The position numbers and the translations under genes are program-made. 64,000 bases of DNA from Marinobacterium aestuarii (GTDB taxonomy: Bacteria; Pseudomonadota; Gammaproteobacteria; Pseudomonadales; Balneatricaceae). The stretch spans positions 248,001 through 312,000 of the forward strand of contig NZ_CP015839.1 in NCBI RefSeq assembly GCF_001651805.1, read 5' to 3'. The notes under the pieces were generated by a model, which ran no database searches, was not told the DNA's origin, and saw nothing but the letters and a program-made list of their open reading frames with translations. Below are positions 1 through 64,000 of this stretch, one piece after another (position 1 is the stretch's first letter; each line of letters opens with the position of its first letter).

Positions 1-1
1 A

Positions 2-1003
2 GTCGACGGTAACCGTTCGCTCTACGACACTTTCATGACGCGCCTGAAGGAAACCTCGGCCACCTCGGATCTGGAAGCGGCCAATGCGCGCATTGTCGAC
101 CGCGCCGTGGTGCCGGATGCGCCCATCAAGCCGAAGAAGAGCCTGATTGTTGCCCTGGCGGGTCTGCTGGCGCTCTTTGCCGGTATCGGTATTACCCTGC
201 TGCTGGAGGCGCTGAACAACACCTTCAAGAGCACCGACGATGTCGAGGGCAAGCTCAACCTGCCGGTGCTGGGTATTCTGCCGGTAATCAGGGGCAAGGA
301 ACGCAAGACCATCGCGCGGCTGTTCAACCTGGATCAGGACAAGTCCTTTTCCGAGTCGATTCGCACCATCCGTACCGGCATAGTGCTGTCGGGGCTGGAT
401 AACCCGCACAAGGTCATGGTCGTCACCTCTTCAGTGCCGGGCGAAGGCAAGAGCTCGGTCTCCTCGAACCTGGCGTTCGCTCTGGGGCAGATGGAAAAGG
501 TACTGCTGATCGATGCCGACATGCGCCGCCCCAGTATCGCCAAGAACTTCGAGCTGCCAGTGGGTACGCCGGGCCTGGCCAACCTGGTGGCCGGTACGGC
601 CAAGCTGGAAGAGTGCATCAGCAGCCACGATGGCATCGATGTGATGGGTGCCGGCACAGTGCCGCCCAACCCGCTGGAACTGCTGTCTTCGCCGCGCTTT
701 GCCAAGGTGCTGGAGTACCTGAAAGACAAGTATGAACGCATCATTATCGACTCGGCGCCGACCCAGGCGGTGAGCGATGCGATGGTGCTGTCGACCCATG
801 CCGATGCCGTGATTTACGTTATCAAGTCTGAGGATACGTCCATTCCCCTGGCCCAGAAGGGTGTGGGTCAGTTGCTGCAGAACCGGGCACCGGTGAAGGG
901 CGTGATCCTGAACCAGGTAGACGTGAAGAAAGCGCAGAAATACGGCTACAACTACGGTGGTTATTACGACTACTACGGCTACAGCAAAGGCGAAAAAGCG
1001 TAG
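2..1003 (+). CDS. Wzc-type polysaccharide tyrosine autokinase, C-terminal part
   Basis: The reading frame is open from the left window edge, so the N-terminus (Wzz-type periplasmic part) lies outside; 333 residues are visible. A membrane segment at about residues 46-70 follows a basic Pro-Lys-Lys stretch. The cytoplasmic BY-kinase domain then shows Walker A (SSVPGEGKSS, about 143-152), Walker A' (DADMRRP, about 171) and Walker B (IIIDSAPT, about 247). The protein ends in a tyrosine-rich tail (about nine Tyr between 313 and 328), the usual autophosphorylation cluster. In this family, cycles of tail phosphorylation control polymer length and export of capsule or exopolysaccharide. The matching phosphatase and a VpsP-like protein follow on the same strand, so this is the end of an exopolysaccharide operon. 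Family assignment is firm; the polymer is unknown. Confidence 0.93.
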   Translation, partial: VDGNRSLYDTFMTRLKETSATSDLEAANARIVDRAVVPDAPIKPKKSLIVALAGLLALFAGIGITLLLEALNNTFKSTDDVEGKLNLPVLGILPVIRGKERKTIARLFNLDQDKSFSESIRTIRTGIVLSGLDNPHKVMVVTSSVPGEGKSSVSSNLAFALGQMEKVLLIDADMRRPSIAKNFELPVGTPGLANLVAGTAKLEECISSHDGIDVMGAGTVPPNPLELLSSPRFAKVLEYLKDKYERIIIDSAPTQAVSDAMVLSTHADAVIYVIKSEDTSIPLAQKGVGQLLQNRAPVKGVILNQVDVKKAQKYGYNYGGYYDYYGYSKGEKA

Positions 1004-1256
1004 AGATTAAAAGCAGGACCAAGGTAAAAGGTGCAAGGTTCAAGGTGCAAAGGCGTGATGGGTAATTCGTCATTTGTCATTTGTCATTCGTAATTCGTAA
1101 TTCGTGGTGCCCGGTTCGATTGGGTACCAATCACTATTCACGAATGACCAATCACTACCTGCTTTTGGTCATTATTAATTGGTAAATAGTGATTGGTGAT
1201 TGGTTGGCGAAACCAGCATGCTGATCACGATTCACGATGCGATAACCACAGGCTGA
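1004..1256. repeat. Heptad-repeat intergenic element 1
   Basis: The gap between the kinase and phosphatase genes has purine-rich heptads (GTGCAAG, GTTCAAG) followed by six contiguous heptads at 1062-1103: GTAATTC, GTCATTT twice, GTCATTC, GTAATTC twice. The opposite arm near 1120-1160 carries reverse-complement words (AATCACT, AATGACC). The linker near 1201-1222 ends in CTG followed by a decayed ATCACGA array (about two imperfect units). This is the most degenerate member of the family seen in this window. No protein or RNA gene is evident. Confidence 0.75.
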
Positions 1257-1988
1257 ATGGGCATGATTGATCTGCATAACCACCTGTTGCCCGGCATCGA
1301 TGATGGCGCGGCGGATATCGAAGCCTCGGTGGCGCTGGCTCGCCTCGCCGTGGCCGAGGGGATTACGCACCTGGTGTGTACGCCCCATATCCATCCCGGG
1401 CGCTACGAAAATACGCCTGCCACCATAGCCGCGGCCAAGCAGCGCTTCGTCTCGGCCCTGGCGGATGCGGCGATTGAGTTGCAGGTGGCGACCGCCGCCG
1501 AGGTGCGTTTTGGCATGGAGCTGATGCTGGGGATAGGTCAGAAGCAGATTCCGTTTCTCGGTGAGTGGGAGGGGCGCAAGGTGCTGCTGCTGGAGTTCCC
1601 CCACGGCGAGATTCCCTTCGGGGCCGAACGCCTGACCCAGTGGCTGCTCGATCGCGATATAGTGCCGATGATTGCGCACCCTGAGCGTAACAAGGGCTTT
1701 ATGCGCACGCCTTCCCGCCTCAAGGCTTTTCTGGATCAGGGTTGTCTGACGCAGCTGACGGCGGCATCCGTGGCCGGTCATTTCGGTGAGCGGGCGCAGG
1801 AAGTGGCGCTGGATATGTTGGCGCAGGACTGTGTCACCATTCTGGCCTCCGATGCCCACAACACCGAACATCGCCCGCCACTGCTGCACGCAGGCGTTGA
1901 AGCCGCAGCCCAGGTGATCGGTGAGGCCCGCGCCCGGGCGCTGGTGACCGAGATGCCGTGGAAAATCGCCCAGGTGCATTTTCAGTGA
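1257..1988 (+). CDS. CpsB/YwqE-type tyrosine-protein phosphatase (PHP fold)
   Basis: A 243-residue PHP-domain phosphatase expected to dephosphorylate the preceding tyrosine kinase. The N-terminus holds the metal-binding His-x-His (DLHNHLLPGIDDG, His7 and His9); further metal ligands are in CTPHIHPG (about 41-48), in the AEVRFGMEL region, in IAHPERNKG (about 140) and in SDAHN (about 200). Length fits the family (about 240-260). The first ATG is preceded by a weak ribosome site; an alternative ATG two codons in (1263) is possible. Manganese-dependent PHP phosphatases replace the low-molecular-weight Wzb phosphatase in many exopolysaccharide operons. The substrate is inferred from context. Confidence 0.9.
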   Translation: MGMIDLHNHLLPGIDDGAADIEASVALARLAVAEGITHLVCTPHIHPGRYENTPATIAAAKQRFVSALADAAIELQVATAAEVRFGMELMLGIGQKQIPFLGEWEGRKVLLLEFPHGEIPFGAERLTQWLLDRDIVPMIAHPERNKGFMRTPSRLKAFLDQGCLTQLTAASVAGHFGERAQEVALDMLAQDCVTILASDAHNTEHRPPLLHAGVEAAAQVIGEARARALVTEMPWKIAQVHFQ

Positions 1989-1998
1989 GTGATTGCCC

Positions 1999-2766
1999 AT
2001 GAGTACGGCGCAGATACAAGTATCCCCGGAACCACAAAAACGCCGCCGCCGCTCCTCGCCATCGCCATCGGCGGCGCCGACGGCGAGTCGCTTTGCCCGG
2101 CTGGGCTGGGGGCTGCTTTTGCTGCTTGCCCTGACCCTGGCAGTGCTGGGCGGGCGCCTGCTGCTTGCCGGCATGGCCAGCTACCAGGCCGAAAGCTTTA
2201 TCAAGGACTGGAACCGATCCGCCACAACGCCTGCGCCCCGTGCCTGGGCGGTGGCGCAGGCGGCGGCACAGCGGGCGGTAACCTTTTACCCCGGCACCGA
2301 TGGTGATCATTACGACCGTCTGGGGCGCATTTACGAATGGCAGCATGCCTTCGCACCCTTTGGCGATGCCGCAGCAGAGCCTTCCCGGCAAGCGGCGCGG
2401 GATGCCTATCGCATTGCCGTGACGGCCCGTCCGGACTGGCCCTACAGCTGGGTGCAGCTGGCCTATGTAAAACTGCGTTTGCAGGAATTTGATAGCGAGT
2501 TCGATAGGGCGTTTGCGCAGGGTTTCGAACTTGGCCCCTGGCGTATCGACGCCAACCGCTGGCTGGCGGAAATCGGCCTGCTGGCCTGGCCGCAGCTCAG
2601 CATGGCCCAGCGCGACCAGACGCTTGAATCCATCCGCCGCACAGTGGCCTACAGCAACGCCGAAGCCCGGCGCCTGCTAACCCTGGTGGAAAGCACCGGC
2701 CAGCAGCAACTGCTGTGCGATGCCCTGCCATTCCCGCTCAAGACCCGCCGCAAGATCTGCCTGTAA
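1999..2766 (+). CDS. VpsP-like polysaccharide biosynthesis protein
   Basis: A 255-residue protein with a short basic cytoplasmic N-terminus (KRRRR), one membrane segment at about residues 35-57, and an extracytoplasmic helical domain with tetratricopeptide-like spacing of Ala, Tyr and Trp (for example RPDWPYSWVQLAY). It ends in a conserved-looking basic Cys-Leu tail. The layout resembles VpsP-family proteins found in Vibrio-type exopolysaccharide loci; the family name is from memory of the overall sequence character and context. The ATG at 1999 is chosen over an in-frame TTG six bases upstream. It lies 10 bp after the phosphatase gene and is probably co-transcribed. Biochemical role unknown. 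Confidence 0.65.
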   Translation: MSTAQIQVSPEPQKRRRRSSPSPSAAPTASRFARLGWGLLLLLALTLAVLGGRLLLAGMASYQAESFIKDWNRSATTPAPRAWAVAQAAAQRAVTFYPGTDGDHYDRLGRIYEWQHAFAPFGDAAAEPSRQAARDAYRIAVTARPDWPYSWVQLAYVKLRLQEFDSEFDRAFAQGFELGPWRIDANRWLAEIGLLAWPQLSMAQRDQTLESIRRTVAYSNAEARRLLTLVESTGQQQLLCDALPFPLKTRRKICL

Positions 2767-2859
2767 AGGTTCGTGATTGAGTAGTAATTCGTGATTAGTA
2801 ATTAGTGGTTCGAGAAGCCCGCCCGACCTCTCTACCAATTACCAATTACCAATAACGAT
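2767..2859. repeat. Short heptad-repeat element 2
   Basis: The 93-bp gap between two convergent genes has left-arm heptads (GTAATTC, GTGATTA, GTAATTA) and right-arm AATTACC units repeated with a 7-bp step (about 2837-2851). It is a short hairpin version of the repeat family found in most gaps of the first 42 kb. It has no ATCACGA array. Confidence 0.7.
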
Positions 2860-4776
2860 TTACAAACCGCCTTTCACCTCCAGCGGAATATCGAGGCTGA
2901 AGCTGGTGCCTGTCGCGTCTGACTCGACGCTCATCGATCCCTCAAGTAGCTGATAAACCCACTGATGCACCAGGTGCAGGCCAAGGCCGGTATGGCCTTC
3001 GCTGCGCCTGGAGGTCACGAAGGGGTCGAACAGGGCGTCGCGTACCTGTGGGTCTATGCCCTGGCCGTTATCGCTGACACTCAGGAGCAGCCGCTCGCCG
3101 CTAAGCGTGGCCGTCACGTGAATTTCGCCTGAGTGTCCGGGTTTAAATCCATGGCTGAGGGCGTTGTCGATCAGGTTTTGCAGCACCTGGGACAGGATGC
3201 CGGGGTAGCCGGTGAGTTGCAGCGGTTCGTGGATATCCATGACCAGGCCGATCGGAGACTTTTTCAGGCGGTGGCTGAGGGAATTTCTCAGGTCGCGTAT
3301 CAGCTCCGCCAGGTCAAAGCGGCTGATCTCGTTGTGGCTGCGATCAACCGCCATGCGCTTGAAGCTGCGAATCAGGTCGGCGGCGCGGCGCAGGTTCTGC
3401 TCCGCCAGTTGCAGCCCGCTTTCGGTGTGGCTAAGAAAGCTGTCCAGCGCCGTGCGGGTCATGCCCTCGCGCACACTGGTCTGCAGTTTTTGCAGCTGTG
3501 TCTGCAGGGTGGAAATGGCCATCAGGGCGCCGCCGGTGGGCGTATTCAGCTCATGGGCAACGCCTGCGACCATCATCCCCAGGGATGACAGTCGGCGTGA
3601 CTCCACCAGTTCGTCCTGCAGCTCATGCAACTGAATATGGGACTGCTCAAGATTGCTGTAGGCGCGCACCAGTTGTTGCTGTTCCTGTTCCAGGGCTACG
3701 CTGAGCCGGGCTCGCTCCCGGTGGGTCCGGTACAGGTGATAGAGTGCAGCCAGCCCGAGGGCCAGCAGTACAAGGCCCGCCAGGATGACGGCCGTGAGCA
3801 GGTGGGTGCGGATCTTGGCGATGGCCCCCGGGGCGCTGGCAACCAGCACAAAGGCATGTGCGGGCGTGCTCTTGTCGGTGGCATCAAGATCATAGTGCAG
3901 GCGCGCAGAACTCCAGAGCCTGCCACCCTGCAGCAGGTTGTCGCCGGTTTGAGGGCGGGTCAGTGATTGCCACAGGGCTGGCGAGAGCAGGCCAAGGTTC
4001 TGGTCGCGGCGATTCAGCTGCAAGCCCCATTCCCGCTCCCGCTCAGGGTGGAGCAGCCAATAGCCCTGTTCATCCACCAGCTCGAGCGTCATGCGGGAGT
4101 CGGACAGGGAGCGCAGCTGCTCGAAAAACGCCGTCAGATTGATGTTGATGACCAGCACGCCGGGGTGCTGGTCGTCATGTGCGCCTGTAAGTATGCTGGC
4201 CCGCAGGCTGGGTTCCAGCGGCCGTACTATGAGGTTGTGTTCCAGGTTGAGGTCTAGCCTCGACAGGTAAACCTGCCCGGGCGCGGTGCGCAGCGCTTCC
4301 TGGAAGTAGTAGCGTTGCGCCTTGTTCTGCAGCTCCGCCTCGCCTACGCGGTAAGGGCGCCCCTGGCTCAGGTTGATGCGTACCTTCTCCTCACCGCTGG
4401 GATCGAGCCAGCGCACCTGGGAAATGGCCGGCACAGCGCGGGCGAAACGCACAAAGCTGGCGGCGAGGGCGTCCAGGTCTGCTGGCTGCCCGGCGTCCAG
4501 TGCCTGCTGCACCGATGGGCTGTTTTGCAGCACGCGGGTCAGGTTGCGGATATGCCCGAGTTCCCGGCTGAACGCCGAGATCACCCGCTCGACACGCAGG
4601 TTCTGGCGGTTTTCAAATGTATTCATCTGCAGTCCGAAGAGCCCTATATAGGCAAAGAAGCCCCCTGCGGCGAGCAGGGTCAGCAGCAGCAGTAACATCG
4701 CCGTCAGGGTGGCGATGAAGCGCTGGTCGTTGCTGAAGGCTTTCTGCCGCACCGATGGCTCGCGTCTGGCGGTCAT
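2860..4776 (-). CDS. Membrane sensor histidine kinase with periplasmic sensor domain
   Basis: A 638-residue kinase. One membrane helix (about 20-40), a long periplasmic region (about 45-310) of Cache-like character, a second membrane helix (about 325-345) and a coiled-coil linker precede the HisKA box with phospho-acceptor His408 (GVAHELNTPTGG). The ATPase domain has the N box (NLIDNALSHG), G1 (DNGQGID), an F box (FDPFVTSRR) and G2 (GLGLHLV). The start is taken at 4776, where its ATG overlaps the TGA of the upstream gene as ATGA; an ATG seven codons earlier is possible. It probably phosphorylates the receiver domain of the upstream gene. Signal unknown. Confidence 0.88.
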   Translation of the reverse strand: MTARREPSVRQKAFSNDQRFIATLTAMLLLLLTLLAAGGFFAYIGLFGLQMNTFENRQNLRVERVISAFSRELGHIRNLTRVLQNSPSVQQALDAGQPADLDALAASFVRFARAVPAISQVRWLDPSGEEKVRINLSQGRPYRVGEAELQNKAQRYYFQEALRTAPGQVYLSRLDLNLEHNLIVRPLEPSLRASILTGAHDDQHPGVLVININLTAFFEQLRSLSDSRMTLELVDEQGYWLLHPEREREWGLQLNRRDQNLGLLSPALWQSLTRPQTGDNLLQGGRLWSSARLHYDLDATDKSTPAHAFVLVASAPGAIAKIRTHLLTAVILAGLVLLALGLAALYHLYRTHRERARLSVALEQEQQQLVRAYSNLEQSHIQLHELQDELVESRRLSSLGMMVAGVAHELNTPTGGALMAISTLQTQLQKLQTSVREGMTRTALDSFLSHTESGLQLAEQNLRRAADLIRSFKRMAVDRSHNEISRFDLAELIRDLRNSLSHRLKKSPIGLVMDIHEPLQLTGYPGILSQVLQNLIDNALSHGFKPGHSGEIHVTATLSGERLLLSVSDNGQGIDPQVRDALFDPFVTSRRSEGHTGLGLHLVHQWVYQLLEGSMSVESDATGTSFSLDIPLEVKGGL

Positions 4777-6989
4777 GAGGCCTGTGCTCTGGCCCATTCA
4801 ATGGCTTTGGGCAGTGACATCGGGCGTGCAAACAGGTATCCCTGCCCCTGCAGGCAGCCCCGGTTCTGCAAGGTCAGACGCTGGGGTTCGGTTTCAATGC
4901 CCTCGGCAATGATGGTGAAGCCGAAGCACTCGCCGAGGCGCAAAATCATCTCCACCACCTGTTCGTCGGCGCGGGAATGGCCAAGCCGGTCGATAAAGGA
5001 CTTGTCGATTTTAAGGGTAGTGGCGGCCAGATCCGTGATATGGCTCAGGGAGGAGTAGCCGATGCCAAAGTCATCAATACTGACCCCCATTCCCAGTGAT
5101 ATCAGCTTGCGCAGGTGGGGTGAGACGCGGCTGTAATCCTTGACGGCCTGGGTTTCGGTAATTTCGAGCTCGAGCTGGTTGGGGCTGATATTGGCCTCCT
5201 GAATCAGGCTCAGCATGCGGTTGAAGAATCTGGGTTCTATCAGGTCCGGGGAGGAGACGTTGAAGGCGATGGGCACTTCGATGCCGGCGGCCTTGAGCGA
5301 ATGCAGGGCGCTGCAGGTCTGCTGCAGGATAAGCTGATCCAGCCTGCCTATCAGGCCTGAGGTTTCTGCCAGTGAAATAAACTGGTAGGGGGGGATTTGT
5401 TGGCCGTTGGGGTGTTTCCAGCGGGCCAGGGCTTCAAATCCAATCAGTTTGCCGTCGGACAGACGCACCTTGGGCTGCAGCTCCAGATACAGCTGTTCCA
5501 GGGACAGCGCGCTGCGCAGCTCGCTCAGCAGGGCGTAACGGCTGGCGATATCCTGTTCAAAGCCGGGGTTGTAGGCCAGGTAGGCCAGTTTTTGTTTGTG
5601 GGCTGTCTCGACAGTGCTTTCGGCCAGACGCAGAATCTGGTCCGGCTTGCGGTTGGCCTGCAGGCGCAGTGACACCACTGTGACGGTCGCTGCGATGCGA
5701 TGTTCAGCGTCGGCGATGATGAGTGGCTGGCTCAGGAACTGGGTGAAAAACGCCTGATCGAGGCTCTGGCTAGTGCAGGCCAGCAGTGCAAAGCTGTTGC
5801 GGTCAATGCGGGCGATGGCGATATCTCTGGATAGGGCCGCGACCAGCTGGCGATGCAGGCAGTACAGCAGGTCATTGCAGAAAGGTTCGCCAAAGGCGAT
5901 GCCGATGTCGGTGAAGTCATCGATCTCCAGCACGACCAGTTCGGCCTGCTCGCGCTGGGCCTGCGACATCTTGCCAAGCTCGCGCAGCAGCCAGTTGCGG
6001 TTGGGAATGCCGAGCAAGGGATCGCTGTAGGCCAGCTCGGTCAGTCGATTGTAGAGCGCGACATTGGTAAAGCCGGTACTGATGTTTTCGCTGAATACCT
6101 GCAGCAGGTTCACTTCGGTGTCGAGCAGTGGGCGCTGTGTTTTGATCAGCACCAGATATTCCTGGTTTTCGACCGCCGAACTGCTGAAATAGAACAGCGA
6201 ATAGCCATTGATGAAGCAATGTTCGCGGCGGCGGGCGGCTTCGTGAAAGGCCTGTCTCAGCTCGCCGGAGTCTATGGACTTGACGGTGTGGCCCACGAGG
6301 TTCCTGAAATCATCGGTTGCCGCCAGAATGGCGGCGTTATCGGCCGCGCTTTCGGCCTGCAGCAGGGAACAGAGGATGCCGCCCTTCTCGACGCCAAGTA
6401 TATGGCCAATCTCGGTCAGCACGGCGTGGGTAAAGCTGCTGAGGTCCCGTTTCGAGCTGATGGATTCGCTGGCATCTATCACCATCTGCAAGCCCTGGCG
6501 GGCCTGGGTCAGCTGGGTCAGGTGATCCCAGGTGCGGATATTGCTGGTAAGGATGGTCAGCAGGTGGTCGTTGGTCAGTTCGGACTTGCACCAGTAATCG
6601 TCGATATCGTAGCGCTGCATGACATCGTCGCGCGGGGCCATGCCGGGCTGGCCGGTCAGCAGAATGATGCGTACTTCAGCGTTGCCGATAACATCCCTGA
6701 TGGTGCCGATCAGTCGCAGACCGGCTTCGTCGTCCTCCATCACGACATCCAGCAGAATGACGCTGATATCGGGGTTCTGGGCGATGATCTGGGTGGCCTC
6801 GAAGGCCGAGCCTGCTGACAGCAGCTGCGCCTTGCGGCCCAGCACCTCCAGGGATTCCAGCGCGAAAAGCAGTGATGCCTGATAGCCGGCATCGTCTTCG
6901 ACGCTGAGGATTTTCCACTGTTGTTGCGCAGGTGCAGCACTGGCTTCGACTTCAGGTTTGAAGGCGAACAAAGGTCCATCGAGCGACAT
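4773..6989 (-). CDS. Response regulator with degenerate GGDEF and EAL phosphodiesterase domains
   Basis: A 738-residue cytoplasmic protein: receiver domain (about 27-150, phospho-acceptor Asp81 in ILLDVVMED), a DUF3369-like GAF region (about 160-310), a GGDEF domain and an EAL domain (about 490-730). The GGDEF signature is lost (RIDRNSFALL in place of GGDEF), so cyclase activity is unlikely. The EAL site looks intact: Glu519 in FEALARWKHP, DDFGIGYSSLS and AEGIETEP, implying c-di-GMP hydrolysis. AAGGGAGT lies about 7 bp before the ATG. It is co-transcribed with the sensor kinase through a 4-bp overlap, forming a c-di-GMP two-component system. A surface or biofilm target is suggested by the neighbouring exopolysaccharide genes but is inference. 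Confidence 0.9.
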   Translation of the reverse strand: MSLDGPLFAFKPEVEASAAPAQQQWKILSVEDDAGYQASLLFALESLEVLGRKAQLLSAGSAFEATQIIAQNPDISVILLDVVMEDDEAGLRLIGTIRDVIGNAEVRIILLTGQPGMAPRDDVMQRYDIDDYWCKSELTNDHLLTILTSNIRTWDHLTQLTQARQGLQMVIDASESISSKRDLSSFTHAVLTEIGHILGVEKGGILCSLLQAESAADNAAILAATDDFRNLVGHTVKSIDSGELRQAFHEAARRREHCFINGYSLFYFSSSAVENQEYLVLIKTQRPLLDTEVNLLQVFSENISTGFTNVALYNRLTELAYSDPLLGIPNRNWLLRELGKMSQAQREQAELVVLEIDDFTDIGIAFGEPFCNDLLYCLHRQLVAALSRDIAIARIDRNSFALLACTSQSLDQAFFTQFLSQPLIIADAEHRIAATVTVVSLRLQANRKPDQILRLAESTVETAHKQKLAYLAYNPGFEQDIASRYALLSELRSALSLEQLYLELQPKVRLSDGKLIGFEALARWKHPNGQQIPPYQFISLAETSGLIGRLDQLILQQTCSALHSLKAAGIEVPIAFNVSSPDLIEPRFFNRMLSLIQEANISPNQLELEITETQAVKDYSRVSPHLRKLISLGMGVSIDDFGIGYSSLSHITDLAATTLKIDKSFIDRLGHSRADEQVVEMILRLGECFGFTIIAEGIETEPQRLTLQNRGCLQGQGYLFARPMSLPKAIEWARAQAS

Positions 6990-7166
6990 ATCCGTACTCC
7001 CTTACAGATGATTCCCCGGGCTCTGTAGCGCGTAGCAGGCCTGAACCCAAGTATCCATCAAATGAGTGTAGTTGTCGTGCCAGAAAATGGCCTGATTGAT
7101 GCTGCTGTTGCACGCTGTCATAGGGTCTGGGTGTCATTGTTTGGTAACGATGGCGGGGTAAATTAA

Positions 7167-7202
7167 ATATATGAAAAATCATATATGTGAATTATCATAT
7201 AT
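7167..7202. promoter_or_regulatory. Candidate ArsR operator (two overlapping palindromes)
   Basis: Upstream of arsR lie a perfect inverted repeat ATATATGA-4 nt-TCATATAT (7167-7186) and a second, ATATATG-8 nt-CATATAT (7181-7202), sharing their middle half-site. Palindromic AT-rich sites of this form are typical ArsR/SmtB operators. The stretch is strikingly AT-rich in a GC-rich background and lies 50-85 bp before the arsR ATG. The rest of the 262-bp gap to the divergent gene shows nothing else clear. Confidence 0.65.
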
Positions 7203-7251
7203 CTAATTTCAGGTACGGGCTGTAACGCCACAGCGGCATGGGAGCAATAAG

Positions 7252-7596
7252 ATGAGCGCTAAGCTGACGCCGACCCAGGTATTCAAGTGCCTGGCCGACG
7301 AAACCCGCGCCCGCATGCTGCTGCTGATTCAGCGCGAGCAGGAGCTCTGTGTGTGCGAGCTGATCTGTGCGCTGGATGAAAGCCAGCCCAAGATATCACG
7401 CCACCTGGCTCAGCTGCGCAAGTGTGGCCTGTTGCAGGACAGGCGCCAGGGGCAGTGGATCTACTACCGCCTGCATCCGGAGCTGGCCGCCTGGGTGCGG
7501 GAGGTTCTGGCCACGACCCTTGCGGCTAACAGTCTGTGGCTTGAATCCAGCCAGCAGCGTTTGGATAGCATGGGAGGGCGGCCGGTGTGTGGGTGA
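7252..7596 (+). CDS. arsR: ArsR-family arsenic-responsive repressor
   Basis: A 114-residue winged-helix repressor of normal family length. The helix-turn-helix spans about residues 33-75 (SQPKISRHLAQLRKCGLL), followed by a beta-wing (RRQGQWIYYRL). Cys33 and Cys35 in ELCVCEL match the alpha-3 metalloid site of R773-type ArsR; Cys39 could be a third ligand. It probably represses its own operon through the palindromes upstream and is released by arsenite. Downstream lie the GAPDH and ArsJ genes, the known partners of organoarsenical efflux, although a 373-bp repeat block separates arsR from them. Confidence 0.92.
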   Translation: MSAKLTPTQVFKCLADETRARMLLLIQREQELCVCELICALDESQPKISRHLAQLRKCGLLQDRRQGQWIYYRLHPELAAWVREVLATTLAANSLWLESSQQRLDSMGGRPVCG

Positions 7597-7969
7597 AGCT
7601 GGGTGAAAGGGCGTAATTGGTCATTCGTAAGTCGTCATTGGTAAATAGTAAATAGTGATTGGTAATTGGTAATTGGTAATTGGTGGATTGGCCCTGCACG
7701 CTGATCACGAATCACGAATCACGAATCACGAATCACGAATCACGAATCACGAATCACGAATCACGGGTCGTAATTGGTCATTAGTAATTAGTCATTGGTA
7801 CAAGGCAGCAGATAGCCAGCGAATCACGATTTACGATTTACCAATGGCGAATCACAACCAACACATGTCCCGAAATTCGAAAACTCTCCTGAAAACCGCT
7901 CCTGCGTTTTCAGGATTTCCGCCATCCATGGCGGTCATTCCAGGCGACGCGGCCTGAGGGAAAAACGTT
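7597..7969. repeat. Heptad-repeat element 3 with 8 perfect ATCACGA copies
   Basis: Ten contiguous GTNANNN heptads run from 7613 to 7682 (GTAATTG, GTCATTC, GTAAGTC, GTCATTG, GTAAATA twice, GTGATTG, GTAATTG three times). A linker ending in GCACGCTG leads to eight perfect ATCACGA units at 7704-7759 plus one with a last-base change (to 7766). Further heptad words of both orientations fill the rest to about 7870; nothing is recognised between there and the GAPDH ribosome site. The element sits inside the predicted ars operon and could attenuate or process the transcript (inference). Confidence 0.85.
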
Positions 7970-8983
7970 ATGACGATCAAGATTGGTATTAACGGCTTTG
8001 GCCGCATGGGGCGGCTGGCGCTGCGAGCGGCCTGGGGCTGGCCGGAAGTGGAGTTCGTGCAGATTAATGATCCTGCGGGTGATGCTGCAACCCTGGCGCA
8101 CTTACTGACCTTCGATTCGATTCATGGCCGCTGGCAGCATGAAGCCGGCAGCGAGGCTGATGCCATTCTGGTAGACGGGCAGCGTATTCGCACCAGTGGT
8201 AACAAGGTGATCGGTGAGACTGACTGGTCGGGCTGCGATCTGGTGATAGAGGCGTCCGGCAAGATGAAAACCCGTGCGCTGCTGCAGGCTTATCTGGATC
8301 AGGGCGTGAAGCGGGTGCTGGTGACGGCGCCGGTGAAAGAGCCCGGGGTGCTGAATATGGTGATGGGCGTGAACCATGGCCTCTACGATCCGGCGCAGCA
8401 CCGCATAGTCACGGCAGCCTCCTGCACTACTAACTGTCTGGCACCGGTGGTCAAGGTGATCCAGCAGGGGTTGGGCATTCGCCATGGCTCCATCACCACT
8501 ATCCATGATCTGACTAACACCCAGACCATACTCGATGCGCCGCACAAGGATCTGCGTCGCGCCCGCGCCTGCGGTACCAGTCTGATCCCGACCACCACGG
8601 GTTCTGCCACGGCCATTACCGAGATCTTTCCCGAGCTCAAGGGGCGCCTGAACGGCCACGCCATTCGGGTGCCGCTGGCCAATGCCTCCATCACCGACTG
8701 CGTGTTCGAGGTCGAGCGTACCACCACGGTGGAGGAAGTGAACGCCTTGCTGAAGCAGGCGGCCGAAAACGAACTCAAGGGCATTCTCGGTTACGAGGAG
8801 CGCCCGCTGGTATCGGTGGATTACAAGACAGATCCGCGCTCCAGTATTATTGATGCCCTCTCGACTCTGGTGATCAACGGCACCCAGGTGAAACTCTATG
8901 CCTGGTACGACAACGAGTGGGGTTACGCCAACCGGGTGGCGGAGCTGGCGCGCATGCTGGGCCTGCGGGATCAGAGCGCCTGA
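7970..8983 (+). CDS. ArsJ-associated glyceraldehyde-3-phosphate dehydrogenase
   Basis: A 337-residue type I GAPDH: NAD-binding start [13 protein letters not shown], catalytic Cys in the [10 protein letters not shown] motif (about 155) and the phosphate-binding TTTGSATAI region. GAGG lies before the ATG. The gene lies 1 bp before arsJ and downstream of arsR. In the described ars pathway this GAPDH uses arsenate in place of phosphate to form 1-arseno-3-phosphoglycerate, which ArsJ exports. Central glycolytic GAPDH is the alternative, but the neighbours make the arsenic role much more likely. Confidence 0.93.
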
Positions 8984-8984
8984 C

Positions 8985-10205
8985 ATGCTGGCTTCGCTTT
9001 CAGACGGAGTGCGTCAGTATCTGCTGGTGACGGCCAACTACTGGGCTTTCACCCTCACCGACGGCGCCCTGCGCATGCTGGTGGTGCTGCATTTCCACGG
9101 CCTGGGTTATAGCCCGCTGCAGATTGCGCTGCTGTTTCTGTTCTATGAGCTGTTCGGCGTGGTGACCAATCTGCTGGGAGGCTGGCTGGGTGCGCGCCTG
9201 GGTCTGAATCGCACCATGAATCTGGGCCTGGCGCTGCAGGTGGTGGCGCTGGCCATGCTGTTAGTGCCGGCACCGAGCCTGACGGTGGCCTGGGTGATGG
9301 CAGCCCAGGCGCTGTCGGGTATCGCCAAGGATCTGAACAAGATGAGCGCCAAGAGCGCCATCAAGCTGCTGGTGCCGGGGGAGGCCCAGGGCGCGCTCTA
9401 TCGCTGGGTCGCACTGCTGACAGGCTCCAAGAATGCGCTCAAGGGCGTGGGTTTTTTCCTCGGCGGTGCCTTGCTCAGCCTGCTGGGGTTTCAGCTGGCG
9501 GTGGCTGTGATGGCGGTGATGTTGGCGCTGGTCTGGCTCGGCAGTGTTGTGTTGCTTAAAAAGGACCTGGGGCGGGCCAGGGTCAAGCCGAAATTCCGCG
9601 ATCTGTTCTCCAAGAGCGCGGCGATCAACCGGTTGTCGGCGGCGCGGCTGTTTCTGTTTGGCGCTAGGGATGTCTGGTTCGTGGTGGCGCTGCCGGTGTT
9701 TCTGGCGACGTCCCTGGGCTGGGATCACTGGTCCGTGGGCAGCTTTCTGGCGCTCTGGGTCATTGGCTATGGGCTGGTGCAGTCCGCTGCCCCCTGGTTC
9801 ACAGGCCGCAAGTCCGGGCGGGTGCCGGACGGGCGTAGCGCCTTTGTCTGGGCACTGGTGCTCTCGCTGCTGCCGGCGGCCATCGCCCTGGGGCTTGATA
9901 CCGGGCTGGATACCGCCACTGTGCTGCTCGGAGGCCTGATGCTGTTTGGCGTGCTCTTTGCGATCAACTCATCCCTGCACAGCTATCTGATCGTCAGCTA
10001 CGCTAGCCGCGACGGAGTCTCGCTGGATGTGGGCTTTTACTACATGGCCAATGCCATGGGGCGCCTGATCGGCACACTGCTGTCGGGCTGGCTGTACCAA
10101 ACCGCAGGTCTGGAAGCCTGCCTCTGGGTATCGAGTCTGTTCGTCGGCTTGGCCGCACTGCTGTCTGTCGGCTTGCCGCGCAGTGGCCAAGAAGGGGCAA
10201 GGTGA
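8985..10205 (+). CDS. arsJ: Organoarsenical efflux permease ArsJ (MFS)
   Basis: A 406-residue major-facilitator protein with about 11-12 hydrophobic helices starting near residue 15. The characteristic ArsJ N-terminus (YLLVTANYWAFTLTDGALRM) and the FHGLGYSPLQIALLFLFYE segment are recognisable. The ATG at 8985 begins one base after the GAPDH stop, so the two are translationally coupled; an upstream in-frame start at 8898 would lie inside the GAPDH gene and is rejected. It is predicted to export 1-arseno-3-phosphoglycerate, which breaks down to arsenate outside, conferring arsenate resistance. Confidence 0.92.
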   Translation: MLASLSDGVRQYLLVTANYWAFTLTDGALRMLVVLHFHGLGYSPLQIALLFLFYELFGVVTNLLGGWLGARLGLNRTMNLGLALQVVALAMLLVPAPSLTVAWVMAAQALSGIAKDLNKMSAKSAIKLLVPGEAQGALYRWVALLTGSKNALKGVGFFLGGALLSLLGFQLAVAVMAVMLALVWLGSVVLLKKDLGRARVKPKFRDLFSKSAAINRLSAARLFLFGARDVWFVVALPVFLATSLGWDHWSVGSFLALWVIGYGLVQSAAPWFTGRKSGRVPDGRSAFVWALVLSLLPAAIALGLDTGLDTATVLLGGLMLFGVLFAINSSLHSYLIVSYASRDGVSLDVGFYYMANAMGRLIGTLLSGWLYQTAGLEACLWVSSLFVGLAALLSVGLPRSGQEGAR

Positions 10206-10680
10206 AAGGTTGGAAAGCAGGTTAAAGGGGGGGAAGCAGGGGAAAGGTTAAAGGTGAAAGCAGGTGGTTGGTAATTGGTAAATAGTTATTGGTAATTGGT
10301 GGATTGGCCCTGCACGCTGATCACGAATCACGAATCACGAATCACGAATCACGAATCACGAATCACGAATCACGAATCACGAATCACGAATCACGAATCA
10401 CGAATCACGAATCACGAATCACGAATCACGAATCACGAATCACGAATCACGAATCACGAATCACGAATCACGAATCACGAATCACTGGTCGTAATTGGTT
10501 ATTAGTAAATAGTAATTGGTGAAAAGCAGGAAGCTACAACAGACGGATGTTCTACGAATCACGGGACGTTATTAGTCATTGGTAAATCGTTATTATAAAT
10601 AACTTTCAGAATAAACGCTTCGAATTACCAATAACTAATCACCAATTACTACTCACTACGAATCACGAATCACGCAGATG
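10206..10680. repeat. Heptad-repeat element 4 with 23 perfect ATCACGA copies
   Basis: The gap after arsJ begins with purine-rich words (GTGAAAG), then GTAATTG-type heptads, the same linker as element 3 (GGATTGGCCCTGCACGCTG), then 23 perfect ATCACGA units at 10320-10480 plus a partial unit. More heptads of both orientations continue to about 10680. Because three units make 21 bp, all three forward frames stay open and read as a 7-residue Asn-His-Glu-Ser-Arg-Ile-Thr repeat; this is not a protein gene. From 10681 to the next gene only a ribosome site is seen. Confidence 0.88.
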
Positions 10681-10751
10681 TCGCTTCCAGTCAGGTGCGG
10701 ATATGCCAGCGTGGTATAACAGGCGTTTTGGCGTAACAGGAGAGCGTTTCG

Positions 10752-11396
10752 ATGACGGGCAGCGCCGGGCAAGTCGACCCCATGCAGAATAACCCAAGCG
10801 CGGGCGCAACCGTGCAGGTCAAGGTCATCCGTGGCGCTGATATAGGGCCCTATGTGGCGGACCTGGCGCGGCTGCGCATCAGCGTGTTTCGTGCCTTTCC
10901 GTACCTGTACGATGGCGATCTGGACTACGAACGCGACTATATCAGCCGTTATTCGGCGTCGCTGTGCAGTCTGTTTGTGCTGGCGCTGGATGGCGAGCGT
11001 GTGGTGGGCGTTGCTACCGGCGTACCGCTGGCGGATGAGGCCGAGGCGTTCAAGCGTCCGTTTGAGGACGCCGGGCACGCTACCGAGAATATTTTCTATT
11101 TCGGCGAGTCGGTGCTGTTATCCGAGTATCGCGGCCAGGGTCTGGGCGTGCGCTTTTTTGCCGAACGCGAGCGCCATGCCAGGGCGCTGGGGCTGCGTGT
11201 CTGTGCCTTTTGCGCCGTGGAGCGCGAGGAGGACCATCCGCGCCGCCCGACGGACTATGTGCCGCTGAATGGATTCTGGCACAAACGAGGTTATCGCCAT
11301 GCACCTCAGCTGCGCACCCAATTGAGCTGGAAGGACATAGGTGAGGAGAGCGAGTCGCTCAAGTCGCTGTCGTTCTGGCTGAGGACGCTGGCATGA
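10752..11396 (+). CDS. GNAT-family N-acetyltransferase
   Basis: A 214-residue acyl-CoA-dependent acetyltransferase. The acetyl-CoA-binding motif A is visible as ESVLLSEYRGQGLGVRFF (Q/R-x-x-G-x-G/A form, about residues 120-137). An AGGAG ribosome site precedes the ATG at 10752; a Met ten codons in is a weaker alternative. It overlaps the next gene by 4 bp (ATGA), a carbon-nitrogen hydrolase. GNAT plus nitrilase-like pairs also occur as a fusion (YhcX type), so the two probably act on the same small molecule. The substrate cannot be told from sequence. Confidence 0.8.
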   Translation: MTGSAGQVDPMQNNPSAGATVQVKVIRGADIGPYVADLARLRISVFRAFPYLYDGDLDYERDYISRYSASLCSLFVLALDGERVVGVATGVPLADEAEAFKRPFEDAGHATENIFYFGESVLLSEYRGQGLGVRFFAERERHARALGLRVCAFCAVEREEDHPRRPTDYVPLNGFWHKRGYRHAPQLRTQLSWKDIGEESESLKSLSFWLRTLA

Positions 11397-12295
11397 GCCG
11401 CGTGACGCTGGCCGCCTGCCAGTACGTTATCGCGCTGCTGCCGGACTGGGATAGCTATGAATCTCATTTGCGGGCGCTGGTGGATGATGCGGTGGGCCAG
11501 GGCGCGAGCCTGCTGCTGTTGCCCGAATATGCCGGCATGGCGCTGAGCGGGCAGTTGCCGGAGGCGGTACGCAGTGATCTGCAGGCGTCCATCGCCCAGC
11601 TGCAACCGCTGATTCCGCGCTGGCTGGCACTGTGCGAGTCGCTGGCCCGGGAGCACGGTATCTGGCTGTGTCCGGGGTCGGTGGCGGTGCTGGATACGGA
11701 TGGCATCTACCGTAACCGCTGCTGGCTGTTTGGCCCCGATGGCATGGCCGGGCATCAGGACAAGCTGATCATGACGCGTTTTGAACGCGAGCAATGGCTG
11801 ATTGGTGCGGGCTCCGGCCTGCGTGTGTTTGAAACAGCCTTTGGTCGAGTCGGCATTTTGATCTGCTACGACACCGAATTTCCGCTGCTGGGACGCAGGC
11901 TCACCGAGGCTGGCGTCGATCTGATTCTGGCGCCGAGCTGCACCGATACCCGCGCAGGCTTTCACCGTGTACGCATTGGTTGCCAGGCGCGGGCGCTGGA
12001 GGGACAGGTGGCGGTGCTGCAGGCGCCGACGGCGGGTCTGGCACCCTGGTCGCCAGCGCTGGATATCAATACCGGCCGGGCGGCGCTCTATCTGCCGCCG
12101 GATTACGGTCTGCCGGATGATGGCGTGCTGGCCCAGAGCGCGTCGGAAAACACCGCGCAATCGAACTGGCTGCTGTGCGAGCTGGATTTTGCCGCCCTGC
12201 ATGACGTGCGTCTGCGGGGCCAGGTCATGACCCGGCGCGACTGGCCCGAGCAGCTGGACGGACGCGCCGAGCTGGTCGTCGAAAGCGCTTACTGA
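11393..12295 (+). CDS. Carbon-nitrogen hydrolase (nitrilase superfamily)
   Basis: A 300-residue amidase/nitrilase-fold enzyme. The catalytic triad is visible: Glu in LLLPEYAGM (about 44), Lys in HQDKLIM (about 125) and Cys in ILICYDTEFP (about 159). The length fits a single-domain nitrilase. It starts within the stop of the GNAT gene (ATGA overlap) and ends 7 bp inside the convergent DOPA-dioxygenase-like gene. It likely hydrolyses an amide or nitrile bond of a metabolite that the partner acetyltransferase makes or modifies; that link is inference. Confidence 0.85.
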   Translation: MSRVTLAACQYVIALLPDWDSYESHLRALVDDAVGQGASLLLLPEYAGMALSGQLPEAVRSDLQASIAQLQPLIPRWLALCESLAREHGIWLCPGSVAVLDTDGIYRNRCWLFGPDGMAGHQDKLIMTRFEREQWLIGAGSGLRVFETAFGRVGILICYDTEFPLLGRRLTEAGVDLILAPSCTDTRAGFHRVRIGCQARALEGQVAVLQAPTAGLAPWSPALDINTGRAALYLPPDYGLPDDGVLAQSASENTAQSNWLLCELDFAALHDVRLRGQVMTRRDWPEQLDGRAELVVESAY

Positions 12296-12618
12296 AAAAT
12301 ACTCAGATCCAGTGGCAGCATGGCGCCCATCCAGATGGCGTGGTCGGTGTGATCTTTGAGATCGTCATCCGTCACCAGGTGGCAGAAGATGGTCAGGCCG
12401 TTGCGGTGCTGGGCCAGCCAGGCGAGGCTGGCGCCGAAGTTGTCGATACTGTCGGACAGCTGGCAGCTCCAGCGCGGGTGTGGCCCGACCGGCTTGCAGT
12501 GTACCCGGCCTACCCGCAGCCCAAGGATCTCGCCGGCCTGCTGGCACAGATCGGTGGCCTGCGATTGTGTCTGGGCATCAAAGTAAACATGGGCGTGAAA
12601 GGCCTTGGCCGGGGTCAT
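12289..12618 (-). CDS. DOPA 4,5-dioxygenase family protein
   Basis: A 109-residue protein matching the short bacterial DOPA-dioxygenase-like family in length and in its His motifs: FHAHVYFD (about 7-14), GPHPRWSCQ (about 45-53) and TIFCHLVTDDDLKDHTDHAIWMG (about 76-98). In plants and fungi relatives cleave L-DOPA; the bacterial members are of uncertain substrate. Its 3' end overlaps the nitrilase 3' end by 7 bp, so transcription converges here. Confidence 0.8.
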   Translation of the reverse strand: MTPAKAFHAHVYFDAQTQSQATDLCQQAGEILGLRVGRVHCKPVGPHPRWSCQLSDSIDNFGASLAWLAQHRNGLTIFCHLVTDDDLKDHTDHAIWMGAMLPLDLSIFQ

Positions 12619-12646
12619 GGAATGTCCTCGTTGCTTGGGTGACAGT

Positions 12647-13060
12647 TCAGCGCTCAGGTGCTCGGCTTGTCAGCATCTGGCGCAGCACGGCGGCGGGATC
12701 CCGGGGCAGCTGTGCCGGCAGCGTCAGCAGCGGGATCTTCAGCCGGGCGATTTCATCGAGCATTGTAGCGTCTATAGCCGGCCGGGCGTTGTCTTCTACC
12801 TGCAGCAGGGCGCAGGCCCGGTGCTTTTGCAGCAGCGCCAGCAGTTCGCTGGGATAATGCACCGGGGCATCGCCGATACGGGTGCGGTGGTTCCAGGGCT
12901 CGTCATCGATAAAGACGCGAATTCGAAAGGCGCTGCCCTCGCTGAGGGCGCCGTGCCAGCGGTGGCAGCCGGAGTCGATGCCCAGCATGATCAGGCTGCG
13001 GCAGCGATCGGGACGCCACCGCGCCAGAAGTCGCTGCCAGATTGATGTTGCCGGGCTCAT
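12647..13060 (-). CDS. Hypothetical protein, Rossmann-like
   Basis: A 137-residue protein without a recognised family. After a basic N-terminus (RLLARWRPDR) it shows alternating beta strands and helices (LIMLGIDSG, FRIRVFID, ACALLQVED, IPLLTLPAQ), which suggests a small Rossmann-like fold, and a DDEPWNHRTRIG segment that looks conserved. The ATG at 13060 is preceded by GAGGACAG; an in-frame extension to 13417 runs through the divergent gene and is rejected. It probably forms a two-gene unit with the DOPA-dioxygenase-like gene 28 bp downstream. Confidence 0.6.
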   Translation of the reverse strand: MSPATSIWQRLLARWRPDRCRSLIMLGIDSGCHRWHGALSEGSAFRIRVFIDDEPWNHRTRIGDAPVHYPSELLALLQKHRACALLQVEDNARPAIDATMLDEIARLKIPLLTLPAQLPRDPAAVLRQMLTSRAPER

Positions 13061-13153
13061 GAATCTGTCCTCGAAGCTGTGCCACTGTTCTGCGCTGTGG
13101 ATAAGTTTGCTGTGTATACTGGTGCCTGATTTGATTTTACAGGGAGTGGACGC

Positions 13154-13390
13154 ATGGGCATTCTGATTTTTCTGCTGATCGGCGCCATTGCCGGCTGGCT
13201 GGCGGGCACCATCATGAAGGGGCGCGGCTTCGGGCTGGTCGGCAACATAGTACTGGGTATCGTTGGCGCCGTGGTCGGCGGCCTGCTGTTTGATCTTCTG
13301 GGCGTGCGCAGTGGCGGCTTTGTGGGCTCCATCATCACCGCGACCCTCGGCGCCGTGATACTGCTGTACGGCGCCCGCCTGCTGCGGTAA
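13154..13390 (+). CDS. GlsB/YeaQ/YmgE family small membrane protein
   Basis: A 78-residue protein almost wholly hydrophobic, with three membrane helices rich in Gly and the family pattern GAIAGWLAGTIMKGRGFGLVGN and IVGAVVGG. Family members are annotated as transglycosylase-associated proteins and are often stress-induced; no catalytic role is established. GGAGTG lies about 6 bp before the ATG. It is divergent from the hypothetical gene at 12647-13060, sharing a 93-bp promoter gap. Confidence 0.88.
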   Translation: MGILIFLLIGAIAGWLAGTIMKGRGFGLVGNIVLGIVGAVVGGLLFDLLGVRSGGFVGSIITATLGAVILLYGARLLR

Positions 13391-13864
13391 AAAGCAGGTC
13401 AAAGGAGAAAGGGGCAAGCCGGTGGCCTGTGACGGGTCATTGGTAATTGGTAAATAGTGATTGGTAATTGGTCATTCGAGCACCCATCGTGGCTGCTCTT
13501 GCTAATTACGAGTTACTACTCACCAATCACCGGCTGTCATTGGTAGTGAATGGTGATGGGTTGGCGTAACCTGATCACGAATCACGAATCACGAATCACG
13601 AATCACGAATCACGAATCACGAATCACGAATCACGAATCACGAATCACGAATCACGAATCACGAATCACGGGTCGTCATTGGTCATTAGTAATTAGTCAT
13701 AGGTGCAAGACAAGCGCTAACCGTTGGGCTGCAATTCACGAGTGACCAATCACCATTAACCGGGCGTCATTAGTCATTCGGAAGAGCGGTCGGCTTACGC
13801 GCTTTGAATTACGAATGACGCCCTTTTACCTTGCCACTTTCACCTGGCTATTTTCCACTGTATC
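13391..13864. repeat. Heptad-repeat element 5 with 13 perfect ATCACGA copies
   Basis: Between two convergent genes. Left-arm heptads (GTCATTG, GTAATTG, GTAAATA, GTGATTG, GTAATTG, GTCATTC) start near 13437; a linker ending in GGCGTAACCTG leads into 13 perfect ATCACGA units at 13574-13664 plus one altered unit. Right-hand words (AATCACC, AATGACG) and a pyrimidine-rich end (CCTTGCCACTTTCACC) mirror the purine-rich start (AAAGGAGAAAGGGGCAAG). No gene is seen. Confidence 0.87.
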
Positions 13865-15040
13865 TCAATAGCTTATCTTGATTTTTCCGGCAGCTTCCAG
13901 TGCGCGGGCGATGGCGGTGTCGATGCTGTCTGCCTTGGCAAGAGCGACGCCCAGGCGGCGCTGGCCGTCAATTTCGGGCTTGGCGAACAGGCGCAGCGCG
14001 GTGCCGGGCACGGCGAGGGCATCGGCAACACCGTCAAAGCGCAGGTTGCTGGAGTGGCCGTTCCCCAGAATCACCGCCGAGGCGCTCGGGCCCTGCTGGC
14101 TGATCTGGCCGATGGGCAGGCCCAGGATAGCGCGCACATGCAGGGCAAATTCCGACATGTCCTGGGAAATGAGCGTCACCAGCCCGGTGTCGTGGGGGCG
14201 CGGCGACACTTCGCTGAACCAGACGTTATCGCCCTTGATAAACAGCTCCACGCCGTAAAGTCCGCGTCCTGCCAGGTTCTCCACCAGGCGGCGCGCCAGC
14301 TGCTGCGAGCGTTCCAGCGCCAGCGCTGACATGGCCTGGGGCTGCCAGGACTCGCGGTAGTCGCCGTCTTCCTGGCGGTGACCGATGGGGGCGCAGAAGT
14401 GGATGCCGTCCACGGCATTGACCGTCAGCAGGGTGATCTCGTAATCAAAATCCACAAAGCCCTCAACGATCACCCGGCCCTTGCCGGCGCGGCCACCCTG
14501 CTGGGCGTAGTCCCAGGCGGCGTCGATATCAGCAGGGCTGCGTACCAGGCTCTGGCCCTTGCCGGATGAACTCATCACCGGCTTGATGACGCAGGGAATG
14601 CCGATGGCGGCGATGGCGTCGCGGTATTCTTCCAGGGTGTCGGCAAAGCGGTAGGCGGAGGTCGGCAGCTCAAGCTCTTCGGCGGCCAGGCGGCGAATAC
14701 CTTCGCGGTCCATGGTCAGGCGGGTAGCCCGTGCCGTGGGTACCACGGTGAAGCCTTCCTGTTCCAGCTGCAGCAGGGTCTCTGTAGCCAGCGCCTCGAT
14801 TTCCGGCACTATCAGATCCGGTTTTTCCTGTTCGATCACCGCCCGCAGGGCAGCACCATCCAGCATGTTGATGGTATGGCTGCGGTGCGCCACCTGCATG
14901 GCTGGAGCATTGGCGTAGCGATCGACGGCGATAACCTCGACACCCAGGCGCTGCAGTTCGATAACCACTTCCTTGCCGAGTTCGCCGCAGCCACAGAGCA
15001 GGACTCGGGTGGCGCCAGGGGTGAGGGCAGTGCCAAGCAT
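13865..15040 (-). CDS. purT: Formate-dependent phosphoribosylglycinamide formyltransferase
   Basis: A 391-residue ATP-grasp enzyme catalysing formate + ATP + GAR to FGAR, the folate-independent third step of purine synthesis. The N-terminal domain has [12 protein letters not shown] (about 13-24) and [15 protein letters not shown] (about 39-53). The ATP-grasp region has [15 protein letters not shown] (about 150-165), and GVELFIKGD and [10 protein letters not shown] carry the Mg-binding and substrate contacts. Length and motifs match PurT rather than PurK. It appears monocistronic, flanked on both sides by heptad-repeat blocks. Confidence 0.96.
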
Positions 15041-15446
15041 GGGTTCAATTCCGGAATCTGAAAGGGGTGGCTATTGTAGAGCCTGAGCGGGGAGAGGACT
15101 AGCCGGGCAGAAGAACGCAGGTGAAAGGGTGAACAGCAGTGAAAGGGGAAAGGGGAAAGCTGGTGGTCCGTGATGGGTAATTGGTTATTGGTAATTGGTT
15201 ATTCGAAGCACCCATTGTGGCTGCTCTTGCTAATTACGAATTACTACTCACGAATTACCGATCGTCATTGGTAATTAGTGAATGGTGATTGGTTGGCGTA
15301 ACCTGATCACGAATCACGAATCACGAATCACGAATCACGAATCACGAATCACGAATCACGAATCACGACTAACAAGGAAGGGGGCCGCGGTCTGCTTGCC
15401 CCCTTTCAACTTTCCCCTTGCTCCTAGCCTCTGAGCGTCATCGCGG
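15041..15446. repeat. Heptad-repeat element 6 with 9 perfect ATCACGA copies
   Basis: The gap between clpB (3' end) and purT (5' end). A purine-rich start (GTGAAAGG repeats near 15120-15160), heptads GTAATTG, GTTATTG, GTAATTG and GTTATTC near 15176-15205, then the linker GGCGTAACCTG and nine perfect ATCACGA units at 15306-15368. It closes with pyrimidine-rich words (CCCCTTTCAAC). The purT promoter should lie in the right part of the gap but is not clear. Confidence 0.87.
15378..15405 (-). terminator. Candidate terminator for clpB
   Basis: An 8-bp GC-rich stem (AAGGGGGC at 15378-15385 with GCCCCCTT at 15398-15405, 12-nt loop) lies about 40 bp after the clpB stop on the minus strand. There is no long T-run, so this is a weak prediction. 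Confidence 0.35.
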
Positions 15447-18017
15447 CTAGCGGAAGCTGAACTCGCCGGCTTCCACGTCCACGGCGATTTCGTGGCCCGG
15501 CGGGTAGGCGCCGGCGAGGATGCTCTGGGCCAGGGGGTTTTCGATCCAGCGCTGGATGGCGCGTTTCAGCGGCCGGGCGCCATAGACGGGTTCGAAGCCG
15601 ACTTCGACCAGCTTGTCCATGGCGGTGCTGGTCAGCGTGAGGGTAAGATCGCGTTCGGCCAGGCGTTTGCGCAGCCGGTCGAGCTGGACTTCGGCGATGC
15701 CGGCCACCTGTTCACGGCGCAGGCTGTGGAAGACCACGACCTCGTCGATGCGGTTAATGACTTCGGGGCGAAAATGCGCGCTCACCGACTCCATTACCGC
15801 GGCCTGCATCAGGCTGTAGTCGTCATCGTCGCTGAAGTTCTGGATCAGGTCGGAGCCCAGGTTCGAGGTCATTACCACTATGGTATTGCGGAAATCCACC
15901 GTGCGGCCCTGACCGTCGGTGAGGCGGCCGTCTTCCAGTACCTGCAGCAGTATGTTGAACACATCCGGGTGTGCCTTTTCGACTTCGTCGAGCAGCAGCA
16001 CCGAGTAGGGCTTGCGGCGTACGGCCTCGGTGAGATAGCCGCCTTCCTCGTAACCGACATAGCCCGGAGGGGCGCCTATCAGGCGGGCCACCGAGTGTTT
16101 TTCCATGAATTCGGACATGTCGATGCGCACCATGGCGTCATCGGTGTCGAACAGGAAGCTGGCCAGGGTTTTGCAAAGTTCGGTCTTGCCGACGCCGGTG
16201 GGCCCCAGGAACAGGAAGCTGCCGTTGGGGCGGTTGGGGTCCGACAGGCCGGCACGGGAGCGGCGCACGGCATTGGCGACGGCGACTACGGCTTCGTTCT
16301 GGCCGATCACGCGCTGGTGCAGCGCCTCTTCCATGCGCAGCAGCTTTTCCCGCTCGCCTTCGAGCATCTTGCTGATGGGGATGCCGGTCCAGCGGGAGAC
16401 CACTTCGGCCACTTCTTCCTCGGTGACCTTGTTGCGCAGCAGGGTGGTTTCCCTGGGCTCCTGCTTGTCGGCGGCGGCGAGTTGCTTTTCGAGCTCCGGG
16501 ATCTGGCCATACTGCAGCTCGGACATGCGGGTCAGGTCGCCGGCGCGGCGCGCCTGCTCCATCTCAACGCGGGCTTGGTCCAGCTGCTCCTTGATGTGCT
16601 GGGAGCCCTGCAGGGTGGCCTTTTCGGCTTTCCAGATTTCTTCGAAATCGGCGTACTCGCGCTCCAGCTTGGCGATATTCTGCACCAGCTCCTCCAGCCG
16701 CTTGCGTGATGCCTCGTCGGTTTCCTTCTTCAGGGCTTCGCGCTCCATCTTCAGCTGAATCAGGCGCCGCTCGAGGCGGTCCATGTCTTCGGGCTTGGAG
16801 TCCATTTCCATGCGAATGCGCGAGCCGGCTTCGTCGATCAGATCGATAGCCTTGTCGGGCAGCTGGCGGTCGGTGATATAGCGCTGGCTCAGGCGTGCGG
16901 CGGCGATAATGGCCGAGTCGGTGATATCGACGCCGTGGTGGATTTCGTAGCGTTCCTTCAGGCCGCGCAGGATGGCGATGGTGTCTTCTTCGCTGGGTTC
17001 ATCGACGATGATTTTCTGGAAACGGCGCTCCAGGGCGGCGTCCTTCTCAACGTACTGGCGGTACTCGTTCAGGGTGGTGGCGCCGACGCAGTGCAGTTCA
17101 CCCCGGGCCAGGGCGGGCTTGAGCATGTTGCCGGCATCCATGGCACCTTCGGCCTTGCCGGCGCCAACCATGGTGTGCAGTTCGTCGATAAAGAGGATGA
17201 TCTGGCCTTCCTGCTTGGCCAGCTCGTTCAGCAGGGCCTTGAGGCGTTCCTCGAATTCGCCGCGGAACTTGGCACCGGCGATCAGGGCGCCCATGTCCAG
17301 TGACAGCACGCGCTTGTGTTTCAGGCCTTCGGGCACTTCGCCATTGACGATGCGCTGGGCCAGGCCCTCGGCGATGGCGGTCTTGCCGACGCCGGGCTCG
17401 CCGATCAGCACCGGGTTGTTCTTGGTGCGGCGCTGCAGTACCTGGATGGTGCGGCGGATTTCCTCGTCGCGGCCGATGACCGGATCCAGCTTGCCGGACT
17501 CGGCCCGTTCGGTCAGGTCGATGCAGTATTTGTCCAGCGCCTGGCGGGATTCCTCGGCATTGGGGTCCTGCACGCTTTCACCACCACGCATCTGATTGAT
17601 TGCCTCTTCGAGTTTGGGTTTGCTGACACCGGCGTCACGCAGCAGTTTGCCGGCCTCGCCCTTGTCATCGAACATGGCCAGCAGTATCAGTTCGCTGGCG
17701 ATGTACTGGTCGCCGCGCTGCTGGGCCAGCTTGTCGGTGAGGTTGAACAGCCGTGCCATGTTCTGCGACAGGCGGATTTCGCCGTCCGGGCTCTGTACCT
17801 GGGGCAGGCGCTCCAGGGCCTGGCCGAGCTTTTGTGTCAGCGCCTGCAGGTTGGCGCCGGCGCGGGACAGCAGTGGCCGGATGGAGCCGTCCGTCTGTTC
17901 GATAAAGGCCGCCAGCAGGTGCAGCGGTTCCATCATGTTGTGGTCCCGGCCGACGGCGAGCGATTGGGCGTCGGACAGGGCTTCCTGCAGCTTGGAGGTG
18001 AATTTGTCGGGTCGCAT
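15447..18017 (-). CDS. clpB: ATP-dependent disaggregase ClpB
   Basis: An 856-residue Hsp100 protein of the expected length. The N-domain (about 1-145) precedes the first AAA+ module with Walker [10 protein letters not shown] (about 205), the long coiled-coil middle domain (about 410-525, rich in Glu, Lys and Leu) characteristic of ClpB rather than ClpA, and the second module with Walker [10 protein letters not shown] (about 605) and Walker [12 protein letters not shown] (about 672). With DnaK/DnaJ/GrpE it threads and refolds aggregated protein. The ATG is preceded by GGAGG. A sigma-32 promoter would be expected upstream but I could not fix one. Confidence 0.97.
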
Positions 18018-18130
18018 GGAGCCTCCTCAAGTCGGAATCGACCAGTGATGGCTCAGTATATGGAGTCAAATCCACAGAACATCAAGGGGTAAGGGAAAAG
18101 CAGGGGGAAGAGCAGGTTCAAGGCGCTTTA

Positions 18131-18183
18131 AGCTTTCAGCCGTAAGCTGTCAGCTTACGGCTTACGGCTTACGGCTGAAAGCT
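18131..18183. repeat. Hairpin element, family 2
   Basis: A perfect 16-bp inverted repeat (arms 18131-18146 and 18168-18183, arm sequence AGCTTTCAGCCGTAAG). Part of the loop and right arm is the heptad GCTTACG repeated three times. The same arms recur at 26358-26403. It follows the 3' end of the dipeptidase gene on the minus strand and may also act in transcription termination or RNA stability. Confidence 0.75.
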
Positions 18184-18189
18184 GCCGGT

Positions 18190-18816
18190 TTAGCGGATTG
18201 GAATATCGAAGGCCGTATGGGGATAGGGTTCGTCGCGCAGGGTGAAGTGCCACCATTCGTGGTGAAAGGGGATGAAGCCTGCGTCGACCATCAGCTGTTG
18301 CAGCAGCAGGCGGTTGGCGCGGGCCTGCAGCGGCAGGCGGTCGTAGTCGAGCCAGGACTCAGGGCCGAAAAAATCGAATATGGTGCCCATATCCAGTTCT
18401 GCGCTGCGATCGTCGCTGTTATTGAGCGATACGATGGTCAGGTCGACGGTGCTGCCGCGGCTGTGGCTGGAGCTTTTGCTCAGATAGCCTTCACTGAACA
18501 GTTCGGCCTTTTCCAGGCTGGGGTAGTAACGGGCCTTGAGTGCGGCCTCGCAGGGGCTGTCGCACCAGCGCAGAAAATGGTCGACCGCGCGCTGGGGGCG
18601 ATAGGCATCGAATATTTTCAGTCCCAGATCAAAGCGCGCCAGAGTCCGCTGCACGCCGACCAGCGCCAGGGCGGCGGGTTCGGTGAGCCAGGCTTTGGGG
18701 GCTTCGTAACCATCCACCGGCGTGCCCATGAAGTTGTCGCTGGAGCAGTACTTCAGGTCCAGCACTATGCCCGGCAGCTGATCGGTGAGGTCGACAAAGG
18801 GCTGGGCTGGGCTCAC
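18190..18816 (-). CDS. D-alanyl-D-alanine dipeptidase (VanX/DdpX family)
   Basis: A 208-residue peptidase of family M15D. Zinc ligands are recognisable in SSHSRGSTVDLTI (SxHxxGxxxD, about residues 117-129) and in the C-terminal EWWHF motif (Glu and His, about 187-191); IFDAYRPQRA (about 68-77) provides the conserved Arg. There is no signal peptide, so the enzyme is cytoplasmic and probably recycles D-Ala-D-Ala from peptidoglycan. It carries no vancomycin-resistance neighbours. Confidence 0.9.
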   Translation of the reverse strand: MSPAQPFVDLTDQLPGIVLDLKYCSSDNFMGTPVDGYEAPKAWLTEPAALALVGVQRTLARFDLGLKIFDAYRPQRAVDHFLRWCDSPCEAALKARYYPSLEKAELFSEGYLSKSSSHSRGSTVDLTIVSLNNSDDRSAELDMGTIFDFFGPESWLDYDRLPLQARANRLLLQQLMVDAGFIPFHHEWWHFTLRDEPYPHTAFDIPIR

Positions 18817-18871
18817 TGCGGGTTCCTTGTGCTAGCTGGATGTGGGCCGCGCCGCGCAGGGGCGGCGGCAA

Positions 18872-19369
18872 TCAGTCGTGTTTGTCGCCATCCATGGAGG
18901 AGCGCGCCAGATCGCCGATATCAAATACCGGTGCGGCATCTATATCCAGTGCGTTGATGATGCCCGCCACACGCTCCAGCGAGGTGATGACCATTGACTG
19001 TTCCCACTGCTCCATGGCCTCGAACTTGCTGATAAAGAGGTCCTGCAGGGACGTCGGTGAGTTCGCCAGCAGGCGGGTGCCGGTCTCGGACAGGCAGGCC
19101 CACACCTTGCGCTTGTCGTGGCTGTCGCGCAGGCGTTCGACCAGTAGCTTCTTTTCCAGCCGGTCGAGGATGCTGGTGACCGTGGCCTGGGCCAGATTCA
19201 TTTCCCGCGCCAGCAGGCCAATGGTCATGGAGCCGCCCTCGTGCAGCGTTTGCATGGTCAGCAGCTGCGGCAGGGTGAGCCCGCTCACCCGGCTGAGTTG
19301 CTTGTCGTGCAGGTCGGTCGCACGAATGATCTGGCGGATCAGGATAAGGGCGGACTGGCTTTTGCTCAT
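18872..19369 (-). CDS. ectR: MarR-family regulator of the ectoine operon
   Basis: A 165-residue MarR-type winged-helix protein, divergent from ectA. The recognition region reads GLLAREMNLAQATVTSILDRLEKKLLVERLRD (HTH plus wing start); the wing carries DSHDKRKVWACL. The ATG at 19369 (MSKSQSALILIRQ) is chosen over an upstream in-frame start at 19441. EctR1 proteins of halophilic methylotrophs and other ectoine producers are MarR-family repressors placed in this position, so control of the ect promoter in the intervening gap is likely. Confidence 0.85.
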   Translation of the reverse strand: MSKSQSALILIRQIIRATDLHDKQLSRVSGLTLPQLLTMQTLHEGGSMTIGLLAREMNLAQATVTSILDRLEKKLLVERLRDSHDKRKVWACLSETGTRLLANSPTSLQDLFISKFEAMEQWEQSMVITSLERVAGIINALDIDAAPVFDIGDLARSSMDGDKHD

Positions 19370-19682
19370 GTGGGCTCGGGCGCTGGATCGGTGGTGAGGG
19401 GCTGTTGCCGTCTTTTTACGGCCTTGCCGATAATAAAGCAACGACTGCCGTCTGGGCTGCTGCGCGGGATCAGGCTATCTATATCGTAATGCTATGTACT
19501 TCTTTGCATGGTTGACTGGTTGTCCAATAAAAATATTTCGTGTTGCTAACTATTTTTTGTGCCTGGATTGCGCGACATCATACTGTAACTTTCTGTATTA
19601 GCCTAGTTTTTAGCCACATACTGCGGTTGATGTTCTGGTTGGGATATGTTTTATAATAAAAAGCATCGTAATACGAAAAGTT
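19370..19682. promoter_or_regulatory. ectR-ectA divergent control region
   Basis: A 313-bp gap markedly more AT-rich than the flanking genes. A possible sigma-70 promoter for ectA is TTGATG (19627-19632) with TATAAT (19652-19657), but the 19-bp spacer is long. Osmotic control and an EctR operator are expected here from known ect operons; I could not identify a convincing palindrome. There are no heptad repeats. Confidence 0.4.
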
Positions 19683-21496
<1,814 letters not shown>

Positions 21497-21509
21497 GGAG
21501 ACTGAGCAT

Positions 21510-21905
21510 ATGATCGTACGTACATTGCAGGAAGCCGAGCAGAGCGAACGCCGCGTGGTGTCTGACAATTGGGAAAGTACCCGCATGCTGCTCAAGCAGG
21601 ACAACATGGGGTACTCCTTCCATATCACCACCATCTACGCCGGTACCGAAACGCATATCTGGTATCAGAACCATTTCGAATCGGTGTACTGCATCAGCGG
21701 TGAAGGCGAGATTGAAACCCTGGCCGATGGCAAGGTATACCCGATTCGCCCGGGCACGCTCTACAACCTGGACCAGCACGATGAACATCTGCTGCGGGCC
21801 TCGTCCGAGCTCAAGCTGGCCTGCGTCTTCAATCCGCCGCTGAACGGGCTGGAAGTACACGACGAAAACGGTGTTTACCCGCTGGAGGCGGATGCCGTTG
21901 CCTGA
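21510..21905 (+). CDS. ectC: L-ectoine synthase
   Basis: A 131-residue cupin-fold enzyme closing N-acetyl-diaminobutyrate to ectoine. Conserved EctC features: MIVRTL start, [30 protein letters not shown] with the metal-binding Glu, Tyr and His positions, and [14 protein letters not shown]. The start at 21510 has GAGGAG about 12 bp upstream; a longer in-frame start at 21411 would overlap ectB and is rejected. Confidence 0.97.
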
Positions 21906-21998
21906 TTGACGCCTGAGGCCCGGGCAGAACTTTCCCCCGGGCGTCAGGAGGCGGTCAAAGAATACTGGCTGTACCCCACTTCATTTGCCGGAGAATTC

Positions 21999-22925
21999 AT
22001 GAGTTCGCGTCAAGATCTGTACCCGTCCCGTCAGCAGGCTGAGCCTGCCTGGATGGAGCGTCAGGACCCTGTGGTGTATACGCAGGATAGAGCGGAGGCA
22101 CCGCTGGCGCCCGAGCTGATTGCCCAGTTCGAACGTGACGGTTATATGGTGATCCCCGAACTCTTTTGTGCGGCAGAAGTGGCGGCCATGAGCGCGGAAC
22201 TTGAGCGCCTGCGCAATGATCCGGCCGTGCTGGCCTCGGATAAAGCCATTCGTGAACCCCAAAGTGGTGCGTTGCGCTCCCTGTTTGAGATTCATTGTCA
22301 TGGCGGGCTCTTTGCGCGCCTGGCATCGGATGCGCGCCTGGCGGGTTTGGCGCGCTTTATCCTCGGCGGCGATGTGTATATCCATCAGTCGCGCATGAAC
22401 CTCAAACCGGGATTTGCCGGCAAGGAGTTCTACTGGCACTCCGATTTTGAAACCTGGCACGTGGAAGATGGCATGCCGCGCATGCGTGCGCTCAGTGCCT
22501 CTATCCTGCTGACCGACAATGACAGCAACAATGGGCCACTGATGCTGGTGCCGGGCTCTCACCGCCATTACATCGGCTGTGTTGGCAAGACGCCGAAAAG
22601 TCATTATCAGTACTCGCTGCGCCGGCAGGAGTTCGGTGTGCCGGATGACGTCAGCCTGAGTCGCATGGTGGGCCGTTACGGCATTGATACCGCCATCGGG
22701 CCTGCGGGATCAGTGGTGTTTTTTGACTGCAATACGCTGCACGGTTCCAACAGCAATATTACGCCGGCCCCGCGCAACAACCTGTTCTTTGTGTTCAATC
22801 ACGTCGAGAATCGCCTGCAGGCCCCGTTTTGTGATCAGCCGCCGCGCCCCGCTTTCATTGCGCAGCGTGAGCCCGTACCGCCGCTGGAAGTACAGCCGCG
22901 AACAAATGCGCCTGATTCCGCTTAG
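21999..22925 (+). CDS. ectD: Ectoine 5-hydroxylase
   Basis: A 308-residue Fe(II)/2-oxoglutarate dioxygenase converting ectoine to 5-hydroxyectoine. Iron ligands are in FYWHSDFETWHVEDG (HxD) and the distal His in CNTLHGSNSN; GPLMLVPGSHRHYIGC and APRNNLFFVFNHVEN are typical of EctD. GGAGAATTC places the start at 21999; the frame is open from 21906 without a better start. Its presence within the operon means the strain can make both osmolytes. Confidence 0.95.
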   Translation: MSSRQDLYPSRQQAEPAWMERQDPVVYTQDRAEAPLAPELIAQFERDGYMVIPELFCAAEVAAMSAELERLRNDPAVLASDKAIREPQSGALRSLFEIHCHGGLFARLASDARLAGLARFILGGDVYIHQSRMNLKPGFAGKEFYWHSDFETWHVEDGMPRMRALSASILLTDNDSNNGPLMLVPGSHRHYIGCVGKTPKSHYQYSLRRQEFGVPDDVSLSRMVGRYGIDTAIGPAGSVVFFDCNTLHGSNSNITPAPRNNLFFVFNHVENRLQAPFCDQPPRPAFIAQREPVPPLEVQPRTNAPDSA

Positions 22926-22991
22926 GCCCTCCTTTCCTGCTGCCGCAGTTGCTGCGGTGGCATCCAATTTCAAGGGACTTTCCATATCAGT

Positions 22992-24422
22992 ATGCATACG
23001 GTAGAAAAAATCGGCGGCACGTCCATGAGCCGCTTTGATGAAGTCATGGAGAATATTCTGCTGGGTGGTCGCAGTGACGACGCCCTTTATAACCGCATCT
23101 TTGTGGTATCGGCCTACTCAGGCATGACCAACCTGCTGCTGGAGCACAAGAAAACCGGCGAGCCTGGTGTCTATGCCCGCTTTGCCGACGCCCACAGCGA
23201 GGATGCCTGGCTGGATGCGCTGGAAGGCGTGCGCAGCCGCATGGTGCAGAAGAACGCCGAGCTGTTCGACACCGACTATGAGCGCAGCGCCGCAGATCAC
23301 TTTGTGCAGGAGCGCATCGATGATGCCCGCGACTGCATGCAGAGTCTGCAGCGGCTCTGTACCTATGGTCATTTTCAGCTCGAAGAGCATCTGATGAAGG
23401 TGCGTGAAATGCTGGCGGCCATCGGCGAGGCGCACAGTGCGCACAATACGGTGCTGGCACTGCGCAGCCGTGGCGTCAACGCCCGCATGGTGGATCTGAC
23501 CGGCTGGCATCAGGATGCGCCCATGGAGTTTGAGGATATGGTGCGCAAGGGGTTCGAAAGCATCGATCCTGCCACGGAGCTGGCGGTTGCCACGGGTTAT
23601 ACCCATTGCAAGGCTGGCCTGATGAACACTTATGACCGTGGCTACAGCGAGATTACCTTCGCTGAAATCGCCACCGTGACCTCGGCCCGCGAAGCCATTA
23701 TCCACAAGGAATACCACCTTAGCAGTGCCGATCCGATGCTGGTCGGCACCGATAAGGTGGTGACCATCGGGCGCACCAACTACGACGTGGCCGATCAGCT
23801 GTCGAACCTCGGCATGGAGGCGATTCATCCCAAGGCGGCCAAGTCGCTGCGCCGCGCCGGTGTGGAGCTGCGCATCAAGAATGCGTTTGAGCCCGAGCAT
23901 GATGGCACCCTGATCAGCCAGTCCTACGTCAGCGATCGGCCCTGTGTCGAGATCGTTGCCGGGCGCAAGGATGTGTTCGGGCTGGAGGTGTTCGATCAGG
24001 AGATGCTCGGCGATGTCGGCTACGACATCGAACTGACCCGTCTGCTCAAGCAGCTCAAGCTCTATGTGGTGAACAAGGATTCGGATGCCAACAGCATCAC
24101 CTACTATGTGTCGGGCTCGCGCAAGATGGTCAACCGGGCAGCCCGGCTGGTGGAGGAGCGCTACAAGGATGCAGAGGTCACGGTGCACAACGTGGCTATC
24201 GTGTCCGCCATAGGTTCAGACCTCAAGGTCAAGGGTATGCTGGCGCGCATGATGTCTGCCATGGCCGAAGCGGGCATCAGTGTGCAGGGCGCACACCAGT
24301 CGATTCGCCAGGTGCAGATGCAGTGTATCGTGCGGGAGGAGGACTATGCCCAGACCGTGGCCGTACTGCACCGGGCGCTGGTGGAGCGTGAAGGTTACGA
24401 GGATGTGATCTCCGCCGCCTGA
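22992..24422 (+). CDS. ask_ect: Ectoine-operon aspartokinase
   Basis: A 476-residue aspartate kinase of the Ask_Ect type, which supplies aspartyl phosphate for ectoine synthesis and is thought to evade normal feedback control. The start VEKIGGTSMSRFDEV replaces the usual KFGG motif; SSADPMLVGTDKVVTIGRTNYDVADQLSNLGMEAIHPKA covers the catalytic and nucleotide-binding region. Two ACT-type domains occupy about 320-470 (VAIVSAIGSDLKVKGMLARMM). It is the last gene of the operon and is followed by a strong terminator. Confidence 0.95.
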   Translation: MHTVEKIGGTSMSRFDEVMENILLGGRSDDALYNRIFVVSAYSGMTNLLLEHKKTGEPGVYARFADAHSEDAWLDALEGVRSRMVQKNAELFDTDYERSAADHFVQERIDDARDCMQSLQRLCTYGHFQLEEHLMKVREMLAAIGEAHSAHNTVLALRSRGVNARMVDLTGWHQDAPMEFEDMVRKGFESIDPATELAVATGYTHCKAGLMNTYDRGYSEITFAEIATVTSAREAIIHKEYHLSSADPMLVGTDKVVTIGRTNYDVADQLSNLGMEAIHPKAAKSLRRAGVELRIKNAFEPEHDGTLISQSYVSDRPCVEIVAGRKDVFGLEVFDQEMLGDVGYDIELTRLLKQLKLYVVNKDSDANSITYYVSGSRKMVNRAARLVEERYKDAEVTVHNVAIVSAIGSDLKVKGMLARMMSAMAEAGISVQGAHQSIRQVQMQCIVREEDYAQTVAVLHRALVEREGYEDVISAA

Positions 24423-24503
24423 TGGCTCTGCCGGCGTAAGCTCTGGCTTGGCATGCGGGGCAAGCCCCTGAAACAACAGGGGAAGCGCATTAGCCGCAGG
24501 TTG

Positions 24504-24531
24504 AAAACCCGGACGTCGCGTCCGGGTTTTT
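24504..24531 (+). terminator. Rho-independent terminator of the ect operon
   Basis: A perfect 12-bp stem, AAAACCCGGACG with CGTCCGGGTTTT (24504-24515 and 24519-24530), a 3-nt loop and a following T. It lies 82 bp after the ask stop. Confidence 0.9.
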
Positions 24532-24655
24532 GCGCTTCTGCGGCCAGCGCTGGATGCCATATTCAGAGGAGAGCTGGCAGGCTTGGCCTGAATTCGATTT
24601 TGCCGCGCGTTAGTGTCATTATGGGCCCAGTTTTTTACCAAAACGACTGTGAAAC

Positions 24656-25915
24656 ATGGAGTGCCGAGTCGTGAGCGCAGTGCTGAAATCCCTGAATGAC
24701 GCAGACCAACTGCCCGTGTTGCTGGCGCGGCAGCCCATTTATACCAAGAATCAGGATGTGGTTGCGTTTGAACTCTTGTTCCGCAGTCAGTCCGGTGAGG
24801 TCGATCGCTCGATTACCGATGATGCAGCAACCCTGGCGGTCATCACCAACAGCTATTCCAGTGTCTGCAGCGATGGCGAAATCCGTACCCTGCCGTGTTA
24901 CCTCAAGCTTACCGACAAGGTGTTGCTGAACAGTAACTTCCCCGAGCTTCCCAAGGAGAGCTTCGCGCTTGAGCTGCTCGGTCACACCGAGGTGACGCCC
25001 GAACTGCTGGAGCGCCTGAAGCAGCTGGCCAGGACAGGTTATCGATTGGTGCTGGCGGATTATGATCCGAGCAACCCGAAGTTCGAGCCTCTGCTGTCCA
25101 TCGTGCATGTACTCAAGCTGGATATTCTCAAGCTGGGGCTGCAGGAACTGCCGGAAATAATCCGCAAGCTCAAACCCTATAATCTGGAACTGCTGGCCGA
25201 CAAGGTCGAAAACAAGGAACAGTTCAGACAGTGTCTTGAAATGGGCTTTTCGCTCTATCAGGGCTATTTCCTGAGCAAGCCGATTCCAGTGCGTGGCAGG
25301 AAAATCACCGGCAACAAGGTTGTGCTGCTGCAGCTGCTGGCCGAATTGCAGAACCCGGACACCACGGCGGCCGCGCTGGAGCAGATCGCGGTCAATGACG
25401 CGGCTCTGACGTTCAAGATACTCAAGGTGGTGAACTCGGCGGCCTTCAGCCTGAGACGCGAGGTTGAATCCCTGTCCCATGCCATCACGTTGCTGGGGCT
25501 GGACCAGATCCGCCGCTGGGTCACTCTGTTCCTCGCCGGTGCCGAACCTGGCAAGCCGGATGAGCTGACCCGCAACATGCTGGTGCGCGGGCGCATGTGC
25601 GAGCTGCTGGCAGAACTGATGGGGCGGCCTCATGCGCTGAACTACTTCGTCGTTGGTCTGCTGTCGCAGCTGGATGCCTTACTGGACATCGAGATGAGCG
25701 AGCTGATGGAGCAGGTGCCGCTGCAGCAGGAAATCAAGGCGGCGCTGCTAACCCGCGCAGGTATGCTGGGAGAGGTACTGCAGGATGTTGAAGTGTACGA
25801 ACGGGGTGAGTTCGCCGCGCTGCAGAGGCTCGTGGATCCGTCTTACTACGAGGTCTCCTATCGCCATAGTCTGCTGTGGGCGCAGTCGGTCATGCAGGCC
25901 ATGTCTGAAGGCTAG
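24656..25915 (+). CDS. EAL-HDOD signalling protein (YuxH type)
   Basis: A 419-residue two-domain protein. The N-terminal EAL-like domain (about 15-215) begins LARQPIYTKNQDVVAFELLFRS, with the catalytic Glu replaced in context and little of the metal site left, so c-di-GMP hydrolysis is doubtful. The HDOD domain (about 225-405) reads LEQIAVNDAALTFKILKVVNSAAFSLRREVESLSHAITLLG. Such proteins regulate motility or biofilm in c-di-GMP networks. The ATG at 24656 or the GTG at 24671, which has GGAG about 9 bp upstream, could be the start. Confidence 0.85.
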   Translation: MECRVVSAVLKSLNDADQLPVLLARQPIYTKNQDVVAFELLFRSQSGEVDRSITDDAATLAVITNSYSSVCSDGEIRTLPCYLKLTDKVLLNSNFPELPKESFALELLGHTEVTPELLERLKQLARTGYRLVLADYDPSNPKFEPLLSIVHVLKLDILKLGLQELPEIIRKLKPYNLELLADKVENKEQFRQCLEMGFSLYQGYFLSKPIPVRGRKITGNKVVLLQLLAELQNPDTTAAALEQIAVNDAALTFKILKVVNSAAFSLRREVESLSHAITLLGLDQIRRWVTLFLAGAEPGKPDELTRNMLVRGRMCELLAELMGRPHALNYFVVGLLSQLDALLDIEMSELMEQVPLQQEIKAALLTRAGMLGEVLQDVEVYERGEFAALQRLVDPSYYEVSYRHSLLWAQSVMQAMSEG

Positions 25916-25943
25916 GACCTGGAAAAAAGTGAAAGGTGAAAGG

Positions 25944-26350
25944 TGATTGGTGAATCGTCATTGGTAAGCCGTGAAGCCTGAGTAGTGGGGGCGCTGCTCT
26001 ACGAATGACTAATCACCAATAACGAATGACAGGAACGGGTGATTGGTGAATCGTAATTGGTAAGCCGTGAAGCCTGAGTAGTGGGGGCGCTGCTCTACGA
26101 ATGACTAATCACCAATAACGAATGACAGGAACGGGTGATTGGTGAATCGTAATTGGTAAGCCGTGAAGCCTGAGCAGTGGGGGCGCAGCTCTACGAATGA
26201 CTAATCACCAATAACGAATGACAGGAACGGGTGATTGGTGAATCGTAATTGGTAAGCCGTGAAGCCTGAGCAGTGGGGGCGCAGCTCTACGAATGACTAA
26301 TCACCAATAACGAATGACAGGAGCGGGTGATTGGTGAATCGTCATTGGTA
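25944..26350. repeat. 96-bp tandem repeat, four full copies and a partial
   Basis: Units start at 25944, 26040, 26136 and 26232 with a fifth partial unit from 26328; the period is exactly 96 bp. Each unit is itself a mini-hairpin of heptad words: left arm GTGATTG, GTGAATC, GTAATTG; a GC-rich centre; right arm AATGACT, AATCACC, AATAACG, AATGACA. Differences between units are few (for example TAGTGG or CAGTGG in the centre), indicating recent expansion. It lies between two convergent genes and is preceded by GTGAAAG heptads in the same phase. Confidence 0.92.
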
Positions 26351-26357
26351 AACAGGC

Positions 26358-26403
26358 AGCTTTCAGCCGTAAGCTCACAGCTTTAAGCTTACGGCTGAAA
26401 GCT
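26358..26403. repeat. Hairpin element, family 2, second copy
   Basis: A perfect 18-bp inverted repeat (26358-26375 with 26386-26403, 10-nt loop), using the same arm sequence as the hairpin at 18131-18183. It ends the 531-bp gap between the EAL-HDOD gene and bfr, followed by pyrimidine-rich CCCCTTTCACC. Confidence 0.8.
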
Positions 26404-26446
26404 CTAAGCTGACAGCTGCTTTCCCCTTGCCCCTTTCACCTGCTTG

Positions 26447-26923
26447 TTAGCTGGCGCTTTCCATCTGGGATTGCAGATAGTTCTGCAGACCGACCTTGTT
26501 GATCAGCTCCAGCTGGGTTTCCAGATAGTCTATGTGTTCCTCTTCCGATTCCAGGATGTCTTCCAGCAGTTCACGGCTGGTGTAGTCCTGTACCTTCTCG
26601 CAGTGTTTGATGCCTTCTCGCAGGTCCGGTAGCGCATCCAGCTCCAGCGCCAGATCGCACTGCAGCATTTCTTCGGTGTCTTCGCCGATGCGCAGCTTGC
26701 CGAGGTTTTGCAGGTTGGGGAGGCCTTCCAGGAACAGAATACGCTCGATCAGCCGGTCGGCATGTTTCATTTCATCAATGGATTCGTGGTACTCGTGATC
26801 GGCCAGGGCCTTGAGCCCCCAGTCTTTCCACATGCGTGAGTGCAGGAAGTACTGATTGATGGCAACCAGTTCGTTGTACAGGGCCTTGTTGAGATACTCG
26901 AGGACTTTCTTGTCGCCTTTCAT
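26447..26923 (-). CDS. bfr: Bacterioferritin
   Basis: A 158-residue haem-containing ferritin. All ferroxidase ligands are present at canonical numbers: Glu18, Glu51, His54, Glu94, Glu127 and His130; Met52 is the haem ligand. The start at 26923 ([11 protein letters not shown]) gives this numbering and has a weak upstream purine stretch; an upstream in-frame Met at 26953 is rejected. It oxidises and stores iron in a 24-mer shell. Bfd, which releases the iron, is encoded just upstream on the same strand. Confidence 0.97.
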
Positions 26924-27050
26924 GCCACTGTCTCCGCGTTGGATGAACAGCAAACAGTATTGAAGGTGGCGGGGGATCTGTCAAAGATGACGGGACACGG
27001 GAATGCAATGGGTAGGGCTATGGGCAGGGACTGGGTTTCCGGCTGCTGAA

Positions 27051-27245
27051 TCAGGCCGCGATGACCTCGTCTGCCAGATGCAGGAACGGGTGCTCGGCGA
27101 TGATCTCGCGGGTGGCGCAAATGCATTTGCCGCATTCAGAGCCGACACCCAGTTCACGGTAAACGTCACGCAGAGTGCGGGCACCCCGGTCGAGGGCTTC
27201 GCGAATCTGGCGGTCACTGACATTTTTGCAAATACAGACTTTCAT
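27051..27245 (-). CDS. bfd: Bacterioferritin-associated ferredoxin
   Basis: A 64-residue [2Fe-2S] protein. The four cysteine ligands are Cys4, Cys6, Cys38 and Cys41 in the CxC and CGKC arrangement typical of Bfd. It passes electrons to bacterioferritin to mobilise stored iron under starvation. A Fur-like palindrome lies 36 bp upstream of its start. Confidence 0.96.
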   Translation of the reverse strand: MKVCICKNVSDRQIREALDRGARTLRDVYRELGVGSECGKCICATREIIAEHPFLHLADEVIAA

Positions 27246-27278
27246 GGCTCGGCCCGTTGGTGTCTTGATACGGAATGG

Positions 27279-27299
27279 TAATGATAATAGTTATCATAA
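27279..27299 (-). promoter_or_regulatory. Fur-box-like operator upstream of bfd
   Basis: ATGATAA-TAG-TTATCAT (27281-27297) is a perfect 7-3-7 palindrome close to the Fur consensus. It lies upstream of bfd, a gene known to be Fur-repressed in other gammaproteobacteria, so iron repression is the likely logic. Confidence 0.7.
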
Positions 27300-27369
27300 C
27301 CGTCTTTGGCAAGACCTAATACCGGGCTGAACTTGAAAGTTATTTGATACGTTTTGGCTATTAGATCGT

Positions 27370-27505
27370 TGTTGGTAATTGGTAATTGGTAATTGGTAAT
27401 TAGTGATTGGCGGCGCAACATCGCTATCAGCTATCAGCTATCAGCTATCAGCTATCAGCTCACGACTTACCAATTACGATTCACGAATTACCAATCACCT
27501 TGAAA
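27370..27505. repeat. Heptad-repeat element with GTAATTG and GCTATCA arrays
   Basis: GTAATTG heptads (27376 onward, three or more) and GTGATTG run into a different array, GCTATCA repeated five times at 27423-27457, followed by AATTACG-type reverse words up to about 27500. The word changes but the 7-bp period holds. It fills the gap between the bfd promoter and the ilvD 3' end. Confidence 0.8.
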
Positions 27506-27510
27506 TGCAA

Positions 27511-27532
27511 AAAGGCAGCCGAAGCTGCCTTT
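27511..27532 (-). terminator. Terminator of ilvD
   Basis: Read on the minus strand: a 9-bp stem AAAGGCAGC with GCTGCCTTT, a TTCG tetraloop and further T residues. It lies 55 bp after the ilvD stop. Confidence 0.85.
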
Positions 27533-27586
27533 ATGTCACTGTTCCGAACCCGGCCCTGCGGCTGCAGTGCAGCCGGGGCCTGAGGC

Positions 27587-29434
27587 TTAGTCTTCCAGTT
27601 TGGACAGGTCGCGTACCGCGCCCTTGTCGGCGCTGGTGGCCAGCAGGGCGTAGGCCTTGAGTGCCGCCGAAACCTTGCGCGGACGCGGCTGGGCCGGCTT
27701 CCAGCCAGCCTTGCCTTTCTTGTCCATTGCCGCGCGGCGGTGCGCCAGCTCTTCCATCGACAGTTTCACGTCGATGCGGCGGTTGGGGATGTCGATACAG
27801 ATAATGTCACCGCTTTCCACCAGACCAATGGCGCCACCGGCACCGGCTTCGGGGGATACGTGTCCGATGGACAGGCCCGAGGTGCCGCCGGAGAAACGAC
27901 CGTCGGTCAGCAGGGCGCAGGACTTGCCCAGCCCCTTGGACTTGAGGTAAGACGTCGGATAGAGCATTTCCTGCATGCCAGGGCCGCCCTTGGGGCCTTC
28001 GTAGCGCACGATCATGACGTGGCCGGCTTTGACCTGGTCTTCCAGGATATGGCGCACGGCCTCGTCCTGGGACTCGGTAATATGCGCCGGGCCTTCAAAC
28101 ACCAGGTTCTCGTCATCAACACCGGCAGTTTTCACCACGCAGCCGTCTTCGGCGATATTGCCGTACAGCACCGCCAGGCCGCCTTCCAGCGAGAAAGCGT
28201 GTTCAATGGAACGGATGCAGCCGTTCTCGCGATCACCGTCCAGCGTGGGCCAGCGAGTCGACTGGCTGAAGGCGGTCTGGGTTGGAATGCCGGCGGGGCC
28301 AGCCTTGAAAAACTCAACCACGGCGGGCGACGGGTTACGCATGATATCCCACTGATCCAGCGCCGCTTTCATGCTGCTGCTGTGCACGGTGGGCAGATCG
28401 GTGTGCAGCTTGCCGGCACGGTCCAGCTCGCCAAGAATGGCCATGATGCCGCCGGCGCGATGCACGTCTTCGACATGGTACTTGGGCGTGTTGGGCGCCA
28501 CTTTGCACAGCTGGGGCACCACATGCGACAGGCGGTCGATATCCTTGAGGGTGAAGTCGATTTCGGCTTCAAGGGCGATGGCCAGCAGGTGCAGGATGGT
28601 GTTGGTGGAACCGCCCATGGCGATGTCCAGCGTCATGGCATTTTCGAATGCCTTGAAGTTGCCAATACTGCGCGGCAGGGCGCTGTCGTCATCCTGCTCG
28701 TAGTAGCGCTTGGACAGTTCGACGATGGTGCGACCGGCTTGCAGGAACAGCTCTTCGCGGTCTGAATGGGTCGCCAGCACGGTACCGTTGCCCGGCAGGG
28801 ACAGGCCCAGGGCTTCGGTCAGGCAGTTCATGGAGTTGGCGGTGAACATGCCGGAGCAGGAACCGCAGGTCGGGCAGGCGGATCTTTCGTACTCGGCGAC
28901 CTTCTCGTCGGAGGCGCTGTCGTCAGCCGCAATCACCATGGCGTCGACTAGATCCAGCTTGTGCTCGGACAGTTTGGTCTTGCCGGCTTCCATCGGGCCG
29001 CCGGAGACGAATACCACCGGAATGTTGAGGCGCATGGCAGCCATCAGCATTCCCGGGGTGATCTTGTCGCAGTTGGAAATGCACACCAGCGCATCGGCGC
29101 AATGGGCATTGACCATGTATTCCACCGAATCGGCGATGATGTCGCGACTTGGCAGCGAGTACAGCATGCCGTCGTGACCCATGGCGATACCGTCATCGAC
29201 GGCGATGGTGTTGAATTCCTTGGCGACACCGCCGGCTTTCTCGATTTCACGCGCAACCAGCTGGCCCATGTCCTTGAGGTGGACGTGGCCGGGCACGAAC
29301 TGGGTGAAGGAGTTGGCGATGGCGATAATCGGCTTGTGGAAATCCTCGTCCGTCATTCCGGTTGCGCGCCAGAGCGCGCGGGCGCCGGCCATGTTGCGAC
29401 CGGCTGTCGAGGTCTTGGAACGATATTGCGGCAT
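27587..29434 (-). CDS. ilvD: Dihydroxy-acid dehydratase
   Basis: A 615-residue Fe-S dehydratase of the branched-chain amino acid pathway. Iron-sulfur cysteines are visible in [11 protein letters not shown] (about 122) and [17 protein letters not shown] (about 195); [19 protein letters not shown] is near the C-terminus. The start [21 protein letters not shown] at 29434 matches the family; an upstream in-frame start at 29518 is rejected. It converts dihydroxy-isovalerate and dihydroxy-methylvalerate to keto acids, used by IlvE, which is encoded elsewhere in this window. Confidence 0.97.
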
Positions 29435-29644
29435 GACCTTGTGTCCTCGGCTGCTGCGGCGCGCCAGCGCGGCTGGCGACACACTTATATGTGGAAACGG
29501 CGAGTATAACAGAAGCAAACTAGGGTGCAGTACTGCCGCCGGATACAGTGTTAATGCGGGGCTGGCAAGTTAATGCCGGATTCAGGCGTTCCTGTCTAAA
29601 GTAGGTGCCAGAGTAAAGCATTCCTGAGACCAAGGAGGCAGATA

Positions 29645-30223
29645 ATGTCACGCATACTATGTACAGGATTAATCGCCATCTGGCTGCTGGCTCCCATGGC
29701 CCAGGCCGGTTCCCGAGACCGTGACGACTGGCGCGAATCTCGTCACCACGGCCACCACGACCGCTACGATTACGCCAAGGTGGTAGACGTTGACCCCATT
29801 ATCCAGCGTGAGCGCAGAAGGGTCGAACGAGAAGTCTGCTGGAATGAGCAGGTACGGGTTCGGGCCGATAGTCATCGCCGCAGCGATGGCGTAGGTGGCG
29901 CGCTGGTCGGCGGCGTTCTCGGCGGTGTCGTCGGTCACGAGCTGGGCCGTGGCAGCCACCATAATCAGGTGGGTACCGTTGTGGGTGTGGCCGTAGGCGC
30001 CACCCTTGGGCATCAGCTGGCGGGCCGTCGGCACGAACGTTACGAAACAGTGACCGAGCGGCGCTGTGCCGTAAAACCGGATCTGGAGTATCATGAAACC
30101 GTTACCGGATACCGCGTCAGTTACCGTTATCGCGGTCAGGTGTATCACACCACGACGGCGGACCATCCCGGCAAGCGCATTCGCGTCAAGGTGGATGTGG
30201 CACCTGCACACAGGCATGGCTGA
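29645..30223 (+). CDS. Glycine-zipper 2TM surface protein
   Basis: A 192-residue exported protein. The signal peptide is about residues 1-21 (cleavage after AQA). A His/Arg/Asp-rich segment (about 23-45) could bind metal. A glycine-zipper domain (about 85-125: GVGGALVGGVLGGVVGHELGRG and VGVAVGATLGHQLAG) is typical of Rick_17kDa-type proteins, with Cys65 and a late Cys possibly paired. AGGAGG precedes the ATG. It is probably an envelope protein; function unknown. It is divergent from ilvD. Confidence 0.85.
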   Translation: MSRILCTGLIAIWLLAPMAQAGSRDRDDWRESRHHGHHDRYDYAKVVDVDPIIQRERRRVEREVCWNEQVRVRADSHRRSDGVGGALVGGVLGGVVGHELGRGSHHNQVGTVVGVAVGATLGHQLAGRRHERYETVTERRCAVKPDLEYHETVTGYRVSYRYRGQVYHTTTADHPGKRIRVKVDVAPAHRHG

Positions 30224-30259
30224 AGGGCCGGACAAGAATAGAGCAAGGAGCGGACCTTG

Positions 30260-30604
30260 ATGTTGCGAACCTATAGTCTTCGGCGCCTGCCGGGCATCAG
30301 TCTCACCTTGTGTGTGCTGATGTTCTGCCTGGCGCTGGCCCCGGCTGCCCGGGCTGAAAATGCCACAGCGGGTCCGTTAATGCAGGCCCGGCTGCTGCAG
30401 GTGGCGGAGCGGGGCATGAGCGTGCAGCAGGCGGTCGAGCTGGTTCGCAGCCAATACAAGGGTCAGGTGGTCAAGGCGACCGAAATCGAATTTCAGGGAC
30501 GCCCGGCCTACCGCATTCGTCTGGTCAATGCCGGACGGGTGCGGGATGTGCTGGTGGATGTCCAGTCGGGTCAGATAATTAATGCCAGGGGTAACGACGG
30601 ATGA
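30260..30604 (+). CDS. PepSY-domain exported protein
   Basis: A 114-residue protein with a signal peptide (about 1-33, ending ARA-E) and one PepSY-like domain (about 45-114: QAVELVRSQYKGQVVKATEIEFQGRPAYRIRLVNAGRVRDVLVDVQSGQII). AAGGAG lies 9 bp before the ATG; an in-frame TTG three bases upstream is less likely. It overlaps the response regulator start by 4 bp. Periplasmic PepSY proteins often accompany PhoP/QseB-type systems and may modulate the sensor. Confidence 0.85.
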   Translation: MLRTYSLRRLPGISLTLCVLMFCLALAPAARAENATAGPLMQARLLQVAERGMSVQQAVELVRSQYKGQVVKATEIEFQGRPAYRIRLVNAGRVRDVLVDVQSGQIINARGNDG

Positions 30605-31287
30605 AAGTACTGATCGTCGAAGATGACAAGGATTTGCGCCGCCAGCTAAAAACGGCGCTAGAGAGTCGCGGTTACACCGTGGAAGAAAGTGCCGACGGTG
30701 AAGATGCCGCCTTTATGGGGGTGGAATATCCCTACGATCTGGCGGTGGTGGATCTGGGGCTGCCCAAGCTGTCCGGGGTCGAGGTGATTCGTCGCTGGCG
30801 GGCAGAGCAGAAGCTGTTTCCGGTGCTGATCCTGACCGCGCGCGGCGATTGGCAGGACAAGGTCGAGGGGCTGGAGGCCGGCGCTGACGACTATCTGGTC
30901 AAGCCGTTTCATGTCGAGGAGCTGATGGCGCGTCTGAATGCGCTGGTACGCCGGGCTGCAGGTCATGCGACCCCGGTGATGCGCTTTGGCCCCATTGCAC
31001 TGGATACCTCGGGCCGGGTGGTGACGCTGGACGACCGGCCGGTGAAGCTCACCAGTTACGAGTTCCGCACCCTGGAATACCTGATCCTGAATGCCGGCAA
31101 GACCATTTCCAAGACCGAACTGACCGAGCATCTGTATCACCAGGACTTTGACCGTGACAGCAACGTGCTGGAGGTGTTTATCCGCCGCCTGCGCCAGAAG
31201 CTGGATCCGGACCAGACCCTGCAACCCATCACGACCGTGCGCGGCCTGGGTTATCGCTTTGATCTGGCGCAGGTTACCCAGGACTGA
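30601..31287 (+). CDS. OmpR-family response regulator (PhoP/QseB-like)
   Basis: A 228-residue regulator: receiver domain with acidic pocket EDDKD (about 7-11), phospho-acceptor Asp51 in VVDLGLPKLSG, and Lys in LVKPFHVEEL (about 101); winged-helix DNA-binding domain from about 130 (LTSYEFRTLEYLILNAGKTISKTEL and VFIRRLRQKL). It starts inside the stop of the PepSY gene (ATGA) and overlaps the kinase start by 1 bp, so the three genes form an operon. Confidence 0.93.
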   Translation: MKVLIVEDDKDLRRQLKTALESRGYTVEESADGEDAAFMGVEYPYDLAVVDLGLPKLSGVEVIRRWRAEQKLFPVLILTARGDWQDKVEGLEAGADDYLVKPFHVEELMARLNALVRRAAGHATPVMRFGPIALDTSGRVVTLDDRPVKLTSYEFRTLEYLILNAGKTISKTELTEHLYHQDFDRDSNVLEVFIRRLRQKLDPDQTLQPITTVRGLGYRFDLAQVTQD

Positions 31288-32663
31288 TGCTGCGACTGCT
31301 CCGCCCCCGGGTGCGCTCTCTCAGGGCGCGTCTGCTGTTTTTCTCCTGCAGCCTGCTGCCGGTGGTTTTCTTCAGCGCCTGGTTTGCACTGCAAAATGCC
31401 TTTCTGCACAGCCTTGAAACCGCCGAGCGCGAGCGCCTCAAGCTGCAGGTGTACCTGCTGCTGGGGGCCGCTGAGTTCCAAGAGGGGCGGCTGAGTATTC
31501 CCCAGGCGTTGCGCGAGCCGCGTTTCGGACAGATCGAGTCTGGCCTTTATGGCGTGATCGAAAGCCGCAGCGGCGCGCTGCAATGGCGTTCCGAGTCCAG
31601 CATGCTGCTGTCGGCCTCCCTGCTGCTGGCGCTGCACGATACGCCCCTGACTCCGGGTGAAGTTCTGTTTACCCATTTGCCCGAGCACGGCCTCTATCTT
31701 TACCAGTACCCGGTGGTGTGGGAAAGCGCAGGCCGGGAGCACCAGTACCTGATCAATGTGCTGGAAACCGACCGGCCGCTGCAGGCCGAGCTGAGGGCCT
31801 ATCGCAATCAGCTGGTGAGCTGGCTCAGCCTGCTGTTTGTACTGGCGCTGCTGGTGCAGTACGTGATTCTGCGCTGGAGCCTTAAACCGCTGGATGCACT
31901 GGCGCTGGATCTCAAGCGCATCGAAAGCGGCGATGCCCGCAAACTGGAGGGCGCCTATCCGCTGGAAGTGCGGCCGGTGACCGAAAACCTCAATCTGCTG
32001 CTCGACAGCGAGCGGCGTCAGCGCGAGCGTTACCGCAATACCCTGGGGGATCTGGCGCACAGCCTCAAGACGCCGCTGGCGGTGATTCGCGGTCTGGCTG
32101 AGGAAGCCTTGCCCTATGAAGAGTACCAGCACATCGTTAATGACCAGACCGAGCGCATGGGGCAGATAGTGCAGTATCAGCTTGCCCGGGCGGTGAAAAG
32201 CCAGGGCCGGCAGATTGCCGCTGGCGTGGATGTGGCGCCCGTAGTGCAGCGTATCTCCCAGGCGTTGATCAAGGTATACCGTGACAAGGGCGTGCAGATC
32301 GAGCACCAGCTGACCGAGGGCCTGCGTTTTGCCGGCGATGAACGGGATCTGATGGAGCTGTTGGGCAATCTGCTGGAAAACGCCTGCAAGTACGGTCAGC
32401 AGAAGGTCCGGGTGGTGGTGGGGCTGCAGGATGCCGATAACCTGCAGATCTATATAGACGACGACGGTGCCGGAGTGTCGGCCGAGCGCCGTGATGTGGT
32501 GCTGCAGCGCGGTGAGCGGCTCGATACGTCGGCGCCGGGACAGGGCATTGGCCTGGCGGTGGCGGTGGATATTCTTAGCAGCTACAACGGCGAGCTCAGT
32601 ATCCATGAGTCGCCGCTGGGCGGTGCCCGTTTTCGCATTCTGCTGCCGGCCGTCTCCGTCTAG
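31287..32663 (+). CDS. Sensor histidine kinase (PhoQ-like layout)
   Basis: A 458-residue kinase with two membrane helices (about 15-35 and 172-192) around a periplasmic domain, a HAMP-like segment, the HisKA box with phospho-His in LGDLAHSLKTPLAVIRG (about 257), and the ATPase domain (NLLENACKYG, DDDGAGVS, GIGLAVAVDILSSYNG). The TGATG junction couples it to the regulator. The PhoQ/QseC resemblance is in layout; the signal is not evident. Confidence 0.92.
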   Translation: MLRLLRPRVRSLRARLLFFSCSLLPVVFFSAWFALQNAFLHSLETAERERLKLQVYLLLGAAEFQEGRLSIPQALREPRFGQIESGLYGVIESRSGALQWRSESSMLLSASLLLALHDTPLTPGEVLFTHLPEHGLYLYQYPVVWESAGREHQYLINVLETDRPLQAELRAYRNQLVSWLSLLFVLALLVQYVILRWSLKPLDALALDLKRIESGDARKLEGAYPLEVRPVTENLNLLLDSERRQRERYRNTLGDLAHSLKTPLAVIRGLAEEALPYEEYQHIVNDQTERMGQIVQYQLARAVKSQGRQIAAGVDVAPVVQRISQALIKVYRDKGVQIEHQLTEGLRFAGDERDLMELLGNLLENACKYGQQKVRVVVGLQDADNLQIYIDDDGAGVSAERRDVVLQRGERLDTSAPGQGIGLAVAVDILSSYNGELSIHESPLGGARFRILLPAVSV

Positions 32664-32698
32664 ACCACCGCCTGAAGTGCGGTCTGACCTCTTGCCTG

Positions 32699-34042
32699 TT
32701 AGAGCGGCTTGATAAACACCTTGGAATTACGCTGGTAGTTGTACAGCTCTTTGCGCTTGCCGGGCAGCTGCTCCAGTGGTGCTTCGACAAAACCACGCTC
32801 CACAAACCAGTGCGCGGTGCGAGTGGTGAGTACGAAGAGCTGCGACAACCCCATTTCCCGGGCCACCTCTGCGATGGCGCTGAGCAGCATTTCACCGCGC
32901 TCGCCGCCGCGATAGAGGTTGGATACTGCCACGCAAGCCAGCTCCCCCATACCTTCATCGATGAACGGATAAAGTGCGGCGCAGGCGATGATGGCGCCAT
33001 CGCGCTCGACGATGGTGAACTGTTCGATTTCTGCTTCCAGCAACTCGCGTGAGCGCCGCACCAGAATGCCGGCCTGCTCCAGTGGGGCTATCAGTTCCAG
33101 AATGCCGCCGACATCCTCGATCGAGGCCTGGCGTACCTGTTCGTAGGATTCGCGTACCACCATGGTACCGGCCCCGTCCCGGGTAAAGAGTTCGCTCAGC
33201 AGGGCGCCGTTTTCCTGATAGCTGATCAGATGGCAACGGGGTATGCCGTGGTTACAGGCGGTTACGGCGGCATCGAGCTGGCGTGACAGTTCGGTATATT
33301 CCTGATCCGGCGCTTCGGACTCCATGCGGCTAAGGTACTGCTTGACCATGCGCTCGGCGGTGCGGGCCAGCAGTTCGCTGCGCAGCTCGCCGCTGCTGTC
33401 GAATACGCCCTTGGTGGAGCCAAACAGGATCAGCTTTTCGGCGCCCAGCGCCTTGGCAGCTTCGGTCGCGACTTCTTCGATGGCCAGGTTGAACATTTCC
33501 CCGGTGGGGGAGTAACCAATATTGGATAGCAGTATGATTTCACCCTGATCCAGGTGGCGGGCGATGGCGGTCTTGTCGACGCGGCGCACTTCACCGGTAT
33601 GCATCAGGTCCACACCTTCATGGATGCCGTAGGGCCTTGCCGTGACAAAGTTGCCGGAGCAGACGCGGATGCGGGCGCCGTGCATGGGCGTGTTGGCGAG
33701 CCCCATCGACAGTCGGGCTTCGATAAGGCAACGCTGGTAGCCGCAGGCATCGATCACGCAGTCCAGGGTTTCGCTGTCGGTGATGCGCATGTCGTGGTGC
33801 AGGCGCGACTGCAGGCCCCGTTCGGCCAGGCGCTGCTCGATCTGCAGACGCGAGCCGTACACCAGCACCAGGCGCACGCCCAGACTGTTGAGCAGCACTA
33901 TGTCATGCACGATATTGGCGAAATTGGCGTCTACCACCGCATCGCCCCCGAGCATCAGCACGAAGGTCTTGCCGCGGTGAGCGTTGATGTAGGGCGATGA
34001 CTGGCGGAACCAGTTTACATATTGCTGGATGTCGTTTGTCAC
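32699..34042 (-). CDS. argA: Amino-acid N-acetyltransferase (N-acetylglutamate synthase)
   Basis: A 447-residue classical ArgA: an amino-acid-kinase-like arginine-binding domain (about 20-295; FVLMLGGDAVVDANF, LLSNIGYSPTGEMFN) fused to a GNAT domain (about 300-440; ACVAVSNLYRGGERGEMLLSAI). It catalyses the first step of arginine synthesis and is usually inhibited by arginine. It follows argE by 1 bp on the minus strand, so argE-argA form an operon covering the acetyl cycle's entry and exit steps. Confidence 0.96.
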   Translation of the reverse strand: MTNDIQQYVNWFRQSSPYINAHRGKTFVLMLGGDAVVDANFANIVHDIVLLNSLGVRLVLVYGSRLQIEQRLAERGLQSRLHHDMRITDSETLDCVIDACGYQRCLIEARLSMGLANTPMHGARIRVCSGNFVTARPYGIHEGVDLMHTGEVRRVDKTAIARHLDQGEIILLSNIGYSPTGEMFNLAIEEVATEAAKALGAEKLILFGSTKGVFDSSGELRSELLARTAERMVKQYLSRMESEAPDQEYTELSRQLDAAVTACNHGIPRCHLISYQENGALLSELFTRDGAGTMVVRESYEQVRQASIEDVGGILELIAPLEQAGILVRRSRELLEAEIEQFTIVERDGAIIACAALYPFIDEGMGELACVAVSNLYRGGERGEMLLSAIAEVAREMGLSQLFVLTTRTAHWFVERGFVEAPLEQLPGKRKELYNYQRNSKVFIKPL

Positions 34043-34043
34043 G

Positions 34044-35213
34044 TCAGGCGTCCATTGTGCCGTGCAGGCAGTATTTCTGAATCAGTTGTTCAAGCACCGC
34101 GACCATGGGGTTGATCTGGTCGTGGGCCAGATATTCGTCGGGCTGGTGCGCCTGGGCGATACTGCCGGGGCCCATGACGATGGTATCCATGCCCATGTCC
34201 TGCAGGAAGGGGGCTTCGGTGCCAAAGGCAACGGCTTCGGCCTGGTGGCCGGTCAGTTGTTCTGCGGTGAGGACCAGTTCCGAGGTGCGCGAGTTCTGGA
34301 AGGGCGGAATGCCCGGAAACAGTTCTTCGACATCAATAGTGACGCCGAAGGGCTGCTGCAGGGGCGCCAGGCGCTTGTGGATGGCTTCGCGCAGCACATC
34401 GATACTCATGCCCGGCAGCGGGCGCAGATCGAACTCCAGCTCGCAGCGGCCACAGATGCGGTTGGGGTTGTCGCCACCGTGGATGCAGCCCAGGTTCAGG
34501 GTCGGTACCGAGACGCTGAAATCGCTCTGCCGATACTGCTGCTGCAGCTCGCGTCTAAAGGCGATCAGCTCCCCCATAACGCTGTGCATGGCTTCCAGTG
34601 CGCTGGCACCCAGGCTTGGGTCCGATGAATGGCCGGAGCGGCCGGTGACCCGTACCAGGTCCATCATGATGCCCTTGTGCATGTAAATGGGCTTGATGCT
34701 GGTCGGCTCGCCAATCACGGCATAACGGGCCTTGGGACGGCCGGCCTCGGCCAGGGCGCGGGCGCCGCTCATGGAGCTTTCCTCATCGGCGGTGGCCAGG
34801 ATGATCAGCGGCTGCTTGAGGGGTTGGTCCACAAAACGCCGTGCCGCTTCAATGGCGATCGGGAAGAAGCCTTTCATGTCGCAGGTGCCAAGACCGTAAA
34901 AACGGTTGTCCCGCTCATCGAGGCGGAAGGGGTCGCTTTTCCACAACTCGCTGTTGCAGGGTACGGTATCGGTGTGGCCGGACAGCACCAGTCCGCCGGA
35001 CCCGGTACCCAGGGTGGCGATCAGGTTGGACTTGCCGGGCTGGCCGGGCACCGGCATCACCTCGGTGCTAAAACCCAGATCCGACAGCCAGCTTTCCAGC
35101 TTGGTAATAACGCCGAGGTTGCTTTGGTCCCAGTCGGCGGAGGAGCAGCTGATCGACGGAACCGCGATGAGTTCGCGCAACATGGTGACCAGATCGGGAA
35201 TGGCGGCGGGCAT
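34044..35213 (-). CDS. argE: Acetylornithine deacetylase
   Basis: A 389-residue M20-family metallohydrolase. Metal ligands: His in LSGHTDTVP (about 82), Asp in GTCDMKGFF (about 113), Glu pair in ATADEESSMSGA (about 145) and the C-terminal His. RTSELV and FGTEAPFLQDMGMDTIVMGPGSIAQAHQPDEY match ArgE. It releases ornithine from N-acetylornithine. GAGG-type bases precede the start. Confidence 0.95.
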   Translation of the reverse strand: MPAAIPDLVTMLRELIAVPSISCSSADWDQSNLGVITKLESWLSDLGFSTEVMPVPGQPGKSNLIATLGTGSGGLVLSGHTDTVPCNSELWKSDPFRLDERDNRFYGLGTCDMKGFFPIAIEAARRFVDQPLKQPLIILATADEESSMSGARALAEAGRPKARYAVIGEPTSIKPIYMHKGIMMDLVRVTGRSGHSSDPSLGASALEAMHSVMGELIAFRRELQQQYRQSDFSVSVPTLNLGCIHGGDNPNRICGRCELEFDLRPLPGMSIDVLREAIHKRLAPLQQPFGVTIDVEELFPGIPPFQNSRTSELVLTAEQLTGHQAEAVAFGTEAPFLQDMGMDTIVMGPGSIAQAHQPDEYLAHDQINPMVAVLEQLIQKYCLHGTMDA

Positions 35214-35310
35214 GACAGACCTCGAAGGCAGATGACATGCGCTCTATTGTGCAGGCTTTGCAGGCACCGGTCTATGCGGCCATGGGCCTGGATGCCGGTC
35301 CCCAAAACAA

Positions 35311-35340
35311 AAATGGCGCCTTCCTGCGAAGGCGCCATTT
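35311..35340 (-). terminator. Terminator of the DUF47-pit operon
   Basis: A perfect 13-bp stem AAATGGCGCCTTC with GAAGGCGCCATTT (35311-35323 and 35328-35340, 4-nt loop). On the minus strand it is followed by a T-rich tail. It lies 27 bp after the pit stop. Confidence 0.9.
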
Positions 35341-35366
35341 GCGTACAGCAGGTTTGGATTACCAGC

Positions 35367-36632
35367 TTAGCTAAACATGCCCTTGAACATGAAGAAGAAC
35401 ATGATGGCCAGGAAAGCGCCGGCGGGCAGGGTAATGACCCAGGAGATAAAGATAGTCCCCACGACCCGCAGGTTCAGTGCTGCCAGACCACGGGCCATGC
35501 CCACACCCAGTATTGCACCCACCAGGGTATGGGTAGTGGATATCGGCAGGCCTGTGCCGGACGCGATAACCACAGTCGTAGCGGCGGCCAGGGTCGCGGC
35601 GAAACCGCGGCTGGGCGTAAGCTCGGTAATGTTGTTGCCCACGGTAGCGATCACCTTGTGGCCATACATCATTAGGCCGGCAACGATACCGGCGCCGCCG
35701 AGCAGCAGAATCCAGGTCGGCATCGAGGTTTTCTGAGCGACGGCACCACCCGCGCTGACGACGCCGACAATGGCGGCCAGCGGGCCTACGGCGTTGGCCA
35801 CGTCGTTGGAACCGTGGGCAAAGGCCATGGCACAGGCGGTGAACATCATCAGCACGGCGAAGATCTTTTCGACGCTGGAAAAGTGATACTCACGATCCGC
35901 TTCCGGATTGGGCTGAATGTTACGCTGCAGCATCAGGCCCACCAGCATGGTGAATATGCCGAAGCCGACGGAGTAGAGCGCACTTTCGGCCCAGCTCAGG
36001 TGCAGGCCAACATGCTTGAGACCCTTGGTGAAAGTCACCATGGCGATGATAAAACCCACCAGGAAGATGTAGATGGGCACATATTTTTTGGCGTTCTTGA
36101 ACGGATCTGTGGTATCCAGAATAAGCGCCTGGACGGTGCGGAACAGGAAGAAGGCGATAACGCCCGCCATCAGGGGTGACACGACCCAGCTGGCAACGAT
36201 GCTGGAAACCTTGCCCCACTGCACTGCATCCGGTGATATGCCCACGGCGGCAAAGCCGACGATGGCACCGACGATGGAGTGGGTGGTGGATACAGGCCAG
36301 CCATAGTGGGTGGCGACCAGCAGCCAGACGCCGGCGGCCAGCAAGGCGGCGAGCATGCCGTAGATCAGCAGGTCCGGTGAGCCTGCGAGCAGGTCCGGAT
36401 CAATAATGCCCTTGCGGATAGTGTCTGTGACCGCGCCGCCGGCCAGGTAGGCGCCGGCAAACTCGAACAGAATGGCGATCATGATCGCCTGTTTCAGGGT
36501 CAGGGCACGGGAGCCCACTGAAGTGCCCATGGCATTGGCTACGTCATTGGCGCCTACGCCCCAGGCCATGAAGAAACCGAAGATGCAGGCAAGGATGACG
36601 ATCATATCGCCGTGCTGTGCAATCATGTTCAT
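35367..36632 (-). CDS. Low-affinity inorganic phosphate transporter (PiT family)
   Basis: A 421-residue membrane protein with about 11 helices. The PiT duplicated signature is present twice: GANDVANAMGTSVGSRAL (about 27-44) and GSNDVANAVGPLAAIVG (about 270-286). Each half also has a STTHSIVGA or STTHTLVGA motif. It couples phosphate uptake to cations. It lies 24 bp after a DUF47 gene on the same strand, the usual arrangement. Confidence 0.95.
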   Translation of the reverse strand: MNMIAQHGDMIVILACIFGFFMAWGVGANDVANAMGTSVGSRALTLKQAIMIAILFEFAGAYLAGGAVTDTIRKGIIDPDLLAGSPDLLIYGMLAALLAAGVWLLVATHYGWPVSTTHSIVGAIVGFAAVGISPDAVQWGKVSSIVASWVVSPLMAGVIAFFLFRTVQALILDTTDPFKNAKKYVPIYIFLVGFIIAMVTFTKGLKHVGLHLSWAESALYSVGFGIFTMLVGLMLQRNIQPNPEADREYHFSSVEKIFAVLMMFTACAMAFAHGSNDVANAVGPLAAIVGVVSAGGAVAQKTSMPTWILLLGGAGIVAGLMMYGHKVIATVGNNITELTPSRGFAATLAAATTVVIASGTGLPISTTHTLVGAILGVGMARGLAALNLRVVGTIFISWVITLPAGAFLAIMFFFMFKGMFS

Positions 36633-36656
36633 GTGGAAATCCTTGGTACTAAAGGC

Positions 36657-37337
36657 TTAACGTGCGAGCAGCAATTGCAGACGGGAGCCCACTTGCTGGG
36701 CGCGGTCGGCGAGGTCGCCGATCCAGTTGATGACCTTGTACAGGAACATCGCATCGATCGGGGGCATTTCTTTTTCCACGGCAAACAGGGCACTGCGAAT
36801 TTCGCGTTCCAGATCGTCGGCATCGTGTTCGAGATCGTCAATACTGTTGATCATCCCTTCAACAGACTTGACTTCATGGCCACCGAAACCCGAGCTAATC
36901 AGTTCGTCCAGTTCCTGCAATGCTGTCAAAGCCTGGGCGGATGTTTGCAGCGCGCTGCGGACAAACTGGCTCATCTGCGGCTGGATCGCAGCGGGTATCG
37001 CCATCTTGCGCCCGAGCATCAGGCCTGAAATGTCCTTGGCACGGTTCGCGATCTTGTCCTGCATGCGCAGCAGTTCAAGCAGATCGGCCCTGGGGACTGG
37101 CAGGAAAATGCTGTTGGGCAGGTGCGTACGAACCTCCTTTTTCATCGCATCCGCTTCATGCTCCAGTACAGTAATCCGCTGCTGGACGGCCGCAGCTGTT
37201 TCCCAGTCATCCGCCATTACGGCATCGAAGAACGGAATCAGCTGAAGGGCGCAAGACTGAGCCTTGGCAATGTGTTCCTGCATGGGTTTGAACGGCGAGC
37301 GTGCAAACATCTGCAGGATCGGATTATTGGTTACCAT
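36657..37337 (-). CDS. TIGR00153/DUF47 PhoU-like protein
   Basis: A 226-residue all-helical protein of the PhoU-like DUF47 family: MFARSPFKPMQEHIAKAQ at the start, and the repeated metal-binding acidic pattern in LEHEADAMKKEVRTHL (about 56) and DLEHDADDLEREI (about 170). It is thought to modulate the partner Pit transporter. The start at 37337 is chosen because family members begin NPI-FARSPF; an in-frame start at 37388 is less likely. Confidence 0.93.
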   Translation of the reverse strand: MVTNNPILQMFARSPFKPMQEHIAKAQSCALQLIPFFDAVMADDWETAAAVQQRITVLEHEADAMKKEVRTHLPNSIFLPVPRADLLELLRMQDKIANRAKDISGLMLGRKMAIPAAIQPQMSQFVRSALQTSAQALTALQELDELISSGFGGHEVKSVEGMINSIDDLEHDADDLEREIRSALFAVEKEMPPIDAMFLYKVINWIGDLADRAQQVGSRLQLLLAR

Positions 37338-37530
37338 TGGGTATCCCTGTTGGTTGTCACGACTTCGGGCGCAAGTATAAGTGGGCATAAAGCGCTGTTG
37401 TAGTAAAAGTGGAATATTTTTTTAACACTTTCATGCCTGAGGTCTCTTTTTGTGGGTCGCAGGCGACTCTTATACAGAGCACTGTCGGGCGGTTACACTC
37501 CCCCTCTAATCCTTCGAGGCGGACGAATTC

Positions 37531-38610
37531 ATGGCGCGAGAAATTGAGTTAAAGCTGAGTATTGATCCGCAGCAGGCGGCCGCATTCAAGGCTCTGCCGC
37601 TACTGGCGAAGTCTGATACGGCTGCCTGCCAGCGCCTGAATAACCAGTATTTTGACACCCCCGATCGCCTGCTGGCGCAGCACCGTGTGGCGCTGCGCAT
37701 TCGCGAGCAGGGCGAGCGCTACATCCAGACCCTGAAAACCCGGGGTTCGAGCCGGGGCGGGCTGCATCAGCGCAACGAGTGGGAATGGGACCTGGCGACG
37801 CCCGAGTTGGACTACAGCCTGCTGGCGACGGCGGACTGGCCCGAGGCGCTACAGGAGAGCGAGGTGCAGCGGCGCATTGTGCCGGCCTTTAATACCGATT
37901 TTGAGCGCACCACCTGGATGCTGCGGCCACAGAGTGTCAGTGGTGAGCCGGCCCTGATCGAGCTGGTGCTGGATCGGGGCCAGGTGAGCGCGACAACCGC
38001 CGGCGGCGCCGCGGTGACGACGGCGCTGTGCGAGCTGGAGCTTGAGCTCAAGCAGGGCTCGGCGGCGGATCTGTATGGCCTTGCCCTGTTGCTGGCCGAG
38101 GCGGTGCCGGTATTGCTGAGCGATATCAGCAAGGCCGAGCGTGGTTATCGTCTGCTGGGGGCGATGGATGAGCGCCCTGAGCCTCCATTAGAGCCCGTCG
38201 AACTGGACTCAGTGGAGACTTTTGCCGCTCTTGCCCAGCGCGCACTGACCCGGGCCAGCCGTGGTCTCGATGGCTGGCGTGGCTCTCAAGGCTTGGGTCA
38301 AGGGGAAGGCCGTGACTGGCCGGGGGCTGAAACCGCCGCCGTTGCCTGTCTGGAATTGCAGGCCCTGCTGCAGTGCTTTGCGACCCTGTTGCCGCTCACG
38401 GCCGAGTTGCAGGTGCCTTTGGCGCAGTTATGCCAGGGGCTTGAGGGCGCGCTGGGCTGGCGTCGGCTGCAGCGCCGGCTGGACAAGGCTGCAGAGGCCT
38501 GGGCAAGGGCACAGGCCCCGGCTGCAGCGGGCCAGCTGGATGCGCTGCTGAATGATCCCGCCACTGGCCGGGTGTTGCTCGGCTATGGTGCTCTGTTGCA
38601 GGGCTTGTGA
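37531..38610 (+). CDS. CYTH-CHAD inorganic triphosphatase (YgiF-like)
   Basis: A 359-residue protein. The CYTH domain (about 1-205) starts with the ExExK signature EIELKLSI and has QYFDTPDRLLAQHRVALRIREQGE and LELELKQGSA, implying hydrolysis of triphosphate (PPPi) with a divalent metal. The C-terminal part (about 220-359) is a short CHAD-like helical domain. GAGGC precedes the ATG. The next gene is glnE, the same neighbour as in Escherichia coli, which supports the assignment. Confidence 0.88.
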   Translation: MAREIELKLSIDPQQAAAFKALPLLAKSDTAACQRLNNQYFDTPDRLLAQHRVALRIREQGERYIQTLKTRGSSRGGLHQRNEWEWDLATPELDYSLLATADWPEALQESEVQRRIVPAFNTDFERTTWMLRPQSVSGEPALIELVLDRGQVSATTAGGAAVTTALCELELELKQGSAADLYGLALLLAEAVPVLLSDISKAERGYRLLGAMDERPEPPLEPVELDSVETFAALAQRALTRASRGLDGWRGSQGLGQGEGRDWPGAETAAVACLELQALLQCFATLLPLTAELQVPLAQLCQGLEGALGWRRLQRRLDKAAEAWARAQAPAAAGQLDALLNDPATGRVLLGYGALLQGL

Positions 38611-38706
38611 TACGAGGCTGAGCGGGTCGGCCTGCTGCGTCGACTCTGATAAGCTCTGCAGGTATATAAAGCTAAAAATTTGGCAGCTTCAGGGAGTAGG
38701 AAACGC

Positions 38707-41631
38707 ATGCTGGCACCGCAACTTGATCTGATACCACAGCCGCTGCATGGGCTGGTTGAGCAGCACTGGCAGGCACTGGCGGAGGTGCTGGAGCCGCTGG
38801 CGTTCACATCGGGCCCGCTGACGGCGCAGGAGTTTTCGCGCCAGCTCAGTTGTGTGCTGCTGGGCAGCGACTATGTGGCCGAACAGCTGCAGGCATCGCC
38901 CGGCTTGCTGCAGGGGCTGCTGGAACGGGGCGACCTTGTGCGGAACTACCCCGCCGGCCACTACCGCGAACAACTGACGGCTCTGCTGGAGGCGGTGAAC
39001 GATGAGGCCGGTTTGCACCGCTGTCTGCGACAGTTTCGCCAGCGCGAAATGGTGCGCATTGTCTGGCGCGACCTGACCCGCCAGGCCGACATGCGCCGCA
39101 CCACACTGGAGCTGTCCTGGCTGGCGGATAGCTGCATCGATCTGGCGCTGGAAAAACTCTACCAGGAAGCCTGTGACAAATGGGGTACGCCGCATTCGCG
39201 CCCCGATGCCCAGGGGCACACGCAGCCGCAGCGCATGGTGGTGCTGGGCATGGGCAAGCTGGGTGCCTTCGAGCTGAACCTGTCGTCGGACATCGATCTG
39301 ATCTTCAGCTTTGCCCGCAATGGCAGCACCCAGGGCGGGCGGCGCAGCCTGGAAAATCAGGACTTCTTTATCCGCCTGGGGCAGAAGCTGATTCAGGCGC
39401 TGGACAATATCACCATCGACGGTTTTGTGTTTCGCGTCGATATGCGGCTGCGCCCGTTCGGCTCGGCCGGCCCCATGGCCTGCAGCTTTGGCGCCCTGGA
39501 AGGCTACTACCAGGATCAGGGGCGGGAGTGGGAGCGTTACGCCATGATCAAGGCGCGGGTGGTGGCTGGCGATATCGCGGCCGGTGCCGAGCTGCAGACG
39601 CTGCTGCGCCCGTTTGTGTACCGCAAGTACATCGACTTCAGCGCCTTCGAGTCACTGCGTGACATGAAGGAGATGATCAATCGCGAAGTGCGGCGCAAGG
39701 GCCTGGAACAAAACATCAAGCTGGGCTCGGGCGGTATTCGCGAGGTGGAGTTTATCGCCCAGGCGTTTCAGCTTATTCGCGGTGGGCGGGATACAAGGCT
39801 GCAGCAGCGCGAGCTGCTCAATATACTGCCGCTGCTGACCGAGTTTGGCATGCCCCAGAATGCGATAGACGAACTGCAGGCGGCCTATATCTACCTGCGC
39901 AACGTTGAGCACGCGCTTCAGGCGCGGGCAGACAAGCAAACCCAGGAGCTGCCTGCAGATGGTACAGACCGTCTGCGCCTGGCCTGCAGTATGGGCGCGG
40001 TCGACTGGGACAGTTTCAGCGCCGAGCTGGAGCTGCATCGCAGCCATGTACGGCGTCATTTTGCTGATGTGATTGCACCGAGCAAGAGTACCGATGCCGA
40101 GGTGCTGGAAGATGTGGCCGAGTGGCTGGCGCTCTGGGATGACGCCCTGGAGCCGGAGGCGGCCTCGCAGTATTTGACCGAGCAGGGCTTTGATGACCCC
40201 GCCCGCAGCCTGCAGCAGCTGAATGATCTGCGCAGTTCCCGTACCGTGGCCACCCTGCAGGCCGTGGCGCTGGAGCGGCTGCGCATCGTGATGCCGCAGC
40301 TGCTGATGGATGTGGCGACGGTGGACAACGCCAGCGAAACCCTGGCGCGGGTACTGCAGCTGATTCAGGCGGTGCTGCGCCGTTCCGCCTATCTGGTGCT
40401 GCTGGCCGAGAACCCGGCGGCGCTGCGCCAGCTGGTCAGGCTCTGCTCCGGCAGTGCCTGGTTTTCCGACAAGCTGACGCGCCTGCCCATACTGCTGGAT
40501 GAGCTGATTGATCCGCGTACGCTCTATGCGCCGCCCGACAAACAGGCGCTGCAGCGCGAATTACAGCAGCATCTGCTGCGTATCCCGCAGGAGGATGTCG
40601 AGCAGCAGATGGAGGCGCTGCGCTACTTCAAGAATGCCCATGTACTGCGGGTGGCGGCGTCTGATATCACCGGCGCCCTGCCGCTGATGAAGGTCAGTGA
40701 CTACCTGACCTGGACCGCCGAAAGCATTCTGGAGGCGGTGTTCGATATCGCCTGGCGCCTGCTGGTGGAAAAGCATGGCGTGCCCCAGAAAGCGCCCGGG
40801 GAACCCTGTGATCCTGACTTTGTCATTGTGGGCTACGGCAAGCTGGGCGGGATTGAGCTGTCCTACGGTTCGGACCTGGACCTGGTGTTCCTGCACGATG
40901 CGGACCCCAACCTGTCCACCACGGGCGAGAAACCGGTGTTCAATAACGTGTTTTTCACCCGCCTGGGGCAGCGCATCATTCATATTCTCAGCACCTTCAC
41001 CGCCGGTGGCCTGCTGTATGAAGTCGATATGCGCCTGCGCCCGTCCGGCAATGCCGGCTTGCTGGTCAGTCCACTCAAGGCCTTTGCCGAGTATCAGCAC
41101 AAGGAAGCCTGGACCTGGGAGCATCAGGCGCTGTCGCGGGCCCGGGTGGTCGCCGGCTGTCCGCGCCTGACCCGGGCCTTTGAGCAGGTGCGGGCCGAGA
41201 TTCTGTCCAAGCCGCGGGACCAGGCCCAGCTGCGGCAGGAGGTGTGTGACATGCGCAGCAAGATGCGCGATCACCTGGGCAGCAAGCCTGGGGCCGACGA
41301 TGCACAAGGCGTCTTCAACCTGAAGCAGGATAGGGGCGGGATAGTGGATATCGAGTTTCTGGTGCAGTACTGCGTGCTGGCCCACGGCGGCCGCTATCCG
41401 CAGCTGCTGGAGTTTACCGACAATATCCGCATTCTGGATGCGGCTGAGCAGGTGGGCCTGTTTTCAGCGGCCGATGCCCAGAGCTTGCGCGAGGCCTACA
41501 AGGCCTACCGTTCGGTGGGGCACCGCCTGAGCATGCAGGAGCAGTCGAGCGTGATTGCCGCCTCGGAGATGGGTGATTACCGCGCGGCGGTGAGCCGCAT
41601 CTGGACAGGGCTGATGGAGCCCGGGAGCTGA
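38707..41631 (+). CDS. glnE: Bifunctional glutamine synthetase adenylyltransferase/deadenylase
   Basis: A 974-residue GlnE with two nucleotidyltransferase domains. The N-terminal (adenylyl-removing) site is VLGMGKLGAFELNLSSDIDLIF (about 180-200); the C-terminal (adenylylating) site is IVGYGKLGGIELSYGSDLDLVF (about 700-722). It controls glutamine synthetase activity in response to PII. The ATG at 38707 has TAGGA/AGGGAG upstream; an in-frame TTG at 38680 is rejected. Confidence 0.96.
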   Translation: MLAPQLDLIPQPLHGLVEQHWQALAEVLEPLAFTSGPLTAQEFSRQLSCVLLGSDYVAEQLQASPGLLQGLLERGDLVRNYPAGHYREQLTALLEAVNDEAGLHRCLRQFRQREMVRIVWRDLTRQADMRRTTLELSWLADSCIDLALEKLYQEACDKWGTPHSRPDAQGHTQPQRMVVLGMGKLGAFELNLSSDIDLIFSFARNGSTQGGRRSLENQDFFIRLGQKLIQALDNITIDGFVFRVDMRLRPFGSAGPMACSFGALEGYYQDQGREWERYAMIKARVVAGDIAAGAELQTLLRPFVYRKYIDFSAFESLRDMKEMINREVRRKGLEQNIKLGSGGIREVEFIAQAFQLIRGGRDTRLQQRELLNILPLLTEFGMPQNAIDELQAAYIYLRNVEHALQARADKQTQELPADGTDRLRLACSMGAVDWDSFSAELELHRSHVRRHFADVIAPSKSTDAEVLEDVAEWLALWDDALEPEAASQYLTEQGFDDPARSLQQLNDLRSSRTVATLQAVALERLRIVMPQLLMDVATVDNASETLARVLQLIQAVLRRSAYLVLLAENPAALRQLVRLCSGSAWFSDKLTRLPILLDELIDPRTLYAPPDKQALQRELQQHLLRIPQEDVEQQMEALRYFKNAHVLRVAASDITGALPLMKVSDYLTWTAESILEAVFDIAWRLLVEKHGVPQKAPGEPCDPDFVIVGYGKLGGIELSYGSDLDLVFLHDADPNLSTTGEKPVFNNVFFTRLGQRIIHILSTFTAGGLLYEVDMRLRPSGNAGLLVSPLKAFAEYQHKEAWTWEHQALSRARVVAGCPRLTRAFEQVRAEILSKPRDQAQLRQEVCDMRSKMRDHLGSKPGADDAQGVFNLKQDRGGIVDIEFLVQYCVLAHGGRYPQLLEFTDNIRILDAAEQVGLFSAADAQSLREAYKAYRSVGHRLSMQEQSSVIAASEMGDYRAAVSRIWTGLMEPGS

Positions 41632-41930
41632 GGGAGCACTAATTCAAGGGGCTAGGTGAAAGGAAAAGCGCCACGACTGCGCCGCGGGTGATTGGTGATT
41701 GGTGATTGGTAATTGGTAATTGGTAATTGGTAATTGGTGGGGGTGCCTGGCACGCTGATCACGAATCACGAATCACGAATCACGAATCACGAATCACGAA
41801 TCACGAATCACGAATCACGAATCACGAATCACGAATCACGAATCACGAATCACGAATCACGAATCACGAATCACGAATCACGAATCACGAATCACGAATC
41901 ACGAATCACGAATCACCGGAGGCTGCCTCC
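41632..41930. repeat. Heptad-repeat element with 22 perfect ATCACGA copies
   Basis: Between convergent glnE and ilvE. Seven contiguous heptads at 41688-41736 (GTGATTG three times, GTAATTG four times), a linker ending in GGCACGCTG, then 22 perfect ATCACGA units at 41758-41911 and a partial unit. The right flank has no mirrored GTNATT arm, unlike elements 3-5. Remaining bases up to the ilvE terminator are unremarkable. Confidence 0.9.
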
Positions 41931-41983
41931 GTGCTGCAGGGGTTGCGCCCTGCAGCGAAGCTGAGCCTCCAAGGGCCAAAACA

Positions 41984-42015
41984 AAAAGCGCCAGGCATCA
42001 CTGCCTGGCGCTTTT
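41984..42015 (-). terminator. Terminator of ilvE
   Basis: A perfect 14-bp stem AAAAGCGCCAGGCA with TGCCTGGCGCTTTT (41984-41997 and 42002-42015, loop TCAC). It lies 30 bp past the ilvE stop; the symmetrical A/T ends could also stop rightward glnE transcripts. Confidence 0.9.
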
Positions 42016-42045
42016 GCTTTTGTTGGCGCTGTGCTGATGCGCAGA

Positions 42046-43041
42046 TCAGATGCTGGTGAGCCAGCCGTGCTTGTCTTCGGCCTTGCCCCACTGAATATCG
42101 TTCAGTGCCTGGCGCAGCTTGACCGTGGTAGCGCCCACGCCTCCGTTGCCGACCGGGTATTCCTTGCCGTGGTAAATCAGGGTGCCCACCGGCGCCAGTA
42201 CCGCTGCGGTACCGGACAACGCCGCTTCGCAACCGGGTTTGGCGGCGCGCTCAAGCAACTCGTCGATGCTGAGTGCGCGCTCGGAGATCTTCATGCCCCG
42301 GTCCCGTGCCAGCGTCAGAATGGAGTCGCGGGTAATGCCGTGCAGGAAGCTTTCGTCCAGCGCCTTGGTGATGATCTCGTCGCCGTCGATCAGCAGGAAG
42401 TTGGCGGCGCCGGTTTCCTGCACATCGCCACCGGGGCAAAACAGTACCTGGTCGGCCTGGGCTTCGGCGCGGGCCTTCATGATCGGGCGCAGGGCGCCGG
42501 CGTAGTTGCCGCCACTCTTGACCATGCCCATGTGCGGTGGGCAGCGCATGCCCTGATCATCGACCAGCAGGCGCAGTGCCTTGTCGCCACCGGCGAAGTA
42601 GTCACCCACCGGTGACAGCAGTACGTACTGGCACGAGGTCAGGGAGGGGACGGCGGCCTTGCCAATGGCAGGCTCGGTGCCAAAGTGGGTCGGGCGTATA
42701 TACATGGACCCCGGCGGCGCCGGCACTTCGTCGGCAAAGCGCGCAACGATCTCGATGATCATGGCGGTGGTGGCCTCAGCATCAATGCTCGGCAGTGCCA
42801 GCAGCTCGGCGCTCTGGGCAAAACGGGCAATGTTCTGGTCCATCCGGAAAATCTTGATGGAACCGTCTGCATGGCGAAATGCCTTCAGGCCTTCAAAACA
42901 GGTGCTGGAGTAGTGCAGGACATGAGCGCCAGGGTGCAGCTGGATGCTGTCGCTCGATACCACCTGACTCTCACTCCAGCCAGAGCCATCAAACCAGGAA
43001 ATCGCCATTTCTGGCATAAAAAGTGAGCCGAAAGCCGCCAT
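42046..43041 (-). CDS. ilvE: Branched-chain amino acid aminotransferase
   Basis: A 331-residue class IV PLP aminotransferase. HYSSTCFEGLKAFR (about 45-58), the PLP lysine in GMVKSGGNYAGAL (about 180) and QETGAANFLLIDGDEI (about 208-223) fit the BCAT group with lengths of 330-360. The start is placed at 43041, with AGGA 8 bp upstream; ATGs at 43050 and 43017 are alternatives. It makes valine, leucine and isoleucine from the keto acids of the IlvD pathway. Confidence 0.93.
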   Translation of the reverse strand: MAAFGSLFMPEMAISWFDGSGWSESQVVSSDSIQLHPGAHVLHYSSTCFEGLKAFRHADGSIKIFRMDQNIARFAQSAELLALPSIDAEATTAMIIEIVARFADEVPAPPGSMYIRPTHFGTEPAIGKAAVPSLTSCQYVLLSPVGDYFAGGDKALRLLVDDQGMRCPPHMGMVKSGGNYAGALRPIMKARAEAQADQVLFCPGGDVQETGAANFLLIDGDEIITKALDESFLHGITRDSILTLARDRGMKISERALSIDELLERAAKPGCEAALSGTAAVLAPVGTLIYHGKEYPVGNGGVGATTVKLRQALNDIQWGKAEDKHGWLTSI

Positions 43042-43393
43042 ACTGACCATCCTAAAACAAGTGCGGAAAAATAGAGTCCTCGCGGAGGCAGGAGTGATAG
43101 AGCCATCGCAGATCTATAATACAGGACGCTAGATTGTAAGCATCCTCAGAAAAAATGGAATTGTCTGGCGCGTAAAAAATGGGCCAGAGGTGATATTTCG
43201 CGCCTGCGGGCCTTACTGCTGCCGGGCTCTGGCCAAATTCGGTGCCTGTGACGTGGGTCTTTGACGTGAATTTGATTATCATGGTCAGCCGGCGGTGCAG
43301 GCGCAAGCCTCGCCAGCATGGACAAACGGCCATGGCATAGTCGCCACGCCCGCAACTCTCGCCCCTAAAGGCAGGCTCGCAACAGGACGCTCA
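43042..43393. other. Divergent intergenic region, ilvE to glycan locus
   Basis: A 352-bp gap between divergent ilvE and the first glycan gene. A minus-strand TATTAT hexamer (43116-43121) could be an ilvE -10 element, without a convincing -35. The forward frame of the glycan gene stays open back to 43295 but no good ribosome site supports the longer form. There are no heptad repeats and no RNA gene that I can recognise. Confidence 0.5.
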
Positions 43394-44275
43394 GTGACCC
43401 ACATCTGCATTATCAGCGACGGCAAACCAGGGCATCTCAACCAGTCGTTGGGACTGGCCCGTGCGGTGCAGGCATTGCAGCCCAGTGCGGTGATCGAAAC
43501 CCGACCACCGCTGTCGGGCTCGCAGCTGATGCAGGCGTTGCTGGGGCGACTGAAATGGCCGCACCCCACACCTTCGCTGCTGATCGGCGCCGGTCACGGC
43601 ACCCATCTGAGCCTGCTGGCGCTGCGCCGTGCCAGCGGTGCCCCTGCCGTGGTGCTGATGCGCCCCAGCCTGCCGCTGGGCTGGTTTGATCTGTGTCTGA
43701 TTCCGGAACATGACCGCCCGCCGGTGCGCGGCAATGTGATCAGCACCCAGGGTGCGCTTAATCGGATGCAGCCTGGTGCCAAGGCTCCCGGCTATGGCCT
43801 GATACTGCTGGGTGGGCCGTCGAAACATTTTCAGTGGAATGAGGCCCGGATTCTTGCGCAATTGCACAAACTGCGTGAGCGGGATCCGCGTCACTGGCGC
43901 GTTGCGACCTCCAGACGTACGCCGGTATCGATGCAGCAGGCGCTGGCCGCCATGGCGGATATTGAATTGGTGTTGCCTGAACAGACCGACGCCGACTGGC
44001 TGCCGGCACAGCTGGGTGTGGCGCAGTGTTGCTGGGTCAGCGCCGACAGCGTGTCGATGATCTACGAAGCCCTCAGCGCCGGTTGTGCGGTGGGCCTGCT
44101 GGATCTTGAGCCCGCCGCCGAGAGCCGTGTGGCGCGGGGTGTCGCGAGCCTGTTAGAGCGCGGCCAGGTGACATCGCTGGCCCAATGGCAGGGGGCGCCG
44201 TTACAGGCGCCGGCGCAGGGATTCAATGAGGCGGGGCGCTGCGCCCGTCTGCTACAGGAGCGGTTTCTTTTATGA
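43394..44275 (+). CDS. ELM1/GtrOC1-like family protein
   Basis: A 293-residue protein like the 'mitochondrial fission ELM1' domain family, a GT-B-like fold whose bacterial members sit in LPS loci. Motifs: ISDGKPGHLNQSLGLARAV at the start, LIGAGHGTHLSLLALRRA, and the late WVSADSVSMIYEALSAGCAVGLL (residues about 220-242), which resembles a nucleotide-sugar site. The GTG at 43394 with AGGA upstream is preferred; an in-frame ATG at 43295 is the alternative. It overlaps the next glycosyltransferase by 4 bp. A related gene lies at 47206. Confidence 0.75.
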   Translation: MTHICIISDGKPGHLNQSLGLARAVQALQPSAVIETRPPLSGSQLMQALLGRLKWPHPTPSLLIGAGHGTHLSLLALRRASGAPAVVLMRPSLPLGWFDLCLIPEHDRPPVRGNVISTQGALNRMQPGAKAPGYGLILLGGPSKHFQWNEARILAQLHKLRERDPRHWRVATSRRTPVSMQQALAAMADIELVLPEQTDADWLPAQLGVAQCCWVSADSVSMIYEALSAGCAVGLLDLEPAAESRVARGVASLLERGQVTSLAQWQGAPLQAPAQGFNEAGRCARLLQERFLL

Positions 44276-45372
44276 AGGTCGTGCAGTTGTTACCGGCCCT
44301 GCAGGGCGGCGGCGTCGAAAAGGGCACGCTGGAAGTGGCCCGCGCACTGGTGGAGCAGGGCCATGAGTCCATCGTGATTTCTGCCGGCGGTCGCCTGGTT
44401 GAACCGCTGGAGCGCGAAGGCAGCCGCCATCTGTGCTGGGATCTGGGGCGCAAGTCCCCCTGGACGCTGCGCAATATCTGGGCGCTACGGCGCTGGTTGC
44501 GCGAAGAAAAACCGGACATCCTGCATCTGCGCTCGCGCATGCCGGCCTGGGTGGCCTGGCATGCCTGGAAAGGCCTGCCCGAAGACAGCCGACCGCACCT
44601 GGTGACGACGGTACATGGCCTGCATTCGGTGTCGGGCTATAGCGCTGTGATGTGCCGGGGTGAGCGGGTGATTGCGGTATCAAAAACCGTTGAAGGGTAC
44701 ATTCGAGACAACTATCCGCAGACCGACATGTCGCGGGTGCGGCGCATCTACCGCGGTATTGACCCGCTGGAGTTCCCCCATGGCTACAGACCTGAGCCTG
44801 CCTGGCTAGAGCGCTGGACGTCGGAATATCCGGCGCTTGTCGGTAAGCGGGTGCTTACTCTTCCCGGCCGCCTGACGAGGCTTAAGGGACACAATGACTT
44901 TATCGACCTGATGCAGGTGCTGAAAACCGCCGGCATGCCGGTGCATGGTCTGATCGTCGGCGCTGAAGATCCCAAGCGTCAGGCCTATGCCCAGGAAATT
45001 CGCACCCGCATCGAGGCGCTGGATCTGGGCGCAGACATCACCCTGACCGGTGGGCGCGATGATATCCGTGATATCTACGCCTTATCCGATCTGGTGCTGT
45101 CGCTCTCGACCAAACCCGAGTCCTTTGGCCGCACCGTGGCCGAGGCTCTGAGTCTCGGCGTGCCGGTGGCCGGTTATGCCCACGGCGGCGTGGGAGAGAT
45201 TCTCGCCGCGCTCTATCCTGCAGGCGCCGTGCCGCTGGGCGATATGGATGCTCTGGCCGGCACCGTTAAAACCCTGCTGGATGGAGGCGAGCGCCCCGCC
45301 GGGAATACTGTGTTCCTGCAGAGCACTATGCTGGAACAGACCCTGGCGGTGTACCGGGAGCTCTGTCCATGA
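44272..45372 (+). CDS. Glycosyltransferase family 4 protein
   Basis: A 366-residue GT-B enzyme: N-terminal LLPALQGGGVEKGTLEVARALV (acceptor side) and C-terminal donor domain with LTLPGRLTRLKGHNDFIDLM (about 197-216) and the E-x7-E motif in TKPESFGRTVAEALSLGVPVAGY (about 284-306). ATGA overlaps join it to the genes on both sides. It is a likely LPS core or capsule transferase; donor and acceptor are unknown. Confidence 0.88.
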   Translation: MKVVQLLPALQGGGVEKGTLEVARALVEQGHESIVISAGGRLVEPLEREGSRHLCWDLGRKSPWTLRNIWALRRWLREEKPDILHLRSRMPAWVAWHAWKGLPEDSRPHLVTTVHGLHSVSGYSAVMCRGERVIAVSKTVEGYIRDNYPQTDMSRVRRIYRGIDPLEFPHGYRPEPAWLERWTSEYPALVGKRVLTLPGRLTRLKGHNDFIDLMQVLKTAGMPVHGLIVGAEDPKRQAYAQEIRTRIEALDLGADITLTGGRDDIRDIYALSDLVLSLSTKPESFGRTVAEALSLGVPVAGYAHGGVGEILAALYPAGAVPLGDMDALAGTVKTLLDGGERPAGNTVFLQSTMLEQTLAVYRELCP

Positions 45373-46184
45373 TCTGGTTTGGCCTGACACTGTTGCTGGC
45401 CGGCGCCGTTTTCAGTCACCGCTATGCCTGGTGGCGTCCGGCTGTGGATAACTCGCACCCCCGTATCCTGATGTACCACATGGTCAGCGAACACCGCCCA
45501 GGCGCACGTTTTAACAAGTTGCGGGTATTGCCCGCGCGCTTCGACGCCCAGATCCGCTGGCTGAAGGAAAACGGCTGGCATTTCGCATTGATGTCCGAGC
45601 TGGCCGATCCGTCTGCGCTGCCGGCCAAAACCGTGCTGCTGACCTTCGATGATGGCTTTGAGGACAACTACCGCAATGCCCATCCGGTACTGCAAAAGTA
45701 CGGCGCCCGCGCGACCCTCTATCTGGTGGTGGATAGGTTCGAGCGCGACTGGTCGACCTCCAAGAAGGCTCACCACGACAGTGGTGAGCTGATGCACGAG
45801 CCCAAGCTCAGCGATACCCAGGTACGTGAAATGCTCGACTCGGGCTGCTGGGAGCTGGGCGCGCATACCCGCACCCACGCCAACCTGGCGCGGCTGGATG
45901 ACGTCGGCAAACAGGATGAAATTACCGCCGGGCGCGCGCTGCTGGAACAACAGTTTGGAACCCCGCCAAGTTCGTTTGCCTACCCCTTTGGCATCTATGA
46001 TGCGACCGATGTACACCTCACCGAGCAGGCGGGCTTTGACACGGCAGTCACCACTGTCGAAGGCATCGACACGGATATCCACCGCCGGCGCTTTGAACTC
46101 AGGCGGGTCAAGATATCCGGCAAGGACAACGGCCTGGCATTTCGCCTGCGCCTGCGCACCGGCACAAGAGGATGGAAGAAATGA
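45369..46184 (+). CDS. Polysaccharide deacetylase (NodB fold)
   Basis: A 271-residue protein with an N-terminal membrane anchor (about 1-16) and a NodB domain: ILMYHMVSEHRPG, LLTFDDGFEDNYRNAHPVL (metal/catalytic Asp pair, about 94), ELGAHTRTHANLARL (zinc His pair, about 158-172) and FAYPFGIYD. It would remove acetyl groups from a sugar of the envelope glycan. It starts within the stop of the previous gene and overlaps the next by 4 bp. Confidence 0.9.
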   Translation: MIWFGLTLLLAGAVFSHRYAWWRPAVDNSHPRILMYHMVSEHRPGARFNKLRVLPARFDAQIRWLKENGWHFALMSELADPSALPAKTVLLTFDDGFEDNYRNAHPVLQKYGARATLYLVVDRFERDWSTSKKAHHDSGELMHEPKLSDTQVREMLDSGCWELGAHTRTHANLARLDDVGKQDEITAGRALLEQQFGTPPSSFAYPFGIYDATDVHLTEQAGFDTAVTTVEGIDTDIHRRRFELRRVKISGKDNGLAFRLRLRTGTRGWKK

Positions 46185-47209
46185 AAGTTTGCCAGATCAT
46201 GGCCGGAGACGAAGAGGGCGGTTTGGAAAACCATTTCGTCGAACTCAGTAACGGCCTGCTGGAACATGCCGACTCTGTCATTGCCGTGGGCCATGCAAAG
46301 TACCGGGAGCGGTTTGCACCGGGGGTGAAGTTTATTGCGCTGGACCTGAGCGGGGGCCGCCGCAACCCCCTGTTGCTGGTTCGGCTTGCCTTGATTCTGC
46401 GTCGTGAGGCGCCCGATATCGTGCATGCCCAGGCCAACAAGGCGGTGGAGATGCTGGCTCGAATCCGGGCATTGGTGCCGGGCTACCATATAGGCACTAT
46501 TCACAATCGCAAAAAATCCACCGGCATGTTCAGCCATATGCGCACCGTGATCGGTGTCAGCAAGGGGGTGGTTGCCAATCTGAATCACCCGGACCTGCGG
46601 GTGGTATATAACGGCATGAAGGCGTATCAGGGCGAGGCGCTGGGCAAGGCACAGCTGGCAAGCCGCTTTGGCCTGGATCCTGCTGTGCCAATCACGCTGT
46701 CCGTCGGGCGCCTGGTGCCGACCAAGGCTTTTGACAACCTGCTCAATGCCTGGCAGCCAGAGCACGGGCAGCTGATTATCGTCGGCGACGGGCCGCAGCG
46801 GGCCAGTCTTGAACAGCTGATCGTTGAGCGCGGCCTTGAAGGGCGCGCTCTGCTGGCGGGGTTCTGCAGTGATGTCCGTGGCATGATGAGTGCTGCGGAC
46901 CTGCTGGTGTTCGCGTCCCATCGCGAGGGTTTCAGCTATGCCCTGGCCGAGGCGCTGCTCTGTCGCTTGCCGGTGCTCTCTACCCGGGTGCCGGGGGCTG
47001 AGGAGGTCCTGCCTGAACAGCATCTGGTACCGGTCAATGACGTGCCGGCACTCAGCGCGGCGCTAACGGCGGTGATCGCGGATCTGCCGGCCACCGCGCA
47101 GGCTCAGGACGAACTCTTTGCCTGGGCGGCAAAAGTGCTGACCGTGGAGCATATGGTGGCTGATACCGCGGCGATTTACCAAAGCGTGCCGGGCCAGAGC
47201 GCGCTATGA
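46181..47209 (+). CDS. Glycosyltransferase family 4 protein
   Basis: A 342-residue GT-B protein: MKVCQIMAGDEEGGLENHFVEL start, the donor-side SVGRLVPTKAFDNLLNAW (about 178-195), IVGDGPQRASLEQL and the SHREGFSYALAEALLCRLPVLSTRVPGAEE motif (about 246-275). The ATG at 46181 overlaps the TGA of the deacetylase and has GGAAG upstream; an ATG at 46172 is possible. Part of a tightly overlapping five-gene run from 43394 to 48234. Confidence 0.88.
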   Translation: MKVCQIMAGDEEGGLENHFVELSNGLLEHADSVIAVGHAKYRERFAPGVKFIALDLSGGRRNPLLLVRLALILRREAPDIVHAQANKAVEMLARIRALVPGYHIGTIHNRKKSTGMFSHMRTVIGVSKGVVANLNHPDLRVVYNGMKAYQGEALGKAQLASRFGLDPAVPITLSVGRLVPTKAFDNLLNAWQPEHGQLIIVGDGPQRASLEQLIVERGLEGRALLAGFCSDVRGMMSAADLLVFASHREGFSYALAEALLCRLPVLSTRVPGAEEVLPEQHLVPVNDVPALSAALTAVIADLPATAQAQDELFAWAAKVLTVEHMVADTAAIYQSVPGQSAL

Positions 47210-48234
47210 ACACCCGACCTTCACTGCGAGTACTGCTGTTGTGCGATGGCCTGCCGGGCCACGCCAATCAGGCGCGGGGTCTGGTGCAGTGGATGTCTGC
47301 CCGTTATGACATCGAGTGCACCGAAATTGAGGTCCGTTTGCGGCTGCGCGCGCTGGCGCGGCTGCTGTTGCCCTGGCTGTTAAACCGGGGGCCTTTGGGC
47401 TGGAGGCTGGTACGGTATTTTTATGCCATGCCAGATACTGATGCAAACTCCATGCAACTGATAGTGTCGGCGGGTGGCAATACTTCTTTTCTCAATGTAG
47501 CTCTGGCACGTATTCACAGGATTCCAAATGTGTTTCTGGGCTCAAAGCGTCGACTGCACTCCCATGATTTCTCGGCTCATCTGACGCTGGAGCCGACGGG
47601 TGAGCGCAACAATTTGGTGATGGAACTGGTGCCCACGCTGACGGATATCGAGCAACAGGCGGTGGCCGGTGTGCAGTTGCGTCAGACGCTGGGTATTGAT
47701 GCTTCCGAGCGCGTCTATGCGCTGGTTATTGGCGGTGATGGCGCCGGTTTTCAGTATGATGAAGCCGCCTGGAAGCAGGTGGCGGCACTGGTTGAGAGCC
47801 TTGCACAGCGCGACGGTTGTCGCTGGCTACTGACGACCTCGAGGCGCACCGGAGCGGCCGGAGAGCGCCTGTTGCGCGCGCTTATCGATCCCGCTCTGCT
47901 GCTGGATAGCGTCTGGTGGAGTGAGTCGCCGCGCAAGGTGATGAATGCCTATCTGGGCGCCGCCGATGCAGTGTTTGTCACCGCGGACAGCATGTCGATG
48001 CTCAATGAGTGCATCGCCAGCGCCAAGCCGACTGTTTTGCTGGAGCCTTGCCAGGCGCAACCCGACGCGCGTTATCGTGGGGCACTTGAGCGCTTCGTTG
48101 CGGCCGATTACTGCCGCCACCACCGGCTGGTCGAGCCACTCCCGGCGCTCGGCTGGCAGGCGCCTACGAGTCAGGCCATCAGGGGCCGGCTGCTGGATGC
48201 ACTTGAACGCCAACTTGCACTGGATTCAAAGTAA
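47206..48234 (+). CDS. Second ELM1/GtrOC1-like protein
   Basis: A 342-residue relative of the protein at 43394: LLLCDGLPGHANQARGLVQWM start, SAGGNTSFLNVALARI, VIGGDGAGFQYDEAAW, and VTADSMSMLNECIASAKPTVLLEP (about 264-287), parallel to WVSADSVSMIYEALSAG in the first copy. The two share layout but are clearly diverged. It probably acts as a glycosyltransferase-like enzyme in the same glycan. It ends the overlapping gene run. Confidence 0.75.
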   Translation: MNTRPSLRVLLLCDGLPGHANQARGLVQWMSARYDIECTEIEVRLRLRALARLLLPWLLNRGPLGWRLVRYFYAMPDTDANSMQLIVSAGGNTSFLNVALARIHRIPNVFLGSKRRLHSHDFSAHLTLEPTGERNNLVMELVPTLTDIEQQAVAGVQLRQTLGIDASERVYALVIGGDGAGFQYDEAAWKQVAALVESLAQRDGCRWLLTTSRRTGAAGERLLRALIDPALLLDSVWWSESPRKVMNAYLGAADAVFVTADSMSMLNECIASAKPTVLLEPCQAQPDARYRGALERFVAADYCRHHRLVEPLPALGWQAPTSQAIRGRLLDALERQLALDSK

Positions 48235-48289
48235 GCTGTTGACCCAGTGGGTAACGTCGCTGCAGATCTTCGGGAACGGACGACAGGCC

Positions 48290-49423
48290 ATGAATACAAA
48301 TACACCAATTAGAGTCGCGCAGGTATTGGCGGGCGCCGCTGTGGGCGCCGCCGAGAACTTCTTCGTGCGCCTGCTGGCCGGCCTGAGCGAGCGGCCCGAA
48401 CTCGATATCCATGCCTTCATTCGCGGTCATGCCCATCGACTGGAAGCGTTGAGGAACCGCGGCGTGACGACGCAGGGATTCCGCTTCGTCGGTAAGCTGG
48501 ACGTGCTGGGCCGGCGGGCCCTGAACGCTTTCGAACCCGAGGTAGTCATGACTTGGATGAACTGAGCCATTATCAGTACATCTAACTCGAACAAATACCT
48601 GCTGGTGAACCGCCTCGGCCATTACTTCAACCTCAAGTACTGCCGCCACGCCGACTATTGGGTCGGTATCAGCAAGGGGATCTGCAAGCACCTGATCGAC
48701 GGCGCCATCCCCGTCGACCGCGTGGTCCATATCCCCAATTTCGCCGAAGGCACCCCGGTGGAACCGCTGACGCGCGACAGCTTCGAAGCGCCGCCTGATC
48801 GCCCCTTGATTCTGGCGGCCGGACGGCTGTATGTGAATAAGGCGCTCGACGTGCTGCTGCATTCCCTGGTGGGCCTGCCCGATGTCATACTGTGGCTGGC
48901 TCGGGGCCTGAAGAGGCCAGTCTCAAGGTGCTGTGAAGCAAACTGGGGCTGGACAAACACGTGCACTCTCTGGGCTGGCGGGATGACGTCACTGCGCGGA
49001 TGTGTACCGCAGACCTGTTAGTCTGTCCGTCGCGTCACTAGTGGCTGGGTTCTATCGTGATGGAATCCTGGGCCCACGGCTGCCCGATCATCGCCACCAA
49101 CTCCCAGGGCCCCGGCGAAGTTATTATCGACGGTCTCAGCGGGCTAATCACCCCGGTTGACGACACCCGCGTGCTGACGGGCGATCCGTTCGGTGCTGAC
49201 CAGCCCCGATCTCCGGCAGGGGCTGATCGAAGGTGCCAGCCTGGTGTACGCAGAAGGTTACAGTCGGGCGCATATCGTTAACGAATACGTGGGATTTTAC
49301 AGTAGAATACGGGCGGGAGCTGGCTGGCCCACTGTGAGTCTGTCACTACCGGGAGGGCCGGGTATAGAGCGACTGGGCGGTATGTTAGAGCGGCTGTCCG
49401 GACGCTTGGACTGCTGTTTCTAG
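48290..49423 (+). pseudogene. Decayed glycosyltransferase gene
   Basis: Similarity to a GT4-type transferase continues through several lesions. The frame from 48290 (VAQVLAGAAVGAAENFFVRLL) meets TGA at 48563 and continues in the same frame (NRLGHYFNLKY, LILAAGRLYVNKALDVLL). The frame shifts near 48900 to one with stops at 48934 (TGA) and 49039 (TAG) but clear coding sense (LGLDKHVHSLGWRDDVTA, GSIVMESWAHGCPIIATNSQGPGEV). It shifts again near 49180-49195 to LTSPDLRQGLIEGASLVYAEGYSRAH. At least five inactivating changes make function very unlikely. Decay of a transferase next to IS elements fits remodelling of the glycan. Confidence 0.88.
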
Positions 49424-49457
49424 GGCCGACGAATCTAAATGCGATGAATGGACACTG

Positions 49458-50459
49458 ATGATGCAGGCACCCCCCGGGGTACAAAAATACTGGCTCTGGA
49501 AACTGTCGCAGCGATTGGAACGGTCGGGCTTTCATAAACTGGCAGCGAAGCTCTACCGCAAGGCGCTAGTGCCGGGTTTTCGGCACAACCACCATTGCGG
49601 GGCAGACTTTAATCTCGTCACCTCAAACAGCTGCTTCACTGTGTACTGGAAAGGAGGGCGGCACCTAGAGGGGGGGCTGCCGTTGAGACAGGAGATGCCT
49701 AAGTCGAGGCCCTGCCTGATCCTGGGGAGCGGTCCTTCCATCAATGAGCTGGATGAACGTCTCTATACCGAATGCGATATCTTCGTTGTCAACGGCTCCA
49801 TCCTCAAGTGTACGGCGGCGCGGCGGAGGGTGCGAGCCTATATCGTTCAGGACCCGAACTTTATCGAAACTTCTTTCGAAATCTTCAAGCAGGGTCTGGA
49901 CTTGGCCGACAGCCTGTACCTGTCGTCCCACGCCATTGCTGCGATCGCACGACGCGATGCCGGGTTACTGGACGGGCGGACGCTATACCTACTGGAGCGG
50001 GCCAACCGGGCCTTCTTGCTGCCGCGGCTAGCAACGGACGAATTCCGTGCACGTTTTCGTCATGAGGACTGGCTCCAACTGGGCGATGACACCGGCCCGG
50101 CGTTGATCGGCTGGAGCCATGACCCAGCTCGCGGGGTCTTTACCGGCAGTACGGTGGTCTATTCGGCGCTGCAGCTCGGTGTCTTCGCCGGCTACGACAA
50201 CATCCTGCTGGCAGGTGTGGACTTCTCAGTCGGCGTGGCCGGAGGGCGTTTTTATAGTGAAGGCGGCAGTTCGGCGGTCTCGCATCTGGATGACAACTTT
50301 ATGACACAGATATTGCCGTCTTTCACTCTCGCATCTGAGATCCTGATAGCCGGGGGTGTGCGGATCACCAATCTATCAATCGATAGCCGCCTTCCGGAAA
50401 ACGTAATACCCAAATCAATTCCTTCGAGCGCCGGTTCGCCGACCTGTGATAACGAGTAA
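49458..50459 (+). CDS. GT42/MptE-like (DUF115-type) protein, candidate sialyltransferase
   Basis: A 333-residue protein. The core signature CLILGSGPSINELDERLYTECDIFVVNGS (about 86-114), a middle YIVQDPNFIE, and late GVFTGSTVVYSALQLGVFAGYDNILLAGVDFS (about 224-255) follow the order found in MptE-like DUF115 proteins and in GT42 sialyltransferases. The neu genes 5 kb away favour sialic-acid transfer, but this is inference. The start is 49458 or the adjacent ATG at 49461. The next gene begins 7 bp downstream. Confidence 0.6.
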   Translation: MMQAPPGVQKYWLWKLSQRLERSGFHKLAAKLYRKALVPGFRHNHHCGADFNLVTSNSCFTVYWKGGRHLEGGLPLRQEMPKSRPCLILGSGPSINELDERLYTECDIFVVNGSILKCTAARRRVRAYIVQDPNFIETSFEIFKQGLDLADSLYLSSHAIAAIARRDAGLLDGRTLYLLERANRAFLLPRLATDEFRARFRHEDWLQLGDDTGPALIGWSHDPARGVFTGSTVVYSALQLGVFAGYDNILLAGVDFSVGVAGGRFYSEGGSSAVSHLDDNFMTQILPSFTLASEILIAGGVRITNLSIDSRLPENVIPKSIPSSAGSPTCDNE

Positions 50460-50466
50460 TTCAAAG

Positions 50467-51510
50467 ATGATAAAAACCGTTCTTATCAACGATACCTCGT
50501 ACGCCAATCATCACGGCTGTATTCGGGTGATGGAAAATATTCGCGAAGGATTGGGCGAAACGGACTACGAGATTATCGGCACGATTCCCGTGGGCGCGCC
50601 ATTCGAAAAGCTTGAAAGTAATAAACGTCTTGTCGATGCGGCCGATCTGGTGGTGCTAAACGGAGAGGGCAGCATTCACCACGAGCGCCCCTACTCCCTG
50701 TCGATGACTGAGGCGCTCGAATACGCGATATCCAAAGGCAAGAAGGTGGCTCTGATCAACGCGCTCTGGCAGGGAAATAATGCCGAGATGGCAGCCGTCG
50801 CGGGGCGCACGAATCTTCTGTACGTCAGGGATCGCCGCAGTCAAACGGAGCTGGGTGGTTTCGGTATCAGTGCGGCTTATGCACCTGATATGACCTTCTC
50901 CAAGCCGGTCAGATCGACGGTGCGCGCTGTCGAGGGCCGACTTGCGGTAACCGACAGCTTTTACAAGCAGTATACCGCCGAGGCCTACCGCTATTGTCGG
51001 CAACACAGGGAGGTTTCGTACGCGCCGATGATTCGTTCGCGCCTCGTACATACCTGGCGCGAGGACAACAGGAGCCGGAAGTTGAAAGAAGCGCTCTACC
51101 TCCGTCTATTGAAGCTGTCCGGCGGGCGCTTGCCCATGCGACAGTATTACAAGGATCTGATGTTCCAGCAATCGACACCCCAAGCCTATATTGATTATCT
51201 TGCGGGACACGAGGCGGTCGTCTGTTACCGCTTCCATGCGCTCTGTTTCTGTCTGCAAGCTGGCATTCCTTTCATTGCCATTAGGTCCAACTCCTGGAAA
51301 GTCGAAGCGTTGCTCGAGGAGATTGGGCTATCGCTTCAAGAGCGAATGTTGTCGCACGAGGAGGTCTTGGCCAACGGGCCGGCGGAGCTGGTCGAGCGGG
51401 CGCGCCAGTCCGATCGTGATAAACAATTGATCAACGATTTTCTTATCTCATCCCAAGCAGATAACGCACGAATTTTCAGCGAAATCGGCGCTATTGTTGC
51501 GGCGACATAA
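50467..51510 (+). CDS. Polysaccharide pyruvyl transferase family protein
   Basis: A 347-residue protein with the PS_pyruv_trans pattern: N-terminal VLINDTSYANHHGCIRVMENI, VVLNGEGSIHHERP (about 66-79), LLYVRDRRSQTELGGFGI (about 116-133), YAPDMTFS and late VVCYRFHALCFCLQAGIPFIAIRSNSWKVEAL (about 252-283), where the RFHA segment is the family's conserved site. It would add pyruvate ketal to a sugar or act as a related transferase. The ATG at 50467 is preferred over a GTG at 50446. Confidence 0.82.
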   Translation: MIKTVLINDTSYANHHGCIRVMENIREGLGETDYEIIGTIPVGAPFEKLESNKRLVDAADLVVLNGEGSIHHERPYSLSMTEALEYAISKGKKVALINALWQGNNAEMAAVAGRTNLLYVRDRRSQTELGGFGISAAYAPDMTFSKPVRSTVRAVEGRLAVTDSFYKQYTAEAYRYCRQHREVSYAPMIRSRLVHTWREDNRSRKLKEALYLRLLKLSGGRLPMRQYYKDLMFQQSTPQAYIDYLAGHEAVVCYRFHALCFCLQAGIPFIAIRSNSWKVEALLEEIGLSLQERMLSHEEVLANGPAELVERARQSDRDKQLINDFLISSQADNARIFSEIGAIVAAT

Positions 51511-51617
51511 GTGCTGGCGCGGCAACAGGGCCGCCAATATATGCACTGATAGTATAGAGTCTTCTTTTTCAAGGTACTGCGGCTACCACGTTTTGAATGA
51601 TGTAAGAGGTTTTTAGA

Positions 51618-52217
51618 ATGTATGAGCTAGAATCCAAGATCGAATTATTAAAGAACTTTGTTGCAGGGAAGTCAGTACTCATTGTAGGGAATAGTGAGTC
51701 GATTTTTGGGTTGGGTCTCGGAGACAAGATTGATAGTTTTGACGTTGTTGTTCGAATGAACTTGGGACGTGTAAAAAAACCGTTTCAGCAAGGTACGCGC
51801 ACGGATGTGCTTTTTACATCGGTTCCAAAGTTGAGCGAGTCCGATATAGTGTCTTGGTTTGATCCAAAGTGGGTTGTTTGGGCTACCTCTAAAAGAGACA
51901 GAGTTCCCGAGTTCAGAAATATAAATGACCGATTAATTTATCATCCAATGAGCTACTGGGAGGAACTGTATGAAACCCAGGCTCCTTCTAGGCCGTCGAC
52001 CGGTCTTATTGCAATTAATTTCTTCTCTAACCACTGTGCCTGTGCTTCAGTTTCCTATATTGGATTCGATTTCTTTGAAACAGATACGTTTTATCATAAG
52101 AAAAGGTTTGGTCTCTTGCGCAAGAAACTTAAGACGCCGCGGCCGCATGATGGTGACAGCGAAAAAAAATTCATAAGCGACCTGGAGTACCGTGGCAAGC
52201 TGTTTCGTCTTTCTTAA
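51618..52217 (+). CDS. GT29-like sialyltransferase
   Basis: A 199-residue protein with all main sialylmotifs of the GT29 family. Motif L-like: VLIVGNSESIFGLGLGDKID, then VVVRMNLGR (about 19-51). Motif S-like: PSTGLIAINFFSNHCACASVSYIGFDFF (about 125-152). Motif VS: His-x4-Glu in HDGDSEKK (about 176-183). GT29 is the typical eukaryotic sialyltransferase family; bacterial members are rarer. The gene is visibly AT-rich compared with all its neighbours, a sign of recent transfer. AGAGG lies 8 bp before the ATG. It ends about 50 bp before an ISAs1-type element; truncation is possible but motif VS is present, so the domain is complete. Confidence 0.75.
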   Translation: MYELESKIELLKNFVAGKSVLIVGNSESIFGLGLGDKIDSFDVVVRMNLGRVKKPFQQGTRTDVLFTSVPKLSESDIVSWFDPKWVVWATSKRDRVPEFRNINDRLIYHPMSYWEELYETQAPSRPSTGLIAINFFSNHCACASVSYIGFDFFETDTFYHKKRFGLLRKKLKTPRPHDGDSEKKFISDLEYRGKLFRLS

Positions 52218-52611
52218 TTAATCCGAAGTAAATCCCAGGCTATGCCGGGGGGGCTCGTATAGGGGCACAGGGCAAACGCATGAACACTATTTGATCAACC
52301 CGAGAATGTGAAACAGGTAACGGCCACTCCAGCCGCAGGCCTTGCGCTTGTTTTTGATCTCCAGCTTTTCGGTTGTGTCTTGTTTGAGCAGGTTCAGTGC
52401 GATCTAACGGGCAGTCGCCAGATTTTCGGCCGCATGGCCCTGCCGGGCCCGGGAATGATCCTCGGAAAAAGCGACATTGAGCACCCAATGCAGTTGGTTT
52501 TCGACGTGCCAATGGCTTGTAACACTTCGTCAGCCGCCCCCGGTGTCAGGGTAGTTGTCGCCTGATCAGTTTCACCTAAATCAAAGCACCGGGGACGGAA
52601 AGAGTCATGCG

Positions 52612-53112
52612 ATGCGACGTTATTCACCCGAGCGTAAAGAAGCGCTGCTGAAGAAGCTTTTGCCGCCCCACAATATGTCTGTGGCCGAGCTCGCCCGCCA
52701 GGAAGGCATCTCCGATGTAACCCTGTATGCTTGGCGAAAACAGGCCAAAGCGGGAGGTGCTGCGGTGCCCGGAGATCAAAAGTTAACGGATAACTGGTCA
52801 GCTGAATCCAAGCTGGCGGTGGTGATTGAGACCGCCGCGCTGTCTGAAATCGAGCTGAGCGAATACTGCCGCAGTAAAGGGTTGTATCCCCAACAGGTCA
52901 AAGCGTGGCGTGACGCCTGTCTGTCGGGTCAGCAGACGGCCAAGGCCCAACGTCAGCTCGATCGCGAACAGGCCAAGGCCGACAAGAAACGTATCCGCGA
53001 ACTGGAGCGTGAACTCAGACGCAAGGACAAGGCACTGGCCGAGGCGGCCGCGATCCTGGTGCTGCGAAAAAAGCTCAATGCCTACTGGGGGGACGACAGC
53101 GAGGACAGCTAA
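52612..53112 (+). CDS. IS3-family transposase OrfA
   Basis: A 166-residue DNA-binding protein with two helix-turn-helix regions (VAELARQEGISDVTLYAWRKQ, about 24-44; EIELSEYCRSKGLYPQQVKAW, about 83-103) and a C-terminal basic coiled coil (about 118-150). A canonical slippery heptamer A-AAA-AAG lies at 53067-53073 in this frame. The -1 frame is open from there through orfB, so a fused OrfAB transposase by programmed frameshifting is expected. Confidence 0.88.
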   Translation: MRRYSPERKEALLKKLLPPHNMSVAELARQEGISDVTLYAWRKQAKAGGAAVPGDQKLTDNWSAESKLAVVIETAALSEIELSEYCRSKGLYPQQVKAWRDACLSGQQTAKAQRQLDREQAKADKKRIRELERELRRKDKALAEAAAILVLRKKLNAYWGDDSEDS

Positions 53113-53159
53113 CGGCGCTGTCGGTCCGGCAGGACTATGTCGCTTGGATTGCTGAAGCC

Positions 53160-54164
53160 ATGGCCGCCGGCGCCCGAAAACAAGTCGCCTGCAAGGAACT
53201 GGCGATTAGTCTGCGCTCGCTGCAACGCTGGACACAGGAAGGCGCGCCGAAAGCCGATGGTCGCACGACCACGCCGCGGCCCACGCCGGCGAATGCCCTG
53301 ACTGATGCTGAACGCGAGACGATCTTGCAGCTCTGCAACAGCACGGAATACGCGCATCTTCCACCGAGCCAGATCGTGCCCCGGCTGGCCGATCAGGGCC
53401 GTTATCTCGCATCTGAAAGCAGCTTTTATCGGGTGCTGCATGCCGCCGATCAGCAGCATCGCCGGGGCCGCGTTCAGCGCCCGAAAAGGCATCCGGCACC
53501 CACGACGCACGCTGCGAACGGGCCGAACCAGCTTTGGTCTTGGGACATCACGTATTTACCCTCGCCGGTGCGGGGCCAGTATTACTATCTGTATCTGATC
53601 GAGGACCTTTACAGTCGCAAGGGCGTGGGTTGGGAGGTGCATGAACAGGAATGCGGCGATAAGGCCGCAGCTCTGCTGCAACGCAGCGTGCTCAGCGAGC
53701 AGTGCCTGCATCAGCCGCTGGTACTGCACTCGGATAACGGCGCGCCGATGAAGTCCGTCACACTGCTAAGCAAAATGTACGACCTGGGGATCACACCGTC
53801 GCGTGGGCGACCGCGGGTCAGCAATGACAACGCCTTCTCGGAGTCGTTGTTCAGAACGCTGAAATACTGCCCGCAGTGGCCACATAATGGCTTCACCAGC
53901 CTAGATGAGGCACGGGCCTGGGTGAGAGACTTCATACGCTGGTACAACCACGAACATCGTCATAGTCGCATCCGCTTCGTCACGCCGGCCGAACGGCATC
54001 GTGGACAGGATCATGAAGTGTTGGCTCGGCGAGATGCGCTGTACCAGCAAGCCCGTTCTGAACGACCGGAACGCTGGTCAGGCAACACGCGTAACTGGCA
54101 GCCGGTTGGGATGGTGATGCTCAACCCGGAGAAGCAGGAAACGACTCAGAATAAGGCTGCATAA
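53160..54164 (+). CDS. IS3-family transposase OrfB (DDE integrase domain)
   Basis: 334 residues from the first ATG; the frame is open back to the A6G slippery site at 53067. The DDE catalytic residues are visible: Asp in LWSWDITYL (about 126), Asp in LHSDNGAPM (about 193) and Glu in NDNAFSESLFRTLK (about 228), with the usual 35-residue spacing between the last two. No internal stop is seen, so the transposase may be active. Confidence 0.93.
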   Translation: MAAGARKQVACKELAISLRSLQRWTQEGAPKADGRTTTPRPTPANALTDAERETILQLCNSTEYAHLPPSQIVPRLADQGRYLASESSFYRVLHAADQQHRRGRVQRPKRHPAPTTHAANGPNQLWSWDITYLPSPVRGQYYYLYLIEDLYSRKGVGWEVHEQECGDKAAALLQRSVLSEQCLHQPLVLHSDNGAPMKSVTLLSKMYDLGITPSRGRPRVSNDNAFSESLFRTLKYCPQWPHNGFTSLDEARAWVRDFIRWYNHEHRHSRIRFVTPAERHRGQDHEVLARRDALYQQARSERPERWSGNTRNWQPVGMVMLNPEKQETTQNKAA

Positions 54165-55148
54165 CAGAATGGTCTGCGCGACAACTACGTTGACAAACAC
54201 CGGCCGTCATGACCTTACTGGCCATAAAATACCTTATCAAGCTCGTGCCTTTATGGGATGTCTGGCGATCCAGCCGCACGGCGGCGATGGTTTTCGCCTT
54301 CCAGCCTGCGGCTTCGGGCACATCTTCCATGGCATGCGTGACCCAGCATCGGCGCTGCTCCTAGTGACCGTGGACGTAGGTGTCTTGGGCTGTAAAGCCG
54401 GTCCCCGGCGCATCATCCGGGTGCGCGCTCCAGTAGTCGTCGAAGTATGTTGAAAGCTCTGTATGTAGCTTGCGTTGATTACTTTTGACTGCCAACAGGT
54501 AATCCGCCTCCTTTTTCAGGATTTTATTGGCGATGCGTTTCTGGCGCCCCATCGCATCAAGCGTGACCAGGCAGCCTTTGATCGCCAATGTATCCAGCAA
54601 CGCCGGCATTGCGGTGATTTCGTTGGACTTAGCATCCACTTTGAGCTGCCCCAGCGCGATACCGGCCTCACTGGCCCATGCATTGACCATATGAGTTGCA
54701 ACGCGGTGCGGACCTCGGGAGCCGCGTACGGTTTTGCCATCAATCGCCACAACGCCTGATAGCGACGTATCGATCAGGACGTCTTGGACTCAGGTCGTGA
54801 AAAGCGCCCGAAACTGCGCAGGGTCGAGCAGGGAGAACACCCTGTTAAAGGTGTCGTGTGATGGAATGCCGCCCGGTAGTTGCAAATACTGGCGGAACCA
54901 GTCTTCACGTTCATGCGCGAAACTCGATGGCGTTCCAATCATCGGCCCCGCATAGCAGGGCGTAGGTGGTCATGAAAACGACTTCACCGAGGTCGTGGCT
55001 GCACTTGACGGACTGACGTGGGTCTTTGGGCTGCATGATACGGTCAAGTAAGGGTATGGGCAAAAGCCCGCCTGCATCTCGCTTTCACGCGGTTGATGCA
55101 AGCTACCGCTTATGCAACTGTATAAAAATCGTTCATGCGTTTGCCCTG

Positions 55149-55281
55149 AGGGGATCATGGTACATGGGTGTATCAAGCCTGTCCTAAGATCCGGATTATA
55201 CCTTTAAACCAGAGGGGGTACGCAAAATGCGGATTGCTGAAGCTGAGTGCCTGAATTCTGCGTACACAAAATGCCAGTATG
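55149..55281. other. Non-coding stretch beside the ISAs1 element
   Basis: A short gap between the right end of the ISAs1-type element and the sulfotransferase stop. It has two similar words, GGTACGCAAAATGC (55209-55222) and GCGTACACAAAATGCC (55259-55274), which might be remains of another element. No gene is seen. Confidence 0.4.
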
Positions 55282-55962
55282 CTAGAGGGCCCGGGGGCGG
55301 CGTAGGGCCTTACTGCATCTAACGGATGGCTGTATATTGTCGAATGCGTAGCCGAAGTGAGCGATATCTTCGCGGAAGCGACGGGCGACGATCTCGATCA
55401 TCTCGTTGTCGAACTCGCTGCGGTAATCGCGTTTCGAGTTGGTGGAGCTGTTCAAGTGCGGCAGCTTGATGCGACAGCCAATGCGTTCGCCGACCAATTC
55501 TAGATCCTCCTGCAGAAACTCGAAGTGTCCCAAGAAGTCGATATTTAGGTTACCATCGGTGTTGGTGAAGTAATCGATTTGGGGGCGCATCGTATGAAGC
55601 GTCTGTATCCAGTCACATCCCTCCTCGGTCTTGATGAGAAAGTCCTTGAATGAGCTTATAGTCATTATTTCGTGCCGCGGCTGCTTTTCGGTGAGATAGC
55701 GATAGAAGGATGACATCCGGTCCCAGGGGTTGCGGACGAAACCGAAACGGTAGTAGTTCCGGGGATTCATGCCCCTGACTCTGTCGTAGAGGTTCTTTCG
55801 CGATTCGAACTGAGCATCGAAATCGACTAGGGTTTCGTGCTTGGTATTCGCTAGCCAGCGTTTGTTGTTACCCCGCAGCTGCGACAGCGACTTCATCACG
55901 CTGGTGCCGGCCGATTTCGGGATATGGACAAAAATAAATTGATAGTGCGAGTTGATGACCAT
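55282..55962 (-). CDS. Sulfotransferase family protein
   Basis: A 226-residue protein with the PAPS-binding motifs of the Sulfotransfer_2 group: 5'-phosphosulfate loop FIFVHIPKSAGTSVMKSL (about 9-26) and 3'-phosphate motif YRFGFVRNPWDRMSSFYRYL (about 71-90). It would transfer sulfate from PAPS to a glycan or lipid acceptor. It follows neuA on the minus strand after a 46-bp gap, so it may be the last gene of the neu operon. Its GC content is lower than the neu genes. Confidence 0.85.
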   Translation of the reverse strand: MVINSHYQFIFVHIPKSAGTSVMKSLSQLRGNNKRWLANTKHETLVDFDAQFESRKNLYDRVRGMNPRNYYRFGFVRNPWDRMSSFYRYLTEKQPRHEIMTISSFKDFLIKTEEGCDWIQTLHTMRPQIDYFTNTDGNLNIDFLGHFEFLQEDLELVGERIGCRIKLPHLNSSTNSKRDYRSEFDNEMIEIVARRFREDIAHFGYAFDNIQPSVRCSKALRRPRAL

Positions 55963-56008
55963 GCTGTGGCTCTGAATTTGGGTTCTGGTGTAGGGGTATA
56001 CCTAGGGT

Positions 56009-56707
56009 TCAGATCGGTATCCGGCAATACAGGTGCGCCAGGGCTCCTTGGGCGTCATAGTAGTCCAACATCACTAGGTCTTCCGGGCGGTCGATGTTGA
56101 TGAAGTGCGCGGATTCGATCGCGTTGCTGCCCGGCGGCACGAAGCGGCCCTGCGCAAGCAGGGCGTCACGCCGGATGGCGTAGACCGCGCCGGTTAACTG
56201 ATAGGCCGGCGGCAGGGACTGACGTGGCACATCGCTGCGCGCGCCGTCGATAAAGGGGGCTAGCGAGCCCTCCGCCTCGATCCGGAACAACTTGTAGGGA
56301 TGGGGCTCCTCCAGTCGGCAGACGGTCACCGCGGCCGGATGGTCCTCGAGCGCCCGGATGGCCCTGTCGATCAGCTGTCCGTCCCGCAGTGGTGACGTTG
56401 GCTGCAGCAGCACGATCTGCGTGCAGTCCGGCAGTTGTTCCAACAGCGCGGCGATCACCTCGAAGGTAGTGGTCTTGTCCCCGGCCAGCGTCTGCGGTCG
56501 CAGGCCCAGGCTTTCGGCACCGGCCTTGAGCGCGATTTGTTCGTATTCCGGGCTGTCCGTCGACACCAGCAGGCGGTCGATCAGGGTCGACTGCTGTCCG
56601 GCGCGGACCGCCAGTTCCAGCAGGCTGACACCACTGACCCGGTGGATGTTCTTGTCCGGGATGCCCTTGGAGCCTGCCCGAGCCGGAATGACAGCGATAG
56701 TGCTCAT
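56009..56707 (-). CDS. neuA: Acylneuraminate cytidylyltransferase
   Basis: A 232-residue nucleotidyltransferase activating a nonulosonic acid to its CMP form. Motifs: IAVIPARAGSKGIPDKNI (about 4-21, CTP loop), VSTDSPEYEQIA (about 48), LLQPTSPLRDG (about 99-109) and NIDRPEDL (about 208). One-base overlap with neuC. NeuA and LegF/PseF-type enzymes are similar; the associated hydrolysing epimerase and lack of Leg/Pse aminotransferase genes favour Neu5Ac. Confidence 0.88.
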   Translation of the reverse strand: MSTIAVIPARAGSKGIPDKNIHRVSGVSLLELAVRAGQQSTLIDRLLVSTDSPEYEQIALKAGAESLGLRPQTLAGDKTTTFEVIAALLEQLPDCTQIVLLQPTSPLRDGQLIDRAIRALEDHPAAVTVCRLEEPHPYKLFRIEAEGSLAPFIDGARSDVPRQSLPPAYQLTGAVYAIRRDALLAQGRFVPPGSNAIESAHFINIDRPEDLVMLDYYDAQGALAHLYCRIPI

Positions 56708-57858
56708 CAGTAGCTGTTGCCTTTTTCGAAGTTCAGCTCAATCTGCGCCAGCATACCGGCAATTTTCTTGCCGGCGTCCCCGTGACCGAAGAGGTCGTCA
56801 TGCTCGTAGGCCCGGGCCTGCAGCTGTCGCGTAATCGCGGCCTGAACTGACGCCTGGGTGTAGTCGGCAAAGGTGACATTGGGGCCATGTTCGCGGTTGC
56901 GCTGTCGATCTCCCACCACCACGGCGGGTACGCCCAGGAAGCTGCCTTCGCGGATAAAGGACGACGAGTTGCCGATACACACGCTGGCGTTCGCCAGTAC
57001 CCGTACGTAGTCTTCCGGGGAGAAGTTGCGGTAAAAGTGGAAGCCGGCGGATTCGCCCCGCTCGCGAAAGCTTCGGATGCCCTTGGCGACGTCTTCACTG
57101 CCGGCGTCCGAGTTTGGCCAGAGTACAACCTTCTGGTGATCCGGGAATTCGCACAGGGCGTGCAGCGTCTCCATGACCTGATGCATGCCATCACCAAAAC
57201 TGGTGGTAACCGGGTGCTGCACCATCAGCATATAGGGCTTGCTCCAGTCGATGGCGCTGCCCACGCCACCGTACCCTGCCATGACGTCGTTATTGATGGC
57301 GGTGTCTTCATTGGCGATAACATCCATGGCCGGGCAGCCATAGTTGAAGACACGGTCCTCGTCTTCACCCATGCGAATCAGGCGCTCGCGCGATTGCTCG
57401 GTGCAGGGGAAGTGGATATCGGCCAGCTTGGTGATGGCATGACGCACGCGGTCATCAATGTTGCCGCTGACTTCACCACCCTGGACATGCACCAGTGGAA
57501 TGTTCATGTAGCTGGCGGCAATGGCGGTGGCCATGGTCTCGTAGCGGTCCGCTACGGTGACCACCATATCGGGCTTCAGGTCCTGGAAGGCAGTGGAAAG
57601 TTCGACAATGCCCAGACCGGTGGATTTCGCCTGGGTCAGGGGCGTTTCGCCTTCAACGACATAAAAAATGCTGCGATCCGGCTCGAAACCCTCCTGGCGA
57701 ATGATATCGACAGCCCGTCCGTAGCGTTCCAGCAGTGTGGAGGCGCCGACGATAAGCTGCAGTTCCAGCTCAGGGTGTTCCTGAACCGCCCTCATGACGT
57801 ATTTTATGCGGCCATAGTTGGCGCGGCTGGCAACAACGACACAGACTTTACGTTTCAT
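56707..57858 (-). CDS. neuC: UDP-N-acetylglucosamine 2-epimerase (hydrolysing)
   Basis: A 383-residue GT-B-like epimerase making N-acetylmannosamine from UDP-GlcNAc. VVASRANYGRIKYVMRAV (about 8-25), ADRYETMATAIAASYMNIPLVHVQGGEVSGNIDDRVRHAITKLADIHF (about 105-152) and IGNSSSFIREGSFLGVPAVVVGDRQRNREHG (about 289-320) match NeuC. It overlaps neuB by 4 bp and neuA by 1 bp. Confidence 0.92.
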   Translation of the reverse strand: MKRKVCVVVASRANYGRIKYVMRAVQEHPELELQLIVGASTLLERYGRAVDIIRQEGFEPDRSIFYVVEGETPLTQAKSTGLGIVELSTAFQDLKPDMVVTVADRYETMATAIAASYMNIPLVHVQGGEVSGNIDDRVRHAITKLADIHFPCTEQSRERLIRMGEDEDRVFNYGCPAMDVIANEDTAINNDVMAGYGGVGSAIDWSKPYMLMVQHPVTTSFGDGMHQVMETLHALCEFPDHQKVVLWPNSDAGSEDVAKGIRSFRERGESAGFHFYRNFSPEDYVRVLANASVCIGNSSSFIREGSFLGVPAVVVGDRQRNREHGPNVTFADYTQASVQAAITRQLQARAYEHDDLFGHGDAGKKIAGMLAQIELNFEKGNSY

Positions 57859-58868
57859 GCGTTATCCAAATCTTTTGAATTGAGGAATGCCCACTGTGAC
57901 AACGGCTGTTTCAAGGGCTGCCCGATCACCTGCTGCCAGTCGCGGGCGGCGATGCCCTGTCCAGCCGGTTTTTTGGCTTCCAGGTCCCCAAAGCTGAGGC
58001 GGTGGCCTGCGGGTAAATCCTTGTTAACCGCTAGCGACTTTTCGAAGATGCCTTTCAGTTCCCGGTAGGGCGTCAGGTCATCCTTGTCGATGGGGTTGGC
58101 CAGGCTGGTGTCGATCATGCGAATACCCTCCACCATCTGGCTGAGCTGGTCAAGGCTGAGGGATGAACGGCTGTCGGGGCCGAACATGCGCTTGTCGAAA
58201 ATGGCGTGGACTTCCACCAGCTCGGCGCCCAGTGCTGCAGCGGCGATCGCCGGGTGGGGAGTGCCCGAGTGATCCGACAGGCCTGTGGGCAGTCCGTAGC
58301 GCTGTTTCAGTTCGCCGATGATATTGAGGCCCAGGCGTTCGGCCGGCGTCGGGTAACTGGTGGTGCACTGCATGACGGACACCTGAATGTCGCGCGCCTG
58401 CAGGAAGCTGACGGCGGCGTCGAGCTCGTTAAAGCTGCTCATGCCCGAGGACAGTATGACCGGCTTGCCGGTCTGGCTGAGGCGTTCCAGCAGGAGGAAA
58501 TTGCTGACCTCTCCGGAGCCCACCTTGTAGCGCGCGATGCCGATGTCTTCCAGTAGGTCCACCGCGGCATTGGAGAAGGGCGAACTCATGAACTCGAGAC
58601 CGACGGAATCACAGTGTGCCTTGATCTCGGCCCACTGGGCGGCATCGAAGGACATCCGCTGCCAGTAGTCGTACCGGGTCTTGTCGACATAGGAAAATTT
58701 CACCCGGAACGGCTCGTGGATACTGCTTTCTGCGGCAGCTATATGGGTTTGAAACTTGATGGCATCGACACCCGTCTGGGCAACAGCATCAATATAGGAG
58801 TGCAGAATGCCCAGGCTGCCGTCATGGGCCTGGCCTATTTCGGCAATGACAAAAGTGGGTTGTTTCAT
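57855..58868 (-). CDS. neuB: N-acetylneuraminate synthase
   Basis: A 337-residue enzyme condensing ManNAc with phosphoenolpyruvate. The TIM barrel has FVIAEIGQAHDGSLG (about 6-20), DAIKFQTHIAAAESS, YKVGSGEVSNFLLLE (about 125) and GLSDHSGTPHPAIAA (about 205); a C-terminal SAF/antifreeze-like domain (about 275-337) follows. The ATG at 58868 overlaps the preceding gene's stop (ATGA); an in-frame start at 58940 is rejected. With NeuC and NeuA it completes a path from UDP-GlcNAc to CMP-sialic acid. Confidence 0.93.
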   Translation of the reverse strand: MKQPTFVIAEIGQAHDGSLGILHSYIDAVAQTGVDAIKFQTHIAAAESSIHEPFRVKFSYVDKTRYDYWQRMSFDAAQWAEIKAHCDSVGLEFMSSPFSNAAVDLLEDIGIARYKVGSGEVSNFLLLERLSQTGKPVILSSGMSSFNELDAAVSFLQARDIQVSVMQCTTSYPTPAERLGLNIIGELKQRYGLPTGLSDHSGTPHPAIAAAALGAELVEVHAIFDKRMFGPDSRSSLSLDQLSQMVEGIRMIDTSLANPIDKDDLTPYRELKGIFEKSLAVNKDLPAGHRLSFGDLEAKKPAGQGIAARDWQQVIGQPLKQPLSQWAFLNSKDLDNA

Positions 58869-59869
58869 GGTGTCATGTGTCCCTTGTCGCGGATAAAGCG
58901 CGGGTGGCGGCTGGCGAGTTCCTGATACAGCTGGCGCCATTTGTCCTTGTCTGAGTTCGGCCCCAGCCTGTTCTGCGCGATTTCAAAAATGGTGACCGGC
59001 AGGCCATAGAGTTGCTGCAAGGTGTCTGCGGCGGACGAGTTGAAGGTCGCAACTTCGCCCGGCAACCAGCCCTGTACCAGCGGTTCGCACTCCAGAATAT
59101 TGGCAAATCTGACCACCTCGAAGCCCAGTGGCTCAGCCAGGGGTTTAACCCTGTCGGCATCCTCGTATCGATGCAGCACATAGAGGATTTTGCGCCCGGC
59201 GTAATGGGAACTAACCCGCTCCAGCAGCTCGGTAAAGAGGCTGGGGTCCTGGATATGTTTTGGGTGAGTATTGGAGCCAATGAACAGCACCAGATCCCGC
59301 TGTTCAAGGCCCTGACCTTTTTCGCGCAGGCAGCGGTAGTCATTCAATATATGCCGCGCGCGCGCCACCCAGGGGAGTTCATAGAGCGAAAAATACTCGG
59401 GTTTGACGCCCTGGGCGACGGCTCTTCTGCGTCGCAGCAAGCGGTCGGTGAACTGCTCCCGGGATTCGCCCGGCGACTCGCCGTTTTCGATCCGGGACGA
59501 GAGGATGAGAATTTCATTGCCATCATCAATCAGGCAGGTGCGGGTCGGCTGCCAGGTGTTGTAAATATGTGCGTGCAGGTGCTTCAGCCAGGCGGTGTAA
59601 AGACAGTGTATCCGAGTCTGACTGCCCAGTTTCAGCCACAGCAGCAAAGGGTAAAAGTAGCGGCTGAACAGATTGAGTCGCAGCGGTATGACGCGGTCCC
59701 AGTGGTTATCCAGCAGCGGCGTGCAGAGGTTCAGGTCGGCAGGCTTGCGATAGGTGAGCAGCAGAACATTCTGCTCCGGCCCGTCCCGGTGAAAGCGGTC
59801 CCGGGCCTCGGTGCAGTTAAGCAGCTGCAAGGGTGTGCGCGAGATGAACAGGTTGATGCTGCCGCTCAT
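58865..59869 (-). CDS. Glycosyltransferase, probable sialyl- or polysialyltransferase
   Basis: A 334-residue protein starting SGSINLFISRTPLQLLNCTEA, the 'TPLQ' opening seen in GT52 and polysialyltransferase-like proteins. Later features: HAHIYNTWQPTRTCLIDDGNE (about 113-133), LVLFIGSNTHPKH, KILYVLHRYEDADRV and ATFNSSAADTLQQLYGLPVTIFE (about 280-302). Family placement is by pattern and context; it is translationally coupled to neuB (ATGA), which strongly suggests use of CMP-sialic acid. The start at 59869 overlaps the acyltransferase stop. Confidence 0.65.
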   Translation of the reverse strand: MSGSINLFISRTPLQLLNCTEARDRFHRDGPEQNVLLLTYRKPADLNLCTPLLDNHWDRVIPLRLNLFSRYFYPLLLWLKLGSQTRIHCLYTAWLKHLHAHIYNTWQPTRTCLIDDGNEILILSSRIENGESPGESREQFTDRLLRRRRAVAQGVKPEYFSLYELPWVARARHILNDYRCLREKGQGLEQRDLVLFIGSNTHPKHIQDPSLFTELLERVSSHYAGRKILYVLHRYEDADRVKPLAEPLGFEVVRFANILECEPLVQGWLPGEVATFNSSAADTLQQLYGLPVTIFEIAQNRLGPNSDKDKWRQLYQELASRHPRFIRDKGHMTP

Positions 59870-60825
59870 GGGGAGTCGTTCGGCTGCACATCTACAGCCT
59901 CTGCGCCGGGGCGGTATAAAAAATTCTTGCCCTTGGGATGCGTTTTGAAACGCTTGTGCACCCACATGTACTGGGCAGGGTCCTTGCGGATGGCGCGCTC
60001 AAGCTCTGTATTGATGCGTGCGGCGTCGGCTTCCTCGTTGCCGCTGGGGAAGGGCTCAATGACCGGCAGTACTTCGAGTTCGTAGCGGCCATCGGGCAGA
60101 CGGTGCTGAGCCAGCATCAGGATGGGGGAGTCGTTGAGTTTCACCAGGCGGGTGGTGGCGGTGATGGTGGCCGCCGGTACACCGAAGAAGGGTGCATAGA
60201 CGGATTGTTTGATGCCGAAATCCTGGTCGGGGGCGTACCAGATAATATGGTTCTTTCTGAGGGCGCGGATCACCGAACGAATATCCGAGCGCTCTATGGC
60301 CTGGCCGAAATAGCGGCCGCGGCCGCGGGTGATGATCTTTTCCATCAGGGGGTTGTTATGGCGCCGGTACATGGCATCCACCGGGTAATGCTCGGCGAAC
60401 AGCAGGCCGCCCAGATCCAGCGTCGAAAAGTGGGCGCCCAGCAGTATCACGCCATTGCCCCTTGCAAGGGCGGCGTCCAGGTGTTCGTGACCTTTGAAGA
60501 TGATGCGGTCGCGGAACCACTGTTTGGGTGACCACCAGGCCATCGCCGTTTCAAAGACGCCAATGCCATTGTTGAGAAATATTTCCCGGGTTAGCCGGCG
60601 CTGTTCTGCCGCGCTCAGCTCAGGGAAGCACAGTCGTACATTGACCTCGACCACATGACGGCGGCCACGGGCGACACGGTAGAGAATTTTCCCGAATGTA
60701 CGGCCCAGGGCCAGCTGGCCTGCATAGGGCAGTCGATTGAGCAGCCACAGTAGCCCCATGCCGAGCCAGGTCAGCCAGAAACGCGGGTGCCAGAAGGGGG
60801 GCTGTGGTGAGTCTTTGCGCGCCAT
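59866..60825 (-). CDS. LpxL/HtrB-type lipid A acyltransferase
   Basis: A 319-residue membrane-anchored acyltransferase. A hydrophobic N-terminal helix (about 17-36) precedes the catalytic HxxxxD motif in GAHFSTLDLGG (about 130-140), MYRRHNNPLMEKII (about 155) and IWYAPDQDFG (about 198). It adds a secondary acyl chain to lipid A. It is the first gene of a five- or six-gene minus-strand unit through the transferase and neuB-neuC-neuA, linked by 4-bp overlaps. The ATG at 60825 is preferred over an in-frame TTG at 60837. Confidence 0.9.
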   Translation of the reverse strand: MARKDSPQPPFWHPRFWLTWLGMGLLWLLNRLPYAGQLALGRTFGKILYRVARGRRHVVEVNVRLCFPELSAAEQRRLTREIFLNNGIGVFETAMAWWSPKQWFRDRIIFKGHEHLDAALARGNGVILLGAHFSTLDLGGLLFAEHYPVDAMYRRHNNPLMEKIITRGRGRYFGQAIERSDIRSVIRALRKNHIIWYAPDQDFGIKQSVYAPFFGVPAATITATTRLVKLNDSPILMLAQHRLPDGRYELEVLPVIEPFPSGNEEADAARINTELERAIRKDPAQYMWVHKRFKTHPKGKNFLYRPGAEAVDVQPNDSP

Positions 60826-60967
60826 GTGCTTCGCCAAGCTCTTCGCAGTGAAGTTCGCTGCATTCTACGGCTGCGGGAGCAGATCGGCAAACCGTGCGTT
60901 CCAGCATCGCCTGGGGTCTGCCTTCTGCGGCAAAATCACGCTGTGCATTCGAAGGTTGCACTAGGGA

Positions 60968-61014
60968 CTGTTGACGTTTGCGAATGCGCCCTGTTGTTCT
61001 GCAAACGTCAACAG
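60968..61014. promoter_or_regulatory. Long inverted repeat in the acyltransferase-msbA divergent gap
   Basis: A perfect 14-bp inverted repeat CTGTTGACGTTTGC / GCAAACGTCAACAG (60968-60981 and 61001-61014) separated by 19 nt. It lies between divergent genes. A TATAAT hexamer follows at 61033-61038, so the right arm occupies the expected -35 position of an msbA promoter. It could be an operator for a dimeric regulator or a remnant of a small mobile element. Confidence 0.55.
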
Positions 61015-61060
61015 CCCCTCGGGTCATCCATGTATAATGAGCGGCGAAAATAACGAACCG

Positions 61061-62833
61061 ATGCGGTCATTGATGAGTAAGCAACAGGCACCCACAACCG
61101 AATTGAGCAGCTGGAAAATTTACCAGCGGCTGCTGGTCTACGTAAAACCCTACTGGTTTGCGTTTGTCGTGAGTTTTATGGCTTTTGGCGCTTACGGTGC
61201 ATCCCAGGCGCTGTCGGCCAAGTGGCTGGAGCATGTGGTCAACGCGGTGGAAAAGGGCGCCCTGGAGCAGCGCGGTGTGCTGGCGCTGGCGGTGCTGGGC
61301 ATCTTTGCCCTGCGTGGCGCGGGTACCTTTGTCGGCAACTACAGCATCAGCCATGTGGCGCGCCAGGTGGTGCACGGTCTGCGCACGGATCTGTTCGACT
61401 GTATGCTGGCATTGCCCAGCAGTTACTATCAGCACAGTACAAGTGGAGAGTTGCTGGCCAAGCTGACCTATAACGTCGAGCAGGTCACGGGTGCCGTTAC
61501 CGATGCCATCAAGACCCTGCTGCGCGAAGGCCTGACGGTCATTGGACTCTTCGGTTACCTGTTCTACCTGAACTGGAAGCTGACGCTGATCTTTATCGCC
61601 GCATCACCCTTTATCGCCGTGGTGGTCAGTATTGCGTCCAAGCGCATGCGCAAGCTGAGCCGGCGACTGCAGCAGTCGGTGGGGGACATTACCAGCTCGG
61701 CGTCTGAAACCATCAAGGGCTACCAGATTGTGCGCATCTTCGGGGGCACCGAGTTTGAGCGCAATCGTTTTAATGACGCCAGCGATCGCAACCGGCGCCA
61801 GTTCATGAAAATGGTGGTCACCCAGTCGCTCAATACGCCGGCGGTGCAGTTCCTGATTGCCCTGGCGCTGGCGGGGCTGCTGTATACGGCAATGCACCCG
61901 GACGTCATGGGGGGCATGAGTACCGGCCAGTTTGTAGCCTTCCTGACGGCGGCGGGGCTGATTACCAAACCGTTGCGCCAGTTGACCGATATTAGCACGC
62001 AGGTACAAAAAGGCATTGCTGCGGCCGAATCGGTATTCTCGATCATGGACGAAACGCCCGAACGGGACGATGGTGTGCATCGGGTGGAGCGCGCACGCGG
62101 TGAGCTGATTTTTAACAAGGTGGGTTTTCGCTATGGCGTGGATGCCGCCCCCGTGCTGCATGACCTGGATCTGCATATAGCGCCGGGCCAGACGGTGGCC
62201 CTGGTTGGGCGTTCCGGCGGTGGCAAGTCGACCCTGGCGTCCTTGCTGCCGCGTTTTGGCGATGGCTGGACAGGGCAGATACTGCTGGATGGCACACCGC
62301 TGGAGCAGTATCTGCTGAGTAATCTGCGCCAACAGATCGCCCTGGTCAATCAGCAGGTTGTGCTGTTCAACGGCACCATCGCCCAGAACATTGCCTACGG
62401 TGCCATGGCCGGTTGCAGCGAGGCGCAGATCGAGGCGGCAGCTGAGGCCGCCCACGTGATGGAATTTGCCCGCCGTTTGCCGAAAGGGCTGCACACTGAA
62501 GTGGGCGAGAGTGGTTTGCTGCTTTCCGGCGGTCAGCGCCAGCGCATCGCCATCGCCCGGGCGATTTTGAAGGACGCGCCCATACTGATTCTGGACGAAG
62601 CCACCTCGGCACTGGATACGGAGTCCGAGCGGCATATTCAGGATGCGCTGGATCAGGTGATCAAGGGACGCACGACCCTGGTCATTGCCCACCGGCTTTC
62701 CACCGTCGAGAAGGCTGACCTTATTCTGGTGCTGGACCAGGGGCGTATCGTTGAACAGGGTTCCCATGCGCAATTGATCGAGCGCGATGGCGCCTATGCC
62801 CAGCTGCATCGCATGCAGTTTGCGGAAAGCTGA
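61061..62833 (+). CDS. msbA: Lipid A export ATP-binding/permease protein MsbA
   Basis: A 590-residue ABC half-transporter. Six membrane helices occupy about 25-330; the ATPase domain has Walker A VGRSGGGKSTLASLL (about 387), signature LLSGGQRQRIAIARAIL (about 490) and Walker B PILILDEATSALD (about 511). It flips lipid A-core across the inner membrane. Start is 61061 or 61073; neither has a strong ribosome site, and the longer in-frame form from 60971 would pass through the inverted repeat. The next gene, waaA, starts 4 bp after its stop. Confidence 0.93.
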   Translation: MRSLMSKQQAPTTELSSWKIYQRLLVYVKPYWFAFVVSFMAFGAYGASQALSAKWLEHVVNAVEKGALEQRGVLALAVLGIFALRGAGTFVGNYSISHVARQVVHGLRTDLFDCMLALPSSYYQHSTSGELLAKLTYNVEQVTGAVTDAIKTLLREGLTVIGLFGYLFYLNWKLTLIFIAASPFIAVVVSIASKRMRKLSRRLQQSVGDITSSASETIKGYQIVRIFGGTEFERNRFNDASDRNRRQFMKMVVTQSLNTPAVQFLIALALAGLLYTAMHPDVMGGMSTGQFVAFLTAAGLITKPLRQLTDISTQVQKGIAAAESVFSIMDETPERDDGVHRVERARGELIFNKVGFRYGVDAAPVLHDLDLHIAPGQTVALVGRSGGGKSTLASLLPRFGDGWTGQILLDGTPLEQYLLSNLRQQIALVNQQVVLFNGTIAQNIAYGAMAGCSEAQIEAAAEAAHVMEFARRLPKGLHTEVGESGLLLSGGQRQRIAIARAILKDAPILILDEATSALDTESERHIQDALDQVIKGRTTLVIAHRLSTVEKADLILVLDQGRIVEQGSHAQLIERDGAYAQLHRMQFAES

Positions 62834-62836
62834 TTG

Positions 62837-64000
62837 ATGGCGCGTCTGCTCTATACCGCACTGCTGTACCTGGCTCTGCCCATCATCCTGCTGCGGCTGT
62901 GGTGGCGTGGGCGCCGAGCCCCGGCTTATCGCAGTCGCTGGTGCGAGCGGCTGGGCTTTGTGACTCCCTGTGACAGTCGACCCTTGTGGATTCATGCCGT
63001 GTCCGTGGGCGAAACCGTGGCCATTGCACCGCTGGTGGAACTGTTACTGGCGCGCAGGCCCGATCTGCCCTTGTTGCTGACGACCACGACACCGACGGGT
63101 TCCGAGCGCGTTCGCGCCCTGTTTGGTGATCGGGTGCAACATGCCTATTGCCCCTGGGACCTGCCCGATGCGCTTGCCCGTTTTCTGCGGCGCACCCGGC
63201 CGCGCGGCTGCCTTATCGTCGAAACCGAACTCTGGCCCAACCTGGTCCACGGCTGTCATGCTGCCGCTGTACCGGTACTGCTGGCCAATGCCCGGCTGTC
63301 GGCGCGCTCGGCCAAAGGCTATAAGCGCTTCGCGGCGCTCACGCGGCCGATGCTGCAGTGCCTGAGCCAGGTCGTGGCGCAGCACAGGGATGACGGCGCG
63401 CGCTTTGTCGAGCTCGGCCTGTCGGCAGCGCAACTGACGGTCAGTGGCAGCATCAAGTTTGATATCGAAACCCAGCCGCACTGGCTTGAAGCCGGTGCCC
63501 GCCTGCGGCAACAGTGGGGCGAACGCCCGCTGCTGGTGGCCGGCAGCACCCACGAGGGGGAGGATGCCGCGCTCTTGCGCGTGCTGGAGCAGTTGCGTAC
63601 AGAGTTTCCGGCGCTGTTACTGGTGCTGGTGCCGCGTCATCCGGAGCGTTTTGAGCCCGTCTACCAACTTTGTCTGGAAGCCGGCTGGTCGGTTGCACGA
63701 CATTCGGTTGCAGGGCATGGCGAGTCGGCGCCGCAGGTGGGTGCAGTCGATGTGTACCTCGGCGATACCATGGGTGAACTGATGGGATTGTATGCCGCGG
63801 CAGATATTACTTTTGTCGGTGGCAGTCTGGTGCCCCGGGGCGGGCACAACCCGCTGGAGCCCGCAGCCCTGGGCAAGCCTGTACTGATGGGGCAGCAGGT
63901 GTTCAACTTTCAGGCGATTTGCGATGCGCTGGAGAGCGCCGGCGGGCTGACCCGGGTGGTCGATGAAGCGGCACTGACCCAGGCGCTGCGAGAATTGCTG
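62837..64000 (+). CDS. waaA: Kdo transferase (partial, runs off the window)
   Basis: 388 codons are visible with no stop; the C-terminus lies outside. An N-terminal membrane anchor (about 3-19) precedes RWCERLGF, IHAVSVGETVAIAPLVE (about 52-68), LLLTTTTPTGSERV (about 78), VETELWPNLVH (about 128-138), VAGSTHEGED (about 233) and VGGSLVPRGGHNPLEPAALGKPVLMG (about 330-355), the family's Kdo-transferase signatures. It adds Kdo to lipid IV-A. It is co-transcribed with msbA. Confidence 0.95.
   Translation, partial: MARLLYTALLYLALPIILLRLWWRGRRAPAYRSRWCERLGFVTPCDSRPLWIHAVSVGETVAIAPLVELLLARRPDLPLLLTTTTPTGSERVRALFGDRVQHAYCPWDLPDALARFLRRTRPRGCLIVETELWPNLVHGCHAAAVPVLLANARLSARSAKGYKRFAALTRPMLQCLSQVVAQHRDDGARFVELGLSAAQLTVSGSIKFDIETQPHWLEAGARLRQQWGERPLLVAGSTHEGEDAALLRVLEQLRTEFPALLLVLVPRHPERFEPVYQLCLEAGWSVARHSVAGHGESAPQVGAVDVYLGDTMGELMGLYAAADITFVGGSLVPRGGHNPLEPAALGKPVLMGQQVFNFQAICDALESAGGLTRVVDEAALTQALRELL

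Follow-up and report, generated by a model that had tools for sequence, protein, structure and literature searches.

Many intergenic gaps of Marinobacterium aestuarii carry arrays of seven-base units in which G, T and A are fixed at positions 1, 2 and 4. The arrays keep a 7-bp step, their positions diverge at different rates, words change in blocks, and the sites are shared with the same gaps of a related species; the arms have a preferred polarity, are less complementary to their partners than to swapped arms, and concentrate in one chromosomal domain near dnaA. Our reading, tentative and somewhat short of an even chance, is that they are old platforms for multivalent recognition, kept at fixed sites, in which GT-A is read every 7 bp. 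The reader would be a protein, slippage would be the source of change, and the platforms might have a role in chromosome organisation or gene-end insulation.

The window, i.e. the whole stretch of DNA analysed, comprises 64,000 nucleotides (bases 248,001-312,000) of the M. aestuarii chromosome (genome G000, 5,191,608 bp, about 5.19 Mb). Its PurT protein is 81% identical to that of Marinobacterium mangrovicola, the closest match bearing a name. GTNA heptads at step 7 form 37 runs of at least three, 33 of at least four and 18 of at least five units on the two strands. Of all other spacings between 4 and 15, only the harmonic, step 14, gives runs of at least four (16), and runs of at least three are found 32 times at step 14 and once at each of steps 6, 10 and 15; as originally predicted, the word varies and the 7-bp step does not. 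When ten gaps were dinucleotide-shuffled 200 times, runs of at least three, four and five averaged 0.05, 0 and 0, against 36, 31 and 18 observed, so that the phasing is far stronger than in shuffled sequence; nor is it confined to the window, since arrays lie elsewhere on the chromosome and in a second Marinobacterium genome, G004. These results confirm that the seven-base arrays are real, and more pronounced than first stated. They lie in gaps between 1,004 and 41,930, and GTNATTN is the commonest type of word. The claim that most non-operonic gaps are built in this way was too strong: arrays are present in 10 of the 22 gaps of at least 80 bp in the first 42 kb (4/4 convergent, 6/13 tandem and 0/5 divergent, by a heuristic gene caller). 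The tandem 7-nt units, above chance and mostly intergenic, resemble heptanucleotide LSSRs or STRRs in those respects, but mixed words and position-specific rates take the place of a single identical word with position-random variation; stretches of identical words are also present (ATCACGA, 23.7 copies).

Throughout the window left arms lie on the plus strand and right arms on the minus strand. A left arm of seven heptads by run count (GTGATGG GTAATTC GTCATTT GTCATTT GTCATTC GTAATTC GTAATTC; 1055-1103) is followed by a right arm of four, also by run count (1128-1155), and a short left-arm run (GTAATTC GTGATTA GTAATTA; 2784-2804) by a right arm of four heptads in CAATTAC words (2836-2863). The left arm of ten heptads at 7613-7682 reads exactly as predicted (GTAATTG GTCATTC GTAAGTC GTCATTG GTAAATA GTAAATA GTGATTG GTAATTG GTAATTG GTAATTG), and ATCACGA arrays do form the opposite arm, at five sites in the window. 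One of these, nine units of minus-strand GTGATTC at 7702-7764 (ATCACGA 7704-7765), is succeeded 5 bp further on by a second left arm of four heptads (7770-7797). Outer GTGAAAG and GTTAAAG words from 10200 lead to a left arm of four heptads (10271-10298), a right arm of 24 GTGATTC-type heptads (10318-10485; ATCACGA 10320-10485), further left arms of five (10491-10525) and four heptads (10568-10595), and a right arm of five (10622-10656). The gap of genome G005 orthologous to 10318-10485 has the same core and then GTGAGTC words.

Farther on, a left arm of seven heptads (13429-13477), a right arm of four (13503-13530), a minus-strand ATCACGA array of 14 units (13572-13669; ATCACGA 13574-13670), a left arm of four (13675-13702) and a right arm of four (13733-13760) succeed one another, as do a left arm of five (15170-15204), a right arm of four (15231-15258), a left arm of four (15264-15291) and a right-arm ATCACGA array of 10 units (15304-15373; ATCACGA 15306-15368). 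Three minus-strand heptads of the GTAAGCC type (class C, see below) stand at 18152-18172. At 25929-26354 a 96-bp tandem unit is present in 4.3 copies, each consisting of a plus arm, a core and a minus arm, with the outer words GTGAAAG at 25929 and CCTTTCACC at 26432-26440. A left arm of five heptads (27375-27409), whose site in G005 holds other GTNA words, precedes a right arm of six (27457-27498). Finally, a left arm of GTGATTGx3 and GTAATTGx4 (41688-41736) is joined by the core GTGGGGGTGCCTGGCACGC (41737-41755) to a right arm of 23 GTGATTC-type heptads (41756-41916; ATCACGA 41758-41916); the G004 counterpart has GTCATTGx4 and then the identical core.

On the chromosome as a whole, 82 runs of at least three fall within 188-290 kb, and further arrays were found at 0.75, 0.9-1.05, 2.28, 2.5, 4.13-4.17, 4.67 and 5.17 Mb; four 20-kb stretches, with first bases 1, 1,500,001, 3,000,001 and 3,500,001, have none, and neither has the window from 42,047 to 64,000. 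About 12% of the chromosome was read, partly picked where array words had been found, so these rates are not genome-wide; the stretches of G000, G004, G005, G001 and G759 likewise lie mostly around array matches or orthologues, plus a few controls, and all gap percentages apply to the sampled stretches. GTAATTGx3 occurs 18 times in 150-290 kb of M. aestuarii among the 34 places listed of 50 counted, and 24 times in 3,340-3,480 kb of G004 among the 34 listed of 40 counted. The dense regions of the two genomes (135-294 kb in M. aestuarii) are syntenic; the M. aestuarii sequence begins at dnaA, and the distance from the dense region to dnaA is 0.135-0.294 Mb there and 0.11-0.25 Mb in G004. These are the two GTAATTG-rich genomes among the seven of the genus; G001 and G002 are slightly above controls, and in G003, G005 and G006 GTAATTG words are not above controls.

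The constraint on individual positions is evident from the aligned orthologous arrays of M. aestuarii and G004 (18 gaps, 173-177 columns per position). Mismatch at positions 1-7 is.169,.136,.489,.179,.293,.246 and.474, compared with.256 in the other columns of array gaps and.266 in array-free gaps; position 6 (.246) is thus barely slower than other columns. When one long gap is left out (17 gaps), the values are.166,.134,.506,.196,.286,.232 and.451 with M. aestuarii as the reference (other columns.292) and.107,.149,.479,.145,.274,.189 and.372 with G004 as the reference (other columns.303). Three neutral simulations with random 7-bp indels, aligned by the procedure used for the real arrays, gave flat profiles of.22-.31; their model leaves aside that a variant can spread across an array. 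The original prediction had seen more order than a decayed simple repeat would show, and rightly so: positions 1, 2 and 4 are slower and positions 3 and 7 faster than the spacer, and the simulation is flat. Within genomes, adjacent units (pairs with at most three differences) differ 31, 43, 175, 44, 85, 37 and 176 times at positions 1-7 in M. aestuarii (585 pairs) and 21, 25, 83, 16, 48, 16 and 72 times in G004 (289 pairs), so the positions rank as they do between species. Whole blocks also differ between the two species: GTAATTGx4 versus GTCATTGx4 in near-identical context (M. aestuarii gap at 289,632; window 41,709-41,736), GTGATTGx6 versus GTAATTGx6 (201,064), and GTAAGTCx7 versus GTAATTGx7 (188,822). 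That positions 3 and 7 diverge more than the spacer is not what plain neutrality of the free positions predicts; avoidance of complementary arms may lie behind it.

The sites themselves are old, as arrays lie at matching gaps of M. aestuarii and G004. Median flank identity is 91.5% between M. aestuarii and its sister G005, 87.2% between G004 and M. aestuarii, and 86.8% between G004 and G005. G004 carries arrays at 15 of the 16 gaps that have them in M. aestuarii and at 0 of 43 array-free gaps (Fisher 4e-13); a second region gives 3/3 and 0/14, and the two regions pooled 18/19 and 0/57. Starting from G004, arrays are present in M. aestuarii at 16/17 array gaps and 2/50 array-free gaps, and in the second region at 3/3 and 0/13. 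In word content, orthologous sites resemble each other more than random sites do (Jaccard.166 versus.074; 18 gaps, M. aestuarii versus G004), so turnover is incomplete. In the more distant G001 (78% identity) arrays lie at 1/5 M. aestuarii array gaps and 1/18 others, i.e. without site association.

G005 carries arrays at 5 of 20 M. aestuarii array gaps and 0 of 55 array-free gaps; since they are missing from most of the orthologous gaps, the arrays are dispensable. Of the 49 gaps located in each of the three genomes, 36 are array-free, three have an array throughout, nine have one in M. aestuarii and G004, and one has it in M. aestuarii alone; G005 thus lacks 9 of the 12 arrays common to the other two, and array loss in G005 would be the simplest reading of this pattern. 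The three related genomes amount to a natural experiment, in which one pair keeps sites and anchors while words change and the third has lost most; recognition can therefore be separated from slippage.

Such losses are also a point for neutral long simple-sequence repeats, in which slippage builds and homogenises the arrays, point mutation diversifies them, and they survive in harmless gaps with no reader. Heptanucleotides are the most abundant long-repeat unit in most of the genomes of Mrazek et al. 2007, as summarized in the part of PMC4679880 available to us, which favors this explanation, as does the fact that word blocks differ in length. G005 has REP-like repeats in 4 of 20 gaps orthologous to M. 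aestuarii array gaps and in 0 of 55 others, suggesting that array gaps tolerate repeats. Further, GTGATTCx3 was found among 283 genomes of the order in M. aestuarii and one other, against five for the reversed control; outside the genus GTGATTC words are accordingly no commoner than the control (1 versus 5 of 282 genomes), and a general bacterial preference for GTNANTN words is unsupported. Neutral repeats do not predict slow positions 1, 2 and 4 together with fast positions 3 and 7, nor the polarity of the arms, nor arrays in 18 of 19 same gaps after 13% divergence versus 0 of 57 others, and we consider them a possible but unlikely explanation.

Gene context was assigned with a heuristic gene caller. 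None of the 210 runs of at least three in the stretches read lies within a predicted gene. Among gaps of at least 80 bp in four genomes, arrays are present in 28 of 80 that are convergent, in 47 of 314 tandem ones and in 6 of 119 divergent ones, at a median distance of 60 bp from a gene 3' end (n=110) and 134 bp from a 5' end (n=60). Array gaps number 85, with a single orientation in 33 and both orientations in 52; of the latter, 38 face as GTNANNN> core <NNNTNAC, four have the reverse order and ten begin and end alike. Three of the four reversed gaps are in G001, whose many GTNAC words read on both strands. Facing arms enclose a core with a median length of 25 bp (63 pairs); the median separation of back-to-back arms, some of which overlap, is 5 bp (29 pairs). 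Lag-7 arrays without the GT register were dropped (16/100 in M. aestuarii, 21/57 in G004), as were 6 of the 63 arm pairs, with spacing beyond 5-50 bp, and then one duplicate, gaps shorter than 40 bp, gaps lacking a located flank, and flanks more than 4 kb apart.

The arms are also layered. Class-A words (GTGAAAG, GGGGCAA) lie outside class-B words (GTNATTN) in 36 of the 45 arms having both. The original prediction listed GTGAAAG among the changing words, but words of this type do not form one series with GTNATTN: they are a separate class, and where they precede GTNATTN words nearby they do so at six different offsets in 14 cases, with no fixed phase. Class C (GTAAGCC, GTGAGCT) follows class B in phase in 18 of 19 transitions and precedes it in phase in 0 of 4, counts that include doubles because GTGAAAG fits two classes; class B is outside class C in 18 of 27 arms. 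As class-A words are off GTNANTN and out of phase, a single reader does not explain all layers.

Convergent, layered, non-complementary arms would be the product of a dedicated copying enzyme, a telomerase-like reverse transcriptase or end-adding polymerase that adds G-rich heptads to the two 3' ends at a break. In 38 of 52 mixed gaps the G-rich strand of each arm does point to the core (reverse in four), the arms are not complementary, and the A-outside-B order fits such an enzyme. A dedicated expansion or copying process had been proposed in the original prediction; it finds no support in the gaps, as the array-free gaps of M. aestuarii have no arrays in G004 (0/43, 0/14) or G005 (0/55), and those of G004 have arrays in M. 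aestuarii in only 2/50 and 0/13 cases, i.e. new sites are few between species. Reverse transcriptase matches number four in M. aestuarii, two in G004 and none in G005, which nevertheless keeps some arrays; neither heptad runs nor a repeat-bearing template RNA were found in four of these six loci (two in M. aestuarii, two in G004), which by eye are group II intron-like. On the four loci read, a dedicated reverse transcriptase was set aside as a candidate, and we regard the copying enzyme as very improbable.

Equally improbable, in our judgment, is a mobile palindromic family of the REP/BIME type, moved by a RAYT transposase and containing internal microsatellites. Cores are common to several gaps of M. 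aestuarii, G004 and G005 (e.g. CACGCTGATC), the arms are paired and convergent, and REP/BIME elements, in the descriptions available to us, are likewise intergenic inverted repeats. Y1 transposase matches occur in all seven genomes; in M. aestuarii one such match falls within the dense region, with a heptad run about 0.75 kb away. The arrays differ from REP/BIME in lacking a GTAG tag plus a single-hairpin unit, and they rarely occur at new gaps. Of the 12 Y1 matches in M. aestuarii (four) and G004 (eight), the three RAYT-type loci examined (two and one) lie amid other, GTAG-tagged repeats of their own, and the arrays are not clustered round the RAYT gene at these three; a RAYT/REP origin was rejected on these grounds. 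A stop-codon cassette was set aside by reasoning: GTCA and GTTA words are free of stop codons, and conservation of G1 would be needless.

Facing arms downstream of genes might instead act as transcribed hairpins, pairing in the RNA as terminators or as protectors of mRNA 3' ends. Compared with dinucleotide shuffles, arm-core-arm RNAs do form more stable folds (median z -2.7; 66% of 56 below -2), and cores are on average slightly more stable than shuffled ones (mean -4.7 versus -3.7 kcal/mol), although 48% of 52 cores are no better than their own shuffles. Partner arms, however, match at free positions 310 times versus 377 for swapped arms (sd 21), and they fold worse, with a mean MFE of -29.6 versus -33.4 kcal/mol for swapped arms (sd 0.9, 56 pairs); array copies are partly related, so the deviations in these arm tests are not independent. 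Since partners pair worse than swapped arms, there is no sign of compensatory change, and the RNA hairpin was rejected as the selected feature. The outer ends described in the original prediction as complementary in character are thus mirror-image arms, not base-paired ones. The arms also lack the complementary stem and T run of an intrinsic terminator: no T run follows the arms in the gaps inspected by eye, and one array gap has, beside the array, a separate strong, bidirectional, intrinsic terminator-like hairpin (41984-42015). The window gave no match to known structured RNAs in Rfam at the gathering threshold. We think RNA hairpins improbable.

A putative reader of GT-A would bring these properties together. 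G1, T2 and A4 (T6 weakly) would be read by a factor with sequence specificity, in the simplest case a DNA-binding protein lying side by side on the helix at a 7-bp pitch; it would ignore positions 3 and 7 and, for the most part, position 5. Slippage during replication, 7 bp at a time, would alter copy number and carry new words across an array, so that the free positions would turn over in concert and the anchors stay. Near gene 3' ends two arrays usually face each other across a core of about 19-33 bp, and they are densest in a single domain 0.1-0.3 Mb from dnaA. Perfectly complementary partner arms are avoided, which is what instability of long perfect palindromes would produce. The ribbon-helix-helix ParB of plasmid pSM19035, which binds contiguous heptads, is a precedent for the 7-bp pitch in the accessible part of PMC9499535. 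Omega_Repress (PF07764) had no match in the seven genomes, and controls were equally silent, so the result speaks neither for nor against such a protein. Thirteen genes of the dense region are common to M. aestuarii and G004 and were not found in the G005 stretch examined; the seven of these that were scanned comprise an RraA-like protein, two tricarboxylate transporter parts, a Mutator transposase, a glycosyltransferase, an epimerase and one protein without a match. The transposase was the sole DNA-binding family among the seven, and no reader was found there. Against this reading speak the arrays at only 5 of 20 M. aestuarii array gaps in G005, GTAATTG richness in only two of the seven genus genomes, the lack of site association in G001, the off-phase class-A words, a position 6 that is barely slow and the excess divergence at positions 3 and 7. 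A bolder version, which we think possible but unlikely, is a "pitch-and-anchor" code. What is kept across 13% divergence would be a mark, GT-A every 7 bp, rather than a sequence; it would stand at constant gene-end sites of a domain close to the origin, for a putative filament-forming, centromere- or insulator-like reader. Blocks would switch words while the mark stays, and G005 would have lost most of it. In either version, GT-A at a 7-bp pitch provides a defined bait for finding the putative reader.

Heptamer repeats occur in several unrelated bacterial groups. The STRR heptamers of cyanobacteria and the long simple sequence repeats described in PMC4679880 have the same unit length and intergenic habitat as the arrays described here, and we know of no anchor-and-free-position pattern in them. 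The suggestion that such heptamer repeats are the nearest kind was right, and the closest match within that kind is the (GGGANTN)n repeats of Xanthomonas. For these and the GGGGA(C/T)T repeats of Nostoc, the closest known system (Rehm et al. 2015, PMC4692102), the accessible text describes 7-nt units of mixed words, intergenic and near 3' ends, that are scarce between divergent genes and form convergent pairs (70 and 75 cases). The M. aestuarii arrays share these properties, including the convergent inverted pairs and the scarcity in divergent gaps. In the same source, 83% of the repeats keep their gene context in a relative while varying in length and sequence; conserved positions are 1-4 and 6 in the Xanthomonas logo, compared with 1, 2, 4 and weakly 6 here. 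Xanthomonas repeats are genome-wide there, whereas ours concentrate in one domain near dnaA, and per-position substitution rates and block-wise word change, given here, do not appear for Xanthomonas in the part of PMC4692102 available. The units of Xanthomonas and Nostoc carry GGG and form G-quadruplexes in vitro, according to that text; GTNANTN units are without a G-tract, so quadruplexes are not the shared basis and are ruled out for GTNANTN arrays, although GGG is present in outer class-A words such as GGGGCAA.

The TAACTGA repeats of Beggiatoaceae, Cyanobacteria and Bacteroidetes (MacGregor 2015, PMC4679880, as far as accessible) are likewise intergenic and patchy with 7-nt indels, and their reverse complement rotates to GTTATCA, which fits GTNA. 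According to the same paper, TAACTGA is mixed with other heptamers in Microcystis, and Elizabethkingia has larger heptamer assemblages. In the Beggiatoa material of that paper a single fixed word, with single-base variants rarely repeated, lies mostly just upstream of start codons, in contrast to the many words, gene-downstream location and facing arms found here. The available portions of the two papers put heptamer repeats down to slippage, quadruplexes or translation control (PMC4692102, PMC4679880). The parS site of pSM19035 has 7-10 contiguous WATCACW heptads, direct and inverted, bound by the ribbon-helix-helix ParB/Omega, and at least four heptads are needed for ATPase activation (PMC9499535, accessible part). 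The ATCACGA arrays match WATCACW in 6/7 letters (AATCACG), and most other words differ more; parS, as described there, also differs from our arrays in having one consensus word and lying in plasmid promoter regions. Four double heptad words had no match in the open full-text literature, and Marinobacterium is not mentioned among the open-literature matches listed. These likenesses and differences suggest that the arrays are a variant among heptamer repeats, and there is evidence that they are recognized once every 7 bp.

As a word preference outside the genus is unsupported, the likeness to the Xanthomonas and Nostoc words is a lead, and by our estimate about one in ten random heptamers fits G[GT]NANTN in some register. 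A search with the R1 model, which is biased towards such words, matched 14 of 293 genomes, M. aestuarii included. The 80 PurT loci (1.0 Mb, mostly Pseudomonas) held a single segment of period 7, and four of the six other lags tried likewise gave one each, so arrays are not common in that sample. In the distant genome G759, with GGGAATC words, the arrays face each other, by eye, at all four of the places with two orientations, and one further array is single.

In the sister genome of M. aestuarii from which most arrays are missing (G005), REP-like GTAGGAGCCGCG hairpins occupy the places of the M. aestuarii heptad arrays; they are present in 4 of the 20 G005 gaps orthologous to M. aestuarii array gaps, versus 0 of the 55 other gaps, and the gaps that carry them include the orthologues of window 7597-7969, 10206-10751, and 41632-42045. 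The window also contains a strong, bidirectional terminator-like hairpin at 41984-42015, and a very similar hairpin is found in the corresponding gaps of both G005 and G004, the second array-rich genome of the genus.

The more distant G001 (78% identity) carries GTNACNN heptads such as GTGACAG, GTTACGC, and GTAACCC (L199:7507-7553 and L200:14444-14497, each chromosome stretch numbered in its own coordinates), in which GTNA can be read on either strand; this is a further word set with the G1, T2, and A4 anchors unchanged. Two reverse transcriptase ORFs, of 394 and at least 360 aa, lie side by side in the same genome (L172:1218-3472) and were judged by eye not to be group II intron-like; reverse transcriptase matches in similarly close pairs occur in G002, G003, and G006.

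At window 25942-26351 there are 4.3 near-identical tandem copies of a 96-bp unit, each unit being one arm-core-arm module (GTNANNN heptads, core, inverted heptads); these copies are a recent segmental amplification. Heptad arrays also lie in the gap within, and in the gap following, a cluster (window 7252-10205) of an ArsR-type regulator, a GAPDH-like gene (by eye), and an ArsJ arsenical efflux gene.

Repeats of the GTAGGGTG type flank the genes for Y1 (RAYT-like) transposases (~204 aa) at L135:9129-10400 and L157:4071-5500, loci that are syntenic between M. aestuarii and G004. The Mutator-family transposase at L129:15863-17077, 97% identical to a G004 copy at a different position, is a recent mobile element within the dense array region (135-294 kb, near dnaA).
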